A program made the translations under genes and the position numbers. Shown here one piece after another: positions 1-44,681 of a DNA stretch of 44,681 bases. The DNA lies in contig NZ_FNFZ01000030.1 in assembly GCF_900101015.1 (NCBI RefSeq), forward strand, positions 1-44,681. Reading direction: 5' to 3'. Source of the stretch: Sarcina sp. DSM 11001 (GTDB taxonomy: Bacteria; Bacillota; Clostridia; Lachnospirales; Lachnospiraceae). The stretch's first letter is position 1. Each line of letters begins with the position of its first letter. The notes under the pieces were generated by a model, which searched no databases, was not told where the DNA came from, and was given only the letters and a program-made list of their open reading frames with translations.

Positions 1-17
1 GTTTTATTGTTTTGAGT

Positions 18-1083
18 TTATCTGTAGTTTAGTGTATCAGCCGACTGGCGCCGTAGGTTCCTTTTGAATTTACGGCCCGGTCGGACTGGTACCAGGTATC
101 TACAGATCATACTTGCTGTATCTTCTATCCTGCCGTTTAAAAAGCGGATACAATTCTTTTGTGCCTGAGTATGGTTCAGTACATAGGTATATTTTTCTGT
201 TTTTTTCTTAATATCCCCGACAGCGGATGCAACAAATGATGAAAAATTATATAAAGTCAGCTTGGCATAGATCTCCTGAAGGAGGAACTCTCTTTTCAGA
301 GAGTGGATAGGGACCATGTTTCCTGCATATTTCAGATATCGGTATGCCACTTCATGATTCCACCGGAGGTTGTAGAGCTCTTTGAGCGTCTGCAGAGGAA
401 AAGCATACTTTGGAAGATTTGTCACAATATACTCATAAGAATCTTCTCCAATAGGAAATTTCAGGACACGAAACTGCAATGCATCTGCATTATCTGATCC
501 GGGCTCAATAAAATCGTAGTGCCGGGATGTTGATAAACAATGATAATTCTGCAGCTGAGCATTCTTTTTCGTCCATTTCCCGTATACCCTGAAGCTCGGC
601 ATCCAGAAAAATGTCATTTAAGAGGTCATAAAAGGTATTCAGGTGTATCTGGTTTATGCCTCTACGCCCCTTAATACAATTGATATGACTGAACGCATCA
701 GAAGGATTATAAGGAAGATTGACGCGGGAACCATCTGCTCCAATAAGCTGATATCCTCTAAAAGTCTTTAAAATCTGTGCTTTTTGGGTAAAATGCAGAA
801 AAAGTTCACGAAAAGCTTCTGGCTTCAATTGATTACGGCGTTGGATCATTGCAGAAGCTGTGGGTAATGATTTTTCACCATAGAAATCAACCAGTTCGTC
901 ATTGACTGTTTTAGATCCGGCAGTCATAACAAAGAGCATGGTCTGAACAAGAGATATTTTTCTTGTCCTGGAAAAAGCAGTATCTGTGGATGTAAATGAT
1001 GTTTTTTTACAAGCGAAGAGCGAGTTGATCGAAGAGATCAGGGACTCCCTGATCTGGCCGGGGGTAGTAGGATTATATTGCAT
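18..1083 (-). pseudogene. IS4-family transposase remnant, internally deleted and frameshifted
   Basis: Two minus-strand reading frames together form one IS4-type DDE transposase. The upstream part (505-1083) begins MQYNPTTPGQ after a GGAGGTG ribosome site. It carries the first catalytic region (GADGSRVNLPYNPSDAFSH) and ends EMDEKECSAAELSLF before running out of frame. The downstream part (18 to about 525) resumes with SRHYDF, LQFRVLKFPIGEDSYEYIV and the Y-R-E-K signature LYNLRWNHEVAYRYLKY, and ends VPVRPGRKFKRNLRRQSAD. In related IS4 transposases about 70 residues containing the DRGY motif lie between these blocks, and they are missing here. The lesion is therefore a deletion of roughly 200 bp with a frame change, not programmed frameshifting. 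The enzyme should be inactive. The far end of the element lies outside or at the window edge. Confidence 0.85.
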
Positions 1084-1147
1084 AGCAGCACCTCCAAAAA
1101 AATATATATTTTTCAAGGCGCGCCGCATTTTTTGATCATTTTGTCAA

Positions 1148-1198
1148 GCTTTTTTTGTAAAAAAAGCAAAAAAATCAGAGGATATTTCACCTCTGATT
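1148..1198 (-). terminator. Hairpins upstream of the IS4 remnant, reading toward it
   Basis: On the minus strand a 9-bp perfect stem (AATCAGAGG/CCTCTGATT, arms 1190-1198 and 1173-1181) is followed directly by a T-run, the form of an intrinsic terminator. Just beyond it lies a 20-bp perfect palindrome (1148-1167, GC-T7-GT-A7-GC). Both sit between the element end and the transposase start, so they would block transcription entering the transposase from outside. Many IS elements carry such protection. That role is inferred. Confidence 0.6.
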
Positions 1199-1250
1199 GA
1201 ATAAGAAACTATTGTTTTGGACACAGGGGGGGGCTTAGCTTAATGTCATT

Positions 1251-1324
1251 GGGACGGTCCTTTTGTGTCCGTCCCCTTGTTTATGTCAGTGTAAACAAGG
1301 GGACAGATATAAAAGGACCGTCCC
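1251..1324. repeat. REP-like unit pair in inverted orientation
   Basis: Two 32-bp arms (1251-1282 and 1293-1324) face each other across about 10 bases. Arm 1 reads GGGACGGTCCTTTTGTGTCC and continues GTCCCCTTGTTT. The other arm is its reverse complement with three changes, all of which would be G-U pairs in RNA. The same core recurs at 3050, 37164, 37206, 38452 and 38911-39072. It is a BIME-like arrangement, probably mobilised by the RAYT at 37526-38344. Confidence 0.8.
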
Positions 1325-1359
1325 TCTGTTTTCACAAATGGAACAGGCTTGCTAAACCA

Positions 1360-1427
1360 CCGCCTTTAGGCGGAATCACAATAATGCCCTGGAGGGGCTA
1401 ACTCAAACCACCAGCGGAGCTGGTGGT
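1360..1427. repeat. Three consecutive hairpins, possible IS200/IS605 end remnant
   Basis: Three compact palindromes follow one another: 1360-1373 (CCGCC-TTTA-GGCGG), 1386-1398 (GCCC-TGGAG-GGGC) and 1407-1427 (9-bp stem ACCACCAGC/GCTGGTGGT with a 3-nt loop). Subterminal hairpins of this style are typical of IS200/IS605 ends. No tnpA or tnpB coding sequence accompanies them, so this would be a relic. The assignment is tentative. Confidence 0.35.
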
Positions 1428-1670
1428 CCTGACTTTGTGGTACCTGGCACGTAAACTCAAATTCCGCCTTGAAATCATAATCCTTCGTCTGCTAGAATGA
1501 AAATATCCAAAAGCATGTACAGGGGGCGGCAGGGCCTGCCCCCGCGTGCTTTGTCAGACCGGTGCCGCACCGCGGCGCTGCCGAAGTCTCATTATTCCAT
1601 GGGGCTCCGGCAGACCTGCATCCGCAGCACCGGAGCCCCTCCGCATACAATTTTACTGCAGGAGGTGCAT

Positions 1671-2906
1671 ATGACAAAGAACACCGACACCATAAGCACA
1701 CAGAAAGCAGCTTCCGCGGCCGGGAAGGCTGCCCTTTCCGGCGCGGATATACTGCAGCCGGCACAGTATGATGCTCTCAGCAAGGCAGGATTGCCGACGC
1801 TGCGCTCCGCCTTTCCACAGTACAGGGAGCTTGCAGAAGTCCTTCAGGAAATTGCCGCATCCCCGGAGATGACCGGCACTTTCCGGTCCCTGACACCCTC
1901 CCGCCGGCAGGAGTTTCTGGACTTCTGCTGCGGTAACAGGGGCGTGCGCGTCCTCTATGATTCCTATTTCAAATATGTGTTTGACCCGGATGTACAGGCC
2001 GCGGCGCTTTCCCGCATGATCTCCGTTCTGATCGGACTGGATGTAAAGCTGGTACAGATCCTCCCCAATGAATCCCACCTGGGGGCGGATTACACACTGG
2101 TCATCATGGACATCATAGTGGAGGCGTCTGACGGGAGCATCGTGAACGTCGAAGTCCAGAAGATCGGATACAATTTCCCCGGGGAGCGGGCAGCCTGCTA
2201 TAATGCGGACCTGCTCCTGCGCCAGTACCAGCGGATCCGTAAGGAATTCTCCGAAAATGACAGTCCGCAGGAGGGTGACGGAAACAGGGAAGAAGACAGG
2301 GAGGGTAAAAAGGGGACATTCAGCTACAAATATATCCGACCTGTATACACTATCGTGTTTATGGAGACTTCCACGAAGGAATTCCACAGATTCCGGCAGG
2401 ATTACATCCACACCTTCGCCCCTGTTTCAGATACCGGCCTGAAGCTGAATCTCCTGCAGAACTACATTTTCGTCCCCCTCGATATTTTCCGGAGCCATCT
2501 TGATGCCCTGCTCCGCCCTGCGGGCGGGCAGCCCATGACGGAAAAAGAGGCCTGGCTTGCCTTCCTGTCCTCCGATGACCCCCGGATCATCCTTAGGATC
2601 CTGGAGGACTATCCCGGCATCTTCCGTCCGTTATACGACAGGATCTGCACAATGTGCCAAAACACGAAGGAGATGATGCACATGTTCTCAGAAGAACTCT
2701 CCATCCTGGACAAAAATACGGTTATGATGATGATCGAAGAGCAGCAGGAAACCATCGAACAACAGAAGCAGGAGCTGTCGCATCAAAAACAGGAACTGTC
2801 ACAGAAAGACAAAACCATTGGCCAACAGAAGCGGGAGCTTTCACAGCAGAAACAGGAAATCGAGTATCTCCGCAGGGAGCTGGAGAAAGCCCTGCAGAAA
2901 AAATAA
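1671..2906 (+). CDS. PD-(D/E)XK nuclease family transposase-like protein (Rpn/PDDEXK_2 type)
   Basis: 411 residues. The start ATG at 1671 follows a GCAGGAGGTGCAT ribosome site, and the longer open frame upstream lacks one. The middle (about residues 90-270) has the fold signature of the PDDEXK transposase/Rpn nuclease family: YDSYFKYVF, then D147 in MDIIVEASDG and E161-x-Q163 in VNVEVQK, followed by ERAACYNADLLLRQY. Rpn proteins are known as DNA endonucleases linked to recombination and phage defence. The C-terminal 60 residues are a coiled coil built from a repeated heptad (QQKQELS, HQKQELS, QQKRELS). A charged stretch (GDGNREEDREGKK) interrupts the domain near residue 200. It stands alone with REP-like repeats on both sides and terminators downstream. 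Its activity as transposase or defence nuclease cannot be told from sequence. Confidence 0.75.
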   Translation: MTKNTDTISTQKAASAAGKAALSGADILQPAQYDALSKAGLPTLRSAFPQYRELAEVLQEIAASPEMTGTFRSLTPSRRQEFLDFCCGNRGVRVLYDSYFKYVFDPDVQAAALSRMISVLIGLDVKLVQILPNESHLGADYTLVIMDIIVEASDGSIVNVEVQKIGYNFPGERAACYNADLLLRQYQRIRKEFSENDSPQEGDGNREEDREGKKGTFSYKYIRPVYTIVFMETSTKEFHRFRQDYIHTFAPVSDTGLKLNLLQNYIFVPLDIFRSHLDALLRPAGGQPMTEKEAWLAFLSSDDPRIILRILEDYPGIFRPLYDRICTMCQNTKEMMHMFSEELSILDKNTVMMMIEEQQETIEQQKQELSHQKQELSQKDKTIGQQKRELSQQKQEIEYLRRELEKALQKK

Positions 2907-2977
2907 AACCGGTTTCTTCTTAATCCTGTTTACCAACAGGACAGAAGAAAGTGAAGAAGATTGACAGAAACACAAGG

Positions 2978-3019
2978 AAATGGCCGGGAATCTGTCCCTC
3001 GTGGGACACCCGGTCATTT
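2978..3019 (+). terminator. Intrinsic terminator after the PDDEXK gene
   Basis: An interrupted long stem (AAATG-CCGGG-GTCCC, loop TCGT, GGGAC-CCCGG-CATTT) is followed by a T-rich tail (CTTTTG). A second hairpin lies just upstream at 2913-2950 (TTTCTTCT and TCCTGTT with complements), without a T-run. Together they should close the upstream unit. Confidence 0.65.
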
Positions 3020-3049
3020 CTTTTGTGCGCCGGGCATGGCGTAGTCTGC

Positions 3050-3111
3050 GGGGACGGTTCTTTTGTATGGACCAGGGTGGACCAGGGGACGGTTCCCCGG
3101 TCCGTTTTTTT
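3050..3111 (+). repeat. REP-like sequence ending in a terminator hairpin
   Basis: 3050-3067 repeats the REP core (GGGGACGGTTCTTTTGTA). The adjoining 3079-3104 folds as GGACC-A-GGGGA/TCCCC-GGTCC with a short loop and runs into seven Ts (3105-3111). This REP-derived segment may therefore act as an intrinsic terminator ahead of the polyphosphate operon promoter. Confidence 0.6.
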
Positions 3112-3132
3112 CGATAGAAATTACCCCGCGCT

Positions 3133-3165
3133 TTCAATCTTTCTTCAATCTACCTCCTTTACAAT
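3133..3165 (+). promoter_or_regulatory. Predicted OmpR-type regulated promoter of the VTC operon
   Basis: TTCAATC occurs at 3133-3139 and 3144-3150, an 11-bp period with a 4-base gap. This is the geometry bound by tandem OmpR/PhoB-type regulators. TACAAT at 3160-3165 fits a -10 box, 16 bases from the second repeat start to the -10 start. No good -35 is visible, as expected where an activator overlaps it. The promoter at 9068-9100 has the same parts at the same spacing. The likely regulator is the OmpR-type protein at 6959-7642. Confidence 0.65.
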
Positions 3166-3189
3166 GTGCCCAACAACTGTAAAGGAGGT
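3152..3189 (+). promoter_or_regulatory. Inverted repeat spanning -10 box and ribosome site
   Basis: A perfect 12-bp inverted repeat (ACCTCCTTTACA at 3152-3163, TGTAAAGGAGGT at 3178-3189) has a 14-base loop. The left arm overlaps the -10 box and the right arm is the ribosome binding site AAAGGAGGT. In read-through transcripts the hairpin would hide the ribosome site and, with the T-rich tail, could terminate. Transcripts starting at the local promoter would contain only the right arm and be translatable. Confidence 0.55.
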
Positions 3190-3196
3190 TATTTTT

Positions 3197-3874
3197 ATGG
3201 ATCCGAAATACAGACATGAATGGAAACATGTTCTGAATACCGGGGATCTGCTGATCCTGCGGCAGCGGCTGCGGGCCGTCATGGAGAGCGATCCTCACGC
3301 GATCGATGGAAAGTATTATATACGAAGCCTGTACTTTGATAATCCCGATGACAAAGCCCTGCGGGAAAAGATCGACGGTGTCAATATGCGGGAAAAATTC
3401 AGAATCCGGCTCTATAACTGCGATTCTTCTGTGATCCACCTGGAGAAGAAAAGCAAGAGGAACGGGCTTGGAACCAAATATTCCGCCGTCTTGACTGCGG
3501 AACAGGCGCAGAAGATCGTAGACGGCGATATTGACTGGATGCTCGGTTCCGACCACCCTCTGATCCAGGAGCTGTACTGCAAGATGCGGTATCAGGGAAT
3601 GCGGCCGAAAACCATCGTGGATTATACCAGGGAGCCCTTTATTTTCCGTCCGGGGAACGTCCGGGTGACCCTGGATTACGATATCCGGACCGGGCTCGGG
3701 TGTACAGATTTCCTGAATCCGGACGCCGTCACGATCCCTGCCGGGGATGCGCCGATCCTCATTGAAGTAAAGTGGGATGAGTTCCTTCCCTCGATCATTC
3801 GGGACCTGGTTTCCATACCGGACCGGCGGGTCGGCTCTTTTTCCAAATACGCGCAGTGCCGTATTTACGGCTGA
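3197..3874 (+). CDS. VTC-domain polyphosphate polymerase-like protein
   Basis: 225 residues. The ATG at 3197 lies 7 bases after AAAGGAGGT, and the longer open frame upstream runs through the promoter and is rejected. The protein is essentially one VTC domain: RHEWKHVLN near the N terminus, YYIRSLYFDNP, the basic strand HLEKKSKRNGLGTKYS, VDYTREPF, and the acidic metal-site strand LIEVKWDEFLP near the C terminus. In yeast the VTC tunnel domain makes polyphosphate from ATP. Bacterial stand-alone versions are usually annotated as polyphosphate polymerase-domain proteins, and their product is not settled. It heads an apparent operon with DUF4956, a beta-helix surface protein and a two-component system. 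That gene order recurs in gut Clostridia (from memory, not searched). Confidence 0.85.
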   Translation: MDPKYRHEWKHVLNTGDLLILRQRLRAVMESDPHAIDGKYYIRSLYFDNPDDKALREKIDGVNMREKFRIRLYNCDSSVIHLEKKSKRNGLGTKYSAVLTAEQAQKIVDGDIDWMLGSDHPLIQELYCKMRYQGMRPKTIVDYTREPFIFRPGNVRVTLDYDIRTGLGCTDFLNPDAVTIPAGDAPILIEVKWDEFLPSIIRDLVSIPDRRVGSFSKYAQCRIYG

Positions 3875-3948
3875 TGAAATAGTATTCAGAATAATGAAGC
3901 AGTATTCAGAAGAATAAATTCAGATAATCAAAAAAAGGAGAGTTTACC

Positions 3949-4620
3949 ATGACATTTTCAGATATCTTTAAATCCAGCTTTCTTACAAACGTGACCAGTG
4001 TCAGTCTTCTGGACATGGTGCTTGCCCTGGTCCTGGCCTTCGGTGTCGGCCTTTTCGTATTTTTTATTTATAAAAAGACATACTCAGGAGTGATGTATTC
4101 CTCTTCCTTCGGCATGACGCTGATCGCCCTGACGATGATCACGACCCTGGTCATTCTGGCCGTAACGAGCAATGTGGTGCTGTCCCTGGGTATGGTCGGC
4201 GCCCTGTCCATCGTCCGTTTCCGGACAGCGATCAAGGAGCCCATGGATATCGCCTTCCTGTTCTGGTCCATTGCTGTTGGTATTGTGCTGGGAGCAGGCC
4301 TGATCCCGCTGGCGGTCTTTGGCAGCGTCGTGATCGGCATCATCCTGCTGGTATTTGCCAACCGCAAGGACAGCTCCAATCCCTATATCGTTGTCCTCTC
4401 CTGTGAGGGGAACGAGAGCGAGAAGGCGGCAGCGGCATATCTTGCGCAGCAGACAAATAAATGCATCGTCAAGAGCAAGACCGCGCGGAAGGGCAGTGTG
4501 GAGCTGAACATGGAAGTCCGCCTGAAGGACGACAACACTGACTTCATCAACAAGCTGGCAGACCTGCCCGGCGTGCAGAACGCAGTACTTGTGAGCTATA
4601 ACGGCGATTACATGGGATAA
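3949..4620 (+). CDS. DUF4956-family membrane protein
   Basis: 223 residues, preceded by AAAAAAGGAGAG. Four hydrophobic segments (about residues 22-42, 53-78, 94-112 and 113-132) contain the conserved loop GMVGALSIVRFRTAIKEP, characteristic of DUF4956 proteins. A soluble C-terminal domain (about residues 143-223) follows with an alpha/beta pattern (YIVVLSCEG, VELNMEVRLKDD, LPGVQNAVLVSYNGD). Its partner is the VTC protein 74 bases upstream, and the two families are found together repeatedly. The membrane part could form a channel or scaffold for the polymer made by the VTC domain, but this is inference. The stop at 4620 is followed 12 bases later by the GTG of the next gene, so translation is probably coupled. 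Confidence 0.8.
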   Translation: MTFSDIFKSSFLTNVTSVSLLDMVLALVLAFGVGLFVFFIYKKTYSGVMYSSSFGMTLIALTMITTLVILAVTSNVVLSLGMVGALSIVRFRTAIKEPMDIAFLFWSIAVGIVLGAGLIPLAVFGSVVIGIILLVFANRKDSSNPYIVVLSCEGNESEKAAAAYLAQQTNKCIVKSKTARKGSVELNMEVRLKDDNTDFINKLADLPGVQNAVLVSYNGDYMG

Positions 4621-4632
4621 GGAGGAGACCAG

Positions 4633-6918
4633 GTGTCTACGCACAAAAACATCGACAGAATATGTGTTGTCGTACTCGTGCTGACGCTTCTTGTGACTGT
4701 GGCCTTCATGAATGGTGAAAAGCTGGGAATCAGGGTAGTTGCGGATGAAGATGCGGAGTCTTACAGCGGCAGTACATATTTTACAGAAAATGATGTGGAC
4801 GGAGACTGGGCGGATAACGCATATACGACCTATATCACCCTGGATGGCTCCGGGGGAACGATCGACGGTAACGGGGCCTATTTTCTGGACGGAGATCTTG
4901 TGATCTCAAATGGCGGGTGGTACGTACTCACCGGTACCCTGGAGGATGGAAAGATCATCGTGGACGCCCATGATTCCTCCAAGGTCTGGATCCGGCTGAA
5001 CGGCGTGACGGTCAGCTGCTCCGATGATGCCTGTCTGCGGGTCGATCAGGCAGACAAGGTCTTCCTGACCCTGGCGGAGGATACGGAGAACTCTTTCACC
5101 AGCGGGACTGTCTACTCCGAGGAGGCGCTGGCGGACAATACCGGCGGCACGATCTTTTCCCATGATGATCTGACCATCAACGGCAGCGGCAGTCTGTCGA
5201 TTACGGCGGGATATAAGCATGGCATCGACGTCAATGATTCTCTCGTCATCACCGGGGGAAATATCACGATCACAGCGCCCCAGGACGGCATCCATGTGAG
5301 TGACAGCCTGCGCTTTATGGAGGCTTCACTGACCATAGACGCAGGAGATGACGCGGTGCACAGCGACGATGAACTCTACATTGAGAGCGGCACTGTTCTC
5401 ATCAATTCCTGCTATGAAGGCCTCGAAGCGGTGACCATCGAGATCACCGGAGGCGACATTACGATGTATCCCACCGATGACGGCATCAACGCCAATGGCG
5501 GCAGCAGCACGATGGGGTTCGGCGGCCGGGGAGGCGGCGGAACAAATGGAATGCCTTCTCCTCCGGATTTTTCTGACAGGGATATGTCATCCATGTCGAA
5601 TACCTCGGAGGGCGGAATGCCTTCGATGCCGGGAGAAATGTCCGGAACGACATCAACAGACGGAGAGATGTCCGGGATGCCCTCTCAGGGAGAAATGTCT
5701 TCGATGCCGGGAGAAATGTCCGGAACGACATCAACAGACGGAGAGATGACCTCCGGGATGCCCTCTCAGGGAGAGATGCCTTCGATACCGGGAGAAATGC
5801 CCGGAACGACATCAACAGACGGAGAGATGACCTCCGGGATGCCCTCTCAGGGGGAGATGCCTTCTACACCCGGAGAGATGCCCGGAGCGGCCCAGACAGA
5901 GAACAGTGATACTGACGATACTGCGACCGATGAAAAAGAACCATATATCCGCATCAGCGGCGGTACATTGACGATCATCAATGCGACCGGCCGGGACGCG
6001 GACGGCCTTGATTCCAACGGAAGCATCTATATTGACGGCGGAGACATCCGCATCAGCCTCCTGGGAGACGGCACGAACAATGCCATTGATTACGGCAGTG
6101 AGAGCGGGGGCGAATGTATCGTTACCGGCGGCACAATTCTGGCCTTCGGAGGATCCGGTATGGCAGAAGAGTTCAGCGAAAACTGTACGCAGTGCGCGGT
6201 CCTTTACAACATCGGCTCCACTGTGGAGGCGGGGACCCTGTTCAGCCTTTTGGATCAGGAGGGTGAGGAGATCATCTCCTATACACCTGAATGCAGTTAT
6301 TCTTCCGTGTCCTTCAGCCTGCCGGAAATGACGGTCGGGGAGACTTATACCGTCGTCTGCGGTGAAAACAGCAGTGAACTGACAATGGATTCAACCGCTG
6401 TGTCTGCAGGCACCACTGCCGGTGAAAAAATCGGCGGCAATGCCGGCGGTCATGCCTTCGGTATGGGCGGCATGGGCGGTATGCGGCGAGGCGGTATGGG
6501 CTTTCAAAATGGAAGCGCGGAAAATGGAAGCGTGGAAAATGGAAGCGCAGAAAATGGAAGCACGGAAAGTGGAAGCACGGAAAGTGGAAACCCGGAAAAC
6601 GGCAGCACAGAAAGTGGAAGCGCGGAAAGTGGAAACTCGGAAAACGGAAGCGCAGAAAGTGGAAGCACGGAAAGTGGAAGTGTGGAAGCAGAAGTGAATG
6701 AAACAGGTTACGGACACAGAACCCGGCCGGCAGGAGACCAGGCAGGGGGGAAGGGATTCATTCCGGAAGGCGCTGCTGACACAGAGGATCAAGTGACAGA
6801 ATATAGTGGATTTACGGCCTTAAGTGAATTCAGCAGCGAAGTCTGGCTCCTCCTAGGAGCTTCCGTCCTTGCGCTGATTGCGGCAATATTGTTTGCAAAG
6901 TACTATCGGAAGCACTAA
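4633..6918 (+). CDS. Cthe_2159/DUF4353-type beta-helix carbohydrate-binding surface protein
   Basis: 761 residues from a GTG start (4633) with GGAGGAGACCAG upstream. An N-terminal membrane segment (about residues 9-27) serves as signal or anchor. A right-handed beta-helix with short repeating strands follows (GGWYVLTGTLEDGKIIVDA, DDLTINGSGSLSITAGYKHG, DGIHVSDSLRFMEASLTIDAGDD at about 80-290). A low-complexity linker (about 320-425) is built from PSMPGEMSGTTSTDGEM-like units, then the helix resumes (IRISGGTLTIINATGRDADG). A second repetitive tract (NGSAENGS, ESGSTESG) occupies about 615-690. A C-terminal membrane helix (about 735-756) ends in basic residues. No LPxTG motif is seen. Cthe_2159 was reported to bind acidic polysaccharides. 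Here the protein is probably displayed on the cell surface with its helix exposed. Confidence 0.8.
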   Translation: MSTHKNIDRICVVVLVLTLLVTVAFMNGEKLGIRVVADEDAESYSGSTYFTENDVDGDWADNAYTTYITLDGSGGTIDGNGAYFLDGDLVISNGGWYVLTGTLEDGKIIVDAHDSSKVWIRLNGVTVSCSDDACLRVDQADKVFLTLAEDTENSFTSGTVYSEEALADNTGGTIFSHDDLTINGSGSLSITAGYKHGIDVNDSLVITGGNITITAPQDGIHVSDSLRFMEASLTIDAGDDAVHSDDELYIESGTVLINSCYEGLEAVTIEITGGDITMYPTDDGINANGGSSTMGFGGRGGGGTNGMPSPPDFSDRDMSSMSNTSEGGMPSMPGEMSGTTSTDGEMSGMPSQGEMSSMPGEMSGTTSTDGEMTSGMPSQGEMPSIPGEMPGTTSTDGEMTSGMPSQGEMPSTPGEMPGAAQTENSDTDDTATDEKEPYIRISGGTLTIINATGRDADGLDSNGSIYIDGGDIRISLLGDGTNNAIDYGSESGGECIVTGGTILAFGGSGMAEEFSENCTQCAVLYNIGSTVEAGTLFSLLDQEGEEIISYTPECSYSSVSFSLPEMTVGETYTVVCGENSSELTMDSTAVSAGTTAGEKIGGNAGGHAFGMGGMGGMRRGGMGFQNGSAENGSVENGSAENGSTESGSTESGNPENGSTESGSAESGNSENGSAESGSTESGSVEAEVNETGYGHRTRPAGDQAGGKGFIPEGAADTEDQVTEYSGFTALSEFSSEVWLLLGASVLALIAAILFAKYYRKH
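5623..5890 (+). repeat. In-frame tandem repeats in the surface protein gene
   Basis: Units start at 5623, 5701, 5782 and 5863 (periods 78, 81 and 81, all multiples of 3), each encoding PSxPGEMxGTTSTDGEMxSGMPSQGEM in pieces. A second repetitive tract (6508-6690) is built from 12-base GGAAGC-type units. Both keep the reading frame, so changes in copy number would alter protein length only. Confidence 0.85.
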
Positions 6919-6958
6919 AATATCAGAAAGTCTACTTTTAGCAAAAGGCGGTGACATC

Positions 6959-7642
6959 ATGCGGGTACTTCTGGCTGAAGATGAAAAGAGAATGGCAGCG
7001 GCCCTGGCAGCCCTGCTGAAACAGGAAAAATATGACGTTGACCATATGGAAGACGGAATATCGGCCCTCGCTGCGCTGGAGAGCGGTGTTTATGATATAG
7101 CTGTTCTCGACGTGATGATGCCCGGGATGAACGGCTTCGAGGTGGCCCGCAGAGCCAGAGGCAAGGGAATCAGGACACCCATCCTGATGCTGACAGCGAA
7201 AAGTCAGCTGGACGACAAGGTCACCGGTCTGGACAGCGGCGCGGATGATTATCTGACCAAGCCTTTTCAGAGCAAAGAGCTTCTGGCCAGACTCCGGGCC
7301 CTGGGACGCCGGAATGCTGGTTTTCAGGATAATAGTCTGAGCTACGGAGACCTGTCCCTGGACACCTCGAAGGCTGTGCTGACCTGTCAGACTACAGGAC
7401 AGAGTGTGAGACTCGGGGAAAAGGAGCTTCGGATCCTGGAGTACATGTTCGGTAATAAAGGGCAGATCATGACCAGGGAGCAGCTCGCCGTGAAGATCTG
7501 GGGCTTTGAAAATGAAGCGGAATACAATAACGTGGAGGTCTATATGTCTTTCACGAGGAAGAAGCTGGCCTTTGTCGGCTCCAGGGTCGGGATCAAGGCT
7601 GTGCGCGGCCTGGGTTATGAATTGAGGATGAAAGATGTTTAA
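6959..7642 (+). CDS. OmpR/PhoB-type response regulator
   Basis: 227 residues. The ATG at 6959 begins MRVLLAEDEKRM, and the longer frame overlapping the previous gene is less likely. The ribosome site is modest (GGCGGTG). The receiver domain (residues 1-120) has the acidic pair E7/D8, phospho-acceptor D51 in AVLDVMMPG, T79 and K101 in LTKPF. The winged-helix DNA-binding domain (about 130-225) shows LGEKELRILEYM, QIMTREQLAVKIWG and VRGLGYEL. The sensor kinase gene overlaps its end by 8 bases. The likely targets are the two 11-bp-period direct repeats at 3133-3150 and 9068-9085, which have the geometry this family binds. It would then regulate its own operon and the glycosidase operon downstream. 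Confidence 0.93.
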   Translation: MRVLLAEDEKRMAAALAALLKQEKYDVDHMEDGISALAALESGVYDIAVLDVMMPGMNGFEVARRARGKGIRTPILMLTAKSQLDDKVTGLDSGADDYLTKPFQSKELLARLRALGRRNAGFQDNSLSYGDLSLDTSKAVLTCQTTGQSVRLGEKELRILEYMFGNKGQIMTREQLAVKIWGFENEAEYNNVEVYMSFTRKKLAFVGSRVGIKAVRGLGYELRMKDV

Positions 7643-8936
7643 CCGGTCCAGAAAAAAGATCATACTGTCGATCATGGGATCACTCATCCTGCTTTTCTCT
7701 GTCACACTGTCTGTGATCCTGGCCGCAAGTTTCCGGGAAGTGCGGCACAGAAACAGTAAGATGCTGGAGCATTATGTGCAGACGTACTCACTGGAGCAGC
7801 AGACCGGGATGAACGCTCCGGAACAGCAGACTGCCGGACAGAATATACCTGCGCACAAACCTGTTCATGAATCCGACAGACAGGAAATGCAGGGACCTCC
7901 GCTGGATCCTGGCAAGCCCCCGATGGACGAAAGGCCGGATTATAAGCTCTCCACCTTCTACTCGGTGGCTTTGTCCGGGGAGGGCGAAGTTCTTGCTGTT
8001 GACAATGGAAAAAACGCTGTCTATGAGGAGAATGCCCTGGCAGAACTGGCAAAAACCATACTGGATGGAAATACTTCCTCCGGGCGGATCGACAATCTTT
8101 TTTATATGGTAAGCTGCAGGGACGGATATACCCTGGTGGCCTTTATGGACAATACGGTTTCAGAGGGCGGACTGCACACCCTGCTCCGCACTGTCCTGAT
8201 CGTAGGCGGCGTATCGATCGTCCTGCTGTTTTTTATCTCTCTTTTTCTTTCAAAACGGATCATCCAGCCTCTGGAAGAAAATGACCGGCAGCAGAAGCAG
8301 TTCATCTCTGATGCCGGCCACGAATTAAAAACTCCTGTGGCTGTGATCAGCACCAATGCGGAAATGCTGGCCAGAGAGCTTGGTGAAAATGAGTGGCTTT
8401 CCAATATCCAGTATGAAAATGAACGCATGGGAGACCTTGTGAAACAGCTGCTGGACCTCTCCAGAGCGGAAAACACGGAAGCGCCCATGGAAACGGTCGA
8501 TCTGTCCCGCCTTGTCACCGGGGAAGTGCTTGCCTTTGAAAGCCTGGCTTTTGATCAGGGAAAAATGCTTCGAAGTGATATCGATGACGGGATCAGTATT
8601 ACAGGCGATCAGGCCCGGCTTACCCAGCTTACATCCATCCTGCTGGACAATGCGGTCAGACACTCAACAGGCAGTGAGATCGAAGTGTCCTTAAAGCGCG
8701 AGGGTCACTTGGCTGTGCTCAGCGTGGTCAATGAGGGCAGTGAGATCCCGCCCGATAAACTGGACCGCCTCTTTGACCGCTTCTATCGGGTCGATGAAGC
8801 CCGGAGCGATGAAGGAAATCATTACGGGCTGGGCCTTTCTATAGCAAAGGCAGTTGCGGAAAAGCACGACGGCAGCATTTCGGCCGCCTGCCAGGATGGA
8901 AAGATCCGCTTCTCCGTATCGATTCCTGAAAAATAA
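7635..8936 (+). CDS. Sensor histidine kinase, partner of the upstream regulator
   Basis: 433 residues. The start ATG lies inside the end of the regulator gene (8-base overlap), indicating coupled translation. A first membrane helix (about 9-30), an extracellular region (about 31-175) rich in Gln, Pro and charged residues, and a second helix (about 180-203) precede the kinase core. The phospho-acceptor is H229 in SDAGHELKTP. The ATPase domain has the N box LTSILLDNAVRH, a D-box region with RLFDRFYRVDEAR and the G box GLGLSIAKAVAEKH. HAMP-like sequence after the second helix is very short. The extracellular part is not a domain I recognise, and what it senses is unknown; phosphate, cell-wall or polymer signals would fit the operon. 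Confidence 0.93.
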   Translation: MFNRSRKKIILSIMGSLILLFSVTLSVILAASFREVRHRNSKMLEHYVQTYSLEQQTGMNAPEQQTAGQNIPAHKPVHESDRQEMQGPPLDPGKPPMDERPDYKLSTFYSVALSGEGEVLAVDNGKNAVYEENALAELAKTILDGNTSSGRIDNLFYMVSCRDGYTLVAFMDNTVSEGGLHTLLRTVLIVGGVSIVLLFFISLFLSKRIIQPLEENDRQQKQFISDAGHELKTPVAVISTNAEMLARELGENEWLSNIQYENERMGDLVKQLLDLSRAENTEAPMETVDLSRLVTGEVLAFESLAFDQGKMLRSDIDDGISITGDQARLTQLTSILLDNAVRHSTGSEIEVSLKREGHLAVLSVVNEGSEIPPDKLDRLFDRFYRVDEARSDEGNHYGLGLSIAKAVAEKHDGSISAACQDGKIRFSVSIPEK

Positions 8937-8949
8937 TAAATAAAGATGG

Positions 8950-8969
8950 CTCTTCCGCACCTGGAAGAG
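8950..8969 (+). terminator. Weak terminator after the kinase gene
   Basis: A 7-bp stem (CTCTTCC/GGAAGAG) with a 6-base loop is followed by ACTTTATC, only a short T-tract. It probably gives partial termination; the stronger hairpin at 9089-9129 lies downstream. Confidence 0.45.
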
Positions 8970-9038
8970 ACTTTATCATCAGGAATCACTAATTCTGGGA
9001 AAGATAACTGCAAAACACTACTGTTTGCGGAAGAACCA
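8967..9038. repeat. Dispersed ~75-bp repeat, copy 1
   Basis: This segment matches 12781-12862 over most of its length (GAGACTTT.TC.TCAG, ATCAC.AATTC, GGAAAGAT, GCAAAA, CTGTTTGCGG.AGAA), with an 11-base insertion in the other copy. Both copies can fold a small hairpin from GCAAA and TTTGC. It is non-coding and flanks signalling genes in both places. Confidence 0.65.
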
Positions 9039-9067
9039 TAAAGATACCTGGAAAAAATAAATAAAAC

Positions 9068-9100
9068 TTCAATCTTGTTTCAATTAATCTCCCTTACAAT
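9068..9100 (+). promoter_or_regulatory. Second OmpR-type regulated promoter
   Basis: TTCAATC (9068-9074) and TTCAATT (9079-9085) have an 11-bp period, followed by TACAAT (9095-9100) at the same 16-base offset as in the promoter at 3133-3165. It should transcribe the phosphodiester glycosidase gene at 9239 with a leader of about 130 bases. The match in sequence and spacing argues for one regulator acting on both. Confidence 0.65.
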
Positions 9101-9129
9101 GAGTTCGTCAAATGTAAGGGAGTTTTTTT
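9089..9129 (+). terminator. Terminator-like inverted repeat overlapping the promoter
   Basis: CTCCCTTACA (9089-9098) and TGTAAGGGAG (9113-9122) form a perfect 10-bp stem with a 14-base loop, followed by seven Ts. It would end transcripts from the kinase operon while its left arm contains the -10 box of the next promoter. The loop length and overlap copy the arrangement at 3152-3189. Confidence 0.6.
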
Positions 9130-9238
9130 CATCTTTTTAAAAACTGACTCCCTGAATCCGGGGGCTGTCGATTAGAATGCAGCGGCTGGAGAAACCTTGA
9201 AATTGAATACAAATAGCAAAAAGTGAGGTGGAACCATA

Positions 9239-10465
9239 ATGAAAAAAAATACCTGGGCAGTGGTCTTTTCTTTCTGCCTGATCGCCTTTACCGTTTTCAT
9301 TGCTCTGGACACATTTGTCCTTTCCAGTGTCTATCAGGCCGATGCGACACAGATCAATACGGAGATGATCATTGCCGCGAAGGAAAATGGAGAGAGCGCG
9401 CAGAAAGAGTCAGAGAGCCCACAGACTGATGACACAGATGATTCAGGAAAGAATGGGGACGGGAATCCTGCCGGCGGCGGAGCGCCCCAAAGTGATGCAG
9501 GAGACAGTCCAATCCAACAAGAAGCAGATCAGAGCAGCAGTCCGTCCCAGAGTGATGCGGGAGACAACGAAAGCGGAGAGGAAAAGGGAAGCAGGACTGG
9601 AGGGGGCCCCGGGTCTTCCAGGCACGGAAAGAAACCGGGCAATAAACCGGGACATGGGGATTCCACAGCGACAACAAAAACAATCATCGGTTTTGACCAG
9701 GAGGAGGCTGCAGAGTCGGCTGCGGAGGTGACGACGGACAATTCCGGGGACTCCCGGGAGTACAAGGATGAAAATGTGCAGGTCACCTATACGCAGTATG
9801 AGACAAACGGGACGACGATCCATGTCGCGGACGTCAGGGTGAGCTCGGCGGAGTACCTCAAGACAGCTTTTGCGAAGGGTACCTACGGGAAAAACGTGAC
9901 ACAGAGCACTTCGGAGATCGCGGCTTCCAACAATGCCGTTCTGGCAGTCAACGGAGACTATTACGGCGTCCAGGAGCGCGGTTATGTGATCCGGAACGGA
10001 GTCCTTTACCGGGAGGAAGCCGGGGAAAATGATGTCCTCTGCATTTACGCGGATGGCAGCATGAAGGTCGTTGATCCGTCTACAGCAACCGCGCAGGAGC
10101 TGCTGGAGCAGGGTGTCTGGCAGGCCTTTTCCTTTGGGCCCGGCCTGATCACTGACGGAGAGATCGATGTCGCTTTAAATACAGAAGTCGGCAAGGCAAA
10201 GGCGAGCAATCCCCGGACTGCGATCGGGATCATCGATGACCTGCACTATGTTTTTGTGGTCTCCGATGGACGGTCGGGTGAGAGCGAAGGGCTCTCACTT
10301 TATGAACTTGCTTCTTTCATGGAACAGCTCGGGGTGCAGACAGCCTACAACCTGGACGGCGGCGGATCCTCTACCATGGTTTTCCAGGGAGAGGTCGTGA
10401 ACAACCCTTCTTCTGGGTTCAGGGACGAGGAAAGAGAGGTGAGCGATATTGTTTACATCGGATAG
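9239..10465 (+). CDS. Phosphodiester glycosidase family protein (NAGPA/DUF2233 domain)
   Basis: 408 residues; GTGAGGTGGAACCATA precedes the ATG. An N-terminal membrane segment (about 6-30) anchors it outside the cell. Residues about 45-145 are a low-complexity spacer rich in Ser, Asp, Glu and Gly. The catalytic domain (about 170-408) shows the family landmarks LAVNGDYYG, FGPGLITDG, NPRTAIGI, VVSDGRS and NLDGGGSSTM beginning at N371. The mammalian relative removes GlcNAc from a phosphodiester on mannose-6-phosphate, and bacterial members are thought to cleave sugar phosphodiesters in wall or secreted polymers. The gene follows the two-component operon and shares its predicted operator, so it is probably co-regulated with the polyphosphate/surface genes. 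It overlaps the start of the next gene. Confidence 0.88.
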   Translation: MKKNTWAVVFSFCLIAFTVFIALDTFVLSSVYQADATQINTEMIIAAKENGESAQKESESPQTDDTDDSGKNGDGNPAGGGAPQSDAGDSPIQQEADQSSSPSQSDAGDNESGEEKGSRTGGGPGSSRHGKKPGNKPGHGDSTATTKTIIGFDQEEAAESAAEVTTDNSGDSREYKDENVQVTYTQYETNGTTIHVADVRVSSAEYLKTAFAKGTYGKNVTQSTSEIAASNNAVLAVNGDYYGVQERGYVIRNGVLYREEAGENDVLCIYADGSMKVVDPSTATAQELLEQGVWQAFSFGPGLITDGEIDVALNTEVGKAKASNPRTAIGIIDDLHYVFVVSDGRSGESEGLSLYELASFMEQLGVQTAYNLDGGGSSTMVFQGEVVNNPSSGFRDEEREVSDIVYIG

Positions 10466-10985
10466 GAAAAAAGCTGTTGAATACGCGTATAAACTTTTTA
10501 ATTATGCCTGTATCTGCCTGACAGCGGCGATTTTCTGTGCCCTCTTCGGCGCAGTCTATGAAGTGTTCAGCCATGGAGTTTTCTCTTTTTACATGATCTA
10601 TGCTTTTGCCATCCCCCTTTGTCTGGGCACTTTCCCTCTCATGATCATCCTCCTCTGTGCCGGGAGGAAAACAGAAAAACTGGAGATCATTGATCTTAAA
10701 GAAGCGGAGACCCTCTATGAAGAGGACAGGTATTGGGAGAACAGCTGCCTTTATCTTTTCCCGGGAAGGACGGCTTTGAATGCATGGTTTTCCGGAATCG
10801 CGGCGCTGACAGCAGGCTGTCTGTTCCAGGGAGTCCTGGAGATCTACGGGACGACGAACCGGCTGATCGTGGTGTATCCTGTGGCGGGCGTGGTATTGCT
10901 GGCAGCCGGGCTAGCAGCATTCGTGATCCCGGCTATAGCAGCCCGCAGAATGTACCGCCGCAGCAGAGGTCTTTATCCTCAATGA
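10449..10985 (+). CDS. Small polytopic membrane protein of unknown function
   Basis: 178 residues if translation starts at TTG 10449, 17 bases inside the end of the glycosidase gene, with GAGAGGTGAGC just upstream. Four hydrophobic stretches are visible (about 17-38, 45-67, 106-126 and 134-160). The loop between helices 2 and 3 carries ETLYEEDRYWENSCLYL, and the C terminus is basic (RRMYRRSRG). I do not recognise the family. Its overlap with the glycosidase gene suggests the two are translated together and may work on the same envelope process. The TTG start is the least certain point, as no ATG lies nearby in frame. Confidence 0.65.
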   Translation: MFTSDRKKAVEYAYKLFNYACICLTAAIFCALFGAVYEVFSHGVFSFYMIYAFAIPLCLGTFPLMIILLCAGRKTEKLEIIDLKEAETLYEEDRYWENSCLYLFPGRTALNAWFSGIAALTAGCLFQGVLEIYGTTNRLIVVYPVAGVVLLAAGLAAFVIPAIAARRMYRRSRGLYPQ

Positions 10986-10997
10986 TGACGCTGCATT

Positions 10998-11019
10998 CAA
11001 GACTCGTTCGCGGGTCTTG
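10998..11019. repeat. UUCG-loop hairpin repeat, copy 1
   Basis: CAAGACTCG-TTCG-CGGGTCTTG forms a 9-bp stem with a TTCG loop. A second copy at 29555-29576 differs at positions that keep pairing as G-U in RNA. A half copy lies at about 29592-29603. Confidence 0.6.
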
Positions 11020-11037
11020 CGCGCTGAAGAATAAAAA

Positions 11038-11062
11038 CCTCCCCCTGCTCTGCAGGGGGAGG
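11038..11062 (-). terminator. Intrinsic terminator of the phosphatase gene
   Basis: An 11-bp perfect stem (CCTCCCCCTGC/GCAGGGGGAGG) with a 3-base loop, followed on the minus strand by TTTTTAT. It lies 58 bases beyond the stop of the minus-strand phosphatase gene. It also stands at the convergent junction with the plus-strand gene ending at 10985, but on that strand there is no T-run. Confidence 0.85.
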
Positions 11063-11120
11063 GAGATGGGGAGGGAGATTATTGTTCCGGGACCCGCGCG
11101 GGCACGGCCTTTCCTGCCCT

Positions 11121-12716
11121 CTACGTCGCGGGACCATTGTAGTAAAGCGCCAGCATCGTCACATCGTCGAACTGCGGGGCATCGCCTGTAAAGGAGTCGA
11201 TGTCCTTTTTCATGTATTCCAGAAGTTCCTGGGGCGAAGGATCCTGCAGAGTATTGAGAGCGTCTGTCATCCGGTCGGTTCCGTAGAGCTCCTCCCGGGA
11301 ATTGGTGGCTTCAGGGACACCGTCAGTGTAGACAAACAGGCGGTCGCCGGGATCAAGGACATATTCGTGCTCCCGGAAGCGGATGCCTTCCATGGCTGCG
11401 ACAGCGGGGGAGTGTTTATAGAGGACGAGTTCATAATTTCCGTCTTTGTGGCGGACGACAGGGTGCTCATGGCCTGCGTTCGCGGCGATCCCCCTGCCGG
11501 TGGACAGCTCGAGGATGGAGAGCCAGACCGTTACAAACAGGTCCTCCTCGTTCCCCTCACAGAGCTGGTTGTTGACGTCATAAAGGATCTCTCCCGGCGT
11601 GCCGCCCATCTGTGTGCGGTTTTTGATCAGGGTCTTGGCGATCACCATGAACAGGGCTGCGGGCACTCCCTTTCCGGAGACGTCCGCCATGACCAATGCC
11701 AGATGGTCTTCATCCACCAGGAAAAAGTCGTAGAAATCGCCGCCGACTTCTTTGGCGGGATTCATGGTGGCATAGAGGTCGATCTCCTTGCGGGACGGGA
11801 AAGGAGGAAAGATTCTGGGCAGCATGTCCGCCTGGATCCTGGTCGCAACGTTCAGCTCTGCCCCGATGCGCTCCTTCTCGGCAGTGACAGCAGCCAGGTT
11901 TTGGATATAGACCTCCAGTTCCCTGGTCATATGTTCAAAGGACTCCCCGAGCCACTGCAGTTCGTCCCCGGTGTGGACCCGGTTCCGGAAGGCACCCAGC
12001 GCTTCCATCTGGTCACTGACCAGCTTGCGGGTATCCTCATTCAGGATATGGATCGGTCTGATCAGGATCCTGCGGATATAGGAATAATAGAACAGGGAGG
12101 AAACGAGAACGATTCCCAGGGAGACAATGAGAAAAATGAGATAGAACCGCTGGATCTCATGGTTGATGATATCCATGGAAATGTCCACGCTGGCCAGCGC
12201 CGCAGGCTGTCCCCTGCTGTCCAGTATAGCCACGTAGGCGGAGGCCAGGTAGCCGTAAAGATCGCCATTGGTGACCAGCATCGTCTGCTCGGCATCGGGA
12301 GAAAATGCAGCATGCATTATCTCATAGCCGTTGCCGTAGTATTCATCCGTGTCTCCCAGGTCACAGACGCCCTCGTCGCCCTCTTCGCCCGTATCCCAGA
12401 TGTAAAACTGCACATCCTCCGGGATGACGACATACAGGTATTTCACACCGGTGCTCTGGCGGATCATCTGCAGAGTCTGATGGACAGACTCGTAATAGGC
12501 ATCCTTTTTGAGGGTTTTGCGGTACTCGGCGATCCGGTCTCCGTCGATCAGCTGCGCGGCGATCGAGGCCGTGTCAAATGCCTCCCTGGAATAGACGACC
12601 TCCATTTTTCTGCGGTAGATCGCCCCGCCCAGGGCTGTCAGGGTCAGCACCAGGACAGTGCTCATGATGATCAGACCGAGCACCAGTCTGGGTCTTAGAC
12701 GTAGTTTGTTCTTCAT
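11121..12716 (-). CDS. RsbU/SpoIIE-type serine phosphatase with extracellular sensor and HAMP
   Basis: 531 residues. A membrane helix (about 12-32), an extracytoplasmic sensor region (about 35-190) with YYESVHQTLQMIRQSTGVKYLYVV (Cache-like in style), a second helix (about 193-215), a HAMP linker (IRRILIRPIHILNEDTR) and a coiled stretch lead into the PP2C-SpoIIE domain (about 285-528). Metal-binding positions are D327 in VGGDFYDFF, D345 in MADVSGKG and the Asp of VYTDGVPEA. Such enzymes dephosphorylate anti-sigma-factor antagonists of the SpoIIAA/RsbV type. No such antagonist or sigma factor gene lies in the window. A transporter with a SpoIIAB/RsbW-like domain is encoded two genes upstream on the same strand, which may be significant. 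Confidence 0.9.
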   Translation of the reverse strand: MKNKLRLRPRLVLGLIIMSTVLVLTLTALGGAIYRRKMEVVYSREAFDTASIAAQLIDGDRIAEYRKTLKKDAYYESVHQTLQMIRQSTGVKYLYVVIPEDVQFYIWDTGEEGDEGVCDLGDTDEYYGNGYEIMHAAFSPDAEQTMLVTNGDLYGYLASAYVAILDSRGQPAALASVDISMDIINHEIQRFYLIFLIVSLGIVLVSSLFYYSYIRRILIRPIHILNEDTRKLVSDQMEALGAFRNRVHTGDELQWLGESFEHMTRELEVYIQNLAAVTAEKERIGAELNVATRIQADMLPRIFPPFPSRKEIDLYATMNPAKEVGGDFYDFFLVDEDHLALVMADVSGKGVPAALFMVIAKTLIKNRTQMGGTPGEILYDVNNQLCEGNEEDLFVTVWLSILELSTGRGIAANAGHEHPVVRHKDGNYELVLYKHSPAVAAMEGIRFREHEYVLDPGDRLFVYTDGVPEATNSREELYGTDRMTDALNTLQDPSPQELLEYMKKDIDSFTGDAPQFDDVTMLALYYNGPAT

Positions 12717-12780
12717 ATCCCGATTTTCCTTTTGCTCTGTTCAAGAGCGGTTCATTTCTTTGGTCCTTCCATATCTGTCA

Positions 12781-12862
12781 GAGACTTTTTCTTCAGATAT
12801 CACCAATTCCTGGAAAGATCCAGGGGAAGATATCCGCAAAAACTGCTGTTTGCGGGAGAATC
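12781..12862. repeat. Dispersed ~75-bp repeat, copy 2
   Basis: Matches 8967-9038 (see that entry). This copy has the better hairpin, CCGCAAA/TTTGCGG with an 8-base loop. It lies upstream of the minus-strand phosphatase gene. Just after it (12868-12912), TATCATGGAATT recurs about every 17 bases. Confidence 0.65.
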
Positions 12863-12928
12863 AGTTCTTATCATGGAATTATTATCATAGAATTTTTATC
12901 ATGGAATTAACTGAAGCAGAGTGATGTC

Positions 12929-13762
12929 TCAGCGTCTGTCGCTTCCTGTTTTCGGATGGACAAAAAGGCGGGCGTGGCCGTCCTTGAGGGCATACAGCCA
13001 CTGATCCTGTCTCAGAGCCCACTCCTGCCGGGGCAGGGAGGCACTCCCTGTATCCAGTGCCAGAACATAATAGAGTTTATAGTCCAGTTCCACCTGTGTC
13101 AGGCTGTTAAAACACCGGAACATCTGCCGGGCTTCCTCCCGGGTCAGGCCATGGGTCAGGGTCAGTCTATCTGCGGAGGGACGTTTCCAATAGGGTCTTT
13201 TTTCCGGCTGAGGCCGCGCCTTCTGCCATGCGGACTCAAAATCCTCCATGACGGATTCCGTCATGTCCCGGGCCAGAGCTCCCAGCCTCAGATAGATGTC
13301 CACGCTGTCCATGTCATCGGAGATGGGCAGGATCCGCTGATCCAGGATGGCGCCGCAGTCCAGCATGGGGGTGAGCCTGTGCATGGTGACACCGGTCTGC
13401 GCCAATTTGCGGTCCATGGCCGCTTCGATGGGATAATAGCTCCTTCCATCCGGCAGGATCGAGCTGTGGACATTCACACCCCGGAAACCGGCAATATCAT
13501 CCGGGACCGGGATCTTGCGGTCATACTCAGCCGCAAAGAGGAGACCGCATCCCTCCTCCTGAAAAAAGGCGCGGATCCGGTCTTCCGTGATCGATTCAAA
13601 GGTCACAGGAATATTCGTTTCTTCAGCTCTGCGAACAATTCCCGCCTCTGTCATGTAGTCCTCATCACAGTGATAGGTATATAACTCTTCAATCTGATGG
13701 TGCGCGAGAAAAAACTCGAAACAGGACAAAAAAACATCTGTACCGAAATAAATGATTCTCAT
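12929..13762 (-). CDS. Formyltransferase family protein (Fmt/PurN-like fold)
   Basis: 277 residues, much shorter than methionyl-tRNA formyltransferase (about 310) and lacking its tRNA-binding C-terminal domain. The N-terminal Rossmann-like start is MRIIYFGTDVFL. The catalytic triad of the family is readable: N97 and H99 in GVNVHSSILPDGR and D135 in MLDCGAIL. N10-formyl-tetrahydrofolate is the usual donor. The acceptor is unknown, and free-standing members modify sugar nucleotides, amino acids or other small molecules. The remaining C-terminal 90 residues are not recognisable to me. The gene sits between the MATE-ATPase fusion and the phosphatase, all on the minus strand with gaps of 117 and 212 bases. 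The ribosome site (AAAAGGGG) is rather far from the ATG. Confidence 0.8.
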   Translation of the reverse strand: MRIIYFGTDVFLSCFEFFLAHHQIEELYTYHCDEDYMTEAGIVRRAEETNIPVTFESITEDRIRAFFQEEGCGLLFAAEYDRKIPVPDDIAGFRGVNVHSSILPDGRSYYPIEAAMDRKLAQTGVTMHRLTPMLDCGAILDQRILPISDDMDSVDIYLRLGALARDMTESVMEDFESAWQKARPQPEKRPYWKRPSADRLTLTHGLTREEARQMFRCFNSLTQVELDYKLYYVLALDTGSASLPRQEWALRQDQWLYALKDGHARLFVHPKTGSDRR

Positions 13763-13879
13763 AAAGGCGAATCAACCCCTTTTCCATGCGCCGGTCCCGC
13801 CGCTTCACATCACAAACAGGAGCATTATATCTTCCTGCGGCTGCAGCGGACATGAAAAACCCTGAGACCGGGGCGCTTC

Positions 13880-15775
13880 TTATACTGTAATGATCAGTGT
13901 GTTAAACCCCTGGAATCTCCTGTAGAAAAATTCTTTGGCCCTCCGGCGGATCATCAGGATCCCTGTGGCATCCAGGTCGTCACTGTCCAGAACATATCCT
14001 CCCTCCAGACTGAAAGGATTGAATTCTATCGCGTTGTCCCTCAGATGAAGTTCAAAGGTACCGTCATTCAGGGCAAGGACGGTGATCTGAATAAACCCGC
14101 TGCTTTTGTCACTGCGGTGCCGCCAGGATTTAAGCTTTGCTGCGATCCTCTTTAATAAAGGGGCAGCCGAATGGGGATCTGCCCCGGAAGGATGATCCGG
14201 TATACTGCCGGTGGTATCTTTGACGCCCTCGAAGCCGTGCTTCAGGATCGTCATACCGACCTCTTCCACCGCCAGCATGACCGTATATTTCTGCCTGATA
14301 TTTGCCTGCCACTGGTCACAGAAGTCCTTCAGGTCAACGCTTGTCTGCCCGATATCCGTACTGGTGCTCAGGACCGTCCGCCTGAAGATCCTTTCGTCAG
14401 GAAGGGATACCACGAAAAGGGGTGTGATCCGGTTCTTGAGCAGGATCCACAGCAATACGACAATGAAGGAGGTGATCTCCGTAAGGGGATAAAGCAGCCA
14501 GAAGTTTTCCAGCCCCATGCGGGAGCAGATCAGTGTGGCGGGGAACAGGAAAAGCACTCCCCGGAAGGTTTCCAGCCAGAAGGCATAGAAGGCCAGTCCT
14601 CTGGACAGCAGATAGTTGCAGCCCAGGATGCTGATCCCGGCAAAGAAGGCGCCTATGCCAAAGATCCGGATGGCCGTGCAGGCCAGCGGCGCAGCGGCGC
14701 TGCCGTACAGACCGAAGAGCAGACAGATGAGATCCGGCCGGACCTCCGCCAGCAGGATCACGACAAGACCTGTCCCGCAGCCGGATATAAAACCGACCCT
14801 GAACAGGTTCCGCAGGCCAGGCAGGTTGTTTTCACTGTGATAGGTGGAGATGACAGGCTGCATGGCCCTGGCTGTGCCTTCGTACAGATAGAGGATGAGG
14901 TAGGAGGTGTTTTGCAGGACATCAAAGACTGCGATTCCCATTTCTCCACCAATACGGATCAGAAGGTTGTTGCACATAAGCAGGAAGATCATCTGATACA
15001 GATACTGGACGGAGACCGACAGTCCCTTGCGGAGCAGAGAGAGTCCCTCCTTCAGCCAGTGCCTGGCAGGTTTGACAAAACGAAGGCAGTGATCCTTTTT
15101 CAGGATTCCCGGCAGATAAATGCTGATCGCGATGATCTGCCCCAGCGCCGTGGCGAGAGCTGCTCCCCCGGTCCCCATCTGCAGACCCAGGACCAGGACA
15201 AAGTTGAGGGCGATGTCGCAGAGATTTCCGGTCAGAGACCCGATGCCGGCGACCTGATGCATGCCGTCATTTCTTAGATAGTAATTAAAAATATTCGTGA
15301 AATAGAAAAGCGGGGTGGCCATAAGCTGGATGCGCAGATAAGCCTTTGTCGCCTCAAACAGGGCCCCGTCTGCCGGGACCGTCCCCAGGATATGCAGCAG
15401 AGGATGCAGAAAAACAAGCCCCAGAACAGCAGTGACGCTGCTGAACAGCAGTCCTGTCAGATAAATGTCCGATGCGCTCTGCCTGGCTTCCGTCCGCTTC
15501 CCGCGCGCCATCAGGACGGCGTATTGCGTGGCTCCTCCTGTCCCGAGACCGTGCGCGAACATGTTGTTGATCATGTAGACCGGCAGGATCAGGCTGATCG
15601 AAGCGAGACCGACAGCGCCCAGATGCTGGCCGACAACAACAGCGTCCGCTATGTCGCTGAGGGACCAGCCGACAGAGGATAAAAGGGCGGGCCACCAGGC
15701 CCGGAAAAACATTGCTTTGGTAAATCGATCCCCGGTCTGAGCATTGCTATTGCCGGGGGAATTGCTGCTTTCCAT
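13880..15775 (-). CDS. MATE-family transporter fused to an RsbW/SpoIIAB-like ATPase domain
   Basis: 631 residues; GGGAGGGG lies upstream of the ATG. Residues about 20-450 form a MATE (DinF/NorM-type) transporter of about 12 helices, with SDIADAVVVGQHLGAVGLAS in helix 1-2 and GTGGAALATALGQ in the middle. Ordinary MATE proteins stop there. This one continues with about 170 residues like the HATPase_c_2 anti-sigma kinases: an N-box-like segment MLAVEEVGMTILKHGF, LHLRDNAIEFNPF and DATGILMIRRRAKEF followed by GFNTLIITV. The position normally held by the Mg-binding Asn of the N box appears to be Thr. The domain may therefore bind nucleotide without being a competent kinase. A variable spacer (about residues 540-575) lies inside the ATPase domain. 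The RsbU-like phosphatase nearby suggests a regulatory pairing. Confidence 0.85.
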   Translation of the reverse strand: MESSNSPGNSNAQTGDRFTKAMFFRAWWPALLSSVGWSLSDIADAVVVGQHLGAVGLASISLILPVYMINNMFAHGLGTGGATQYAVLMARGKRTEARQSASDIYLTGLLFSSVTAVLGLVFLHPLLHILGTVPADGALFEATKAYLRIQLMATPLFYFTNIFNYYLRNDGMHQVAGIGSLTGNLCDIALNFVLVLGLQMGTGGAALATALGQIIAISIYLPGILKKDHCLRFVKPARHWLKEGLSLLRKGLSVSVQYLYQMIFLLMCNNLLIRIGGEMGIAVFDVLQNTSYLILYLYEGTARAMQPVISTYHSENNLPGLRNLFRVGFISGCGTGLVVILLAEVRPDLICLLFGLYGSAAAPLACTAIRIFGIGAFFAGISILGCNYLLSRGLAFYAFWLETFRGVLFLFPATLICSRMGLENFWLLYPLTEITSFIVVLLWILLKNRITPLFVVSLPDERIFRRTVLSTSTDIGQTSVDLKDFCDQWQANIRQKYTVMLAVEEVGMTILKHGFEGVKDTTGSIPDHPSGADPHSAAPLLKRIAAKLKSWRHRSDKSSGFIQITVLALNDGTFELHLRDNAIEFNPFSLEGGYVLDSDDLDATGILMIRRRAKEFFYRRFQGFNTLIITV

Positions 15776-16149
15776 GATAATAGGACCCCTCCCGCATCAG
15801 ACAGTCCGTGTCCTGACATGATCACTGATGCAAGTTCTTTCTTCTTTATTATAAATTATTATAATTGTAAGGGAACTGCAATTCTTTGTCCAGATGTCAG
15901 TGGCCTGCAGCGCTGTTTCACTCGGATCTCTGCGTTGGAAACCACCCCAAAAATGACTTTTTTTTCGGCAATTATGTATTTTCGCTTTTTTCAATAATAT
16001 TTATGTTTTTATTGCCCATGGATTTCGTTTATAATAACCTAGTGTGAAGACACAAGTGTGACGACACACTGAAGGATTAAATTTGAATACAGCAGGTACA
16101 AAACAGCAGGCAGAAATCAGAAAATAGAAATGATTTTGAGGATCGATTT
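15776..16149. other. Divergent intergenic region, A+T-rich
   Basis: A 374-base gap between the divergent MATE and acetyltransferase genes, clearly richer in A+T than its surroundings. Several TATAAT-like boxes lie around 15845-15870 on the minus strand, but none has a convincing -35 at 17 bases. The plus-strand signals are listed separately at 16030-16068. I see no gene in it. Confidence 0.5.
16030..16068 (+). promoter_or_regulatory. Promoter -10 and direct repeat before the acetyltransferase gene
   Basis: TATAAT lies at 16030-16035. Directly after it, GTGTGAAGACACA (16042-16054) and GTGTGACGACACA (16056-16068) repeat with a 14-base period. Each unit is itself partly palindromic (TGTG..CACA). 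The position, over the expected transcription start and first bases of the leader, suits a repressor site. No regulator can be named. Confidence 0.45.
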
Positions 16150-17133
16150 ATGAGAAGAGATATCAGCAACCGCATCCAGAACGTGACGAACCGCATCCTG
16201 CAGGATTATCAGAACGGCAGAGATATTGACAACATGAATGTCTTTAACCAGCCGGACAGGACGGCGGTCAGAGACATCACCTATAAGCTCCTCAGTATTC
16301 TGTTCCCGGGTTATTACAGGCCCAAGTTCAGGAGTTATAATTATGACGGCCGCATTGCGGTCGTGGTTGAGGACGTGATCTACAACCTGCAGAAGCAGAT
16401 TTCGATCGCCCTGCGGTTCAAGGAGGAATACGCCGCGGAGACGGATTATGAGCTCAAGATGTCCGCGGAGGAGCTGGCCATCGATTTCCTGGACAGGCTG
16501 CCCAAGATCAGAGCCCTGGTCAACACGGACATGCAGGCGTCCTATGAGGGAGATCCCGCAGCCTTCAGTATCGATGAGATCGTCCTCTGCTATCCGGGAC
16601 TCCTCGCGAGCACGATCAACCGTCTGGCCCACGAGCTTTTCCTGCTCGGCGTTCCGCTGATCCCTCGTATGATGACGGAATACGCCCATTCCAGGACCGG
16701 AATCGACATTCACCCCGGCGCGACCATCGGGGAGTATTTCTTTATGGACCACGGGACGGGCATTGTCGTCGGCGAGACCTCTATCATCGGGAAACATGTC
16801 AAGATCTATCAGGGCGTCACGATCGGCGCGCTCTCGACCCGCGGCGGCCAGCGCCTAAAGGGCGCCAAGCGCCACCCCACGATCGAAGACAACGTCACCA
16901 TCTATGCCGGAGCCTCCATCCTCGGCGGTGATACGACCATCGGCGAGGGCTCCGTCATCGGTTCCAACGTGTTCATCACCAGTTCCGTGAAGCCGGGAAC
17001 CAGGGTCAGCGTCAAGACCCAGGAGCTGATCATCCACAATGACGAGGATGATATAAAGAAATACGGCGGAGTTGAGATGATCGAAGATCCCCGGGATTCC
17101 GAGACAGATTCGACCTGGTACTATGTGATCTGA
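16150..17133 (+). CDS. Serine O-acetyltransferase (long form)
   Basis: 327 residues. It transfers acetyl from acetyl-CoA to serine, the first step of cysteine synthesis. The N-terminal helical domain (about 1-180) is followed by a left-handed beta-helix (about 185-285) with the hexapeptide pattern [12 protein letters not shown] and [18 protein letters not shown]201 of MDHGTG and H242 of KRHPTI match the active-site and cofactor-proximal histidines of CysE (H158 and H193 in E. coli). [13 protein letters not shown] is the acetyl-CoA region. No cysteine synthase gene is adjacent. The protein is longer than E. coli CysE (273 residues), mainly because of extra N-terminal helices and an acidic tail ([13 protein letters not shown]). 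GAGGATCGATTT precedes the ATG. Confidence 0.92.
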
Positions 17134-17236
17134 TACCGGAAAAATGGCTTGATACCGGAAAGTGATTGGAAACCTGAAAAGTGTTCTGATGCCGGAAAAT
17201 GATCGGAAACCTGAAAAGTTTTCTGATGCTTGAAAA
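17132..17236 (+). repeat. 37-bp tandem repeat after the acetyltransferase gene
   Basis: Units start at 17151, 17188 and 17225 (period 37; the last is partial), with a shorter piece at 17132. Each reads GATRCCGGAAARTGAT and continues GGAAACCTGAAAAGTKTTCT. It lies between the stop codon and the terminator. Confidence 0.8.
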
Positions 17237-17238
17237 CA

Positions 17239-17290
17239 AAAAACCCTGGAAGAAGCAGAGGCTGAGAAACCTGCATCTTCCGGGGTTTTT
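17239..17290 (+). terminator. Bidirectional intrinsic terminator
   Basis: AAAAACCCTGGAAGA (17239-17253) pairs with TCTTCCGGGGTTTTT (17276-17290) with one G-T position; an inner short stem is possible. A/T runs on both sides suit termination of the acetyltransferase on the plus strand and of the superoxide dismutase on the minus strand. Confidence 0.85.
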
Positions 17291-17376
17291 GATTGTTTTT
17301 GATTTGAGAGAAATGGAGTACAGTAAGTCTCCATCCTCCTGGCTATAATGCAGAAAAACCGGAACGGTTTCCTGTA

Positions 17377-18000
17377 TTATGCGGTCACCTTCGCATACAG
17401 CGCTTCGACCTTTTTCCAGTCGATGATATCGAACAGGGCTTTAATGTAGTCGGGGCGGAGGTTTTTGTACTTGAGGTAGTAGGCATGCTCCCAGACGTCG
17501 ATGGCCAGGATCGGGACGAAGCCGGTGCCTTCACTGATCGGGTTGTCCTGGTTGGGGCTGGCGGAGATCATGAGGTCGCCTGCAGCGTTGGCGGAGAGCC
17601 AGGACCAGCCGGATCCGAACTGTCCTGCGGCAGCGGCGGAGAGCTGTGCCTTGCATTCGTCTACGCTTCCGAAAGTGGCATTGATCTTTTCGAGCAGCGC
17701 GCCTGTGGGAGCCTTGGCAGCCTCAGCGACGGGGGAGAGGGTGGAGAAATAGAGGTTGTGGTTATAGAAGCCGCCGCCGTTGTTGCGAAGGGCCTTGCGC
17801 AGGGCGGGATCCTCCACTTTGTCCAGAGAAGCGAGCAGAGCTTCAGCATCCATGTCTGCAACACCGGCTTTTTCTGCCGCGTCATTGAAGTTTTTGGTGT
17901 AGGCAGCGTGATGCTTTCCAAAATGGGTCTCGACAGTCAGGGCGTCAATCACGGGTTCAAGAGCATCATAAGAATACGGTAGGGTGATCTGCTGAAACAT
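17377..18000 (-). CDS. Superoxide dismutase, Mn/Fe family
   Basis: 207 residues. It disproportionates superoxide in the cytoplasm. The metal ligands H26, H81, D168 and H172 are all present (HFGKHHAAY, GGGFYNHNLYF, DVWEHAYYLKYKN), as is the gateway Y34. Gly at position 77 and Gln at 151 (SPNQDNPI) match manganese-type enzymes; iron-type enzymes usually have Gln at the first position and Ala/His at the second. Manganese or cambialistic use is therefore likelier. AAAAGGAGGAACCC gives a strong ribosome site. It is a single gene ending at the shared terminator. Confidence 0.95.
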   Translation of the reverse strand: MFQQITLPYSYDALEPVIDALTVETHFGKHHAAYTKNFNDAAEKAGVADMDAEALLASLDKVEDPALRKALRNNGGGFYNHNLYFSTLSPVAEAAKAPTGALLEKINATFGSVDECKAQLSAAAAGQFGSGWSWLSANAAGDLMISASPNQDNPISEGTGFVPILAIDVWEHAYYLKYKNLRPDYIKALFDIIDWKKVEALYAKVTA

Positions 18001-18066
18001 GGGTTCCTCCTTTTATAATAAATGTTTATAGTGTCCGTAATAAACCAGTGTATCCGAAACCGATCC

Positions 18067-20634
18067 TCACCACACCTCCAGCCGGTATTCGGGAGCTAGG
18101 TACATGCCATCGCCTTCCCGGGTGCCGTAGGTTCTGTGGAACTCCTCAAACTGGACGACAACGGCGTTGGTCCGCAGATAGGGCAGGGGATGGGAATCCT
18201 GCTCGACGCAGTAGGCTTCAGTCTCGATCGATGTCAGGCACCTCCAGTTGGAGGCGAGGGTGCGGAAAAAGAGGTCGTAGTCAAAGCCGCTTTCCTGGGC
18301 GGCGATGCGGAGCATGCATTTGACACCGGTGAGATCCGCGATGGCTTCAGTGTCGATCATGGCTCCTTTTACAGGATATCCGCTGATGGGTTCGAAGCCG
18401 TTGTAATAATCCACGAGCTTCTGGGCTCTGGCATGGAACAGGCGGTAATCCTCCTCGGTCCACCAGTTGCGCAGGTTCCCCTGCTCGTCGTACTGGCGCC
18501 CTGAGGTGTCAAAGGCATGGGAGATCTCGTGTCCGATCATGATGCCGATGTGTCCGAGTTTCTCTTCCTTGGAAAGAGTTTCGCTGTAAAAGATCCCTCC
18601 CAGGATGCCTGCGGGGATATTGATGGAGTTGTCCAGAGGATAGTAGTAGGCGTTGACGTCCTGGGGAGCCGCGATCCACTCTGTGCGGTCGACAGGCTGG
18701 TTGACTTTGTCATGCATCCGGAGGCAGTCATACTCGGAGATGGCAATGCGGGCATCGACAAGGCTGCCGCCTTCCTCCGGCCCTTTGAAATCAAGGATAC
18801 GCTTCCCGTTTTTCCCTACAAGGATTTCTTCGTCTGTATCCGATCCGGCGACGGATTGCAGGGCGATTTCCATTTCCTCTGTGTCATCCGGTCTCGCGAC
18901 GCGGATGGTCAGGTTGTCCAGCTTTTTGAGAGCTTCATTTTTGGTGTTTTCAGAAAGAAATTGCTCTCCTTCCAGCATAGTGTGGTAATATTCGATACAT
19001 TCGTTGATCAAATCTGTGATATCACCCTTGGTCTTTTCTGTGATGTAAGTCTCCGCGTAGACTTCGCCCAGCTCCATCTCGAGGACGTTGTTGACAGCGT
19101 CGCAGGCGGCCTTGCGGTCGTCGACCTGGCCGGAGGAGCCGGACAGGACGTTGCGGACCTGCATCATTCTGTCGTAGCAGTCGCGGTCCAGGAGATCCAT
19201 GAACTGCAGGACATCGGAGACCAGGAGATAGGCCTTCATTTTCTCCAGATACCGGTCAGTATAGAGGCGGTTCATCCTCTCGAGCCAGGCGGGCTCCTGA
19301 AGGATGAAGACTTTTGAGCCGGCCAGACCGGCGCCTTCGAGCATTCCCGTGAGGGGAAAATTCCCCTGCTCTTCCTGCAGCTGGGCAAAGGTGCGGGGAT
19401 TATTGCAGCGGATCGTGGAGTCCTCCGCATTGTGCTCTTCTGTGGTCATCATGGCGCTGGCCATCTCGCACTCGAAGGTATAGCTGTCCTTGAGGATCCT
19501 GTCTCTTTCATTTTCGGAGTATCCGAGACGCTCCAGCATGTAGCCGGCAGCGTAGATATATCTGGGCTGGTATTTCCAGCTGTTCCTGTCGAGAGAGGAG
19601 TAGTATTTGGGATCCTGGAAAACAAGCGACGGAGGGGAGATATAGACGGCGATGGAATCCGCGTCGTTGAGGTTGGCGGCGGTGAAGGTGGACGACAGGG
19701 GCAGAGCCCGGATCGTTGTGTCCGGATCCGACAGATAGGCGGTCATCTCATCCAGGCTGTGTACATTCATGAGGGGGGTGATGATTTCCCGGAGCGGTTC
19801 TACGCCGGCGTCGTTGCGAGCGTCCCAGTCCAGCCACATGTCATAGTAATCCTTCACCAGTTTCTGGCAGTGTGCCACGTAAGGGTCGGAGAAGGCGACA
19901 TTGCTCTCCAGGATATTCTGCAGCTCGGCATCAACCTCCAGCTGCCTCTCCGCAAAGGTATCGTAGGAGACGTAGCCGGACGGGATCGAGCTTGTGGAAA
20001 GCCAGTCCCTGTTGACAGCGGCGTGAAAATCTTCTGTCAGGGCGTATTCACCCAGCTTCTGGTTGTTTTCGACGAGATCCGAGCAGAGCCAGTTGTGGGC
20101 ACTCGACTTCTGGGCGGGATCCGACTCGTCGTAGGGGAGAGTCAGCAGAGGCTCTGAAGAGGAGGCGGCGGAGCCCTGTCCGGAACCGGGTACTGCTTCA
20201 TCCGTGTTTTCAGCGTTGCCGGAATCTCCTTCCGGGAGATTCCCTCCGGCCTGATCAGCCTGCCCTGACTGCAGAGCGGTCTGCGGGGTTGATGTGGCCT
20301 GTCCCTTTCCTGCTTCCGTTTGAGAAGGCAGGATGGAATCAATTTTGCAGCCGGTGAGAGTCCCCGCGGTCAGAACCGCAGCAAAAACTGCTCCCGCAAA
20401 GCAGAGACAGGCCAGAAACAGCCGTGCCTGCTTCCTGATGCTCGAAGTGCTGCTTTTCTTTTCTGCAATTTTCTTTTCTTCGCTTTTCTTTTCCGCTGAT
20501 TTGTTTTCTGCCGGTTTCTTTTCTGCGGCTTTATTATCTTTGGCTGTAATTCCGAAGTTATTATCGTCAGACTTCGGAGCTTCAAGATCCGGGGCTTCCG
20601 GATTGTCGTTCCTCTTATCGAAAGGCTGATCCAT
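18067..20634 (-). CDS. M13-family (neprilysin/PepO) metallopeptidase, membrane-anchored
   Basis: 855 residues from the ATG at 20634; an upstream in-frame ATG exists but has no better ribosome site. The N-terminal 68 residues are charged and repetitive (AEKKPAENKSAEKK). A membrane helix (about 70-92) follows and ends LTGC, which could be a lipobox at C96, though such a long leader would be unusual. The M13 body has the substrate-binding NAYYYP, the zinc motif H702-E703-I-S-H706 and the third ligand E763 in EAIAD767. The family cleaves oligopeptides outside the cell. It has a paralogue at 30266-32578 with an ordinary signal peptide. The gene lies between superoxide dismutase and hflX, all on the minus strand. 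Confidence 0.92.
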   Translation of the reverse strand: MDQPFDKRNDNPEAPDLEAPKSDDNNFGITAKDNKAAEKKPAENKSAEKKSEEKKIAEKKSSTSSIRKQARLFLACLCFAGAVFAAVLTAGTLTGCKIDSILPSQTEAGKGQATSTPQTALQSGQADQAGGNLPEGDSGNAENTDEAVPGSGQGSAASSSEPLLTLPYDESDPAQKSSAHNWLCSDLVENNQKLGEYALTEDFHAAVNRDWLSTSSIPSGYVSYDTFAERQLEVDAELQNILESNVAFSDPYVAHCQKLVKDYYDMWLDWDARNDAGVEPLREIITPLMNVHSLDEMTAYLSDPDTTIRALPLSSTFTAANLNDADSIAVYISPPSLVFQDPKYYSSLDRNSWKYQPRYIYAAGYMLERLGYSENERDRILKDSYTFECEMASAMMTTEEHNAEDSTIRCNNPRTFAQLQEEQGNFPLTGMLEGAGLAGSKVFILQEPAWLERMNRLYTDRYLEKMKAYLLVSDVLQFMDLLDRDCYDRMMQVRNVLSGSSGQVDDRKAACDAVNNVLEMELGEVYAETYITEKTKGDITDLINECIEYYHTMLEGEQFLSENTKNEALKKLDNLTIRVARPDDTEEMEIALQSVAGSDTDEEILVGKNGKRILDFKGPEEGGSLVDARIAISEYDCLRMHDKVNQPVDRTEWIAAPQDVNAYYYPLDNSINIPAGILGGIFYSETLSKEEKLGHIGIMIGHEISHAFDTSGRQYDEQGNLRNWWTEEDYRLFHARAQKLVDYYNGFEPISGYPVKGAMIDTEAIADLTGVKCMLRIAAQESGFDYDLFFRTLASNWRCLTSIETEAYCVEQDSHPLPYLRTNAVVVQFEEFHRTYGTREGDGMYLAPEYRLEVW

Positions 20635-20760
20635 GAAATGTAATCCTTGCTCTGTTCTGATGGTTGACGGTAAAAAAAGGGTGGACAACTGCGCAATTAT
20701 TATAGCACCCTTTCACCGGGCTGTGAAAGAGTGTCGGGAAAATTCGTCTGCTGGGCTGCT

Positions 20761-20913
20761 GGTCATTCCGCGCAGAGGAGGGAGATTCTCCGATTCGACA
20801 CATCCCTGATGGAAGTCTGAGGGTCATTCCGCGAAGAGGCGGGAGATCCTCATCACAGGCCATGCCGTGACGGACAAGCTCCGGTCATTCCCCGCAGAGG
20901 CGGGAGATCCTCA
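20761..20913 (-). repeat. 61-bp repeat duplicating the end of hflX past its stop codon
   Basis: GGTCATTCC starts at 20761, 20822 and 20883, an exact 61-base period. The first 31 bases of each unit are well conserved and the rest are diverged. The copy at 20883 is the end of hflX, encoding RISRLCGE and the stop. The two outer copies repeat that end including the stop (RISRLFAE, RISLLCAE). They are untranslated in the hflX frame. Confidence 0.85.
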
Positions 20914-22684
20914 GGGCATCCTCACGGCGGCAGCGCGCCCGGACGCGGATCCCTTCCGGAAGGTATTCTTCCGAGAGCAGGACGCCGCAGCTGCGGATTT
21001 CCTGCAGGAGGGCGCCTTTTTTATAAGGAATGAGAAAACCGGTCTCTGTGCGGCTTTCCTCCAGGGCGTCGTCGATCAGGGTGAGGATGTCCGGGATCCC
21101 GATCTTTTTTCCGGCGGCGAGGTAAAGGATCTCACCGCGCCGGTAGGGGATCCGGAGAGGCACAGGGCGGTCTTTCTCCGAGGCTTCTTCCCGCAGGGCC
21201 AGATCGACCTTGTTGTAGAGATAGACGACAGGAATATGCCCGGCGCCGATCTCCTCCAGGGTCCTGGCGGTCACCTCGATCTGCCGGCGGTAATCGGGAT
21301 CGGAGAAGTCGACCACCTCCAGGAGAAGGTCCGCGCAGCATACTTCGTCCAGAGTGGACCGGAATGCCTTGACGAGGGCATGAGGGAGATCGCTGACAAA
21401 ACCGACGGTATCTGACAGGAGGAAAGGAATATGACCGGGCGCGTCGATCCGGCGGACGCTGGTGTCGAGTGTGGCAAAGAGCATGTCGGCTTCAAAGACG
21501 GTCTTGCCCCCGGCTTGCTCCGCCGTATCAGGAGAACTCATCCTGTCCTGGGAAATGGGAGCAGAGATGTTCGATGGATCTTTGAAAGATCCCTTGGCTG
21601 CTGAATCGCAGAAAGACTCGCCGGCCGGGTCTGTATTTTTTAAAGAACCAGAGAGAGGGCTCCTGTCTGCAGGGGAAAAAGAGCCAGTGCCTGAACCGGA
21701 TGTCCCCGCGCAGTACTTCAGCAGGGCATTCATCACAGTCGATTTGCCTGCATTGGTGTAGCCGACCAGAGCGACTCTGGTCATGCCTGTCCGCATGCGG
21801 CGGTTTCTCTGAGTGGCCCTTTCCCGGCTGACAACATCGAGCTCCCGGCGGAGCTCCGCGATGCGGTGCTCGATCCGGCGGCGGTCCAGTTCCAGCTTCT
21901 GCTCGCCAGCTCCCTTGTTGGAGAGGCGGCCGCTCCCGCCGCCCTGACGGGAGAGATTGGTGCGCATGCCCGCGAGCCGCGGGAGCATGTATTGAAGCTG
22001 CGCGGATTCCACCTGGAGCTTGGCCTCGCGCGTTCTTGCGCGCAGGGCAAAGATCTGCAGGATCAGCCCTGTCCGGTCCAGGACCTCCGTGTCCAGCACT
22101 TTTTCCAGGTTCCTGGTCTGCATCGGAGTCAGCGCTTCGTTAAAGAGGACGATGTCCGCATCGAACTCCTCCACCTCTTTTTTTAACTCGAGGACTTTAC
22201 CGCTTCCTATGTAGGTGGCGTGGGTGACAGCCGGGGCATTCTGGACGAGGACGGAAACGGCCTTGAGCCCGCAGGCTTCCGCCAGGCCGCGGAGCTCTGC
22301 CATGGCGCGGGCATACTTCCCGGCGTCCGTACCTGTGTTGCATCCGGCCAGAATGGCGCGGCTTCCTTTTTCCGCCGGCTCAGGCCCACTGCTTCTGGAA
22401 GTCCTGCGCGGTATCTCAGGCTCACTGCTCCCGGCAGCCCTGCGCGGAACCTCCGGCCTTTCTGACCCATGCGGAACTTCCGGTCTTTCTGACCCATGCG
22501 GAACCTCCGGCCTTTCTGATCCATGCGGTACCTCTGGCATTTCCAATCTGTAAGGTACCTTCGGTTTTTCCGGGACTTCCTTTGTTTCCGGCGCGGATCC
22601 CGCCCGGACATATTTATTTTTTCCCCAGCTGATTATCAGATCTGTATCTGCGCGGCTGTGGTCCGAACCATCATTGTGCTTCAA
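20885..22684 (-). CDS. hflX: GTPase HflX with repetitive N terminus and large G-domain insertion
   Basis: 599 residues, far longer than the usual 410-430. Translation most likely begins at TTG 22684 behind AAGGGGGATGATCG. HflX binds ribosomes and rescues or splits them under stress. Recognisable parts are the N-terminal domain (AVTHATYIGSGKVLELK, FNEALTPMQTRNLE, DRTGLILQIFA), the helical linker (QLQYMLPRL, RQGGGSGRL) and the G domain with G1 at 308-316 (GYTNAGKST), FATLDTSVR from F403, DTVGF and NKVD. Between G1 and FATLD there are about 87 residues where relatives have about 21. The extra part is Ser/Gly/Pro/Asp-rich. The first 100 residues contain PEVPHGSER three times (27-bp DNA repeat near 22440-22525). 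All catalytic motifs are intact. Confidence 0.93.
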   Translation of the reverse strand: MKHNDGSDHSRADTDLIISWGKNKYVRAGSAPETKEVPEKPKVPYRLEMPEVPHGSERPEVPHGSERPEVPHGSERPEVPRRAAGSSEPEIPRRTSRSSGPEPAEKGSRAILAGCNTGTDAGKYARAMAELRGLAEACGLKAVSVLVQNAPAVTHATYIGSGKVLELKKEVEEFDADIVLFNEALTPMQTRNLEKVLDTEVLDRTGLILQIFALRARTREAKLQVESAQLQYMLPRLAGMRTNLSRQGGGSGRLSNKGAGEQKLELDRRRIEHRIAELRRELDVVSRERATQRNRRMRTGMTRVALVGYTNAGKSTVMNALLKYCAGTSGSGTGSFSPADRSPLSGSLKNTDPAGESFCDSAAKGSFKDPSNISAPISQDRMSSPDTAEQAGGKTVFEADMLFATLDTSVRRIDAPGHIPFLLSDTVGFVSDLPHALVKAFRSTLDEVCCADLLLEVVDFSDPDYRRQIEVTARTLEEIGAGHIPVVYLYNKVDLALREEASEKDRPVPLRIPYRRGEILYLAAGKKIGIPDILTLIDDALEESRTETGFLIPYKKGALLQEIRSCGVLLSEEYLPEGIRVRARCRREDALRISRLCGE

Positions 22685-22938
22685 ACGATCATCCCCCTTA
22701 AGGCAGTATTTTCGCTATATAAAATTCGTTATATAAAACGATATAAAACGGCATGATAAACGATATAAAACAGCCTGTACCCTATGCGGGCCTTTCCGGC
22801 TTCAGTGCAGTGCCGTCACCGGTACAAGTATAGCTATGGAGCCTGTAAGTTACAAGTCACTCATTGACCGGCTGCAGCTTTTAAAAAGCCTTTAAAAAGC
22901 AATTGCGCATCATTGCGCACCTTGGAAACGAGAGTATC
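22685..22938. other. Intergenic region upstream of hflX
   Basis: This A+T-rich stretch contains AAACGATATAAAAC twice (22736-22749 and 22758-22771, 22-base period) and further TATATAAAA motifs, which on the minus strand lie where an hflX promoter is expected. Nothing else is evident before the operator at 22939. Confidence 0.4.
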
Positions 22939-22974
22939 TGGACAAAGCAATTAAATTGTGATAAATTAAATTGC
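22939..22974 (+). promoter_or_regulatory. Promoter with OhrR-type operator
   Basis: CAATTAAATTG (22948-22958) and AAATTAAATTG (22963-22973) repeat with a 15-base period. The Bacillus OhrR operator has the same core, CAATTAAATTG, twice at 15 bases. A possible -35 (TGGACA, 22939-22944) and -10 (TAAATT, 22962-22967) are 17 bases apart, with the operator covering the -10. The MarR/OhrR-like regulator encoded at 23200 probably represses its own gene here. Confidence 0.7.
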
Positions 22975-22996
22975 TCTTTTTGCCCAATAAAGAGAA

Positions 22997-23178
22997 AGCT
23001 CAGACCGGAAAATACAGATCAGAGTCTGAGCTCAGAATCATAAACAAGGAGACAATAGTCATAAACAACGGGATGACAGTCATAAACAATAAGATGACAG
23101 TCATAAACAACGGGATGAGTGTCATAAGCAGTGTGACCATAGTCATAAACACAATAGTCATAAACACATAAACAATAG
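22997..23178 (+). repeat. Leader hairpin and 21-bp repeat array before the OhrR-like gene
   Basis: A 9-bp stem (AGCTCAGAC/GTCTGAGCT, 22997-23032) is followed by units beginning TCATAAACAA at 23038, 23059, 23080, 23101, 23122 and 23143 (exact 21-base period) and a shortened one at 23158. 21 bases equals two helical turns, so the units lie on one face of the DNA. The array ends about 20 bases before the gene. Being in-frame, it also gives meaningless open frames. Confidence 0.85.
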
Positions 23179-23199
23179 AAACGGAGGTGGACTCAGGGA

Positions 23200-23652
23200 A
23201 TGTCCGAAACAATAAATAAATACGACTGCCTGCGTCTGGACAGCCAGCTGTGCTTCCCCCTGTACGCATGTTCCAAAGAAATCATCCGCAGATATAAACC
23301 TTATCTGGATAAGCTTGACCTGACTTATACCCAGTACATCACGATGATGGTGCTGTGGGAGCACAGTGACATCAATGTCAAGGAGCTCGGAAAATGTCTG
23401 TATCTGGACTCCGGCACGCTCACACCTGTCCTCAAGAAGCTGGAAAGCAAAGGCTATCTGCTCAGAAGCAGGTCCAGGACTGATGAGAGAAATCTGACCG
23501 TCTCCATAACGGAGGAGGGAAAAAGGCTGCAGGACCGGGCCCTGGAGGTTCCCGCCCGCATGGCCTGCTACGTTGATCTCTCTGAAGAGGAAGCCGGCCT
23601 CCTTTATAATCTTCTGTATAAAATTCTGGGAAATATCAGCAAGGAGCAGTGA
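23200..23652 (+). CDS. MarR-family regulator, OhrR-like organic peroxide sensor
   Basis: 150 residues; GGAGGTGGACTCAGGGA precedes the ATG. The winged helix-turn-helix covers about residues 35-110 (LTYTQYITMMVLWEHSDINV, LTPVLKKLESKGYLLR, RSRTDERNLTVSITEEG). The N-terminal signature DSQLCFPLYACSKE contains C18, matching the reactive cysteine of OhrR (C15 in Bacillus), which is oxidised by organic hydroperoxides and releases DNA. C10 and C24 are additional cysteines near it. The predicted promoter carries an OhrR-type operator, which supports the assignment. No ohr peroxidase gene is present in the window, so its main target may lie elsewhere. The nearby superoxide dismutase is on the other strand and far off. 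Confidence 0.88.
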   Translation: MSETINKYDCLRLDSQLCFPLYACSKEIIRRYKPYLDKLDLTYTQYITMMVLWEHSDINVKELGKCLYLDSGTLTPVLKKLESKGYLLRSRSRTDERNLTVSITEEGKRLQDRALEVPARMACYVDLSEEEAGLLYNLLYKILGNISKEQ

Positions 23653-24132
23653 GCATACCGGGATAATTCCGCATGGAAATCAGCGCCACAGCCTTTTAAG
23701 CTTTTAAAGCTCTTTGAGCCTTAAAGCTACTTTAGCTCTTTGAGTTTTTTGAGCTTTTGTAAGCAGGGCTTAAGCATGGAACCAAAAACGATGAAACCGA
23801 TGAAACCAGTAATGCGGATACTATGTAGCAGTTTCAACAGAACTATGCTATCATTATTGTGTATGTCCATCTTTATGTGAACTTCTTTAAAAAGTTTAAA
23901 AAGGGACAGCTCTGAATAATAAAGTGCAGAAAGATCATGCGCTTACAGGCAGCGGCAGACCATACACTTCAGAGAAGTTTTAAGAGAAGTTTTAAGAGAA
24001 GCTTTCAGAAAAGCTTTCATAGATGCTGAAGAAGGGGTGGAGAAAGTGGAGAAACGGTCGAGCCGGTTTCATGCTGCTGACTGCCGGTATACATCCCTTT
24101 GATTCGAATATGGAAAGGAACAATAGATCATT
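23653..24132. other. Intergenic region before secA with small repeats
   Basis: 480 bases without a gene. 23690-23760 is full of AAGCTTTTAAAGCTC-like palindromic pieces that may end the regulator transcript. 23974-24020 repeats AGAAGTTTTAAG/AGAAGCTTTCAG with a 12-base period about four times. A TATCAT box near 23848 is a possible secA promoter element, without clear -35. Confidence 0.4.
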
Positions 24133-26709
24133 ATGTCAAGATTAACAGACAAGCTGTTCGGTACGCACAGCGAGAGAGAGATCAAGAGGATCCGCCCCCT
24201 GGTGGACAAGATCGAATCGCTCCGCCCTGCCATGCAGGCCCTCACTGATGAGGAGTTCAGGGCGAAGACAGAAGAGTTCAAAAAGCGTTTTCAGAACGGG
24301 GAGACCCTGGATGACCTGCTGGTCGAGGCTTATGCGGCAGTCCGCGAAGGCGCGCGCCGCTCGCTGGATATGGAGCCCTTCCGGGTCCAGCTGATCGGCG
24401 GCATTATCCTGCACCAGGGCCGTATCGCGGAGATGCGTACCGGTGAAGGTAAGACCCTGGTGGCGACCATGCCCGCCTACCTCAACGCTCTGGAGGGACG
24501 GGGCGTCCACATCGTCACAGTCAACGATTACCTGGCAAAACGTGACGCCGAGTGGATGGGGCAGGTCTACCGTTTCATGGGCCTGACTGTCGGTGTCGTC
24601 CTCAACAGCATGACACCCCAGGAGCGCCAGGAGGCCTATCGCTGCGACATCACCTATGTGACCAACAACGAGCTCGGTTTTGACTATCTGCGCGACAACA
24701 TGTCGATCTACAAGGAGCAGCTGGTCCTGCGTGAGCTCCACTACGCTATCATCGACGAGGTCGACTCCGTCCTCATCGACGAAGCCCGTACGCCGCTGAT
24801 CATCTCCGGCCAGAGCGGCAAGTCCACCAAGATCTACGAGGCCTGCGATATTCTGGCGGGCCAGATGAAGAGGGGCGCCGATGTCGAGGACCTGTCCAAG
24901 ATCGACGCCATTATGGGCATCGAGCGCGAGGAGACCGGCGACTTCATCGTCAATGAGAAGGACAAGCTCGTCAACCTGACGGCGGAAGGCGTCACCAAGG
25001 TCGAAAAATTTTTCCGGATCGACAACCTGGCGGATCCCGAGAACCTGGAGATCCAGCACTGCATCATCCTGGCCCTGCGCGCCCACAACCTCATGCACCG
25101 CGACCACGACTACATCGTCAAGGATGACCAGGTCCTGATCGTCGACGAGTTCACCGGCCGTGTCATGCCCGGCCGCCGCTATTCCGACGGCCTGCATCAG
25201 GCGATCGAGGCCAAGGAGCACGTCAAGGTAAAACGCGAGAGCCGGACCCTGGCGACCATCACCTTCCAGAACTTTTTTAACAAATTTGATAAAAAGGCCG
25301 GCATGACCGGTACAGCCCTGACCGAAGAGCGCGAGTTCCGTGAGATCTACGGCATGGACGTCATCGAGATCCCGACCAACCGCCCTGTGATCCGTTTTGA
25401 CGACCAGGATGCGGTCTACAAGACGAAAAAGGAAAAATTCCGCGCGGTGGTCAATGCCGTCCGCGAGGCCTACGAAAAGGGACAGCCTGTTCTGGTGGGC
25501 ACCATCACGATCCAGGTCTCCGAGGAAGTTTCAAAGATGCTGAAAAAAGCCGGCATCCCTCACAATGTCCTGAACGCCAAATTCCATGAGATGGAAGCGG
25601 AGATCGTCGCAGAGGCGGGCCGTCACGGCGCCGTCACCATCGCCACCAACATGGCCGGCCGAGGCACTGATATCAAGCTTGATGAGGAGGCACGCGCCGC
25701 AGGCGGCCTCAAGATCATCGGCACAGAGCGCCACGAATCCCGCCGTATCGACAACCAGCTGCGAGGCCGAAGCGGACGTCAGGGAGACCCCGGCGAATCC
25801 CGCTTCTACATCTCCCTGGAAGACGACCTCATGCGTCTGTTCGGTTCCGACCGCATGATCGGAATGTTCAATGCCCTGAATATCCCCGAGGACCAGGAGA
25901 TCACGCATAAATCTCTCTCAAAGGCGATCGAGGGCGCTCAGAAGAAGATTGAGAACAACAACTTCGGAATCCGTAAAAACCTGCTCGATTACGACCAGGT
26001 CATGAACGAACAGCGCGAGATCATCTACACCCAGCGCCGCGAGGTCCTCGACGGCAAGAGTATGCGGGACAGCGTCTACAAGATGATCACCGATTTTGTC
26101 GATTCTACTGTAGATACCTGCATCAGCGATGATATCGACAGCGATGACTGGAATCTCACCGAGCTCAATGAGCTCCTGCTGCCCACCATCCCCCTGCAGG
26201 TCGTCAACCGCGGCCGTATCCGCGAGCGCACCCGCGACGGGCTCAAGCAGCAGCTCAAGGAAGAAGCAGTCGCCCTCTACGAATCCAAGGAAGCCGAGTT
26301 CCCGGAGCCTGAGGCCGTCCGCGAGCTCGAACGTGTCGTTATCCTCAAGGTCGTCGACCGCAAGTGGATGGACCACATCGACGACATGGAACAGCTCCGT
26401 CAGAGCATCGGCCTGCAGGCCTACGGCCAGCACGATCCCCTTGTGGAATACAAGATGGCCGGCTACGACATGTTCAATGAAATGACCCGCAACATTATGG
26501 AGGAGACCGTCCGCGTCCTCTTCCACGTCAAGGTCGAGCAGAAAGTAGAGCGCGAGGAAGTCGCCAAGGCCACCGGCACCAACAAGGACGACACCGCTGT
26601 CAGACAGCCCAAGCGCCGCACTGACAAAAAGATCTACCCCAACGACCCCTGCCCCTGCGGCAGCGGCAAAAAATACAAAAACTGCCACGGCAGACCCGGA
26701 AGAGTCTGA
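24133..26709 (+). CDS. secA: Preprotein translocase ATPase SecA
   Basis: 858 residues. SecA drives secreted proteins through SecYEG with ATP. Walker A is MRTGEGKT with K107, DEVD forms Walker B, and [19 protein letters not shown] and [12 protein letters not shown] with [12 protein letters not shown] are the conserved motor motifs. The preprotein cross-linking domain lies between nucleotide domains as usual. The C terminus carries the zinc-binding SEC-C motif ([14 protein letters not shown]). AAAGGA lies about 14 bases before the ATG. prfB follows after 138 bases, the common secA-prfB order in Firmicutes. No second secA is seen in the window. Confidence 0.98.
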
Positions 26710-26816
26710 AGCGGCAGCCCCGGCAGGGATAACAGATGTCTGCATAACAGAACATCATCCCTAAAACCAGAACACCATCCAAAAATCAGAACATCATCGA
26801 AATAACGTAGAGAACA

Positions 26817-26841
26817 AGAGGACTGTCATGTCCTCTGGAGG
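26817..26841 (+). promoter_or_regulatory. Hairpin adjoining the prfB ribosome site
   Basis: AGAGGAC (26817-26823) and GTCCTCT (26830-26836) form a 7-bp stem with a 6-base loop; GGAGG at 26837-26841 follows immediately. Upstream, CAGAACATCATCC-like units repeat three times (about 26751-26800). The hairpin might modulate prfB translation; this is a guess. Confidence 0.4.
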
Positions 26842-26847
26842 AAATAT

Positions 26848-27975
26848 ATGTTACAACTGGATCAGATGAAAACAGAAATCCAGCAGTATGAGAGCACGAT
26901 GCACGAGGTGCTCGACTCACTGGATCTCGAATACAAAAAGCAGCGTATTGAGGAGCTGCAGCGCGAGTCGGAGGCACCGGACTTCTGGTCGGACGCCGAC
27001 ACCGCTAATAAAAAGATGAAGCAGCTCAAGGATCTGCAGACCACTGTAGAGGACGCGGAGCATGTCGAGAGCCAGTATGAGGATATCCTCATGCTGATCG
27101 AGATGGGCAATGAAGAAAACGACGAATCCGTCATCGAACCTGTCCGCGAAGACCTCGATGCTTTCAAAAACAAACTGGAGGAGATGAGGCTGGCGACCCT
27201 GCTCACAGGCGAATACGACGACTCTAATGCCATCCTTTCCCTCAACGCCGGCGCGGGCGGCACGGAGAGCTGTGACTGGTGCTCCATGCTCTACCGCATG
27301 TACACCCGCTGGGCTGACCGCAAGGGCTTCAAGGTCGACGTCATGAACTATATCGACGGCGACGAGGCGGGCATCAAATCTGTTGATTTCCAGATCAGCG
27401 GCCCCAACGCCTACGGCTACCTGAAGAGTGAGCGCGGTGTTCACCGCCTCGTGCGCATTTCGCCCTTCAACGCCCAGGGCAAGCGCCAGACCTCCTTTGT
27501 CTCCTGCGATGTCATGCCTGATATTGAAAAGGATATCGATATCGTCATCAACCCGGACGACATCCGGATCGACACTTACCGCTCCAGCGGCGCCGGCGGC
27601 CAGCACATCAACAAGACCAGCTCCGCCATCCGCATCACGCATTTCCCGAGCGGCATTGTCGTCACCTGCCAGAACGAGCGCTCTCAGTTCCAGAACAAGG
27701 ACAAGGCCATGCAGATGCTCAAGGCAAAGCTCTATATGCTGAAAAAAGAGGAGGAAGAGGCCAAACTCGCCGGTATCCGCGGCGAGATCAAGGACATCGC
27801 CTGGGGCAGCCAGATCCGCTCCTACGTCCTGCAGCCCTATACCCTCGTCAAGGACACCCGCACCCAGGAGGAGACCTCCAACACCGGCGCCGTCCTCGAC
27901 GGTGACATCGACCGCTTCATCAACGCCTACCTGCGCATGGGCGCCAACAAGGCCGGAAGAGTAGAGGAAGCATAA
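26848..27975 (+). CDS. prfB: Peptide chain release factor 2
   Basis: 375 residues. It releases the peptide at UGA and UAA stops. The anticodon-like SPF motif is in RISPFNAQGKRQTSF, and the catalytic GGQ is at 250-252 (SGAGGQHINKT). In many bacteria prfB contains an in-frame UGA near codon 25 that needs +1 frameshifting and self-regulates the gene. Here the equivalent stretch (EVLDSLDLEYKKQRIEEL) is read through in one frame with no stop, so that control is absent. GGAGGAAATAT precedes the ATG. The last 15 codons are the first unit of a 45-base tandem repeat. Confidence 0.97.
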   Translation: MLQLDQMKTEIQQYESTMHEVLDSLDLEYKKQRIEELQRESEAPDFWSDADTANKKMKQLKDLQTTVEDAEHVESQYEDILMLIEMGNEENDESVIEPVREDLDAFKNKLEEMRLATLLTGEYDDSNAILSLNAGAGGTESCDWCSMLYRMYTRWADRKGFKVDVMNYIDGDEAGIKSVDFQISGPNAYGYLKSERGVHRLVRISPFNAQGKRQTSFVSCDVMPDIEKDIDIVINPDDIRIDTYRSSGAGGQHINKTSSAIRITHFPSGIVVTCQNERSQFQNKDKAMQMLKAKLYMLKKEEEEAKLAGIRGEIKDIAWGSQIRSYVLQPYTLVKDTRTQEETSNTGAVLDGDIDRFINAYLRMGANKAGRVEEA

Positions 27976-28112
27976 ATGCATTTAAGCACCGAAATGGCTG
28001 GAAGAGCAGAGGAAGCATAAATGCATTTAAGTGCCAACAAGGCTGGAAGAGCAGAGAAAGCGTAAATGCCTATAAGCGCCAATAAGGCTGGAAGAGCAGA
28101 GGAAGCGTAAAG
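27941..28112 (+). repeat. 45-bp tandem repeat duplicating the end of prfB
   Basis: Units begin at 27941, 27986, 28031 and 28076, an exact 45-base period, each reading GCGCCAACAAGGCTGGAAGA and continuing through GCAGAGGAAGCATAA. The first unit is the coding end of prfB with its stop; three more follow outside the gene, the last adjoining the alaX-type gene. Confidence 0.9.
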
Positions 28113-28127
28113 AAAGAAGTTTTTATA

Positions 28128-29531
28128 ATGCCGGATAAAGAAACAAAAAAACTCTTCGACGAGGATGGATACGCAGACTCGTTTGAAGCAAAAGTTCTCG
28201 CTGTGCGGAAAGATATTGAGCAGAAAAACACCGCACAAAAAACAGCGGAAAATCAGCAGAGAGTCAAAGAAGAGAGTACAGCTAAAGAAGAAAGAATTAC
28301 TGAAGAAAGAATTACTAAAGAAGAAAGAACCGATAAAAGGAAAAGAACAGGTAAAGAGAAGGGAACAGGTAAAGAAAAAAGAACGGTTGATGAGGGTAGA
28401 ATTCTGGAAGTCATCCTCGACCAGACCCTCTTTTTCCCGGAAGAAGGCGGCCAGACGCCGGACACAGGAACACTGGGCGGATTTCCGGTCGTTGATGTCC
28501 AGCTGGACGGTAATGTGATCCGGCATTTTGTCAGGATCCCCGCGGATGATAAATCCGCAATGGAAATATTTGTCCCCGGCAGGATCATCTCCGGCCAGAT
28601 CGATTTCGCCCACCGCTTTTCCAACATGCAGAATCACTCCGGCGAGCACATCCTGTCAGGGCTGGTGCACGGTAAATTCGGCTACGACAATGTGGGCTTT
28701 CATCTGAGCGACAATACCGTCACCCTGGATTTCAACGGTCCTCTTTCCGATGAGGATATCCTCTGGCTGGAAAAGGCCGCCAACCGCGTTGTATGGGACG
28801 ATTTGGAGATCCGCGCCTGGTATCCGGATGAAGAGGCTCTTGAAAAAACCCCCTATCGCAGCAAAAAGGAGATCGACGGGCCGCTCCGCCTGGTGGAGAT
28901 CCCCGGCGTTGACGTCTGCGCCTGCTGTGCGCCGCACGTCCACAGGACCGGCGAGATCGGCGTGATCAAGATCATCCGCACCCTCCGCGAAAGGAGCGGC
29001 ATCCGCCTGACGATCCTCTGCGGAAGCCGGGCTCTCGAGTATCTGCAGCAGCTGCAGAAAGCGGCAGAGGACACCTCCCACCTGACCAACATGCCCCGCG
29101 AGGAGATCGCAGCGGGTGTTGCCCGGATTCTGGACGAGAACGAGAGACTCCGGCAGCGGGAGAGCGCCCTTGAGACCATGGTAACAGATGCCCTGGCGGC
29201 AGCTGTCCCGGCAGACCGGGAGCATGTTTTCCTGTTTACGGGCGGGATCGGCAACCTAGCCCAGCGCAGCCTCGTCAACCGCCTGTGCGAAACCCACACC
29301 GGTTATTGCGGTGTGTTCAATGGAAACGACGGGACGGGCTACAAATATATCATCGGCGCAGGGACCCCGGCCGGGAACCGGGAACCCGTGGATGCCCGCG
29401 TCCTGAATGCCTGCCTCAACAAGAGCTGCGGCGCCAGAGGAGGCGGCAAGCCCGCCATGGTGCAAGGCTCTGTCCAGGCTTCTGAGGAAAAGATCCGCAC
29501 TGCCCTGGACGAAGCCCTGGACACACCGTGA
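28128..29531 (+). CDS. Alanyl-tRNA editing protein (AlaX-L type) with inserted charged tract
   Basis: 467 residues. It hydrolyses mischarged Ser- or Gly-tRNA(Ala). The editing domain has FPEEGGQTPDTGTL, the zinc ligands H170 and H174 in NHSGEHILSG, and C266-x3-H270 in CACCAPHVHRTGEIG. The C-terminal DHHA1 part (about 370-465) ends with CGARGGGKPAMVQGS, so it is the long AlaX form without a synthetase domain. Between VLAVRKD and GRILEVILDQTLFFPEE, where relatives have a few residues, there are about 60 Lys/Glu-rich residues with internal repeats (ITEERITKEER, TGKEKGTGKEK). Ribosome site is weak (AAAGAAAGAAG). It directly follows the prfB tail repeats. Confidence 0.9.
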   Translation: MPDKETKKLFDEDGYADSFEAKVLAVRKDIEQKNTAQKTAENQQRVKEESTAKEERITEERITKEERTDKRKRTGKEKGTGKEKRTVDEGRILEVILDQTLFFPEEGGQTPDTGTLGGFPVVDVQLDGNVIRHFVRIPADDKSAMEIFVPGRIISGQIDFAHRFSNMQNHSGEHILSGLVHGKFGYDNVGFHLSDNTVTLDFNGPLSDEDILWLEKAANRVVWDDLEIRAWYPDEEALEKTPYRSKKEIDGPLRLVEIPGVDVCACCAPHVHRTGEIGVIKIIRTLRERSGIRLTILCGSRALEYLQQLQKAAEDTSHLTNMPREEIAAGVARILDENERLRQRESALETMVTDALAAAVPADREHVFLFTGGIGNLAQRSLVNRLCETHTGYCGVFNGNDGTGYKYIIGAGTPAGNREPVDARVLNACLNKSCGARGGGKPAMVQGSVQASEEKIRTALDEALDTP

Positions 29532-29554
29532 CCCTGAACAGACCCTGAACAATT

Positions 29555-29603
29555 CAAGACTCGTTCGTGAGTTTTGCGTGCCGGATAAAGATTCAAGACT
29601 CGC
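29555..29603. repeat. UUCG-loop hairpin repeat, copy 2 and half copy
   Basis: CAAGACTCG-TTCG-TGAGTTTTG (29555-29576) pairs fully in RNA by using two G-U pairs, where copy 1 at 10998 has G-C and one G-U. A half unit (ATTCAAGACTCGC) follows at about 29591. An 18-bp palindrome GAAAACCGGCCGGTTTTC lies near 29642. Confidence 0.6.
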
Positions 29604-29717
29604 ATAAAATACTCTCCCGGCAGCGTCAGGCTCCGGATCCTGAAAACCGGCCGGTTTTCCGGCCTGAAAACCGGCCTGAAAATACAATGATCTTACTATA
29701 AAGAGAGGAGGACTGAG

Positions 29718-30044
29718 ATGGGCGGTATTATATATCTCTTTTTATTCGCGATTATTATTATCCGTTTTATGGCCCAGAAGGGCGGATCAAAAAAAGGGAC
29801 GGGAAACGCCGGAAACACAGGCAGAACAGCATCAAGACGGCCCTCCGCCAATCGGCCTCTTGCCTCTGACGGACACAGAGTTCCCAGTGATCAGGATATT
29901 TCCTGCCGCCGCTTCGGACATAAACACGAAGAATTCGAAACACCCCGTTTTATCCCCCATTCCGATCCCGAAGAAGGCTATATCATCCTTAACGGGATCA
30001 AAATGAAAAGGGGAGACGCAGACCGGTATGAGGAAAGGATCTGA
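29718..30044 (+). CDS. Small single-pass membrane protein, unknown
   Basis: 108 residues with a strong ribosome site (AGAGAGGAGGACTGAG). The start MGGIIYLFLFAIIIIRFM is a membrane helix (residues 2-18). A basic, Gly/Ser/Arg-rich linker (about 20-48) and a short C-terminal region (CRRFGHKHEEFETPRFIPHSD, EGYIILNGIKMKRGDADRYEERI) face the other side. I do not recognise a family. The good ribosome site and codon use support a real gene. It stands alone between alaX-type and M13 genes. Confidence 0.7.
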   Translation: MGGIIYLFLFAIIIIRFMAQKGGSKKGTGNAGNTGRTASRRPSANRPLASDGHRVPSDQDISCRRFGHKHEEFETPRFIPHSDPEEGYIILNGIKMKRGDADRYEERI

Positions 30045-30160
30045 TTTCTTTCCCTGAACCGCCTTTCGAAAAAGAGGAAGGGGGCTGTTCTCTGTCTCTT
30101 TTTAAGTCGCATAAAGCGGAACAGCGTTTAACAGAATTATTGCCATTCTGCTTAAATATA

Positions 30161-30234
30161 AAATGCCTGGTGAAAAATGCCTGGTGAAAAATGCCCGGCG
30201 AAAAATGCCCGGCGAAAAATGCCTGGCAGAAAAT
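30161..30234 (+). repeat. 14-bp tandem repeat before the second M13 gene
   Basis: AAATGCCTGGTGAA-like units start at 30161, 30175, 30189, 30203 and 30217 (period 14), ending 30 bases before the gene. Units alternate CCTGG/CCCGG. It would lie in the leader of the peptidase mRNA or its promoter region. Confidence 0.85.
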
Positions 30235-30265
30235 ACTCGAATTTTGAATTGGGAGGTAATGTTTG

Positions 30266-32578
30266 ATGAGAAGAAGACTTACAGCTGTTCTACTGGCACT
30301 CTGCATCATTACGAGTACAGCCCTGCCGGCCTTCGCGTCGGAAGAGAAGGACCAGAAGGGAGAGGGCTCGACTGCAGAGCAGTCGTTATTAATGGAGACA
30401 TCAGAGGATGCCGGCGGTTTTCAGAGCGTGGAAGAAGCTTCCACCCTGGAGACGGGCGAACAGTCTTTAAGTGAGGGAGCGGAAGATCTGGCCTCTGTCG
30501 CAGAGACAGGGGAGCAGTCGTCTCTTGCAGAGACGGGAAAGGAGTCTGCCGCCGAGAGCGCAGAGGAACTGCCGGTCCAGGAAAAGATCAAGCCTTATGG
30601 CAGCCCCTGGATCAACTCCAATGTTTACGGCATGATCACCGAGGATACCCCCAGACCCGGGGTCAGGGATGATTTTTACCTGGCTGTCAACTATGATTAT
30701 CTCAATAAGACGAAGATCAAGCCCGGACACGAAGTCATAGGGACAGAGGACGAGATTTCAGACCTGCTCATCGATAGGATTTCCGGATTGATGACAGATT
30801 CTGAGGATACAAGTCCGGAAGCAGACCGGGTCAGGACCCTCTATCAGATGTATCTGGACTGGGAGGGAAGAGAAAAGGGAAGAGACTACATTTCTTCAAA
30901 AATCAAAACGATCTTGAACATTTCCTCTCTGGAGGATCTGAGTGCATATCTTGGTTCCTGGGAGGGAAGAACGGGAACGAATATTCTGGAAATCTATCTG
31001 GATACCGATATAGATGATCCTGGCCGTCATATGACTGATATCGGTCCCACATCGCTGACCCTTGGAACCAGGGACGAATATGAAAGTATAACCGATTCCG
31101 GGAAACGAAATAAAAAACACAGCGACAGTGCCGCAAAGTACATGCTGATCCAGTATGCAGGATGCAGTGAAGAAGCAGCCCAGGAACTGATTGAAAATCG
31201 GTATGCCTTTGAAAAAGCGGTTTCAGAAAGTATGATGAACAGCACGGAACTGGCCGCGGGGGATTCGATCAGGAAAAGGACCAACATCATGACAGCGGAG
31301 GAGCTTGCTGCCGCTGCCCCTGCGTTGCCCATTAAAGAGATGTTGTCTGCTGTCGGTTTCGATCCTTCGCTCAGGATCAATCTGGAACAGCCTGCCTGGC
31401 TGACAAAGCTCAATGAACTCTATACAGAAGAAAATCTGGAGCAGATCCGGGCTTATCTGGTCTGCGAAACCGCGGCTGGTTATATCGGAAAAGCGGACGA
31501 AGCGGCCTACAGGGAGGCAAAACGTCTTGAGAGAGAGTTCTCCGGCCTTTCCGCAAGCCGCGAAGATGAATACTATGCGACGAATATGGTCGCAAGAGTT
31601 CTGTGGCAGGATGTGGACAAGATGTACGTCGCTAAATACTGCTCTCCTCAAATGAAAGAGGATATCCGCACTCTCATGGAGGAAGCGATCTCTACCTATA
31701 GAGAAATGCTCACAGAGGAAACATGGCTTTCACCGGAGACAAGGGAAAAAGCGATCAGTAAGCTGGATCACCTGACCCTTCTTCCCGTCTATCCTGACGA
31801 CGACAAATGGCTGGACTGGTCGCAGATCTCCATCACACCTGCCGCGGAGGGCGGAAACTACGCGCTGGCCATGGACGAGATCAGTGAAGCGCAGTGGAAA
31901 ATTTGCCAGCAGATGAGTTTCGAACCAATTGACAAGCAGGTCTGGAATATGCGGACATCTGAGATGAATGCAGCCTATATGCCTACCACTAACAGCATCC
32001 TGGTTTTTGCGGGAATGCTGAATGGAAAGTACTACAATGAATCCATGTCCAGAGAGGAAAAAATGGGAGCGATCGGCACTGTGATCGGACATGAGATCTC
32101 CCATGCTTTTGACCCCACAGGCTCTCAGTTTGATGAGACAGGCGCTGTTCACAGCTGGTGGACGGATGACGACCGCGCCGCCTTTGACAAGAGAGCGTCA
32201 AAACTCATCGCCGCTTATGACGACATACATCCCTGGAAGGACGGCAGCGCCTGCAACGGAACTATTCTGCAGGGAGAGGTGGCTGCCGACATGGGCGGTA
32301 TGGCCTGTATGCTGCGCATCGCAAAGACGATCGACGGTTTTGATTACGATAAATTCTTCCGCGCCTATGCAGAACTCGATGCTGTAGGCTATCTGGAGAA
32401 TGTCATGGAGAATATCTATAAATATGATCCTCATCCGCCCTACTACCTTCGCGTCAATATGACCCTCCCCCAGTTCGACGAGTTCCAGAGGCTCTACGAT
32501 ATCCAGCCTGGCGACGGCATGTATGTCGCGCCTGCCGACAGGATCGCGATCTGGGGCATGGGACGCTCCGGAGAATAA
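30266..32578 (+). CDS. M13-family (neprilysin/PepO) metallopeptidase, secreted
   Basis: 770 residues. GGGAGG lies 9 bases before the ATG at 30266; a TTG one codon earlier is less likely. A standard signal peptide (MRRRLTAVLLALCIITSTALPAFA, read in two parts with cleavage after the last AFA) precedes an acidic repetitive spacer (TLETGEQSLSEG, ETGEQSSLAETG; about 30-105). The M13 body starts near PGVRDDFYLAVNYDYL. Active-site elements are NAAYMPTTNSI, H609-E610-I-S-H613, and E671 in GEVAAD675MGG. It differs from the paralogue at 18067-20634 in its N terminus and may be released rather than anchored. Role probably in external oligopeptide degradation. Confidence 0.92.
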   Translation: MRRRLTAVLLALCIITSTALPAFASEEKDQKGEGSTAEQSLLMETSEDAGGFQSVEEASTLETGEQSLSEGAEDLASVAETGEQSSLAETGKESAAESAEELPVQEKIKPYGSPWINSNVYGMITEDTPRPGVRDDFYLAVNYDYLNKTKIKPGHEVIGTEDEISDLLIDRISGLMTDSEDTSPEADRVRTLYQMYLDWEGREKGRDYISSKIKTILNISSLEDLSAYLGSWEGRTGTNILEIYLDTDIDDPGRHMTDIGPTSLTLGTRDEYESITDSGKRNKKHSDSAAKYMLIQYAGCSEEAAQELIENRYAFEKAVSESMMNSTELAAGDSIRKRTNIMTAEELAAAAPALPIKEMLSAVGFDPSLRINLEQPAWLTKLNELYTEENLEQIRAYLVCETAAGYIGKADEAAYREAKRLEREFSGLSASREDEYYATNMVARVLWQDVDKMYVAKYCSPQMKEDIRTLMEEAISTYREMLTEETWLSPETREKAISKLDHLTLLPVYPDDDKWLDWSQISITPAAEGGNYALAMDEISEAQWKICQQMSFEPIDKQVWNMRTSEMNAAYMPTTNSILVFAGMLNGKYYNESMSREEKMGAIGTVIGHEISHAFDPTGSQFDETGAVHSWWTDDDRAAFDKRASKLIAAYDDIHPWKDGSACNGTILQGEVAADMGGMACMLRIAKTIDGFDYDKFFRAYAELDAVGYLENVMENIYKYDPHPPYYLRVNMTLPQFDEFQRLYDIQPGDGMYVAPADRIAIWGMGRSGE

Positions 32579-32761
32579 GGTGAAGGATCGGCTGACCAGC
32601 CGACGCAGAGCCGATGTAGAATGACTAACTGACTGGAAGCGGACTGCCATATTGACAACTGATTGAAAAACCAGCTGAAAATTGACTGAAAACTGATTGA
32701 AAAACCAGCTGAAAACGGACTGAAAACTGATTGAAAAAACAGCTGAAAACGGACTGTAAAG
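32579..32761 (+). repeat. 34-bp tandem repeat after the M13 gene
   Basis: AACTGATTGAAAAAMCAGCT units begin at 32657, 32691 and 32725 (period 34). They fill the space between the stop codon and the terminator. The stretch 32579-32656 shows nothing clear. Confidence 0.8.
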
Positions 32762-32800
32762 AAAAAACGGATCTCCTCTTGCCTGGGAGATCCGTTTTTT
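32762..32800 (+). terminator. Bidirectional intrinsic terminator
   Basis: AAAAAACGGATCTCC (32762-32776) and GGAGATCCGTTTTTT (32786-32800) form a perfect 15-bp stem with a 9-base loop, followed by more Ts. It serves the M13 gene and, from the other strand, the convergent Na/Pi transporter gene. Confidence 0.9.
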
Positions 32801-32888
32801 TTATCCGTACGATAGGGTGTAAGCAGGATGTTACTTGATTTGATCGTTCTGAGGAACCGCTCTGAGGAACCGCTCTCAGACATCGGTA

Positions 32889-34766
32889 TCAGGCATCATC
32901 AAAATCCCGTACAGCTGCCGATATGACCTGTCCCGGCTGAGCAGGGGCAGCATTTTCTTTTTCCACTGAAGTGACAGCTGAGAGCTGCTCAAAGTACTCG
33001 TCGCGGGCTTTGAGATATGCACGGTTGTAGTTGGGATCTTCATGCCGCAGATCCCGGAAATAGTGGTGCTCTTTGTCCGCCAGTTCAGGGCGGACGCGGA
33101 TGACGACGGATTCACCGACGTTGGAACTGACATCCGCGATCCTCATCATATCGGAGAGAAGATTTTCAAAGTTGGGATCGAGAAAGACATTACATTGTCC
33201 GCGGCTCATGCGGCTGAGATGATTGTCCTTGAGCTCCCCGATCAGGTCCGCAGTGACCTTTCGCAGAGGCTGGATGTGATAAGCGGCATCGAGGTCGCGC
33301 TTTCCGAAGGCAATTTCTGTCTCGTCCAGGATTTTTTCCAGCAGCGAGTACAGGACATTCAGCTCTGACATGGCAATACTTGAAAAAGCAGTGTCTTTTT
33401 CACTCATGGACCGGGCGTTGTTGGCGATATTGACGGCGTGGTCACCCAGGCGCTCGAACTCTGAAAAGACCTTGTAATACTGGTTCAGGATGGCGACGTG
33501 GAGACTGTCTTTGAGATGAGGCAGGAGGGCGACCAGGTAGCCGCTGATGCGGTCCGCGAACATGTCGATATTTCCTTCATCCTCATTGATCAGATCATAG
33601 ACGTCTTCCTCGTAATCGGTCAGCAGTCCATAAGCCCGGGAGATGTTTTCTTTTGCAAGCTGGAGCTGGGTCATCAGGATGTCGTAACAGCTGTTGAGGG
33701 CCAGTGCGGGTGTGGCAAAGAAGACGGGGTTGAGGGCATCCAGTTTGTCCTGGTATTTGTTCTCCACGACGGGTTCATCCTTGACGATCTTCCGGCTGAG
33801 CTTCTCAAAGACCGGGACCATGGGAATGAGCACCAGGGCGCAGGCGAGATTGAAGATCGTGTTCGTGTTGGCAATCAGACTCGAGTTGAGGGTGGCGTCC
33901 CAGATCCAGTCGAGCAGTCCCAGGGACCGCACGACCGCCACGACGATCAGCACCAGGGCCGACTTGCTCAAATTATAGAGGATGTTGACAATACCGACCC
34001 GGCCTGCTTCCGGCCGGGCGCCGATGGAACAGACGATCGCGGTCGTCACACAGTCTCCCAGATAAACACCGACGATGACCGGGTAGATGGCGTGCCAGAT
34101 CAGGAGTCCGGAGGAGGAGAAGGCCTGCAGGATACCGATGGTCGCCGAGGAGCTCTGCAGTACGAAAGCAATACCGGCACCGGTCAGATAGCCTGCCAGA
34201 GGATTGTTCCCCAGTCCCGCGAAAAGGTCCTGGACGAGGGGGGATTCCGCGAATGAGCTCACGGCGCTGGTCATGTTCAGCAGGCCGGAGAACAGGATAC
34301 CGAATCCGATGGCGATACTGCCGATGGTCCGCGCATTGCTGAAACGTTTGCTCCCCGTCATGATGATAATGATGCCGATGATCAGCGCGATCGGCGCCAG
34401 GGAGGAAGGCTGGAAGATCCGCAGCCAGGAACCCTTCTCAGCGTTCATATCGAGAAGTCGGATGATCTGTCCGGTAACAGTCGTGCCGACATTTGCGCCG
34501 ATGATAATACCGAGTGACTGGTGCAGGGTCAAAAGACCTGCGCCCACGAGACCGGAGGTAATTACGATCGTCGCGGTCGATGACTGGATGATCGCAGTGA
34601 CAGCCAGACCCAGTAGAAAGGCTTTAAAGACATTGTTTGTCACCGACTCCATGATCTGCTTGAGCGTTCCGGATGAACTCTCTTTGAGTCCGTCCCCCAT
34701 CAGCCGCATTCCGTACAGGAACATGGCGAGGCCGCCCGCCAGCGTTAATACATTGAAAAAATCCAT
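32889..34766 (-). CDS. Na/Pi cotransporter family protein with C-terminal PhoU domain
   Basis: 625 residues from the ATG at 34766, chosen because GGAG lies six bases before it; an ATG four codons earlier lacks a site. The membrane part (about 1-320) contains the two inverted QSS repeats of the NptA/PNaS family (AIIQSSTATIVIT and FVLQSSSATIGIL) with GANVGTTVTG and GVYLGDCVTTA. The C-terminal part (about 350-560) is a PhoU-like helical bundle (FERLGDHAVNIANNARSM). The protein should import phosphate with sodium, with PhoU providing control. It is the only phosphate transporter in the window and may feed the VTC polymerase at 3197; that link is inference. Confidence 0.93.
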   Translation of the reverse strand: MDFFNVLTLAGGLAMFLYGMRLMGDGLKESSSGTLKQIMESVTNNVFKAFLLGLAVTAIIQSSTATIVITSGLVGAGLLTLHQSLGIIIGANVGTTVTGQIIRLLDMNAEKGSWLRIFQPSSLAPIALIIGIIIIMTGSKRFSNARTIGSIAIGFGILFSGLLNMTSAVSSFAESPLVQDLFAGLGNNPLAGYLTGAGIAFVLQSSSATIGILQAFSSSGLLIWHAIYPVIVGVYLGDCVTTAIVCSIGARPEAGRVGIVNILYNLSKSALVLIVVAVVRSLGLLDWIWDATLNSSLIANTNTIFNLACALVLIPMVPVFEKLSRKIVKDEPVVENKYQDKLDALNPVFFATPALALNSCYDILMTQLQLAKENISRAYGLLTDYEEDVYDLINEDEGNIDMFADRISGYLVALLPHLKDSLHVAILNQYYKVFSEFERLGDHAVNIANNARSMSEKDTAFSSIAMSELNVLYSLLEKILDETEIAFGKRDLDAAYHIQPLRKVTADLIGELKDNHLSRMSRGQCNVFLDPNFENLLSDMMRIADVSSNVGESVVIRVRPELADKEHHYFRDLRHEDPNYNRAYLKARDEYFEQLSAVTSVEKENAAPAQPGQVISAAVRDFDDA

Positions 34767-34979
34767 GATAGTCTCCATTATATCGTATATCGGCCATTAT
34801 TCAGAAATAAACGGCACCATATACACACTTTGTTTCAGAAACGAAAAAAACCAACTTCTAACTTACAGGAATTTTTGTCAATAGTCAATGGAATGTCAGG
34901 CGGAAAGCTGTACGAAAAAACATCTAAAGACCTTCTCTGGTTATATGCTGCCGAATGTGTAAGCGAATCCCGTTTTTTT

Positions 34980-37070
34980 TCAGCGGGAGATCAGGACAGC
35001 GCTTTCACGGGGGCCAAGGGTAAACCTGGACGAAACGATGAGCGGAGGTTCTTCTCCGGCCGGGAAGGAGATGCCTTTGGAGCTGCAGACAAGGTGCCAT
35101 TTCAGGCCATTGGGAATGCCGGGCAGGTCAAAGGTGTGCTCCTCCCAGTGCGCATTGACCAGGATATAGAGAAAGGCGTCTTTTTCGGTTTTGTATTTTA
35201 CATGATCCTCGGCGTAGAGGACGGCAAAGTAGAGGGCGGGAGCCTGCGGATCGATCTCCCACGGGGTGAGGGAATGGAAGGAGAGCTCAGGAAAGCCTGT
35301 TCCGTTTACACTGTCATCAAAACGGGGAGCACGCAGAACGGGGTGCGCGGCGCGCAGCGCAAGGAGTGTCTTTACATACTCATACAGGTTCTGATACTCG
35401 TTAAGGCGGTTCCAGTTGAGCCAGGAGATCTCATTGTCCTGACAGTAGGCATTGTTGTTTCCGCACTGTGTGTTGCCGAATTCATCTCCGGCCAGGAGCA
35501 TCGGCACACCGCGGCTTGTGAGCAGCAGGGTGTGGAAGTTGAGGATCTGCCGCATCCGGAGGTCCCGGATGCCGGGATCATCAGTTTCGCCCTCCGCGCC
35601 GCAGTTCCAGCTGTCATTGCAGTCAGACCCGTCACGGTTACCCTCTCCGTTTGCTTCATTGTGTTTTTCGTTATAGGAGACCAGATCATACATCGTGAAA
35701 CCGTCGTGGCAGGTGATGAAATTGACCGACGCCGCAGGTCCCCGTCTGGCATAGATATCCCCCGAGCCCGCGATGCGGTTGTAGAGCTCAGGCGCACAGC
35801 TTTCGTCTCCCTTGATGAAACGCCGCACACAGTCCCGGTACTTACCGTTCCATTCCGACCAGCGGTTCCAGGAGGGGAAATTACCGACCTGATACAGACC
35901 GCCGGCATCCCAGGCCTCCGCGATCAGCATAGTACTGCCCAGTACGGCGTCATTGGCCAGGGTCTCGATCAGGGGCGGGGACATCATGGGCCTGCCTTTT
36001 TTATCCCTTGTCAGGATAGAGGCGAGGTCGAAACGGAAGCCGTCGATGTGATAGGAGGACACCCAGTAACGCAGACAGTCCAGGATGTGGTTCCTGACAA
36101 CGGCATTATTGCAGTTCATGGTATTTCCGCAGCCGCTGAAATTGACATACGTACCGTCGGGAGACAGCAGGTAATAGGTGCGGTTGTCAATGCCCTTGTA
36201 GGATATGACAGTTCCGTTTTCATCCCCCTCCGCCGTGTGATTGAACACGACATCCAGAATGACCGCGATTCCGTTCTGATGGAGCTTTTTGACCAGATTC
36301 TTGAGCTCGTCGACCTCCATCCCAAAGGGACCCGATGCCGCGTAACCGGCCTTGGGCGCGAAAAAACAGACCGTCGAATAGCCCCAGTAATTAAAAAGAG
36401 TCCTGCCGTCCATTTCACGGGCATGCTCACGTTCGTCAAAAGCAAAGACAGGCATCAGTTCGATACAGTTTATACCCAGGGACTGGAGATAAGGAATCTT
36501 TTCCACGATCCCGGCAAAAGTCCCACGGTATTTGATGCCGCTCGAAGGATCCTGGGTAAATCCCCTGACATGCATCTCATAAATGACCAGATCCTCCATC
36601 GGGATTTCAAGGGGCTTGTCGCCCTCCCAGTCATAATCCTCCCTGATAATATGTCCCCTGTATAAAAAGGGCATCTCCGCCGCCAGCTCCTGATCCACTG
36701 CACTCCTGCCGGAGACAGACTTGGCGTAGGGATCCAGCAGGATATGCCTGCGGTCAAAGAGCAGACCTGCACCCGGATCATAGACACCGTCGAAGCGGTA
36801 AGCGTATTCTGTCGTCTCGATGGTGATGCCGAACACCATCATCGTGTAGACGTTACCTATCCGGAATTCCTCCGGAAAAGGGATCTCGGCAAAAGGCTCC
36901 TCTTCCCCGATATTGAACAGCACAAGAGTACAGGCTGTCGCTTCTTTGGAAAAAATGCTGAAGTTCACAGCTCCATCTTCGATCAGTGTCGCCCCGAAAG
37001 GCATCACCCTGCCGACCCTGTACAGCAGACCGTTTATTTCATTTGTAGGAAAAGTGTCCACCAACTGCAT
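34980..37070 (-). CDS. Glycogen debranching enzyme (GH13, isoamylase/GlgX type)
   Basis: 696 residues. It hydrolyses alpha-1,6 branches of glycogen or related glucans. A carbohydrate-binding N-terminal domain (about 15-160) precedes the GH13 barrel. The catalytic residues are D348 in GFRFDLAS, E385 in IAEAWD and D456 in CHDGF. VIYEMHVRGFTQDPSSG and ILDVVFNHTAEGDENG are the debranching-type conserved regions. NYWGYSTVCFFAPKAGY and the C-terminal beta-domain complete it. GTGAAAGGAGTTCAAAA is the ribosome site. No other glycogen gene lies alongside, so its operon is not glycogen-specific. It is downstream of the RAYT element region on the same strand. Confidence 0.93.
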   Translation of the reverse strand: MQLVDTFPTNEINGLLYRVGRVMPFGATLIEDGAVNFSIFSKEATACTLVLFNIGEEEPFAEIPFPEEFRIGNVYTMMVFGITIETTEYAYRFDGVYDPGAGLLFDRRHILLDPYAKSVSGRSAVDQELAAEMPFLYRGHIIREDYDWEGDKPLEIPMEDLVIYEMHVRGFTQDPSSGIKYRGTFAGIVEKIPYLQSLGINCIELMPVFAFDEREHAREMDGRTLFNYWGYSTVCFFAPKAGYAASGPFGMEVDELKNLVKKLHQNGIAVILDVVFNHTAEGDENGTVISYKGIDNRTYYLLSPDGTYVNFSGCGNTMNCNNAVVRNHILDCLRYWVSSYHIDGFRFDLASILTRDKKGRPMMSPPLIETLANDAVLGSTMLIAEAWDAGGLYQVGNFPSWNRWSEWNGKYRDCVRRFIKGDESCAPELYNRIAGSGDIYARRGPAASVNFITCHDGFTMYDLVSYNEKHNEANGEGNRDGSDCNDSWNCGAEGETDDPGIRDLRMRQILNFHTLLLTSRGVPMLLAGDEFGNTQCGNNNAYCQDNEISWLNWNRLNEYQNLYEYVKTLLALRAAHPVLRAPRFDDSVNGTGFPELSFHSLTPWEIDPQAPALYFAVLYAEDHVKYKTEKDAFLYILVNAHWEEHTFDLPGIPNGLKWHLVCSSKGISFPAGEEPPLIVSSRFTLGPRESAVLISR

Positions 37071-37163
37071 TTTTGAACTCCTTTCACCTTTTTCGTAAAT
37101 ATTGAAAATATTTTAGCATGATAAAAGGCTGAGAGACAAGAGCAGGACACACGGGGGACACAC

Positions 37164-37260
37164 GGGGACGGTTCTTTTGTGTCTGTCCCCATGTTTTGTG
37201 GTCTGCGGGGACGGTCCTTTTGGGGACACACGGGGATGTTTCTTTTGTATCCGTCTCCCG
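37164..37260. repeat. REP-like units beside glgX-type gene
   Basis: Unit 1 (37164-37196) reads GGGGACGGTTCTTTTGTGTC and continues TGTCCCCATGTTT. A degenerate unit (37206-37252) has GGGGACGGTCCTTTTGGGG and a TGTTTCTTTTGTATCCGTC variant. Both are in the orientation opposite to those at 38452. Confidence 0.75.
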
Positions 37261-37266
37261 CAGGCT

Positions 37267-37442
37267 GTCCGAAGCCCCAGGTTATATATCCGTCCTCTGC
37301 GGGCTGTCCGAAGACCTGGGTTATGTATCTGTCCTCTGTGGGCTGTCCGAAGCCCCAGGTTATGTATCCGTCTCTCGCAGGCTGTCCGAAGCCCCAGGTT
37401 ATGTATCCGTCTCCCGCAGGCTGTCCGAAGACCCAGGTTATC
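37267..37442. repeat. 39-bp tandem repeat (about 5 copies)
   Basis: GTCCGAAG begins at 37267, 37306, 37345, 37384 and 37423, an exact 39-base period, with CCCAGGTTATGTATCCGTCT in each unit. There are no unique spacers, so it is not a CRISPR array. Period and sequence give open frames in several readings, none credible. It lies between the REP units and the RAYT stop. Confidence 0.88.
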
Positions 37443-37525
37443 TAAGCTCAAAAGCCAGTGTTTATGCGACTTTTCCTGGGCGTAAAAAAGGTTATCGGAC
37501 AGTCTCCCCATGTTTTCGCATGCTT

Positions 37526-38344
37526 TTATTCCTTTTTTGTTTTGATAGTGCGATAGATAATCGTTCGACTGCATCCGGTAATCCGGCTGATCTGAGTAAT
37601 GGCTGCTCCCCTGGCATACATCTCTTGTAACAGGCGGTTGCGTGCAGGACGGTCAAGTGCCTGAAAGGCGGCTGCAGAAGTAATATTGTGCTGTTTGACA
37701 AGATAATCCCTGATTTCTGCATCACTCTTGTGCCGCACTTTTTCCGGGATATCAATAAAGCAGTCAGAGGTATCTTCGTTTGTGTATGCAATCAGCTCCT
37801 CCCGCGACAGGATTGAAAGTGCAAAATCCACATCCGTATGAAGAACAGGTGAAGCGCCAATATATTCCCGGTAACTGCTCGCGTAATACGCCTCGGGCTG
37901 CGCGCAGATCCCTGCCTTGATTGGGTTGCGGTGTATGTATCGCAGGGCCATCAGAAAATACGGATCACCATCGATCGGCTCACTTTTAAACCGATCCTGG
38001 AACAAGTGTCCGGTGCGCGCGTATTTGCGGTTAAAGAACATCACATACGATACACCCAGCCGTTTTATTGCCTGAGACAATGATTCCCCGGGACCCAGCT
38101 CAACTTCAGTATCGCCGATCCTGCATATACAGGGATTTCTGGCTCCATGCAGCAGCAGGTGTACATGATTATTCATCAGGCAATACCCGTACACCGCAAA
38201 ACCGCAGCGCAGCTTGTATTCATCCAGCAGTGTCAGAAACTTGTCCTTGTCCTCCCGATCTTCGAAAATTTCCTGCCGGTTAATGCCGCGTAACATTACA
38301 TGATAAATATTCGATTCTCCTGACTTCCTTGCGTGACGTCCCAT
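37526..38344 (-). CDS. REP-associated tyrosine transposase (RAYT, Y1_Tnp superfamily)
   Basis: 272 residues from the ATG at 38344, preceded by GGAGGATGGATGC; the longer open frame reads back into REP sequence and is rejected. The IS200-like Y1 domain has IYHVMLRGINRQEIFED, the HUH motif H60-V-H62 (LMNNHVHLLL), KYARTGHLFQDRFKS and RYIHRNPIKAG with Y136 as the probable nucleophile. The C terminus (about 205-268) is a helix-turn-helix-like tail (ITQISRITGCSRTIIYRTI), common in RAYTs. These enzymes cut and join single-stranded REP hairpins. The element is bounded by inverted REP units, and further copies are spread over the window. Confidence 0.9.
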   Translation of the reverse strand: MGRHARKSGESNIYHVMLRGINRQEIFEDREDKDKFLTLLDEYKLRCGFAVYGYCLMNNHVHLLLHGARNPCICRIGDTEVELGPGESLSQAIKRLGVSYVMFFNRKYARTGHLFQDRFKSEPIDGDPYFLMALRYIHRNPIKAGICAQPEAYYASSYREYIGASPVLHTDVDFALSILSREELIAYTNEDTSDCFIDIPEKVRHKSDAEIRDYLVKQHNITSAAAFQALDRPARNRLLQEMYARGAAITQISRITGCSRTIIYRTIKTKKE

Positions 38345-38451
38345 GCATCCATCCTCCATGTAAATTATTATATTCATATAGATTGCATTTTTGATTGCTC
38401 CATCGCGGTATGAAGATGTTAAAAGAAAAACATATGAAGTTGTTAAACAAA

Positions 38452-38520
38452 AAACAGGGGACAGACACAAAAGGACCGTCCCCACAGACCGTCCCCACAG
38501 ACCGTCGGACAGTCTCCGCA
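38452..38520. repeat. REP-like units upstream of the RAYT gene
   Basis: AAACAGGGGACAGACACAAA begins at 38452 and the unit ends GGACCGTCCCC (38483); short ACAGACCGTCCCC duplications follow (to about 38520). The orientation is inverted relative to 37164. Confidence 0.75.
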
Positions 38521-38578
38521 AATAAAAAACGACCAGACAGGGGCATGAAAAAACTGGAAAATATATTCGCGCCCTCAA

Positions 38579-38890
38579 TCTGATCGTATAGTTTAAAATA
38601 GAAATATACGAATGATTTCATTCCTGTGGAAAAGATTATCACACTTCAGTATTCCTTACAAGAGCGAGAAAAAACACATGTCAGATATATTTGCCGAACC
38701 AGATTTGCTGAACAAATATGCTGGAACTGAGCAAAAACGAGCTTAAGAAAGGAAAAACGTTTGTACATTTACGGCAAAAACGATAAAAACAGCAAAATGC
38801 TTATGGAAAGCAAATTCACTATTGCTGATCCGTAAATCAGCATAGATAATAATACTGAGCATATCGCCACGTTAACAGCAGAATAGACAT
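38579..38890. other. A+T-rich gap with a short orphan reading frame
   Basis: 312 bases, much richer in A+T than neighbours. An ATG at 38679 opens 23 codons (MSDIFAEPDLLNKYAGTEQ and four more) and then stops. This reads like the start of a longer gene now lost, but no ribosome site or partner is visible. Nothing else is supported. Confidence 0.35.
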
Positions 38891-38910
38891 TCAGATGGGC
38901 ATCTGCGTGT

Positions 38911-39072
38911 CAGAAAATAAACAGGAGGACAGACACGAAAGGACCGTCCCGTTGTTTCCAGAAAGTAAACAGGGGGACAGACACGAAAGGACCGTCCCGT
39001 TGTTTCCACACGTGTCAGAAAGTAAACAGGGGGACAGACACGAAAGGACCGTCCCGTTGTTTCCCCCTGTTT
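38911..39072. repeat. Triple direct REP-like array in front of the sugar kinase gene
   Basis: Three units (starting 38911, 38959 and 39016) each read CAGAAARTAAACAGGRGGAC and go on AGACACGAAAGGACCGTCCC to GTTGTTTCC. They share one orientation, unlike the inverted pairs elsewhere. The third is followed by CCCTGTTT so that AAACAGGGGGA and TCCCCCTGTTT can close an 11-bp stem just 14 bases before the kinase start codon. Confidence 0.85.
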
Positions 39073-39085
39073 CAAGAGGATAAAA

Positions 39086-40039
39086 ATGAACAGTTATAAA
39101 GACAAAAAGGAGCTGGACGTGCTCTGCATCGGGCAGGCTGTGATCGACTGCATCACCCGGGGGCAGGAGCCTGACAAACACCGGGAAAATGTGTTCCGGG
39201 CTGAGAGAATCGAACTGCATATCGGAGGGGATGCCGTCAATGAATCCATCGCCCTCGCCGGTATGGGACACCGCGTTGCCATCGCCTGCGGAACAGGCAG
39301 GGACATCGCCGGCAATATCCTGCACACAGAGCTGTCCGGCCGCGGCGTGGACATCTCCCGTGTGCGGGTCATGGATGCTCTGACGACTCCCATTGCTGAA
39401 TTGATGGTCCACCAGGATGGAGGCCGGCACTCCATCAACAGCAGAGCGACCATGTTGGAGGGGTACATTCCGGCTCCTGAGGAACTTCGGCTGGAAGAGG
39501 CGCGGATCGTCTCTCTGGCCAGCCTTTTCAGAGCTCCCCTTGACCGGGCGCAGACGATCAGGGACATCGTCCTTGTCGCAAAAGCTGCCGGCGCGGTCGT
39601 GAGTGCGGATACAAAGCTCCCCACCTACCGCGAGCTGCAGCTGGAGGAGATCGCCGACATCCTGCCCCTCATCGATTATATTTTTCCCAATGAAAAAGAA
39701 GCCTCCTACTACTCGGGCATTTCTCTGGAAGAAGACGGGGAAACCCCGCTTTCCGATAAATACCGGAAAATGGCCGACGTGTTCCGGGGATACGGGATCA
39801 GGAATGTGATCATCAAAGCCGGCGCGGACGGCTGCTATGTCAGCGGTGAAAAAGGAACCTTCCACCTTCCGGCCCTCCCGGTGGAGGTCGTGGATTCCAC
39901 CGGCGCGGGAGATAATTTTGTCGCCGGATTCCTCTCCGGAGTCCTGCGCGGCGAGGGCCTGACCGCCTGCGCGGAGCGCGGGCGCAGACAGGCCGCTATC
40001 TGCATTTCCCGTATGGGAGCCAGTGAGGAAAAGGAATGA
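39086..40039 (+). CDS. PfkB-family sugar kinase
   Basis: 317 residues. AAGAGGATAAAA precedes the ATG. The ribokinase fold starts DVLCIGQAVIDCITRG, with the sugar-site GGDAVNESIALAGMG, PNEKEASYYSG in the middle, and the ATP/anion-hole motif DSTGAGDNFVAGF with catalytic D276. It phosphorylates a sugar or sugar-like substrate such as fructose, ribose or a nucleoside; the precise one cannot be read. The triple REP array occupies its leader. It is followed by a cytidylate kinase-like gene after 276 bases on the same strand. Confidence 0.92.
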   Translation: MNSYKDKKELDVLCIGQAVIDCITRGQEPDKHRENVFRAERIELHIGGDAVNESIALAGMGHRVAIACGTGRDIAGNILHTELSGRGVDISRVRVMDALTTPIAELMVHQDGGRHSINSRATMLEGYIPAPEELRLEEARIVSLASLFRAPLDRAQTIRDIVLVAKAAGAVVSADTKLPTYRELQLEEIADILPLIDYIFPNEKEASYYSGISLEEDGETPLSDKYRKMADVFRGYGIRNVIIKAGADGCYVSGEKGTFHLPALPVEVVDSTGAGDNFVAGFLSGVLRGEGLTACAERGRRQAAICISRMGASEEKE

Positions 40040-40119
40040 TCCTGTCGCCTGTCTCTCTGATAAAAGGGCTTGCCATGCCGGCATTTATTCGTTATTCTGG
40101 ATTAGAGCGCTTATTTGTG

Positions 40120-40232
40120 TTTTCTTGTATAAATTTTCTTGTATAAAATGGAAAAATCCAGATAAGCGATGTTCCGCCAAATACGGCTCAGGAACTGTAA
40201 GCGATGTTCCGCCATATACGGCTCAGGAACTG
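40120..40232 (+). repeat. Small tandem repeats in the kinase-kinase gap
   Basis: TTTTCTTGTATAAA occurs twice near 40118-40147. TAAGCGATGTTCCGCC begins at 40163 and 40198 (period 35), each continuing ATACGGCTCAGGAACTG. No function is evident, though the TATAAA pieces may serve as a promoter. Confidence 0.75.
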
Positions 40233-40315
40233 CCGCCGTCCGCGGCCTGTGCGCCGGCGGACCATTGAAGCGCACAACAGACTGTTTTTAGTTTTTTCAA
40301 ATCGAGGAGGAGACA

Positions 40316-40942
40316 ATGCCGGTTAAAGAACCTGGAATGGAAGCGGAGAAGAAGTATCCGGTGATCACGATCAGCAGGGAATACGGTGCCCTTGGAAGGA
40401 CGCTTGCGTCGATTCTTTCAGACCGCCTGGGAATCCCTTATTATGATAAGGATTTTGTCAAAAAAACAGCGGAAGACAGCGGTTATTCCATGGAAGATGT
40501 CGAAAGAGAAGGCGAGGATCTCAGCCCCTCGTCAGCATTGCTGAACACATTCCTGAACAGTGCGGTCTCATATAAGAGTTCACACGATGAGATCTTCAAA
40601 GCGCAGAAAGCAGTCATTCTGGAGCTTTCAAAATCCCCCTGTATTATAGTCGGCCGCGCAGCGGATCATATCCTGCGGGAGGCCGGGGCGGATGTATTCT
40701 GCATCTATCTGTATGCCTCTGTACATGACCGCAGCGTCAACATGGAGAACAGAGTTGAGTACGATGAATTGAGTATCGAAAAATATATAGCCAAGAGAGA
40801 TTCCCTGAGGAAGACCTATTATAAACAGTACACCGGATGCGAAATGGGGAATGCGAATAATTACAACATTTGTTTTGACACGGGGAGGATCGATATCAGC
40901 CTCTGTGCGGATATTATCTGCAGGATTCTGGAGAGCGACTGA
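40316..40942 (+). CDS. Cytidylate kinase-like family protein
   Basis: 208 residues; TCGAGGAGGAGACA is a strong ribosome site. It begins ITISREYGALGRTLASILSDRLGIPYYDKD, the pattern of the cytidylate kinase-like (Cytidylate_kin2) family, where the usual P-loop lysine motif is replaced by G-x-x-x-GR. CIIVGRAADHIL, FCIYLYASVHDR and KTYYKQYTGCEMGNANNYNICFDTG are further family marks. Its substrate is unproven and such proteins are often near membrane transport or signalling genes. A terminator follows. Confidence 0.85.
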   Translation: MPVKEPGMEAEKKYPVITISREYGALGRTLASILSDRLGIPYYDKDFVKKTAEDSGYSMEDVEREGEDLSPSSALLNTFLNSAVSYKSSHDEIFKAQKAVILELSKSPCIIVGRAADHILREAGADVFCIYLYASVHDRSVNMENRVEYDELSIEKYIAKRDSLRKTYYKQYTGCEMGNANNYNICFDTGRIDISLCADIICRILESD

Positions 40943-40982
40943 ATATTTCGGACGTGATACAAAGATACAAAAACCAAGACAG

Positions 40983-41026
40983 ACCTTCGCGGCGGCTCAC
41001 GCATAAGCCTGCCGCGGAGGTTTTTT
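40983..41026 (+). terminator. Intrinsic terminator after the cytidylate kinase-like gene
   Basis: ACCTTCGCGGCGGCT and AGCCTGCCGCGGAGGT (one bulge, one G-T) form a GC-rich stem with an 8-base loop, followed by six Ts (41021-41026). Confidence 0.9.
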
Positions 41027-41039
41027 ACTCGTCTTAGTA

Positions 41040-41195
41040 CCAGCCGTCTCGAAACTCAAGGCGTTTTTTTCGTGGCTTCAAGCGCAAAAACCCAAGTGGA
41101 ACGGTGAAAACCCCATCGCGAGGCGATAACAAAGCTTCGCATTGTTGAAATGGGATTTTCGTAAGTTACCGGCACTCGTTTTACTATGACAGGTG
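41040..41195. other. Unexplained structured intergenic segment
   Basis: Long arms GAAAACCCCAT (41106-41116) and ATGGGATTTTC (41150-41160; one mismatch) enclose smaller pairings (AACAA/TTGTT, GCGA/TCGC). It lies between a terminator and the transporter promoter. It may be a dispersed repeat or a structured RNA element. I cannot assign it. Confidence 0.3.
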
Positions 41196-41199
41196 GCAG

Positions 41200-41228
41200 T
41201 TGTACGGCAATCGGATTTGTGTTAGAAT
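41200..41228 (+). promoter_or_regulatory. Predicted sigma-A promoter of the TRAP operon
   Basis: TTGTAC (41200-41205) and TAGAAT (41223-41228) are separated by exactly 17 bases. The leader would be about 85 bases. AAAGGAGGATGCA is the ribosome site before 41323. Confidence 0.6.
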
Positions 41229-41322
41229 CATACACGTATGCCCGTATACAATAGAGGGGGCTTTTGAAAGTTCCCTTTAAATGGCTTTAAAATAGTATTT
41301 TAAAAAGATAAAGGAGGATGCA

Positions 41323-42291
41323 ATGCAGAAACGATTGCGCAGACTGATCGTCGCGGTAGTGCTGAGTGTCTGTATGCTGGTTCTTTCCGGCTGCGGCGGA
41401 CATCGAATGATGATGGGAACAGGAGGCACGGCAGGAACCTATTATGCCTTCGGAGGTGTGCTTGCCCAGTATATGAAAAATTATACGGGATACAGTGTGA
41501 CTGCCGTTTCCACGGATGCGTCCAAGGCGAATATCCAGAGCATCGGCGACGGGGATTACCAGATGGGCTTTACCCAGTCGGATGTCATGGCTTATGCCTG
41601 GGAGGGGATCAAGTCCTTTGAGAAGGACGGCCCCAGCAGGGACTTCAGAGTCCTGGGAGGCCTGTACGCGGAGACAGTCCAGCTGATCACCATGAATGAC
41701 AAGATCCAGAGCGTGGCTGATCTGAAAGGCAAGAGCGTCTCGATCGGCGCTCCGGGTTCCGGTGTGTATTTTAACGCTGTGGATGTCCTGGAGGCCTCCG
41801 GCATCGGCCTGGACGGCATCAAGCCTCAGTACCAGAGCTTTGATGACAGTAAGGAAGCGCTCAAGGATGGTCAGATCGACGCCGCCTTTATCGTGGCGGG
41901 CGCTCCCACCTCCGCGATCACGGAGCTGGCTACGACCAACGGCGTGAACCTGATCCCGATCGACGGCGAGCTGCGGGACAAGATCATGGAGATGTGCCCG
42001 TATTACGCGCCCCTGCAGATCCCTGCGGACACCTATCCCAAACAGCCGGATCCCGTTGACACGATCACCATCAAGGCCACGATGATCGTCGATGCAGACC
42101 TCGATGCGGACGTCGTCTACGCGCTGACAGCAGCTATTTTTGACCACAAGGATGAGATCGCGCTTGAGAACGCCAAGGGACAGGAGCTCTCGATCGAGAA
42201 CGCGACGGATGGTATGGCGGTTCCTTTCCACAAAGGCGCTGCGAGGTATTATGCCGAGCACGGCGTAACCGTTGAGACAGCGGATCAATAA
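41323..42291 (+). CDS. TAXI-family TRAP transporter solute-binding lipoprotein
   Basis: 322 residues. A lipoprotein signal (RRLIVAVVLSVCMLVLSGC, lipobox LSGC with C24) anchors it outside. The mature part begins with the TAXI pattern GTGGTAGTYYAFGGVLAQYM and continues FTQSDVMAYAWEG, VADLKGKSVSIGAPGSG and DGQIDAAFIVAGAP. TAXI proteins bind glutamate or other carboxylates and hand them to a fused permease, which the next gene encodes after 13 bases. The ligand is unknown. A sigma-A-like promoter lies upstream. Confidence 0.93.
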   Translation: MQKRLRRLIVAVVLSVCMLVLSGCGGHRMMMGTGGTAGTYYAFGGVLAQYMKNYTGYSVTAVSTDASKANIQSIGDGDYQMGFTQSDVMAYAWEGIKSFEKDGPSRDFRVLGGLYAETVQLITMNDKIQSVADLKGKSVSIGAPGSGVYFNAVDVLEASGIGLDGIKPQYQSFDDSKEALKDGQIDAAFIVAGAPTSAITELATTNGVNLIPIDGELRDKIMEMCPYYAPLQIPADTYPKQPDPVDTITIKATMIVDADLDADVVYALTAAIFDHKDEIALENAKGQELSIENATDGMAVPFHKGAARYYAEHGVTVETADQ

Positions 42292-42304
42292 GGGGGGAGA
42301 GCGG

Positions 42305-44389
42305 ATGAGTAAAGAAGAAATCAAAAATTACGAAATCGAAAATGAAGACCTGGAAGAGGTCATGCGCAAATATGACCGTGAATCCAATGTCCGGGTATGG
42401 CAGGGAGTGCCGGCCATTATCGTCAAGGCGGTCCTGATCGGATTTTCCCTTTTCTGCATCTGGGTCACCCTGTTTGCGACCTTCCTGGAGGAGATCCGCC
42501 TCACTTCCTTTATGGGTCTGATTATCCTGCTGGGCTTTCTGACCTATCCCGCCAAAAAGGGGGAGCAGAAGGTCAATTATATTCCCTGGTATGACATTAT
42601 CGGCATGGTCCTGGGGACAGGCGCTTTCCTGTACTACACCTTCTCTGCGCAGCAGATCATCCAGCAGGGAACGCGCTTCCAGACCTACCAGATCATCATC
42701 GCCGTGATCGGTGTAGCTGCCCTTCTGGAAGTCACCCGCAGAAGCGTCGGCTGGCCCATTCTGTTTGTGGCTCTGTTCTTTATCCTCTATGCGATCCTGT
42801 ACGGCCTGACCAACCCGGCCTTCGCAGGGAGACTAAGGTATCTGGTCCGCAACCTCTTTTATACCAAGACCGGAATCCTTTCGACGCCGGTCAACGTGTG
42901 TTCCAAGTACATAGTAGTCTTTATTATCTTCGGTGCCTTCCTTGAGCGCACCGGTATCTCTGAATTTTTCATCAACCTCGCGAACTGCGCCGCAGGCCGT
43001 TATGCCGGCGGACCCGCCAAGGTCGCTGTCATTTCCTCCGCTCTTTGCGGTATGGTCAGCGGCTCTTCCGTTGGTAATACTGTCACGACCGGTTCTGTCA
43101 CGATCCCCATGATGAAGGAGACAGGCTATAAGCCGGAATTTGCGGGAGCAGTCGAGGCGGCAGCTTCGACGGGCGGGCAGATCATGCCCCCGATCATGGG
43201 CGCCGCCGCCTTCCTCATGGCGGACATCATGGGCGTTCCCTATTCCCAGGTCCTGGTGCGCGCCATCCTGCCCGCGATCCTGTACTTTACAGGTATCTTT
43301 ATCGCGGTCCATCTGGAAGCCAAAAAATACGGCCTCACCGGTATTCCTGAAGAACGCCTGCCCAGATTCGGACATCTGATCCGCAAGATCTATCTCCTGA
43401 TCCCCCTGATCCTTCTGGTAATCTGGGTCTCCAACAACATGATGACCATGCAGAGGGCGGCAGCCTATTCCATTATTGCCGCGATCGTCGTCGGCATTAT
43501 GGATGGAATTCTGGACGGAAGCTATAAAAAGGCTGTCCATGACCTGAAAAAAGACGGCGTGAGCGATCCTGTAAAGCAGGCCATCCTGGGGACGGACAAA
43601 GACACCGGAAACTGCTTTACGGTCCGCAAATTCCTGGATTCCCTGGAAGCCGGCGGCAAGGGGACCATCACTGTAGGCGCGGCCTGCGGCGTGGCGGGAA
43701 TCATTTCCGGAACGATCACTATGACGGGTCTCGCCAATGAAATGATCAATGCCATCGTTGCCGTCGCCGGTGACCGGCTCTTCATCGCCCTGTTCCTGAC
43801 CATGCTCTGCTGCATCGTCCTGGGCATGGGTGTTCCCACAACAGCTACCTACTGCATCATGGCGGCGACCTGCGCGCCGATCCTGACCAGAATGGGCGTT
43901 CCGATCCTGGCTGCGCATTTCTTCGTGTTCTATTTCGGCATTGTCGCGGATATCACTCCTCCGGTCGCCCTCGCGGCCTACGCGGGGAGCGCGATCGCCA
44001 AATCCAACCCCATGCGCACCGCTTTTAACGCCACAAAGCTTGCCATCGCGGCGTTCATCATCCCTTATGTCTTCTGCTTCAGCCCCGCCATGCTGCTGAT
44101 CGAGACCAATGCTGCAGAGGTCGCCCTGATCTCCATCACTTCCCTGGTCGGTATCTTCGGGGTGGCTTCAGCCCTCGAAGGATATCTGCTGACGGATATG
44201 GGCATCCTGGACCGCATCCTGCTGGTGGCCGGCGGCCTTTTGATGATCATTCCCGGTTCGATGACAGACATTATCGGTCTGGTGGTCATCGCCGCGGGCG
44301 TCGCCCTGCAGTTTTTCAAGGCAAATAAAATGAAACCTGAATTATTCATGGACACCAACGCAAGACCATGCCCCGTGTCTGGTGCCTGA
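42305..44389 (+). CDS. TRAP transporter fused permease (DctQ-DctM)
   Basis: 694 residues from the ATG at 42305, preceded by AAGGGGGGAGAGCGG; the longer open frame starts inside the previous gene without a site. The N-terminal third (about 35-165) is the small DctQ-like part, the rest the large DctM part of about 12 helices. Diagnostic pieces are VSGSSVGNTVTTGSVTIPMMKETGY, GGQIMPPIMGAAAFLMAD, LGMGVPTTATYCIMA and DITPPVALAAYAGSAIAKSNP. It moves the TAXI ligand with sodium or proton. It forms a two-gene operon with the binding protein. The end of the gene is close to the window edge region with transposase sequence. Confidence 0.95.
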   Translation: MSKEEIKNYEIENEDLEEVMRKYDRESNVRVWQGVPAIIVKAVLIGFSLFCIWVTLFATFLEEIRLTSFMGLIILLGFLTYPAKKGEQKVNYIPWYDIIGMVLGTGAFLYYTFSAQQIIQQGTRFQTYQIIIAVIGVAALLEVTRRSVGWPILFVALFFILYAILYGLTNPAFAGRLRYLVRNLFYTKTGILSTPVNVCSKYIVVFIIFGAFLERTGISEFFINLANCAAGRYAGGPAKVAVISSALCGMVSGSSVGNTVTTGSVTIPMMKETGYKPEFAGAVEAAASTGGQIMPPIMGAAAFLMADIMGVPYSQVLVRAILPAILYFTGIFIAVHLEAKKYGLTGIPEERLPRFGHLIRKIYLLIPLILLVIWVSNNMMTMQRAAAYSIIAAIVVGIMDGILDGSYKKAVHDLKKDGVSDPVKQAILGTDKDTGNCFTVRKFLDSLEAGGKGTITVGAACGVAGIISGTITMTGLANEMINAIVAVAGDRLFIALFLTMLCCIVLGMGVPTTATYCIMAATCAPILTRMGVPILAAHFFVFYFGIVADITPPVALAAYAGSAIAKSNPMRTAFNATKLAIAAFIIPYVFCFSPAMLLIETNAAEVALISITSLVGIFGVASALEGYLLTDMGILDRILLVAGGLLMIIPGSMTDIIGLVVIAAGVALQFFKANKMKPELFMDTNARPCPVSGA

Positions 44390-44525
44390 TTTTTACCAGT
44401 TATCTCTGAGGAATCCCAGCTACCGCTTGAAAAAGGGCATACTTCCCCTACAAATATCAAGGGATTCCTGCGAGATTGTCAATGTTTCTTATTGCATCAT
44501 ATCAGGGATGCAGAAGTGGCGGCCA
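44390..44525. other. Gap with inverted repeat, probably the end of a transposable element
   Basis: AGGAATCCC (44410-44418) and GGGATTCCT (44462-44470) form a perfect 9-bp inverted repeat around an A-rich piece. It may mark the TRAP gene's end or the IS end. No clear T-run follows. Confidence 0.35.
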
Positions 44526-44681
44526 CTATACTGCTGCTGGTTTCAAGCCCCTGATATTTGCAAGTGTTTGGTAGTATTCCTTTTTATAAGGACAGCTGCT
44601 GCAAAGTTTAAAAATCGTGTATCGCGCCGAATGTACAGCTTTGGCGGCAACCTTCAGCATTTTCAGCCGGATGGTATCAAC
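44526..44681 (-). CDS. Transposase C-terminal fragment, cut by the window edge (IS1380-like)
   Basis: 51 codons and a stop (CTA on the plus strand at 44526-44528) are open to the window edge, so the 5' part is outside. The peptide contains RLKMLKVAAKAVHSARYTIF, then KLCSSCPYKKEYYQTLANI. Ends with basic-aromatic RYTIFKL and CPY look like DDE transposases of the IS1380 group. The family call is tentative. No promoter or start can be seen. Confidence 0.6.
   Translation of the reverse strand, partial: VDTIRLKMLKVAAKAVHSARYTIFKLCSSCPYKKEYYQTLANIRGLKPAAV

Follow-up and report, generated by a model that had tools for sequence, protein, structure and literature searches.

The closest described system to the locus studied here is TIRYT/TIRtron (Di Nocera 2013, PMC3733652), which corresponds to TnpAY1 subclass 2.1 (Quentin 2018, PMC6006769). 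The available text of the former describes dispersed TIR copies as moderately abundant, in dimers or clusters, and some TIRs as partly or wholly self-complementary; it does not mention a common tip with a stem that covaries for each enzyme. The latter, the main survey, found no REP-like sequences for subclass 2.1. Canonical REP/REPIN sequences with their RAYT (TnpAREP; E. coli and Pseudomonas) are short, mostly extragenic hairpins, found in inverted pairs, with a single-copy Y1 enzyme and a constant GT[AG]G foot. The IS200/IS605 elements (IS608, ISDra2) are multi-copy, carry subterminal hairpins on one strand and keep their target at the left flank. Here, we analyzed a whole stretch of 44,681 nucleotides from Sarcina sp. 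DSM 11001 (the window) and consider it probable, at roughly 60%, that its short repeats are non-autonomous partners of the adjoining RAYT-type enzyme.

The enzyme, a RAYT-type Y1/HUH transposase of 272 amino acids (P0001; 37529..38344, minus strand), matches Y1_Tnp at E 6.2e-13. As a sequence-only reading of the window had proposed, it lies between inverted copies of the repeat, with plus units on its left and minus units on its right, and its H60-V-H62 motif is intact. H60, H62, Y136 and N140 are invariant in alignments of 15 and 27 sequences, the latter drawing on 26 of the 80 named loci and leaving out L141, L143, L146, L152, L165, L176, L197 and L203 (only L146 is shown to hold a stop). 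Together with P141, likewise invariant, these residues make up the HUH motif and the catalytic tyrosine with its Y-NP. P0001 has the NHVH, FQ, Y[IV]HxNP and C-terminal HTH features of TIRYT, and its placement in subclass 2.1 is made from these described features; the HTH match is weak (HTH_23, E 2e-4, under the Pfam cut-off; found at E ≤ 0.01 in 8 of 27 members). The inverted flanks are also TIRYT-like, with a GGGG[AT][CG]A[CG]-like motif (GGGGWSAS) as GGGGACAG on one side and as GGGGACGG (7/8) in the window unit on the other. The structure model (pLDDT 90.8) has its best PDB structural match in 4ER8, a REP-hairpin-bound RAYT (E 2e-6; TM 0.70 by target length and 0.44 by query), a likeness to the canonical enzymes; a sequence search of the PDB at E 0.001 gave no match to P0001. 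The NCBIfam RAYT model NF047646 scores 54.6 bits on P0001, under its cut-off of 80, and rises above that cut-off in 3 of 61 genus genomes. P0001 is present once in its genome, as a low-copy enzyme rather than an IS. It shares with IS200/IS605 the HUH/Y1 chemistry, strand-specific hairpins and a 15-nt arm spacing, and differs from them in its single copy, its inverted ends, its pairing over 6-7 nt, its common tip and its neighbors, an amylase-family gene and a PfkB kinase gene instead of tnpB.

Searching the window with GGGACGGTYCTTTTGTGTC at up to three mismatches gave 10 matches (1251+, 1306-, 3051+, 37165+, 37208+, 37233+, 38464-, 38932-, 38980- and 39037-), against a mean of 0 and a largest count of 0 in 100 shuffles, and these cover every place where the earlier reading had put its core. 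The core is real, but it comprises the tip and 3′ arm only of a hairpin unit of about 29 nt, spanning -9 to +19 around GGG, and the common tip and covarying stem had been missed. In this unit the tip (GGG, loop ACGGT, YCY) sits atop a 6-7 bp stem, the 5′ arm of which lies at -9 to -3. A parse that paired GGGACGG with CCGTCCC is true of the window's A family; it was replaced because the B family does not fit it.

Left of the RAYT gene stand a hairpin unit with arms GACACA/TGTGTC that pair 6/6 (37156..37184, plus), a truncated unit of 5′ arm and tip (37199..37227, plus) and a degenerate unit, GGGATGTTTCT (37224..37252, plus). To its right, a hairpin unit inverted relative to the left one (38463..38491, minus) has an unpaired 5′ arm (1/6 by hand; longest run 1) and is accompanied by a partial tandem copy of its 5′ arm and tip start (38483..38504, minus). 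The inverted pair and the triple direct array claimed earlier (the former at 1251-1324, the latter now at 38911-39064) were both borne out. The pair consists of two inverted units in a REPIN-like arrangement (1242..1333), and 1243-1332 folds as a single long DNA hairpin (-31.2 kcal/mol, z -11.9); seven stretches were folded, of which L127 is not a unit. The array holds three direct units (38931..39064, minus) with the 5′ arm GGAAACAAC in common and differing 3′ extents. A single degraded unit lies at 3042..3070 (plus); its GGGACGGTYCTTTTGTGTC match at 3051, like those at 37208 and 37233, has 2-3 mismatches and marks a truncated or degenerate copy. An Rfam scan of the window at gathering thresholds gave no match, and a literature text search for gggacggttc returned nothing relevant by title.

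Across the host genome (4.15 Mb in 76 contigs, 98.57% complete) the core has 106 matches versus 2 for the reversed pattern. Its units are mostly extragenic: crudely called ORFs, which take up 77% of the DNA in question, contain 31 of 101. The repeat is of REP type in being a palindrome of 20-40 nt, extragenic, high in copy number and found in inverted pairs; what had been described as a dispersed family accompanied by a RAYT-type enzyme outside Gammaproteobacteria was upheld. The host itself belongs by kinship to Lachnospiraceae and not to the Clostridium-type genome first supposed; the public contig ONXK01000175.1, from the uncultured Lachnospiraceae bacterium RUG710, matches the same-genus genome G014 without a difference over 2967 bases. 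Beyond chromosomes, 24 plasmid records matched, 2 of them with a single place covering ≥80%, one phage record matched, and a close-relative scan of viral contigs gave no relative.

Repeat and RAYT are strongly linked at individual loci; across genomes their link is weak. The earlier reading had held that the link would fail if the core were absent elsewhere or equally common without the transposase. By this measure the link is only weakly upheld: G008 (92% complete) has 66 cores and no match to P0001 or NF047646, G027 has 39 cores with only short IS200-like matches, and G060 carries 7 cores and a RAYT that is 76% identical. Co-occurrence of the strict core with RAYTs, tallied in 61 genus genomes, is uninformative because stems differ between families. 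A P0001-like RAYT is present in 10 of 17 tip-rich genus genomes versus 13 of 44 others (p = 0.044, with limits of E ≤ 1e-20 and 20 copies that were set after the counts were known); the remaining 7 of the 17 hold none at E ≤ 1e-20. RAYT loss or draft-genome gaps may account for missing RAYTs.

At the locus level, the evidence comes from 97 RAYT loci, 17 from the genus and the best 80 of at least 540 confirmed named loci. The tip motif lies within 450 bp of the RAYT in 84 of them (11/17 genus, 73/80 named), a figure that holds for close relatives because of how the named loci were drawn. Its density falls 8-fold, from 2.85 per kb near RAYTs to 0.34 per kb at distances above 900 bp. A unit with arms pairing at ≥4 of 6 positions accompanies 73 of the 97 RAYTs, where PMC6006769 reports no REP-like hairpins nearby for subclass 2.1. 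The units flank the gene in inverted arrangement at 65 of the 97 loci, with orientation counts of 100 upstream plus, 100 downstream minus, 22 upstream minus and 22 downstream plus. At 13 loci there was no tip motif, and only 2 of 19 further new genus loci have both tip motif and pairing stem; some loci use another inverted repeat, ACCCCAGAGGTC. L062 was counted despite a poor motif match, and the same locus (L293) has a variant tip, GGGACAGGTACGC, with arms that pair 5/6. The set includes a few near-duplicate loci (e.g., RUG710/G014 and G060, ~99% identical).

The search motif itself prescribed GGGAC and restricted the five letters after it, which accounts for much of the tip's constancy. It also largely determines the tip pairs +1/+9 and +2/+8; at +0/+10, the sole pair that it left free, 75 of 83 cases have G.T or G-C. 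In contrast to the common tip and to the constant foot of canonical REPs, stem and foot here differ from locus to locus; 84 loci have 72 distinct arms. The two arms of each stem nevertheless match each other: -3..-8 pairs with +13..+18 in 359 of 504 cases, versus 183 (sd 10.4, maximum 214 in 2000) after swapping arms between loci. Stem covariation is 0.687, versus 0.208 (sd 0.021) for shuffled and 0.12-0.19 for slid arms, and 192 cells changed on both arms versus 74.5 (sd 8.6). Across 69 loci, stem similarity follows protein similarity at Spearman correlations of 0.23 (core) and 0.29 (tail), with 0 of 500 permutations as high and 4 of 73 proteins left out for internal stops; the core and tail values are close and give no pointer to the HTH as reader of the stem. 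A common tip with a locus-specific, covarying stem suggests, on sequence grounds, an enzyme-to-repeat address code.

Several families with one tip and different stems can occupy a single genome. G041 has two, of 25 and 22 units with self-paired stems, and G011 has three, of 52, 14 and 12 units, the 14 pairing less well. In G041 (2/2 RAYTs), G011 and Bacillus litorisediminis a RAYT has the same stem as a family dispersed in its own genome. The two units upstream of the second G041 RAYT carry the stem predicted for it, and in Bacillus litorisediminis 88 tip-only-selected units share a conserved block that runs from -9 to +19, stops there and includes the stem of its RAYT. A sample of 16 genomes was drawn from loci already bearing the tip. 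No stem-matching RAYT was found for the two other G011 families or the families of G008 and G027. Tentatively, these repeats may follow a DNA address code in which one tip is read by all of these enzymes and a short, interchangeable stem ties each to its own family; the stem would be rewritten by compensating two-arm changes faster than the protein, and several enzymes would run separate repeat populations per cell.

As to mechanism, the enzyme would bind the hairpin in single-stranded DNA, for example on the lagging strand. The tip could signal which strand the enzyme occupies, since the opposite strand has A-C mismatches in place of its G.T wobbles, and the stem would decide which repeat family goes with which enzyme. 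The HUH/tyrosine site would cut at the hairpin foot and the cut end would be joined to nearby 3′ ends, spreading the units; such cutting and joining would leave 5′-anchored partial tandem copies like those at 6-12% of unit edges. These copies take in the 5′ arm and begin at the hairpin foot. They were counted in two sets of unit edges (68/606 and 36/293), versus 29 of 6448 control GGG sites, and were rarer in Bacillus litorisediminis (5 of 88). The case for a fixed start rests mainly on longer duplications because the GGG control also shows start offsets of -3 to -16, partly from how duplications were picked. The tests on dispersed units covered six genus genomes chosen for high copy number and the stretches around listed matches. 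Slippage at the hairpin could also produce tandem copies. Flank homology between copies tends to end at -7/-8, although matched and unmatched flanks mixed together would give the same picture. The comparison of filled and empty sites that had been proposed yielded no empty site when sought via the neighboring amylase gene in relatives, in which synteny beside the RAYT is not kept. Mobilization of the repeats by the RAYT is our inference.

An unlikely alternative is that, as in IS608, the 3′ arm is an element-borne guide and the 5′ arm a target/cleavage sequence chosen by pairing, the stem being a footprint of target choice. The arms are exactly 15 nt apart, a spacing also derived from the IS608 base numbers (guide from +16, target ending at -1) in the accessible part of PMC5934647. 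In tip-only-selected units of the window family (106 in G000, 50 in G008, 57 in G014) the 3′ arm is better conserved than the 5′ arm, at 82-93% per position except +16 versus 48-71% (106 units), and the 5′ consensus is the complement of the guide. The asymmetry is weaker in G027, recounted with G000, G008 and G014 without 3′-arm sorting; where units were sorted by 3′ arm and 'other' units dropped (19 in G000, 3 in G008, 14 in G014, 15 in G011, 7 in G009, 3 in G027), 3′-arm invariance is partly by construction. According to the available part of PMC8266576, the GTAG motif in one group-3 canonical REP member selects CT or CA sites; here 47 of 84 5′ arms end in CA. Furthermore, RAYT cores 70-80% identical can have different arms. 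However, both arms are conserved in G041, most of G011 and Bacillus, where the block ends at -9 and +19, and one variable guide base is not tracked at unit level (16/53 versus 13.1, p = 0.16). Across 72 inverted pairs there is no sign that one end is matched and the other random (correlation ~0), and the presence of the 5′ arm in tandem copies also argues against target choice. Since the tracking, one-matched-end and arm-conservation tests went against it, we keep this explanation as a rival only.

It is rather improbable that the hairpins spread or persist without the enzyme, as terminator-like or repair-generated palindromes growing by slippage, with the RAYT as a bystander. Copies of GGGGACGGTYCY number 236 in G008 and 140 in G027, in neither of which a P0001-like RAYT was found, and slippage might give the hairpin-foot start of tandem copies. 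Such RAYT absence may, however, reflect loss or draft gaps, and the duplications show little microhomology (junction ambiguity ≤1 nt in 50/68 and 26/36). The inverted flanking of RAYTs by locus-specific stems, some of them shared with dispersed families of the same genome, also speaks against a bystander. The canonical REP/RAYT system proposed by the sequence-only reading is very improbable. Its short extragenic palindromes, inverted pairs and RAYT with HUH and Y-NP stand, whereas 94 units counted position by position reveal no conserved GT[AG]G foot, NF047646 falls below cut-off, and the common tip, variable stem, C-terminal HTH and other subclass 2.1 features do not fit it. GTAG does occur in the flank of a few single copies.

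For the large subclass 2.1, reported without REP partners, the tip with its covarying stems provides a definite candidate substrate if the repeats are indeed partners of the adjoining RAYT-type enzyme. The tip/stem rule also offers a way to search for repeat families that surveys relying on the GTAG foot would overlook. Enzyme-specific stems suggest how several RAYTs coexist in one genome. Furthermore, a stem read by base pairing would make this a natural single-strand mobilization system that can be readdressed, with an address longer than the four bases of IS608.

We consider it moderately probable (roughly 0.6) that the hairpin repeats of this genome are partners of the adjoining RAYT-type enzyme, carrying a shared tip on an enzyme-specific stem. 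The sequence-only reading had placed the repeat core (the tip plus the 3′ arm of a ~29-nt unit) at 1251-1324, 3050-3067, 37164-37252, 38452-38520, and 38911-39072, and it was recovered at every one of these places (10 matches with at most three mismatches; 0 expected from shuffling). Counted over the entire genome, the core occurs 106 times vs. 2 for the reversed pattern. The units are mostly extragenic, as 31 of 101 lie inside crude ORFs while 77% of that same DNA is called coding. Counting positions around the GGG of the tip, the 5′ arm of the window family is poorly conserved (48 to 71% per position vs. 82 to 93% in the 3′ arm, +16 excepted), and arm pairing is absent in the unit right of the window RAYT; both points weigh against the partner reading. 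The inverted pair at 1242-1333 adjoins a PD-(D/E)XK family transposase gene (1497-2906, PF12784) and is preceded by taatgtcatt, found again before other units of the genome. Inverted pairs are also crowded on a few contigs, C76 (five pairs in 14 kb; L044) and C57 (L043), perhaps a repeat-rich region. A 39-bp repeat stands in five tandem copies (37246-37441) in the interval separating the RAYT from the hairpin units on its left; its start, TGTATCCGTC, resembles the 3′ arm and next bases of the adjoining degenerate unit, so the repeat may have grown out of such a unit.

The Y1 transposase does lie between inverted copies, at 37529-38344 on the minus strand (272 aa), and contains the proposed HUH motif H60-V-H62 as well as Y136. 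It matches the Y1_Tnp profile, scores under the cut-off of the NCBIfam model REP_Tyr_transpos, and is the single copy in its own genome. Judged by its motifs (NHVH, FQ, YIHRNP), length, and C-terminal helix-turn-helix, it fits TnpAY1 subclass 2.1; according to Quentin et al., this subclass is probably equivalent to the TIRYTs of Di Nocera et al. (available portions of PMC6006769 and PMC3733652). The top match of its predicted fold (pLDDT 90.8, pTM 0.71) is 4ER8, the structure of a RAYT in complex with a REP hairpin (E 2e-6; TM 0.70 by target, 0.44 by query), followed by the ISDra2 and IS608 transposases.

In the listed units and the flanks of genus RAYTs, the sequence before GGGACGGTYCT is complementary to the sequence after it, and at the genus RAYTs both arms vary together from one enzyme to another. 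The stem reads GACACA/TGTGTC at the window RAYT, AGCGCGC/GCGCGCT in genome G041, GGAGACAG/CTGTCTCC in G058 and G052, TCACACAG/CTGTGTGA in G001, and GTTGTCA/TGACAAC in G011. We extended the comparison to 97 RAYT loci, 17 from the genus and 80 from named genomes scanned with a RAYT alignment (the best 80 of at least 540; mostly Firmicutes, some Bacteroidota, and others). With the named loci so chosen, the motif lies within 450 bp of the RAYT in 84 of the 97 (11/17 genus, 73/80 named), and 65 of the 97 show the plus orientation upstream with the minus orientation downstream. Its density is 2.85 per kb near the RAYT vs. 0.34 per kb beyond 900 bp, i.e., 8 times higher. Of the 84 motif-bearing loci, 73 have a best unit whose arms pair at no fewer than 4 of six positions.

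One random unit per locus was aligned without gaps (84 rows, 83 distinct; 29 columns), the stem positions lying outside the search motif. Across the seven pairs joining -9..-3 with +13..+19, 74.0% of cells form standard pairs vs. 45.3% (sd 1.7) after shuffling, and cells changed on both sides number 192 vs. 74.5 (sd 8.6). The covariation score is 0.687 vs. 0.208 (sd 0.021) shuffled and 0.12 to 0.19 when slid by 1 to 3 columns. The 84 loci carry 72 distinct 5′ arms, and exchanging arms between loci lowers pairing from 359/504 to 183 (sd 10.4; maximum 214 in 2000 swaps). Pairing can continue into the tip, between GGG and YCY (for the most part G.T, G-C, G.T), with ACGGT left as the loop; most tip letters were set by the search motif, and tip constancy is thus partly by construction. 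At the only tip pair free of the motif (+0/+10), 75 of 83 units have G.T or G-C. Since G.T turns into A-C on the opposite strand, the tip would mark one strand specifically. Two RAYT loci, on G014:C283 (L047) and G060:C148 (L049), are ~99% identical across ~3.3 kb, yet their genomes hold 63 and 7 strict cores, respectively; the locus may have been transferred recently, or the two genomes may share a contig.

Of the 61 genus genomes, 17 contain 20 or more copies of GGGGACGGTYCY (maximum 236; reversed controls 0 to 11). Away from its RAYTs, G041 holds two families with the common tip, one with CGCGC/GCGCG stems (25 units) and one with CACAC/GTGTG (22). The CGCGC stem stands at its first RAYT. 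At the second, the CACAC stem was expected (without being registered in advance), and both upstream units read CTCACACAG-GGGACGGTTCT-CTGTGTGAG; no unit was found within 600 bp downstream. G011 has three common-tip families, with stems TGTCA/TGACA (52 units), AAACA/TGTTT (14; 5′ arm conserved 43 to 64%), and GAGAC/GTCTC (12), and the first of these stems stands at a G011 RAYT. In Bacillus litorisediminis, from another class, conservation among 88 tip-selected units spans -9 to +19 and stops there, and the family stem TGAAACA/TGTTTCA matches that at its RAYT. GGGACGGTYCY has 6 to 196 copies in 16 genomes chosen via tip-bearing loci, with counts small or near the reversed control in G062 (6 vs. 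2), G075 (11 vs. 10), and G070 (25 vs. 17).

Several results weigh against so close a link. For two of the G011 families, those with AAACA and GAGAC stems, no G011 RAYT bearing the stem was found. The proposed tie between enzyme and repeat held only modestly across genomes, RAYTs like that of the window (E ≤ 1e-20) being present in 10 of 17 tip-rich genomes vs. 13 of 44 others (p = 0.044; the E-value and 20-copy limits were set after the counts were seen). The tip-rich genomes G008, G010, G018, G027, G037, G050, and G055 have none at that threshold, with weaker Y1 matches in some. Among 20 further genus loci (19 new, one refetched), tip and pairing stem appeared only at L274, L277, and the refetched L293, and several others carry an inverted repeat with ACCCCAGAGGTC instead. 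As a side observation, genus RAYTs at L279, L282, L284, L287, L288, L061, and L059 are flanked by inverted ACCCCAGAGGTC or close variants, a set that may have its own tip. A further side observation is that related RAYT loci (L163, L187, L190; L138, L150, L158) bear other, partly or wholly self-complementary tips (GGGTCAGACCC, GGGACAGGTCCC, or near variants), and the stems below these tips pair as well; they are possibly further tip classes. No empty site was found in relatives by way of the neighboring amylase gene, where synteny was not kept. We lowered our confidence slightly because tip constancy is partly motif-set and a RAYT with the corresponding stem is missing for some families.

Tandem partial copies, starting near -9 and ending at variable points, occur at 68 of 606 unit edges in the genus set, 36 of 293 at the named loci (best 80 of at least 540), and 5 of 88 in B. 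litorisediminis; control GGG sites gave 29/6448, 4/1138, and 7/4462. The junction is ambiguous by at most 1 nt in 50 of the 68 and 26 of the 36 duplications. A cut at the hairpin foot, followed by joining of the 5′ end to various 3′ ends, would account for them; slippage at the hairpin might also produce them. An IS608-like reading of the two arms as guide and target has its appeal, since the 15-nt arm spacing equals that of IS608 (derived from base numbers in the available text of PMC5934647) and since, in one canonical REP system, GTAG determines where cleavage takes place (PMC8266576, available text); it nevertheless appears unlikely, as the tests in this analysis came out against it.

In the partner reading, the RAYT would recognize the tip in single-stranded DNA together with the stem of its own family, cut near the hairpin foot, and join the ends, whereby units would spread. 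The available text of PMC6006769 reports subclass 2.1 without REP-like partners, and that of PMC3733652 already describes TIRYTs whose inverted repeats are of the GGGG type and whose copies are moderately abundant. A common tip on enzyme-specific, covarying stems had no match in literature searches, the 2013 figures lying outside the search.
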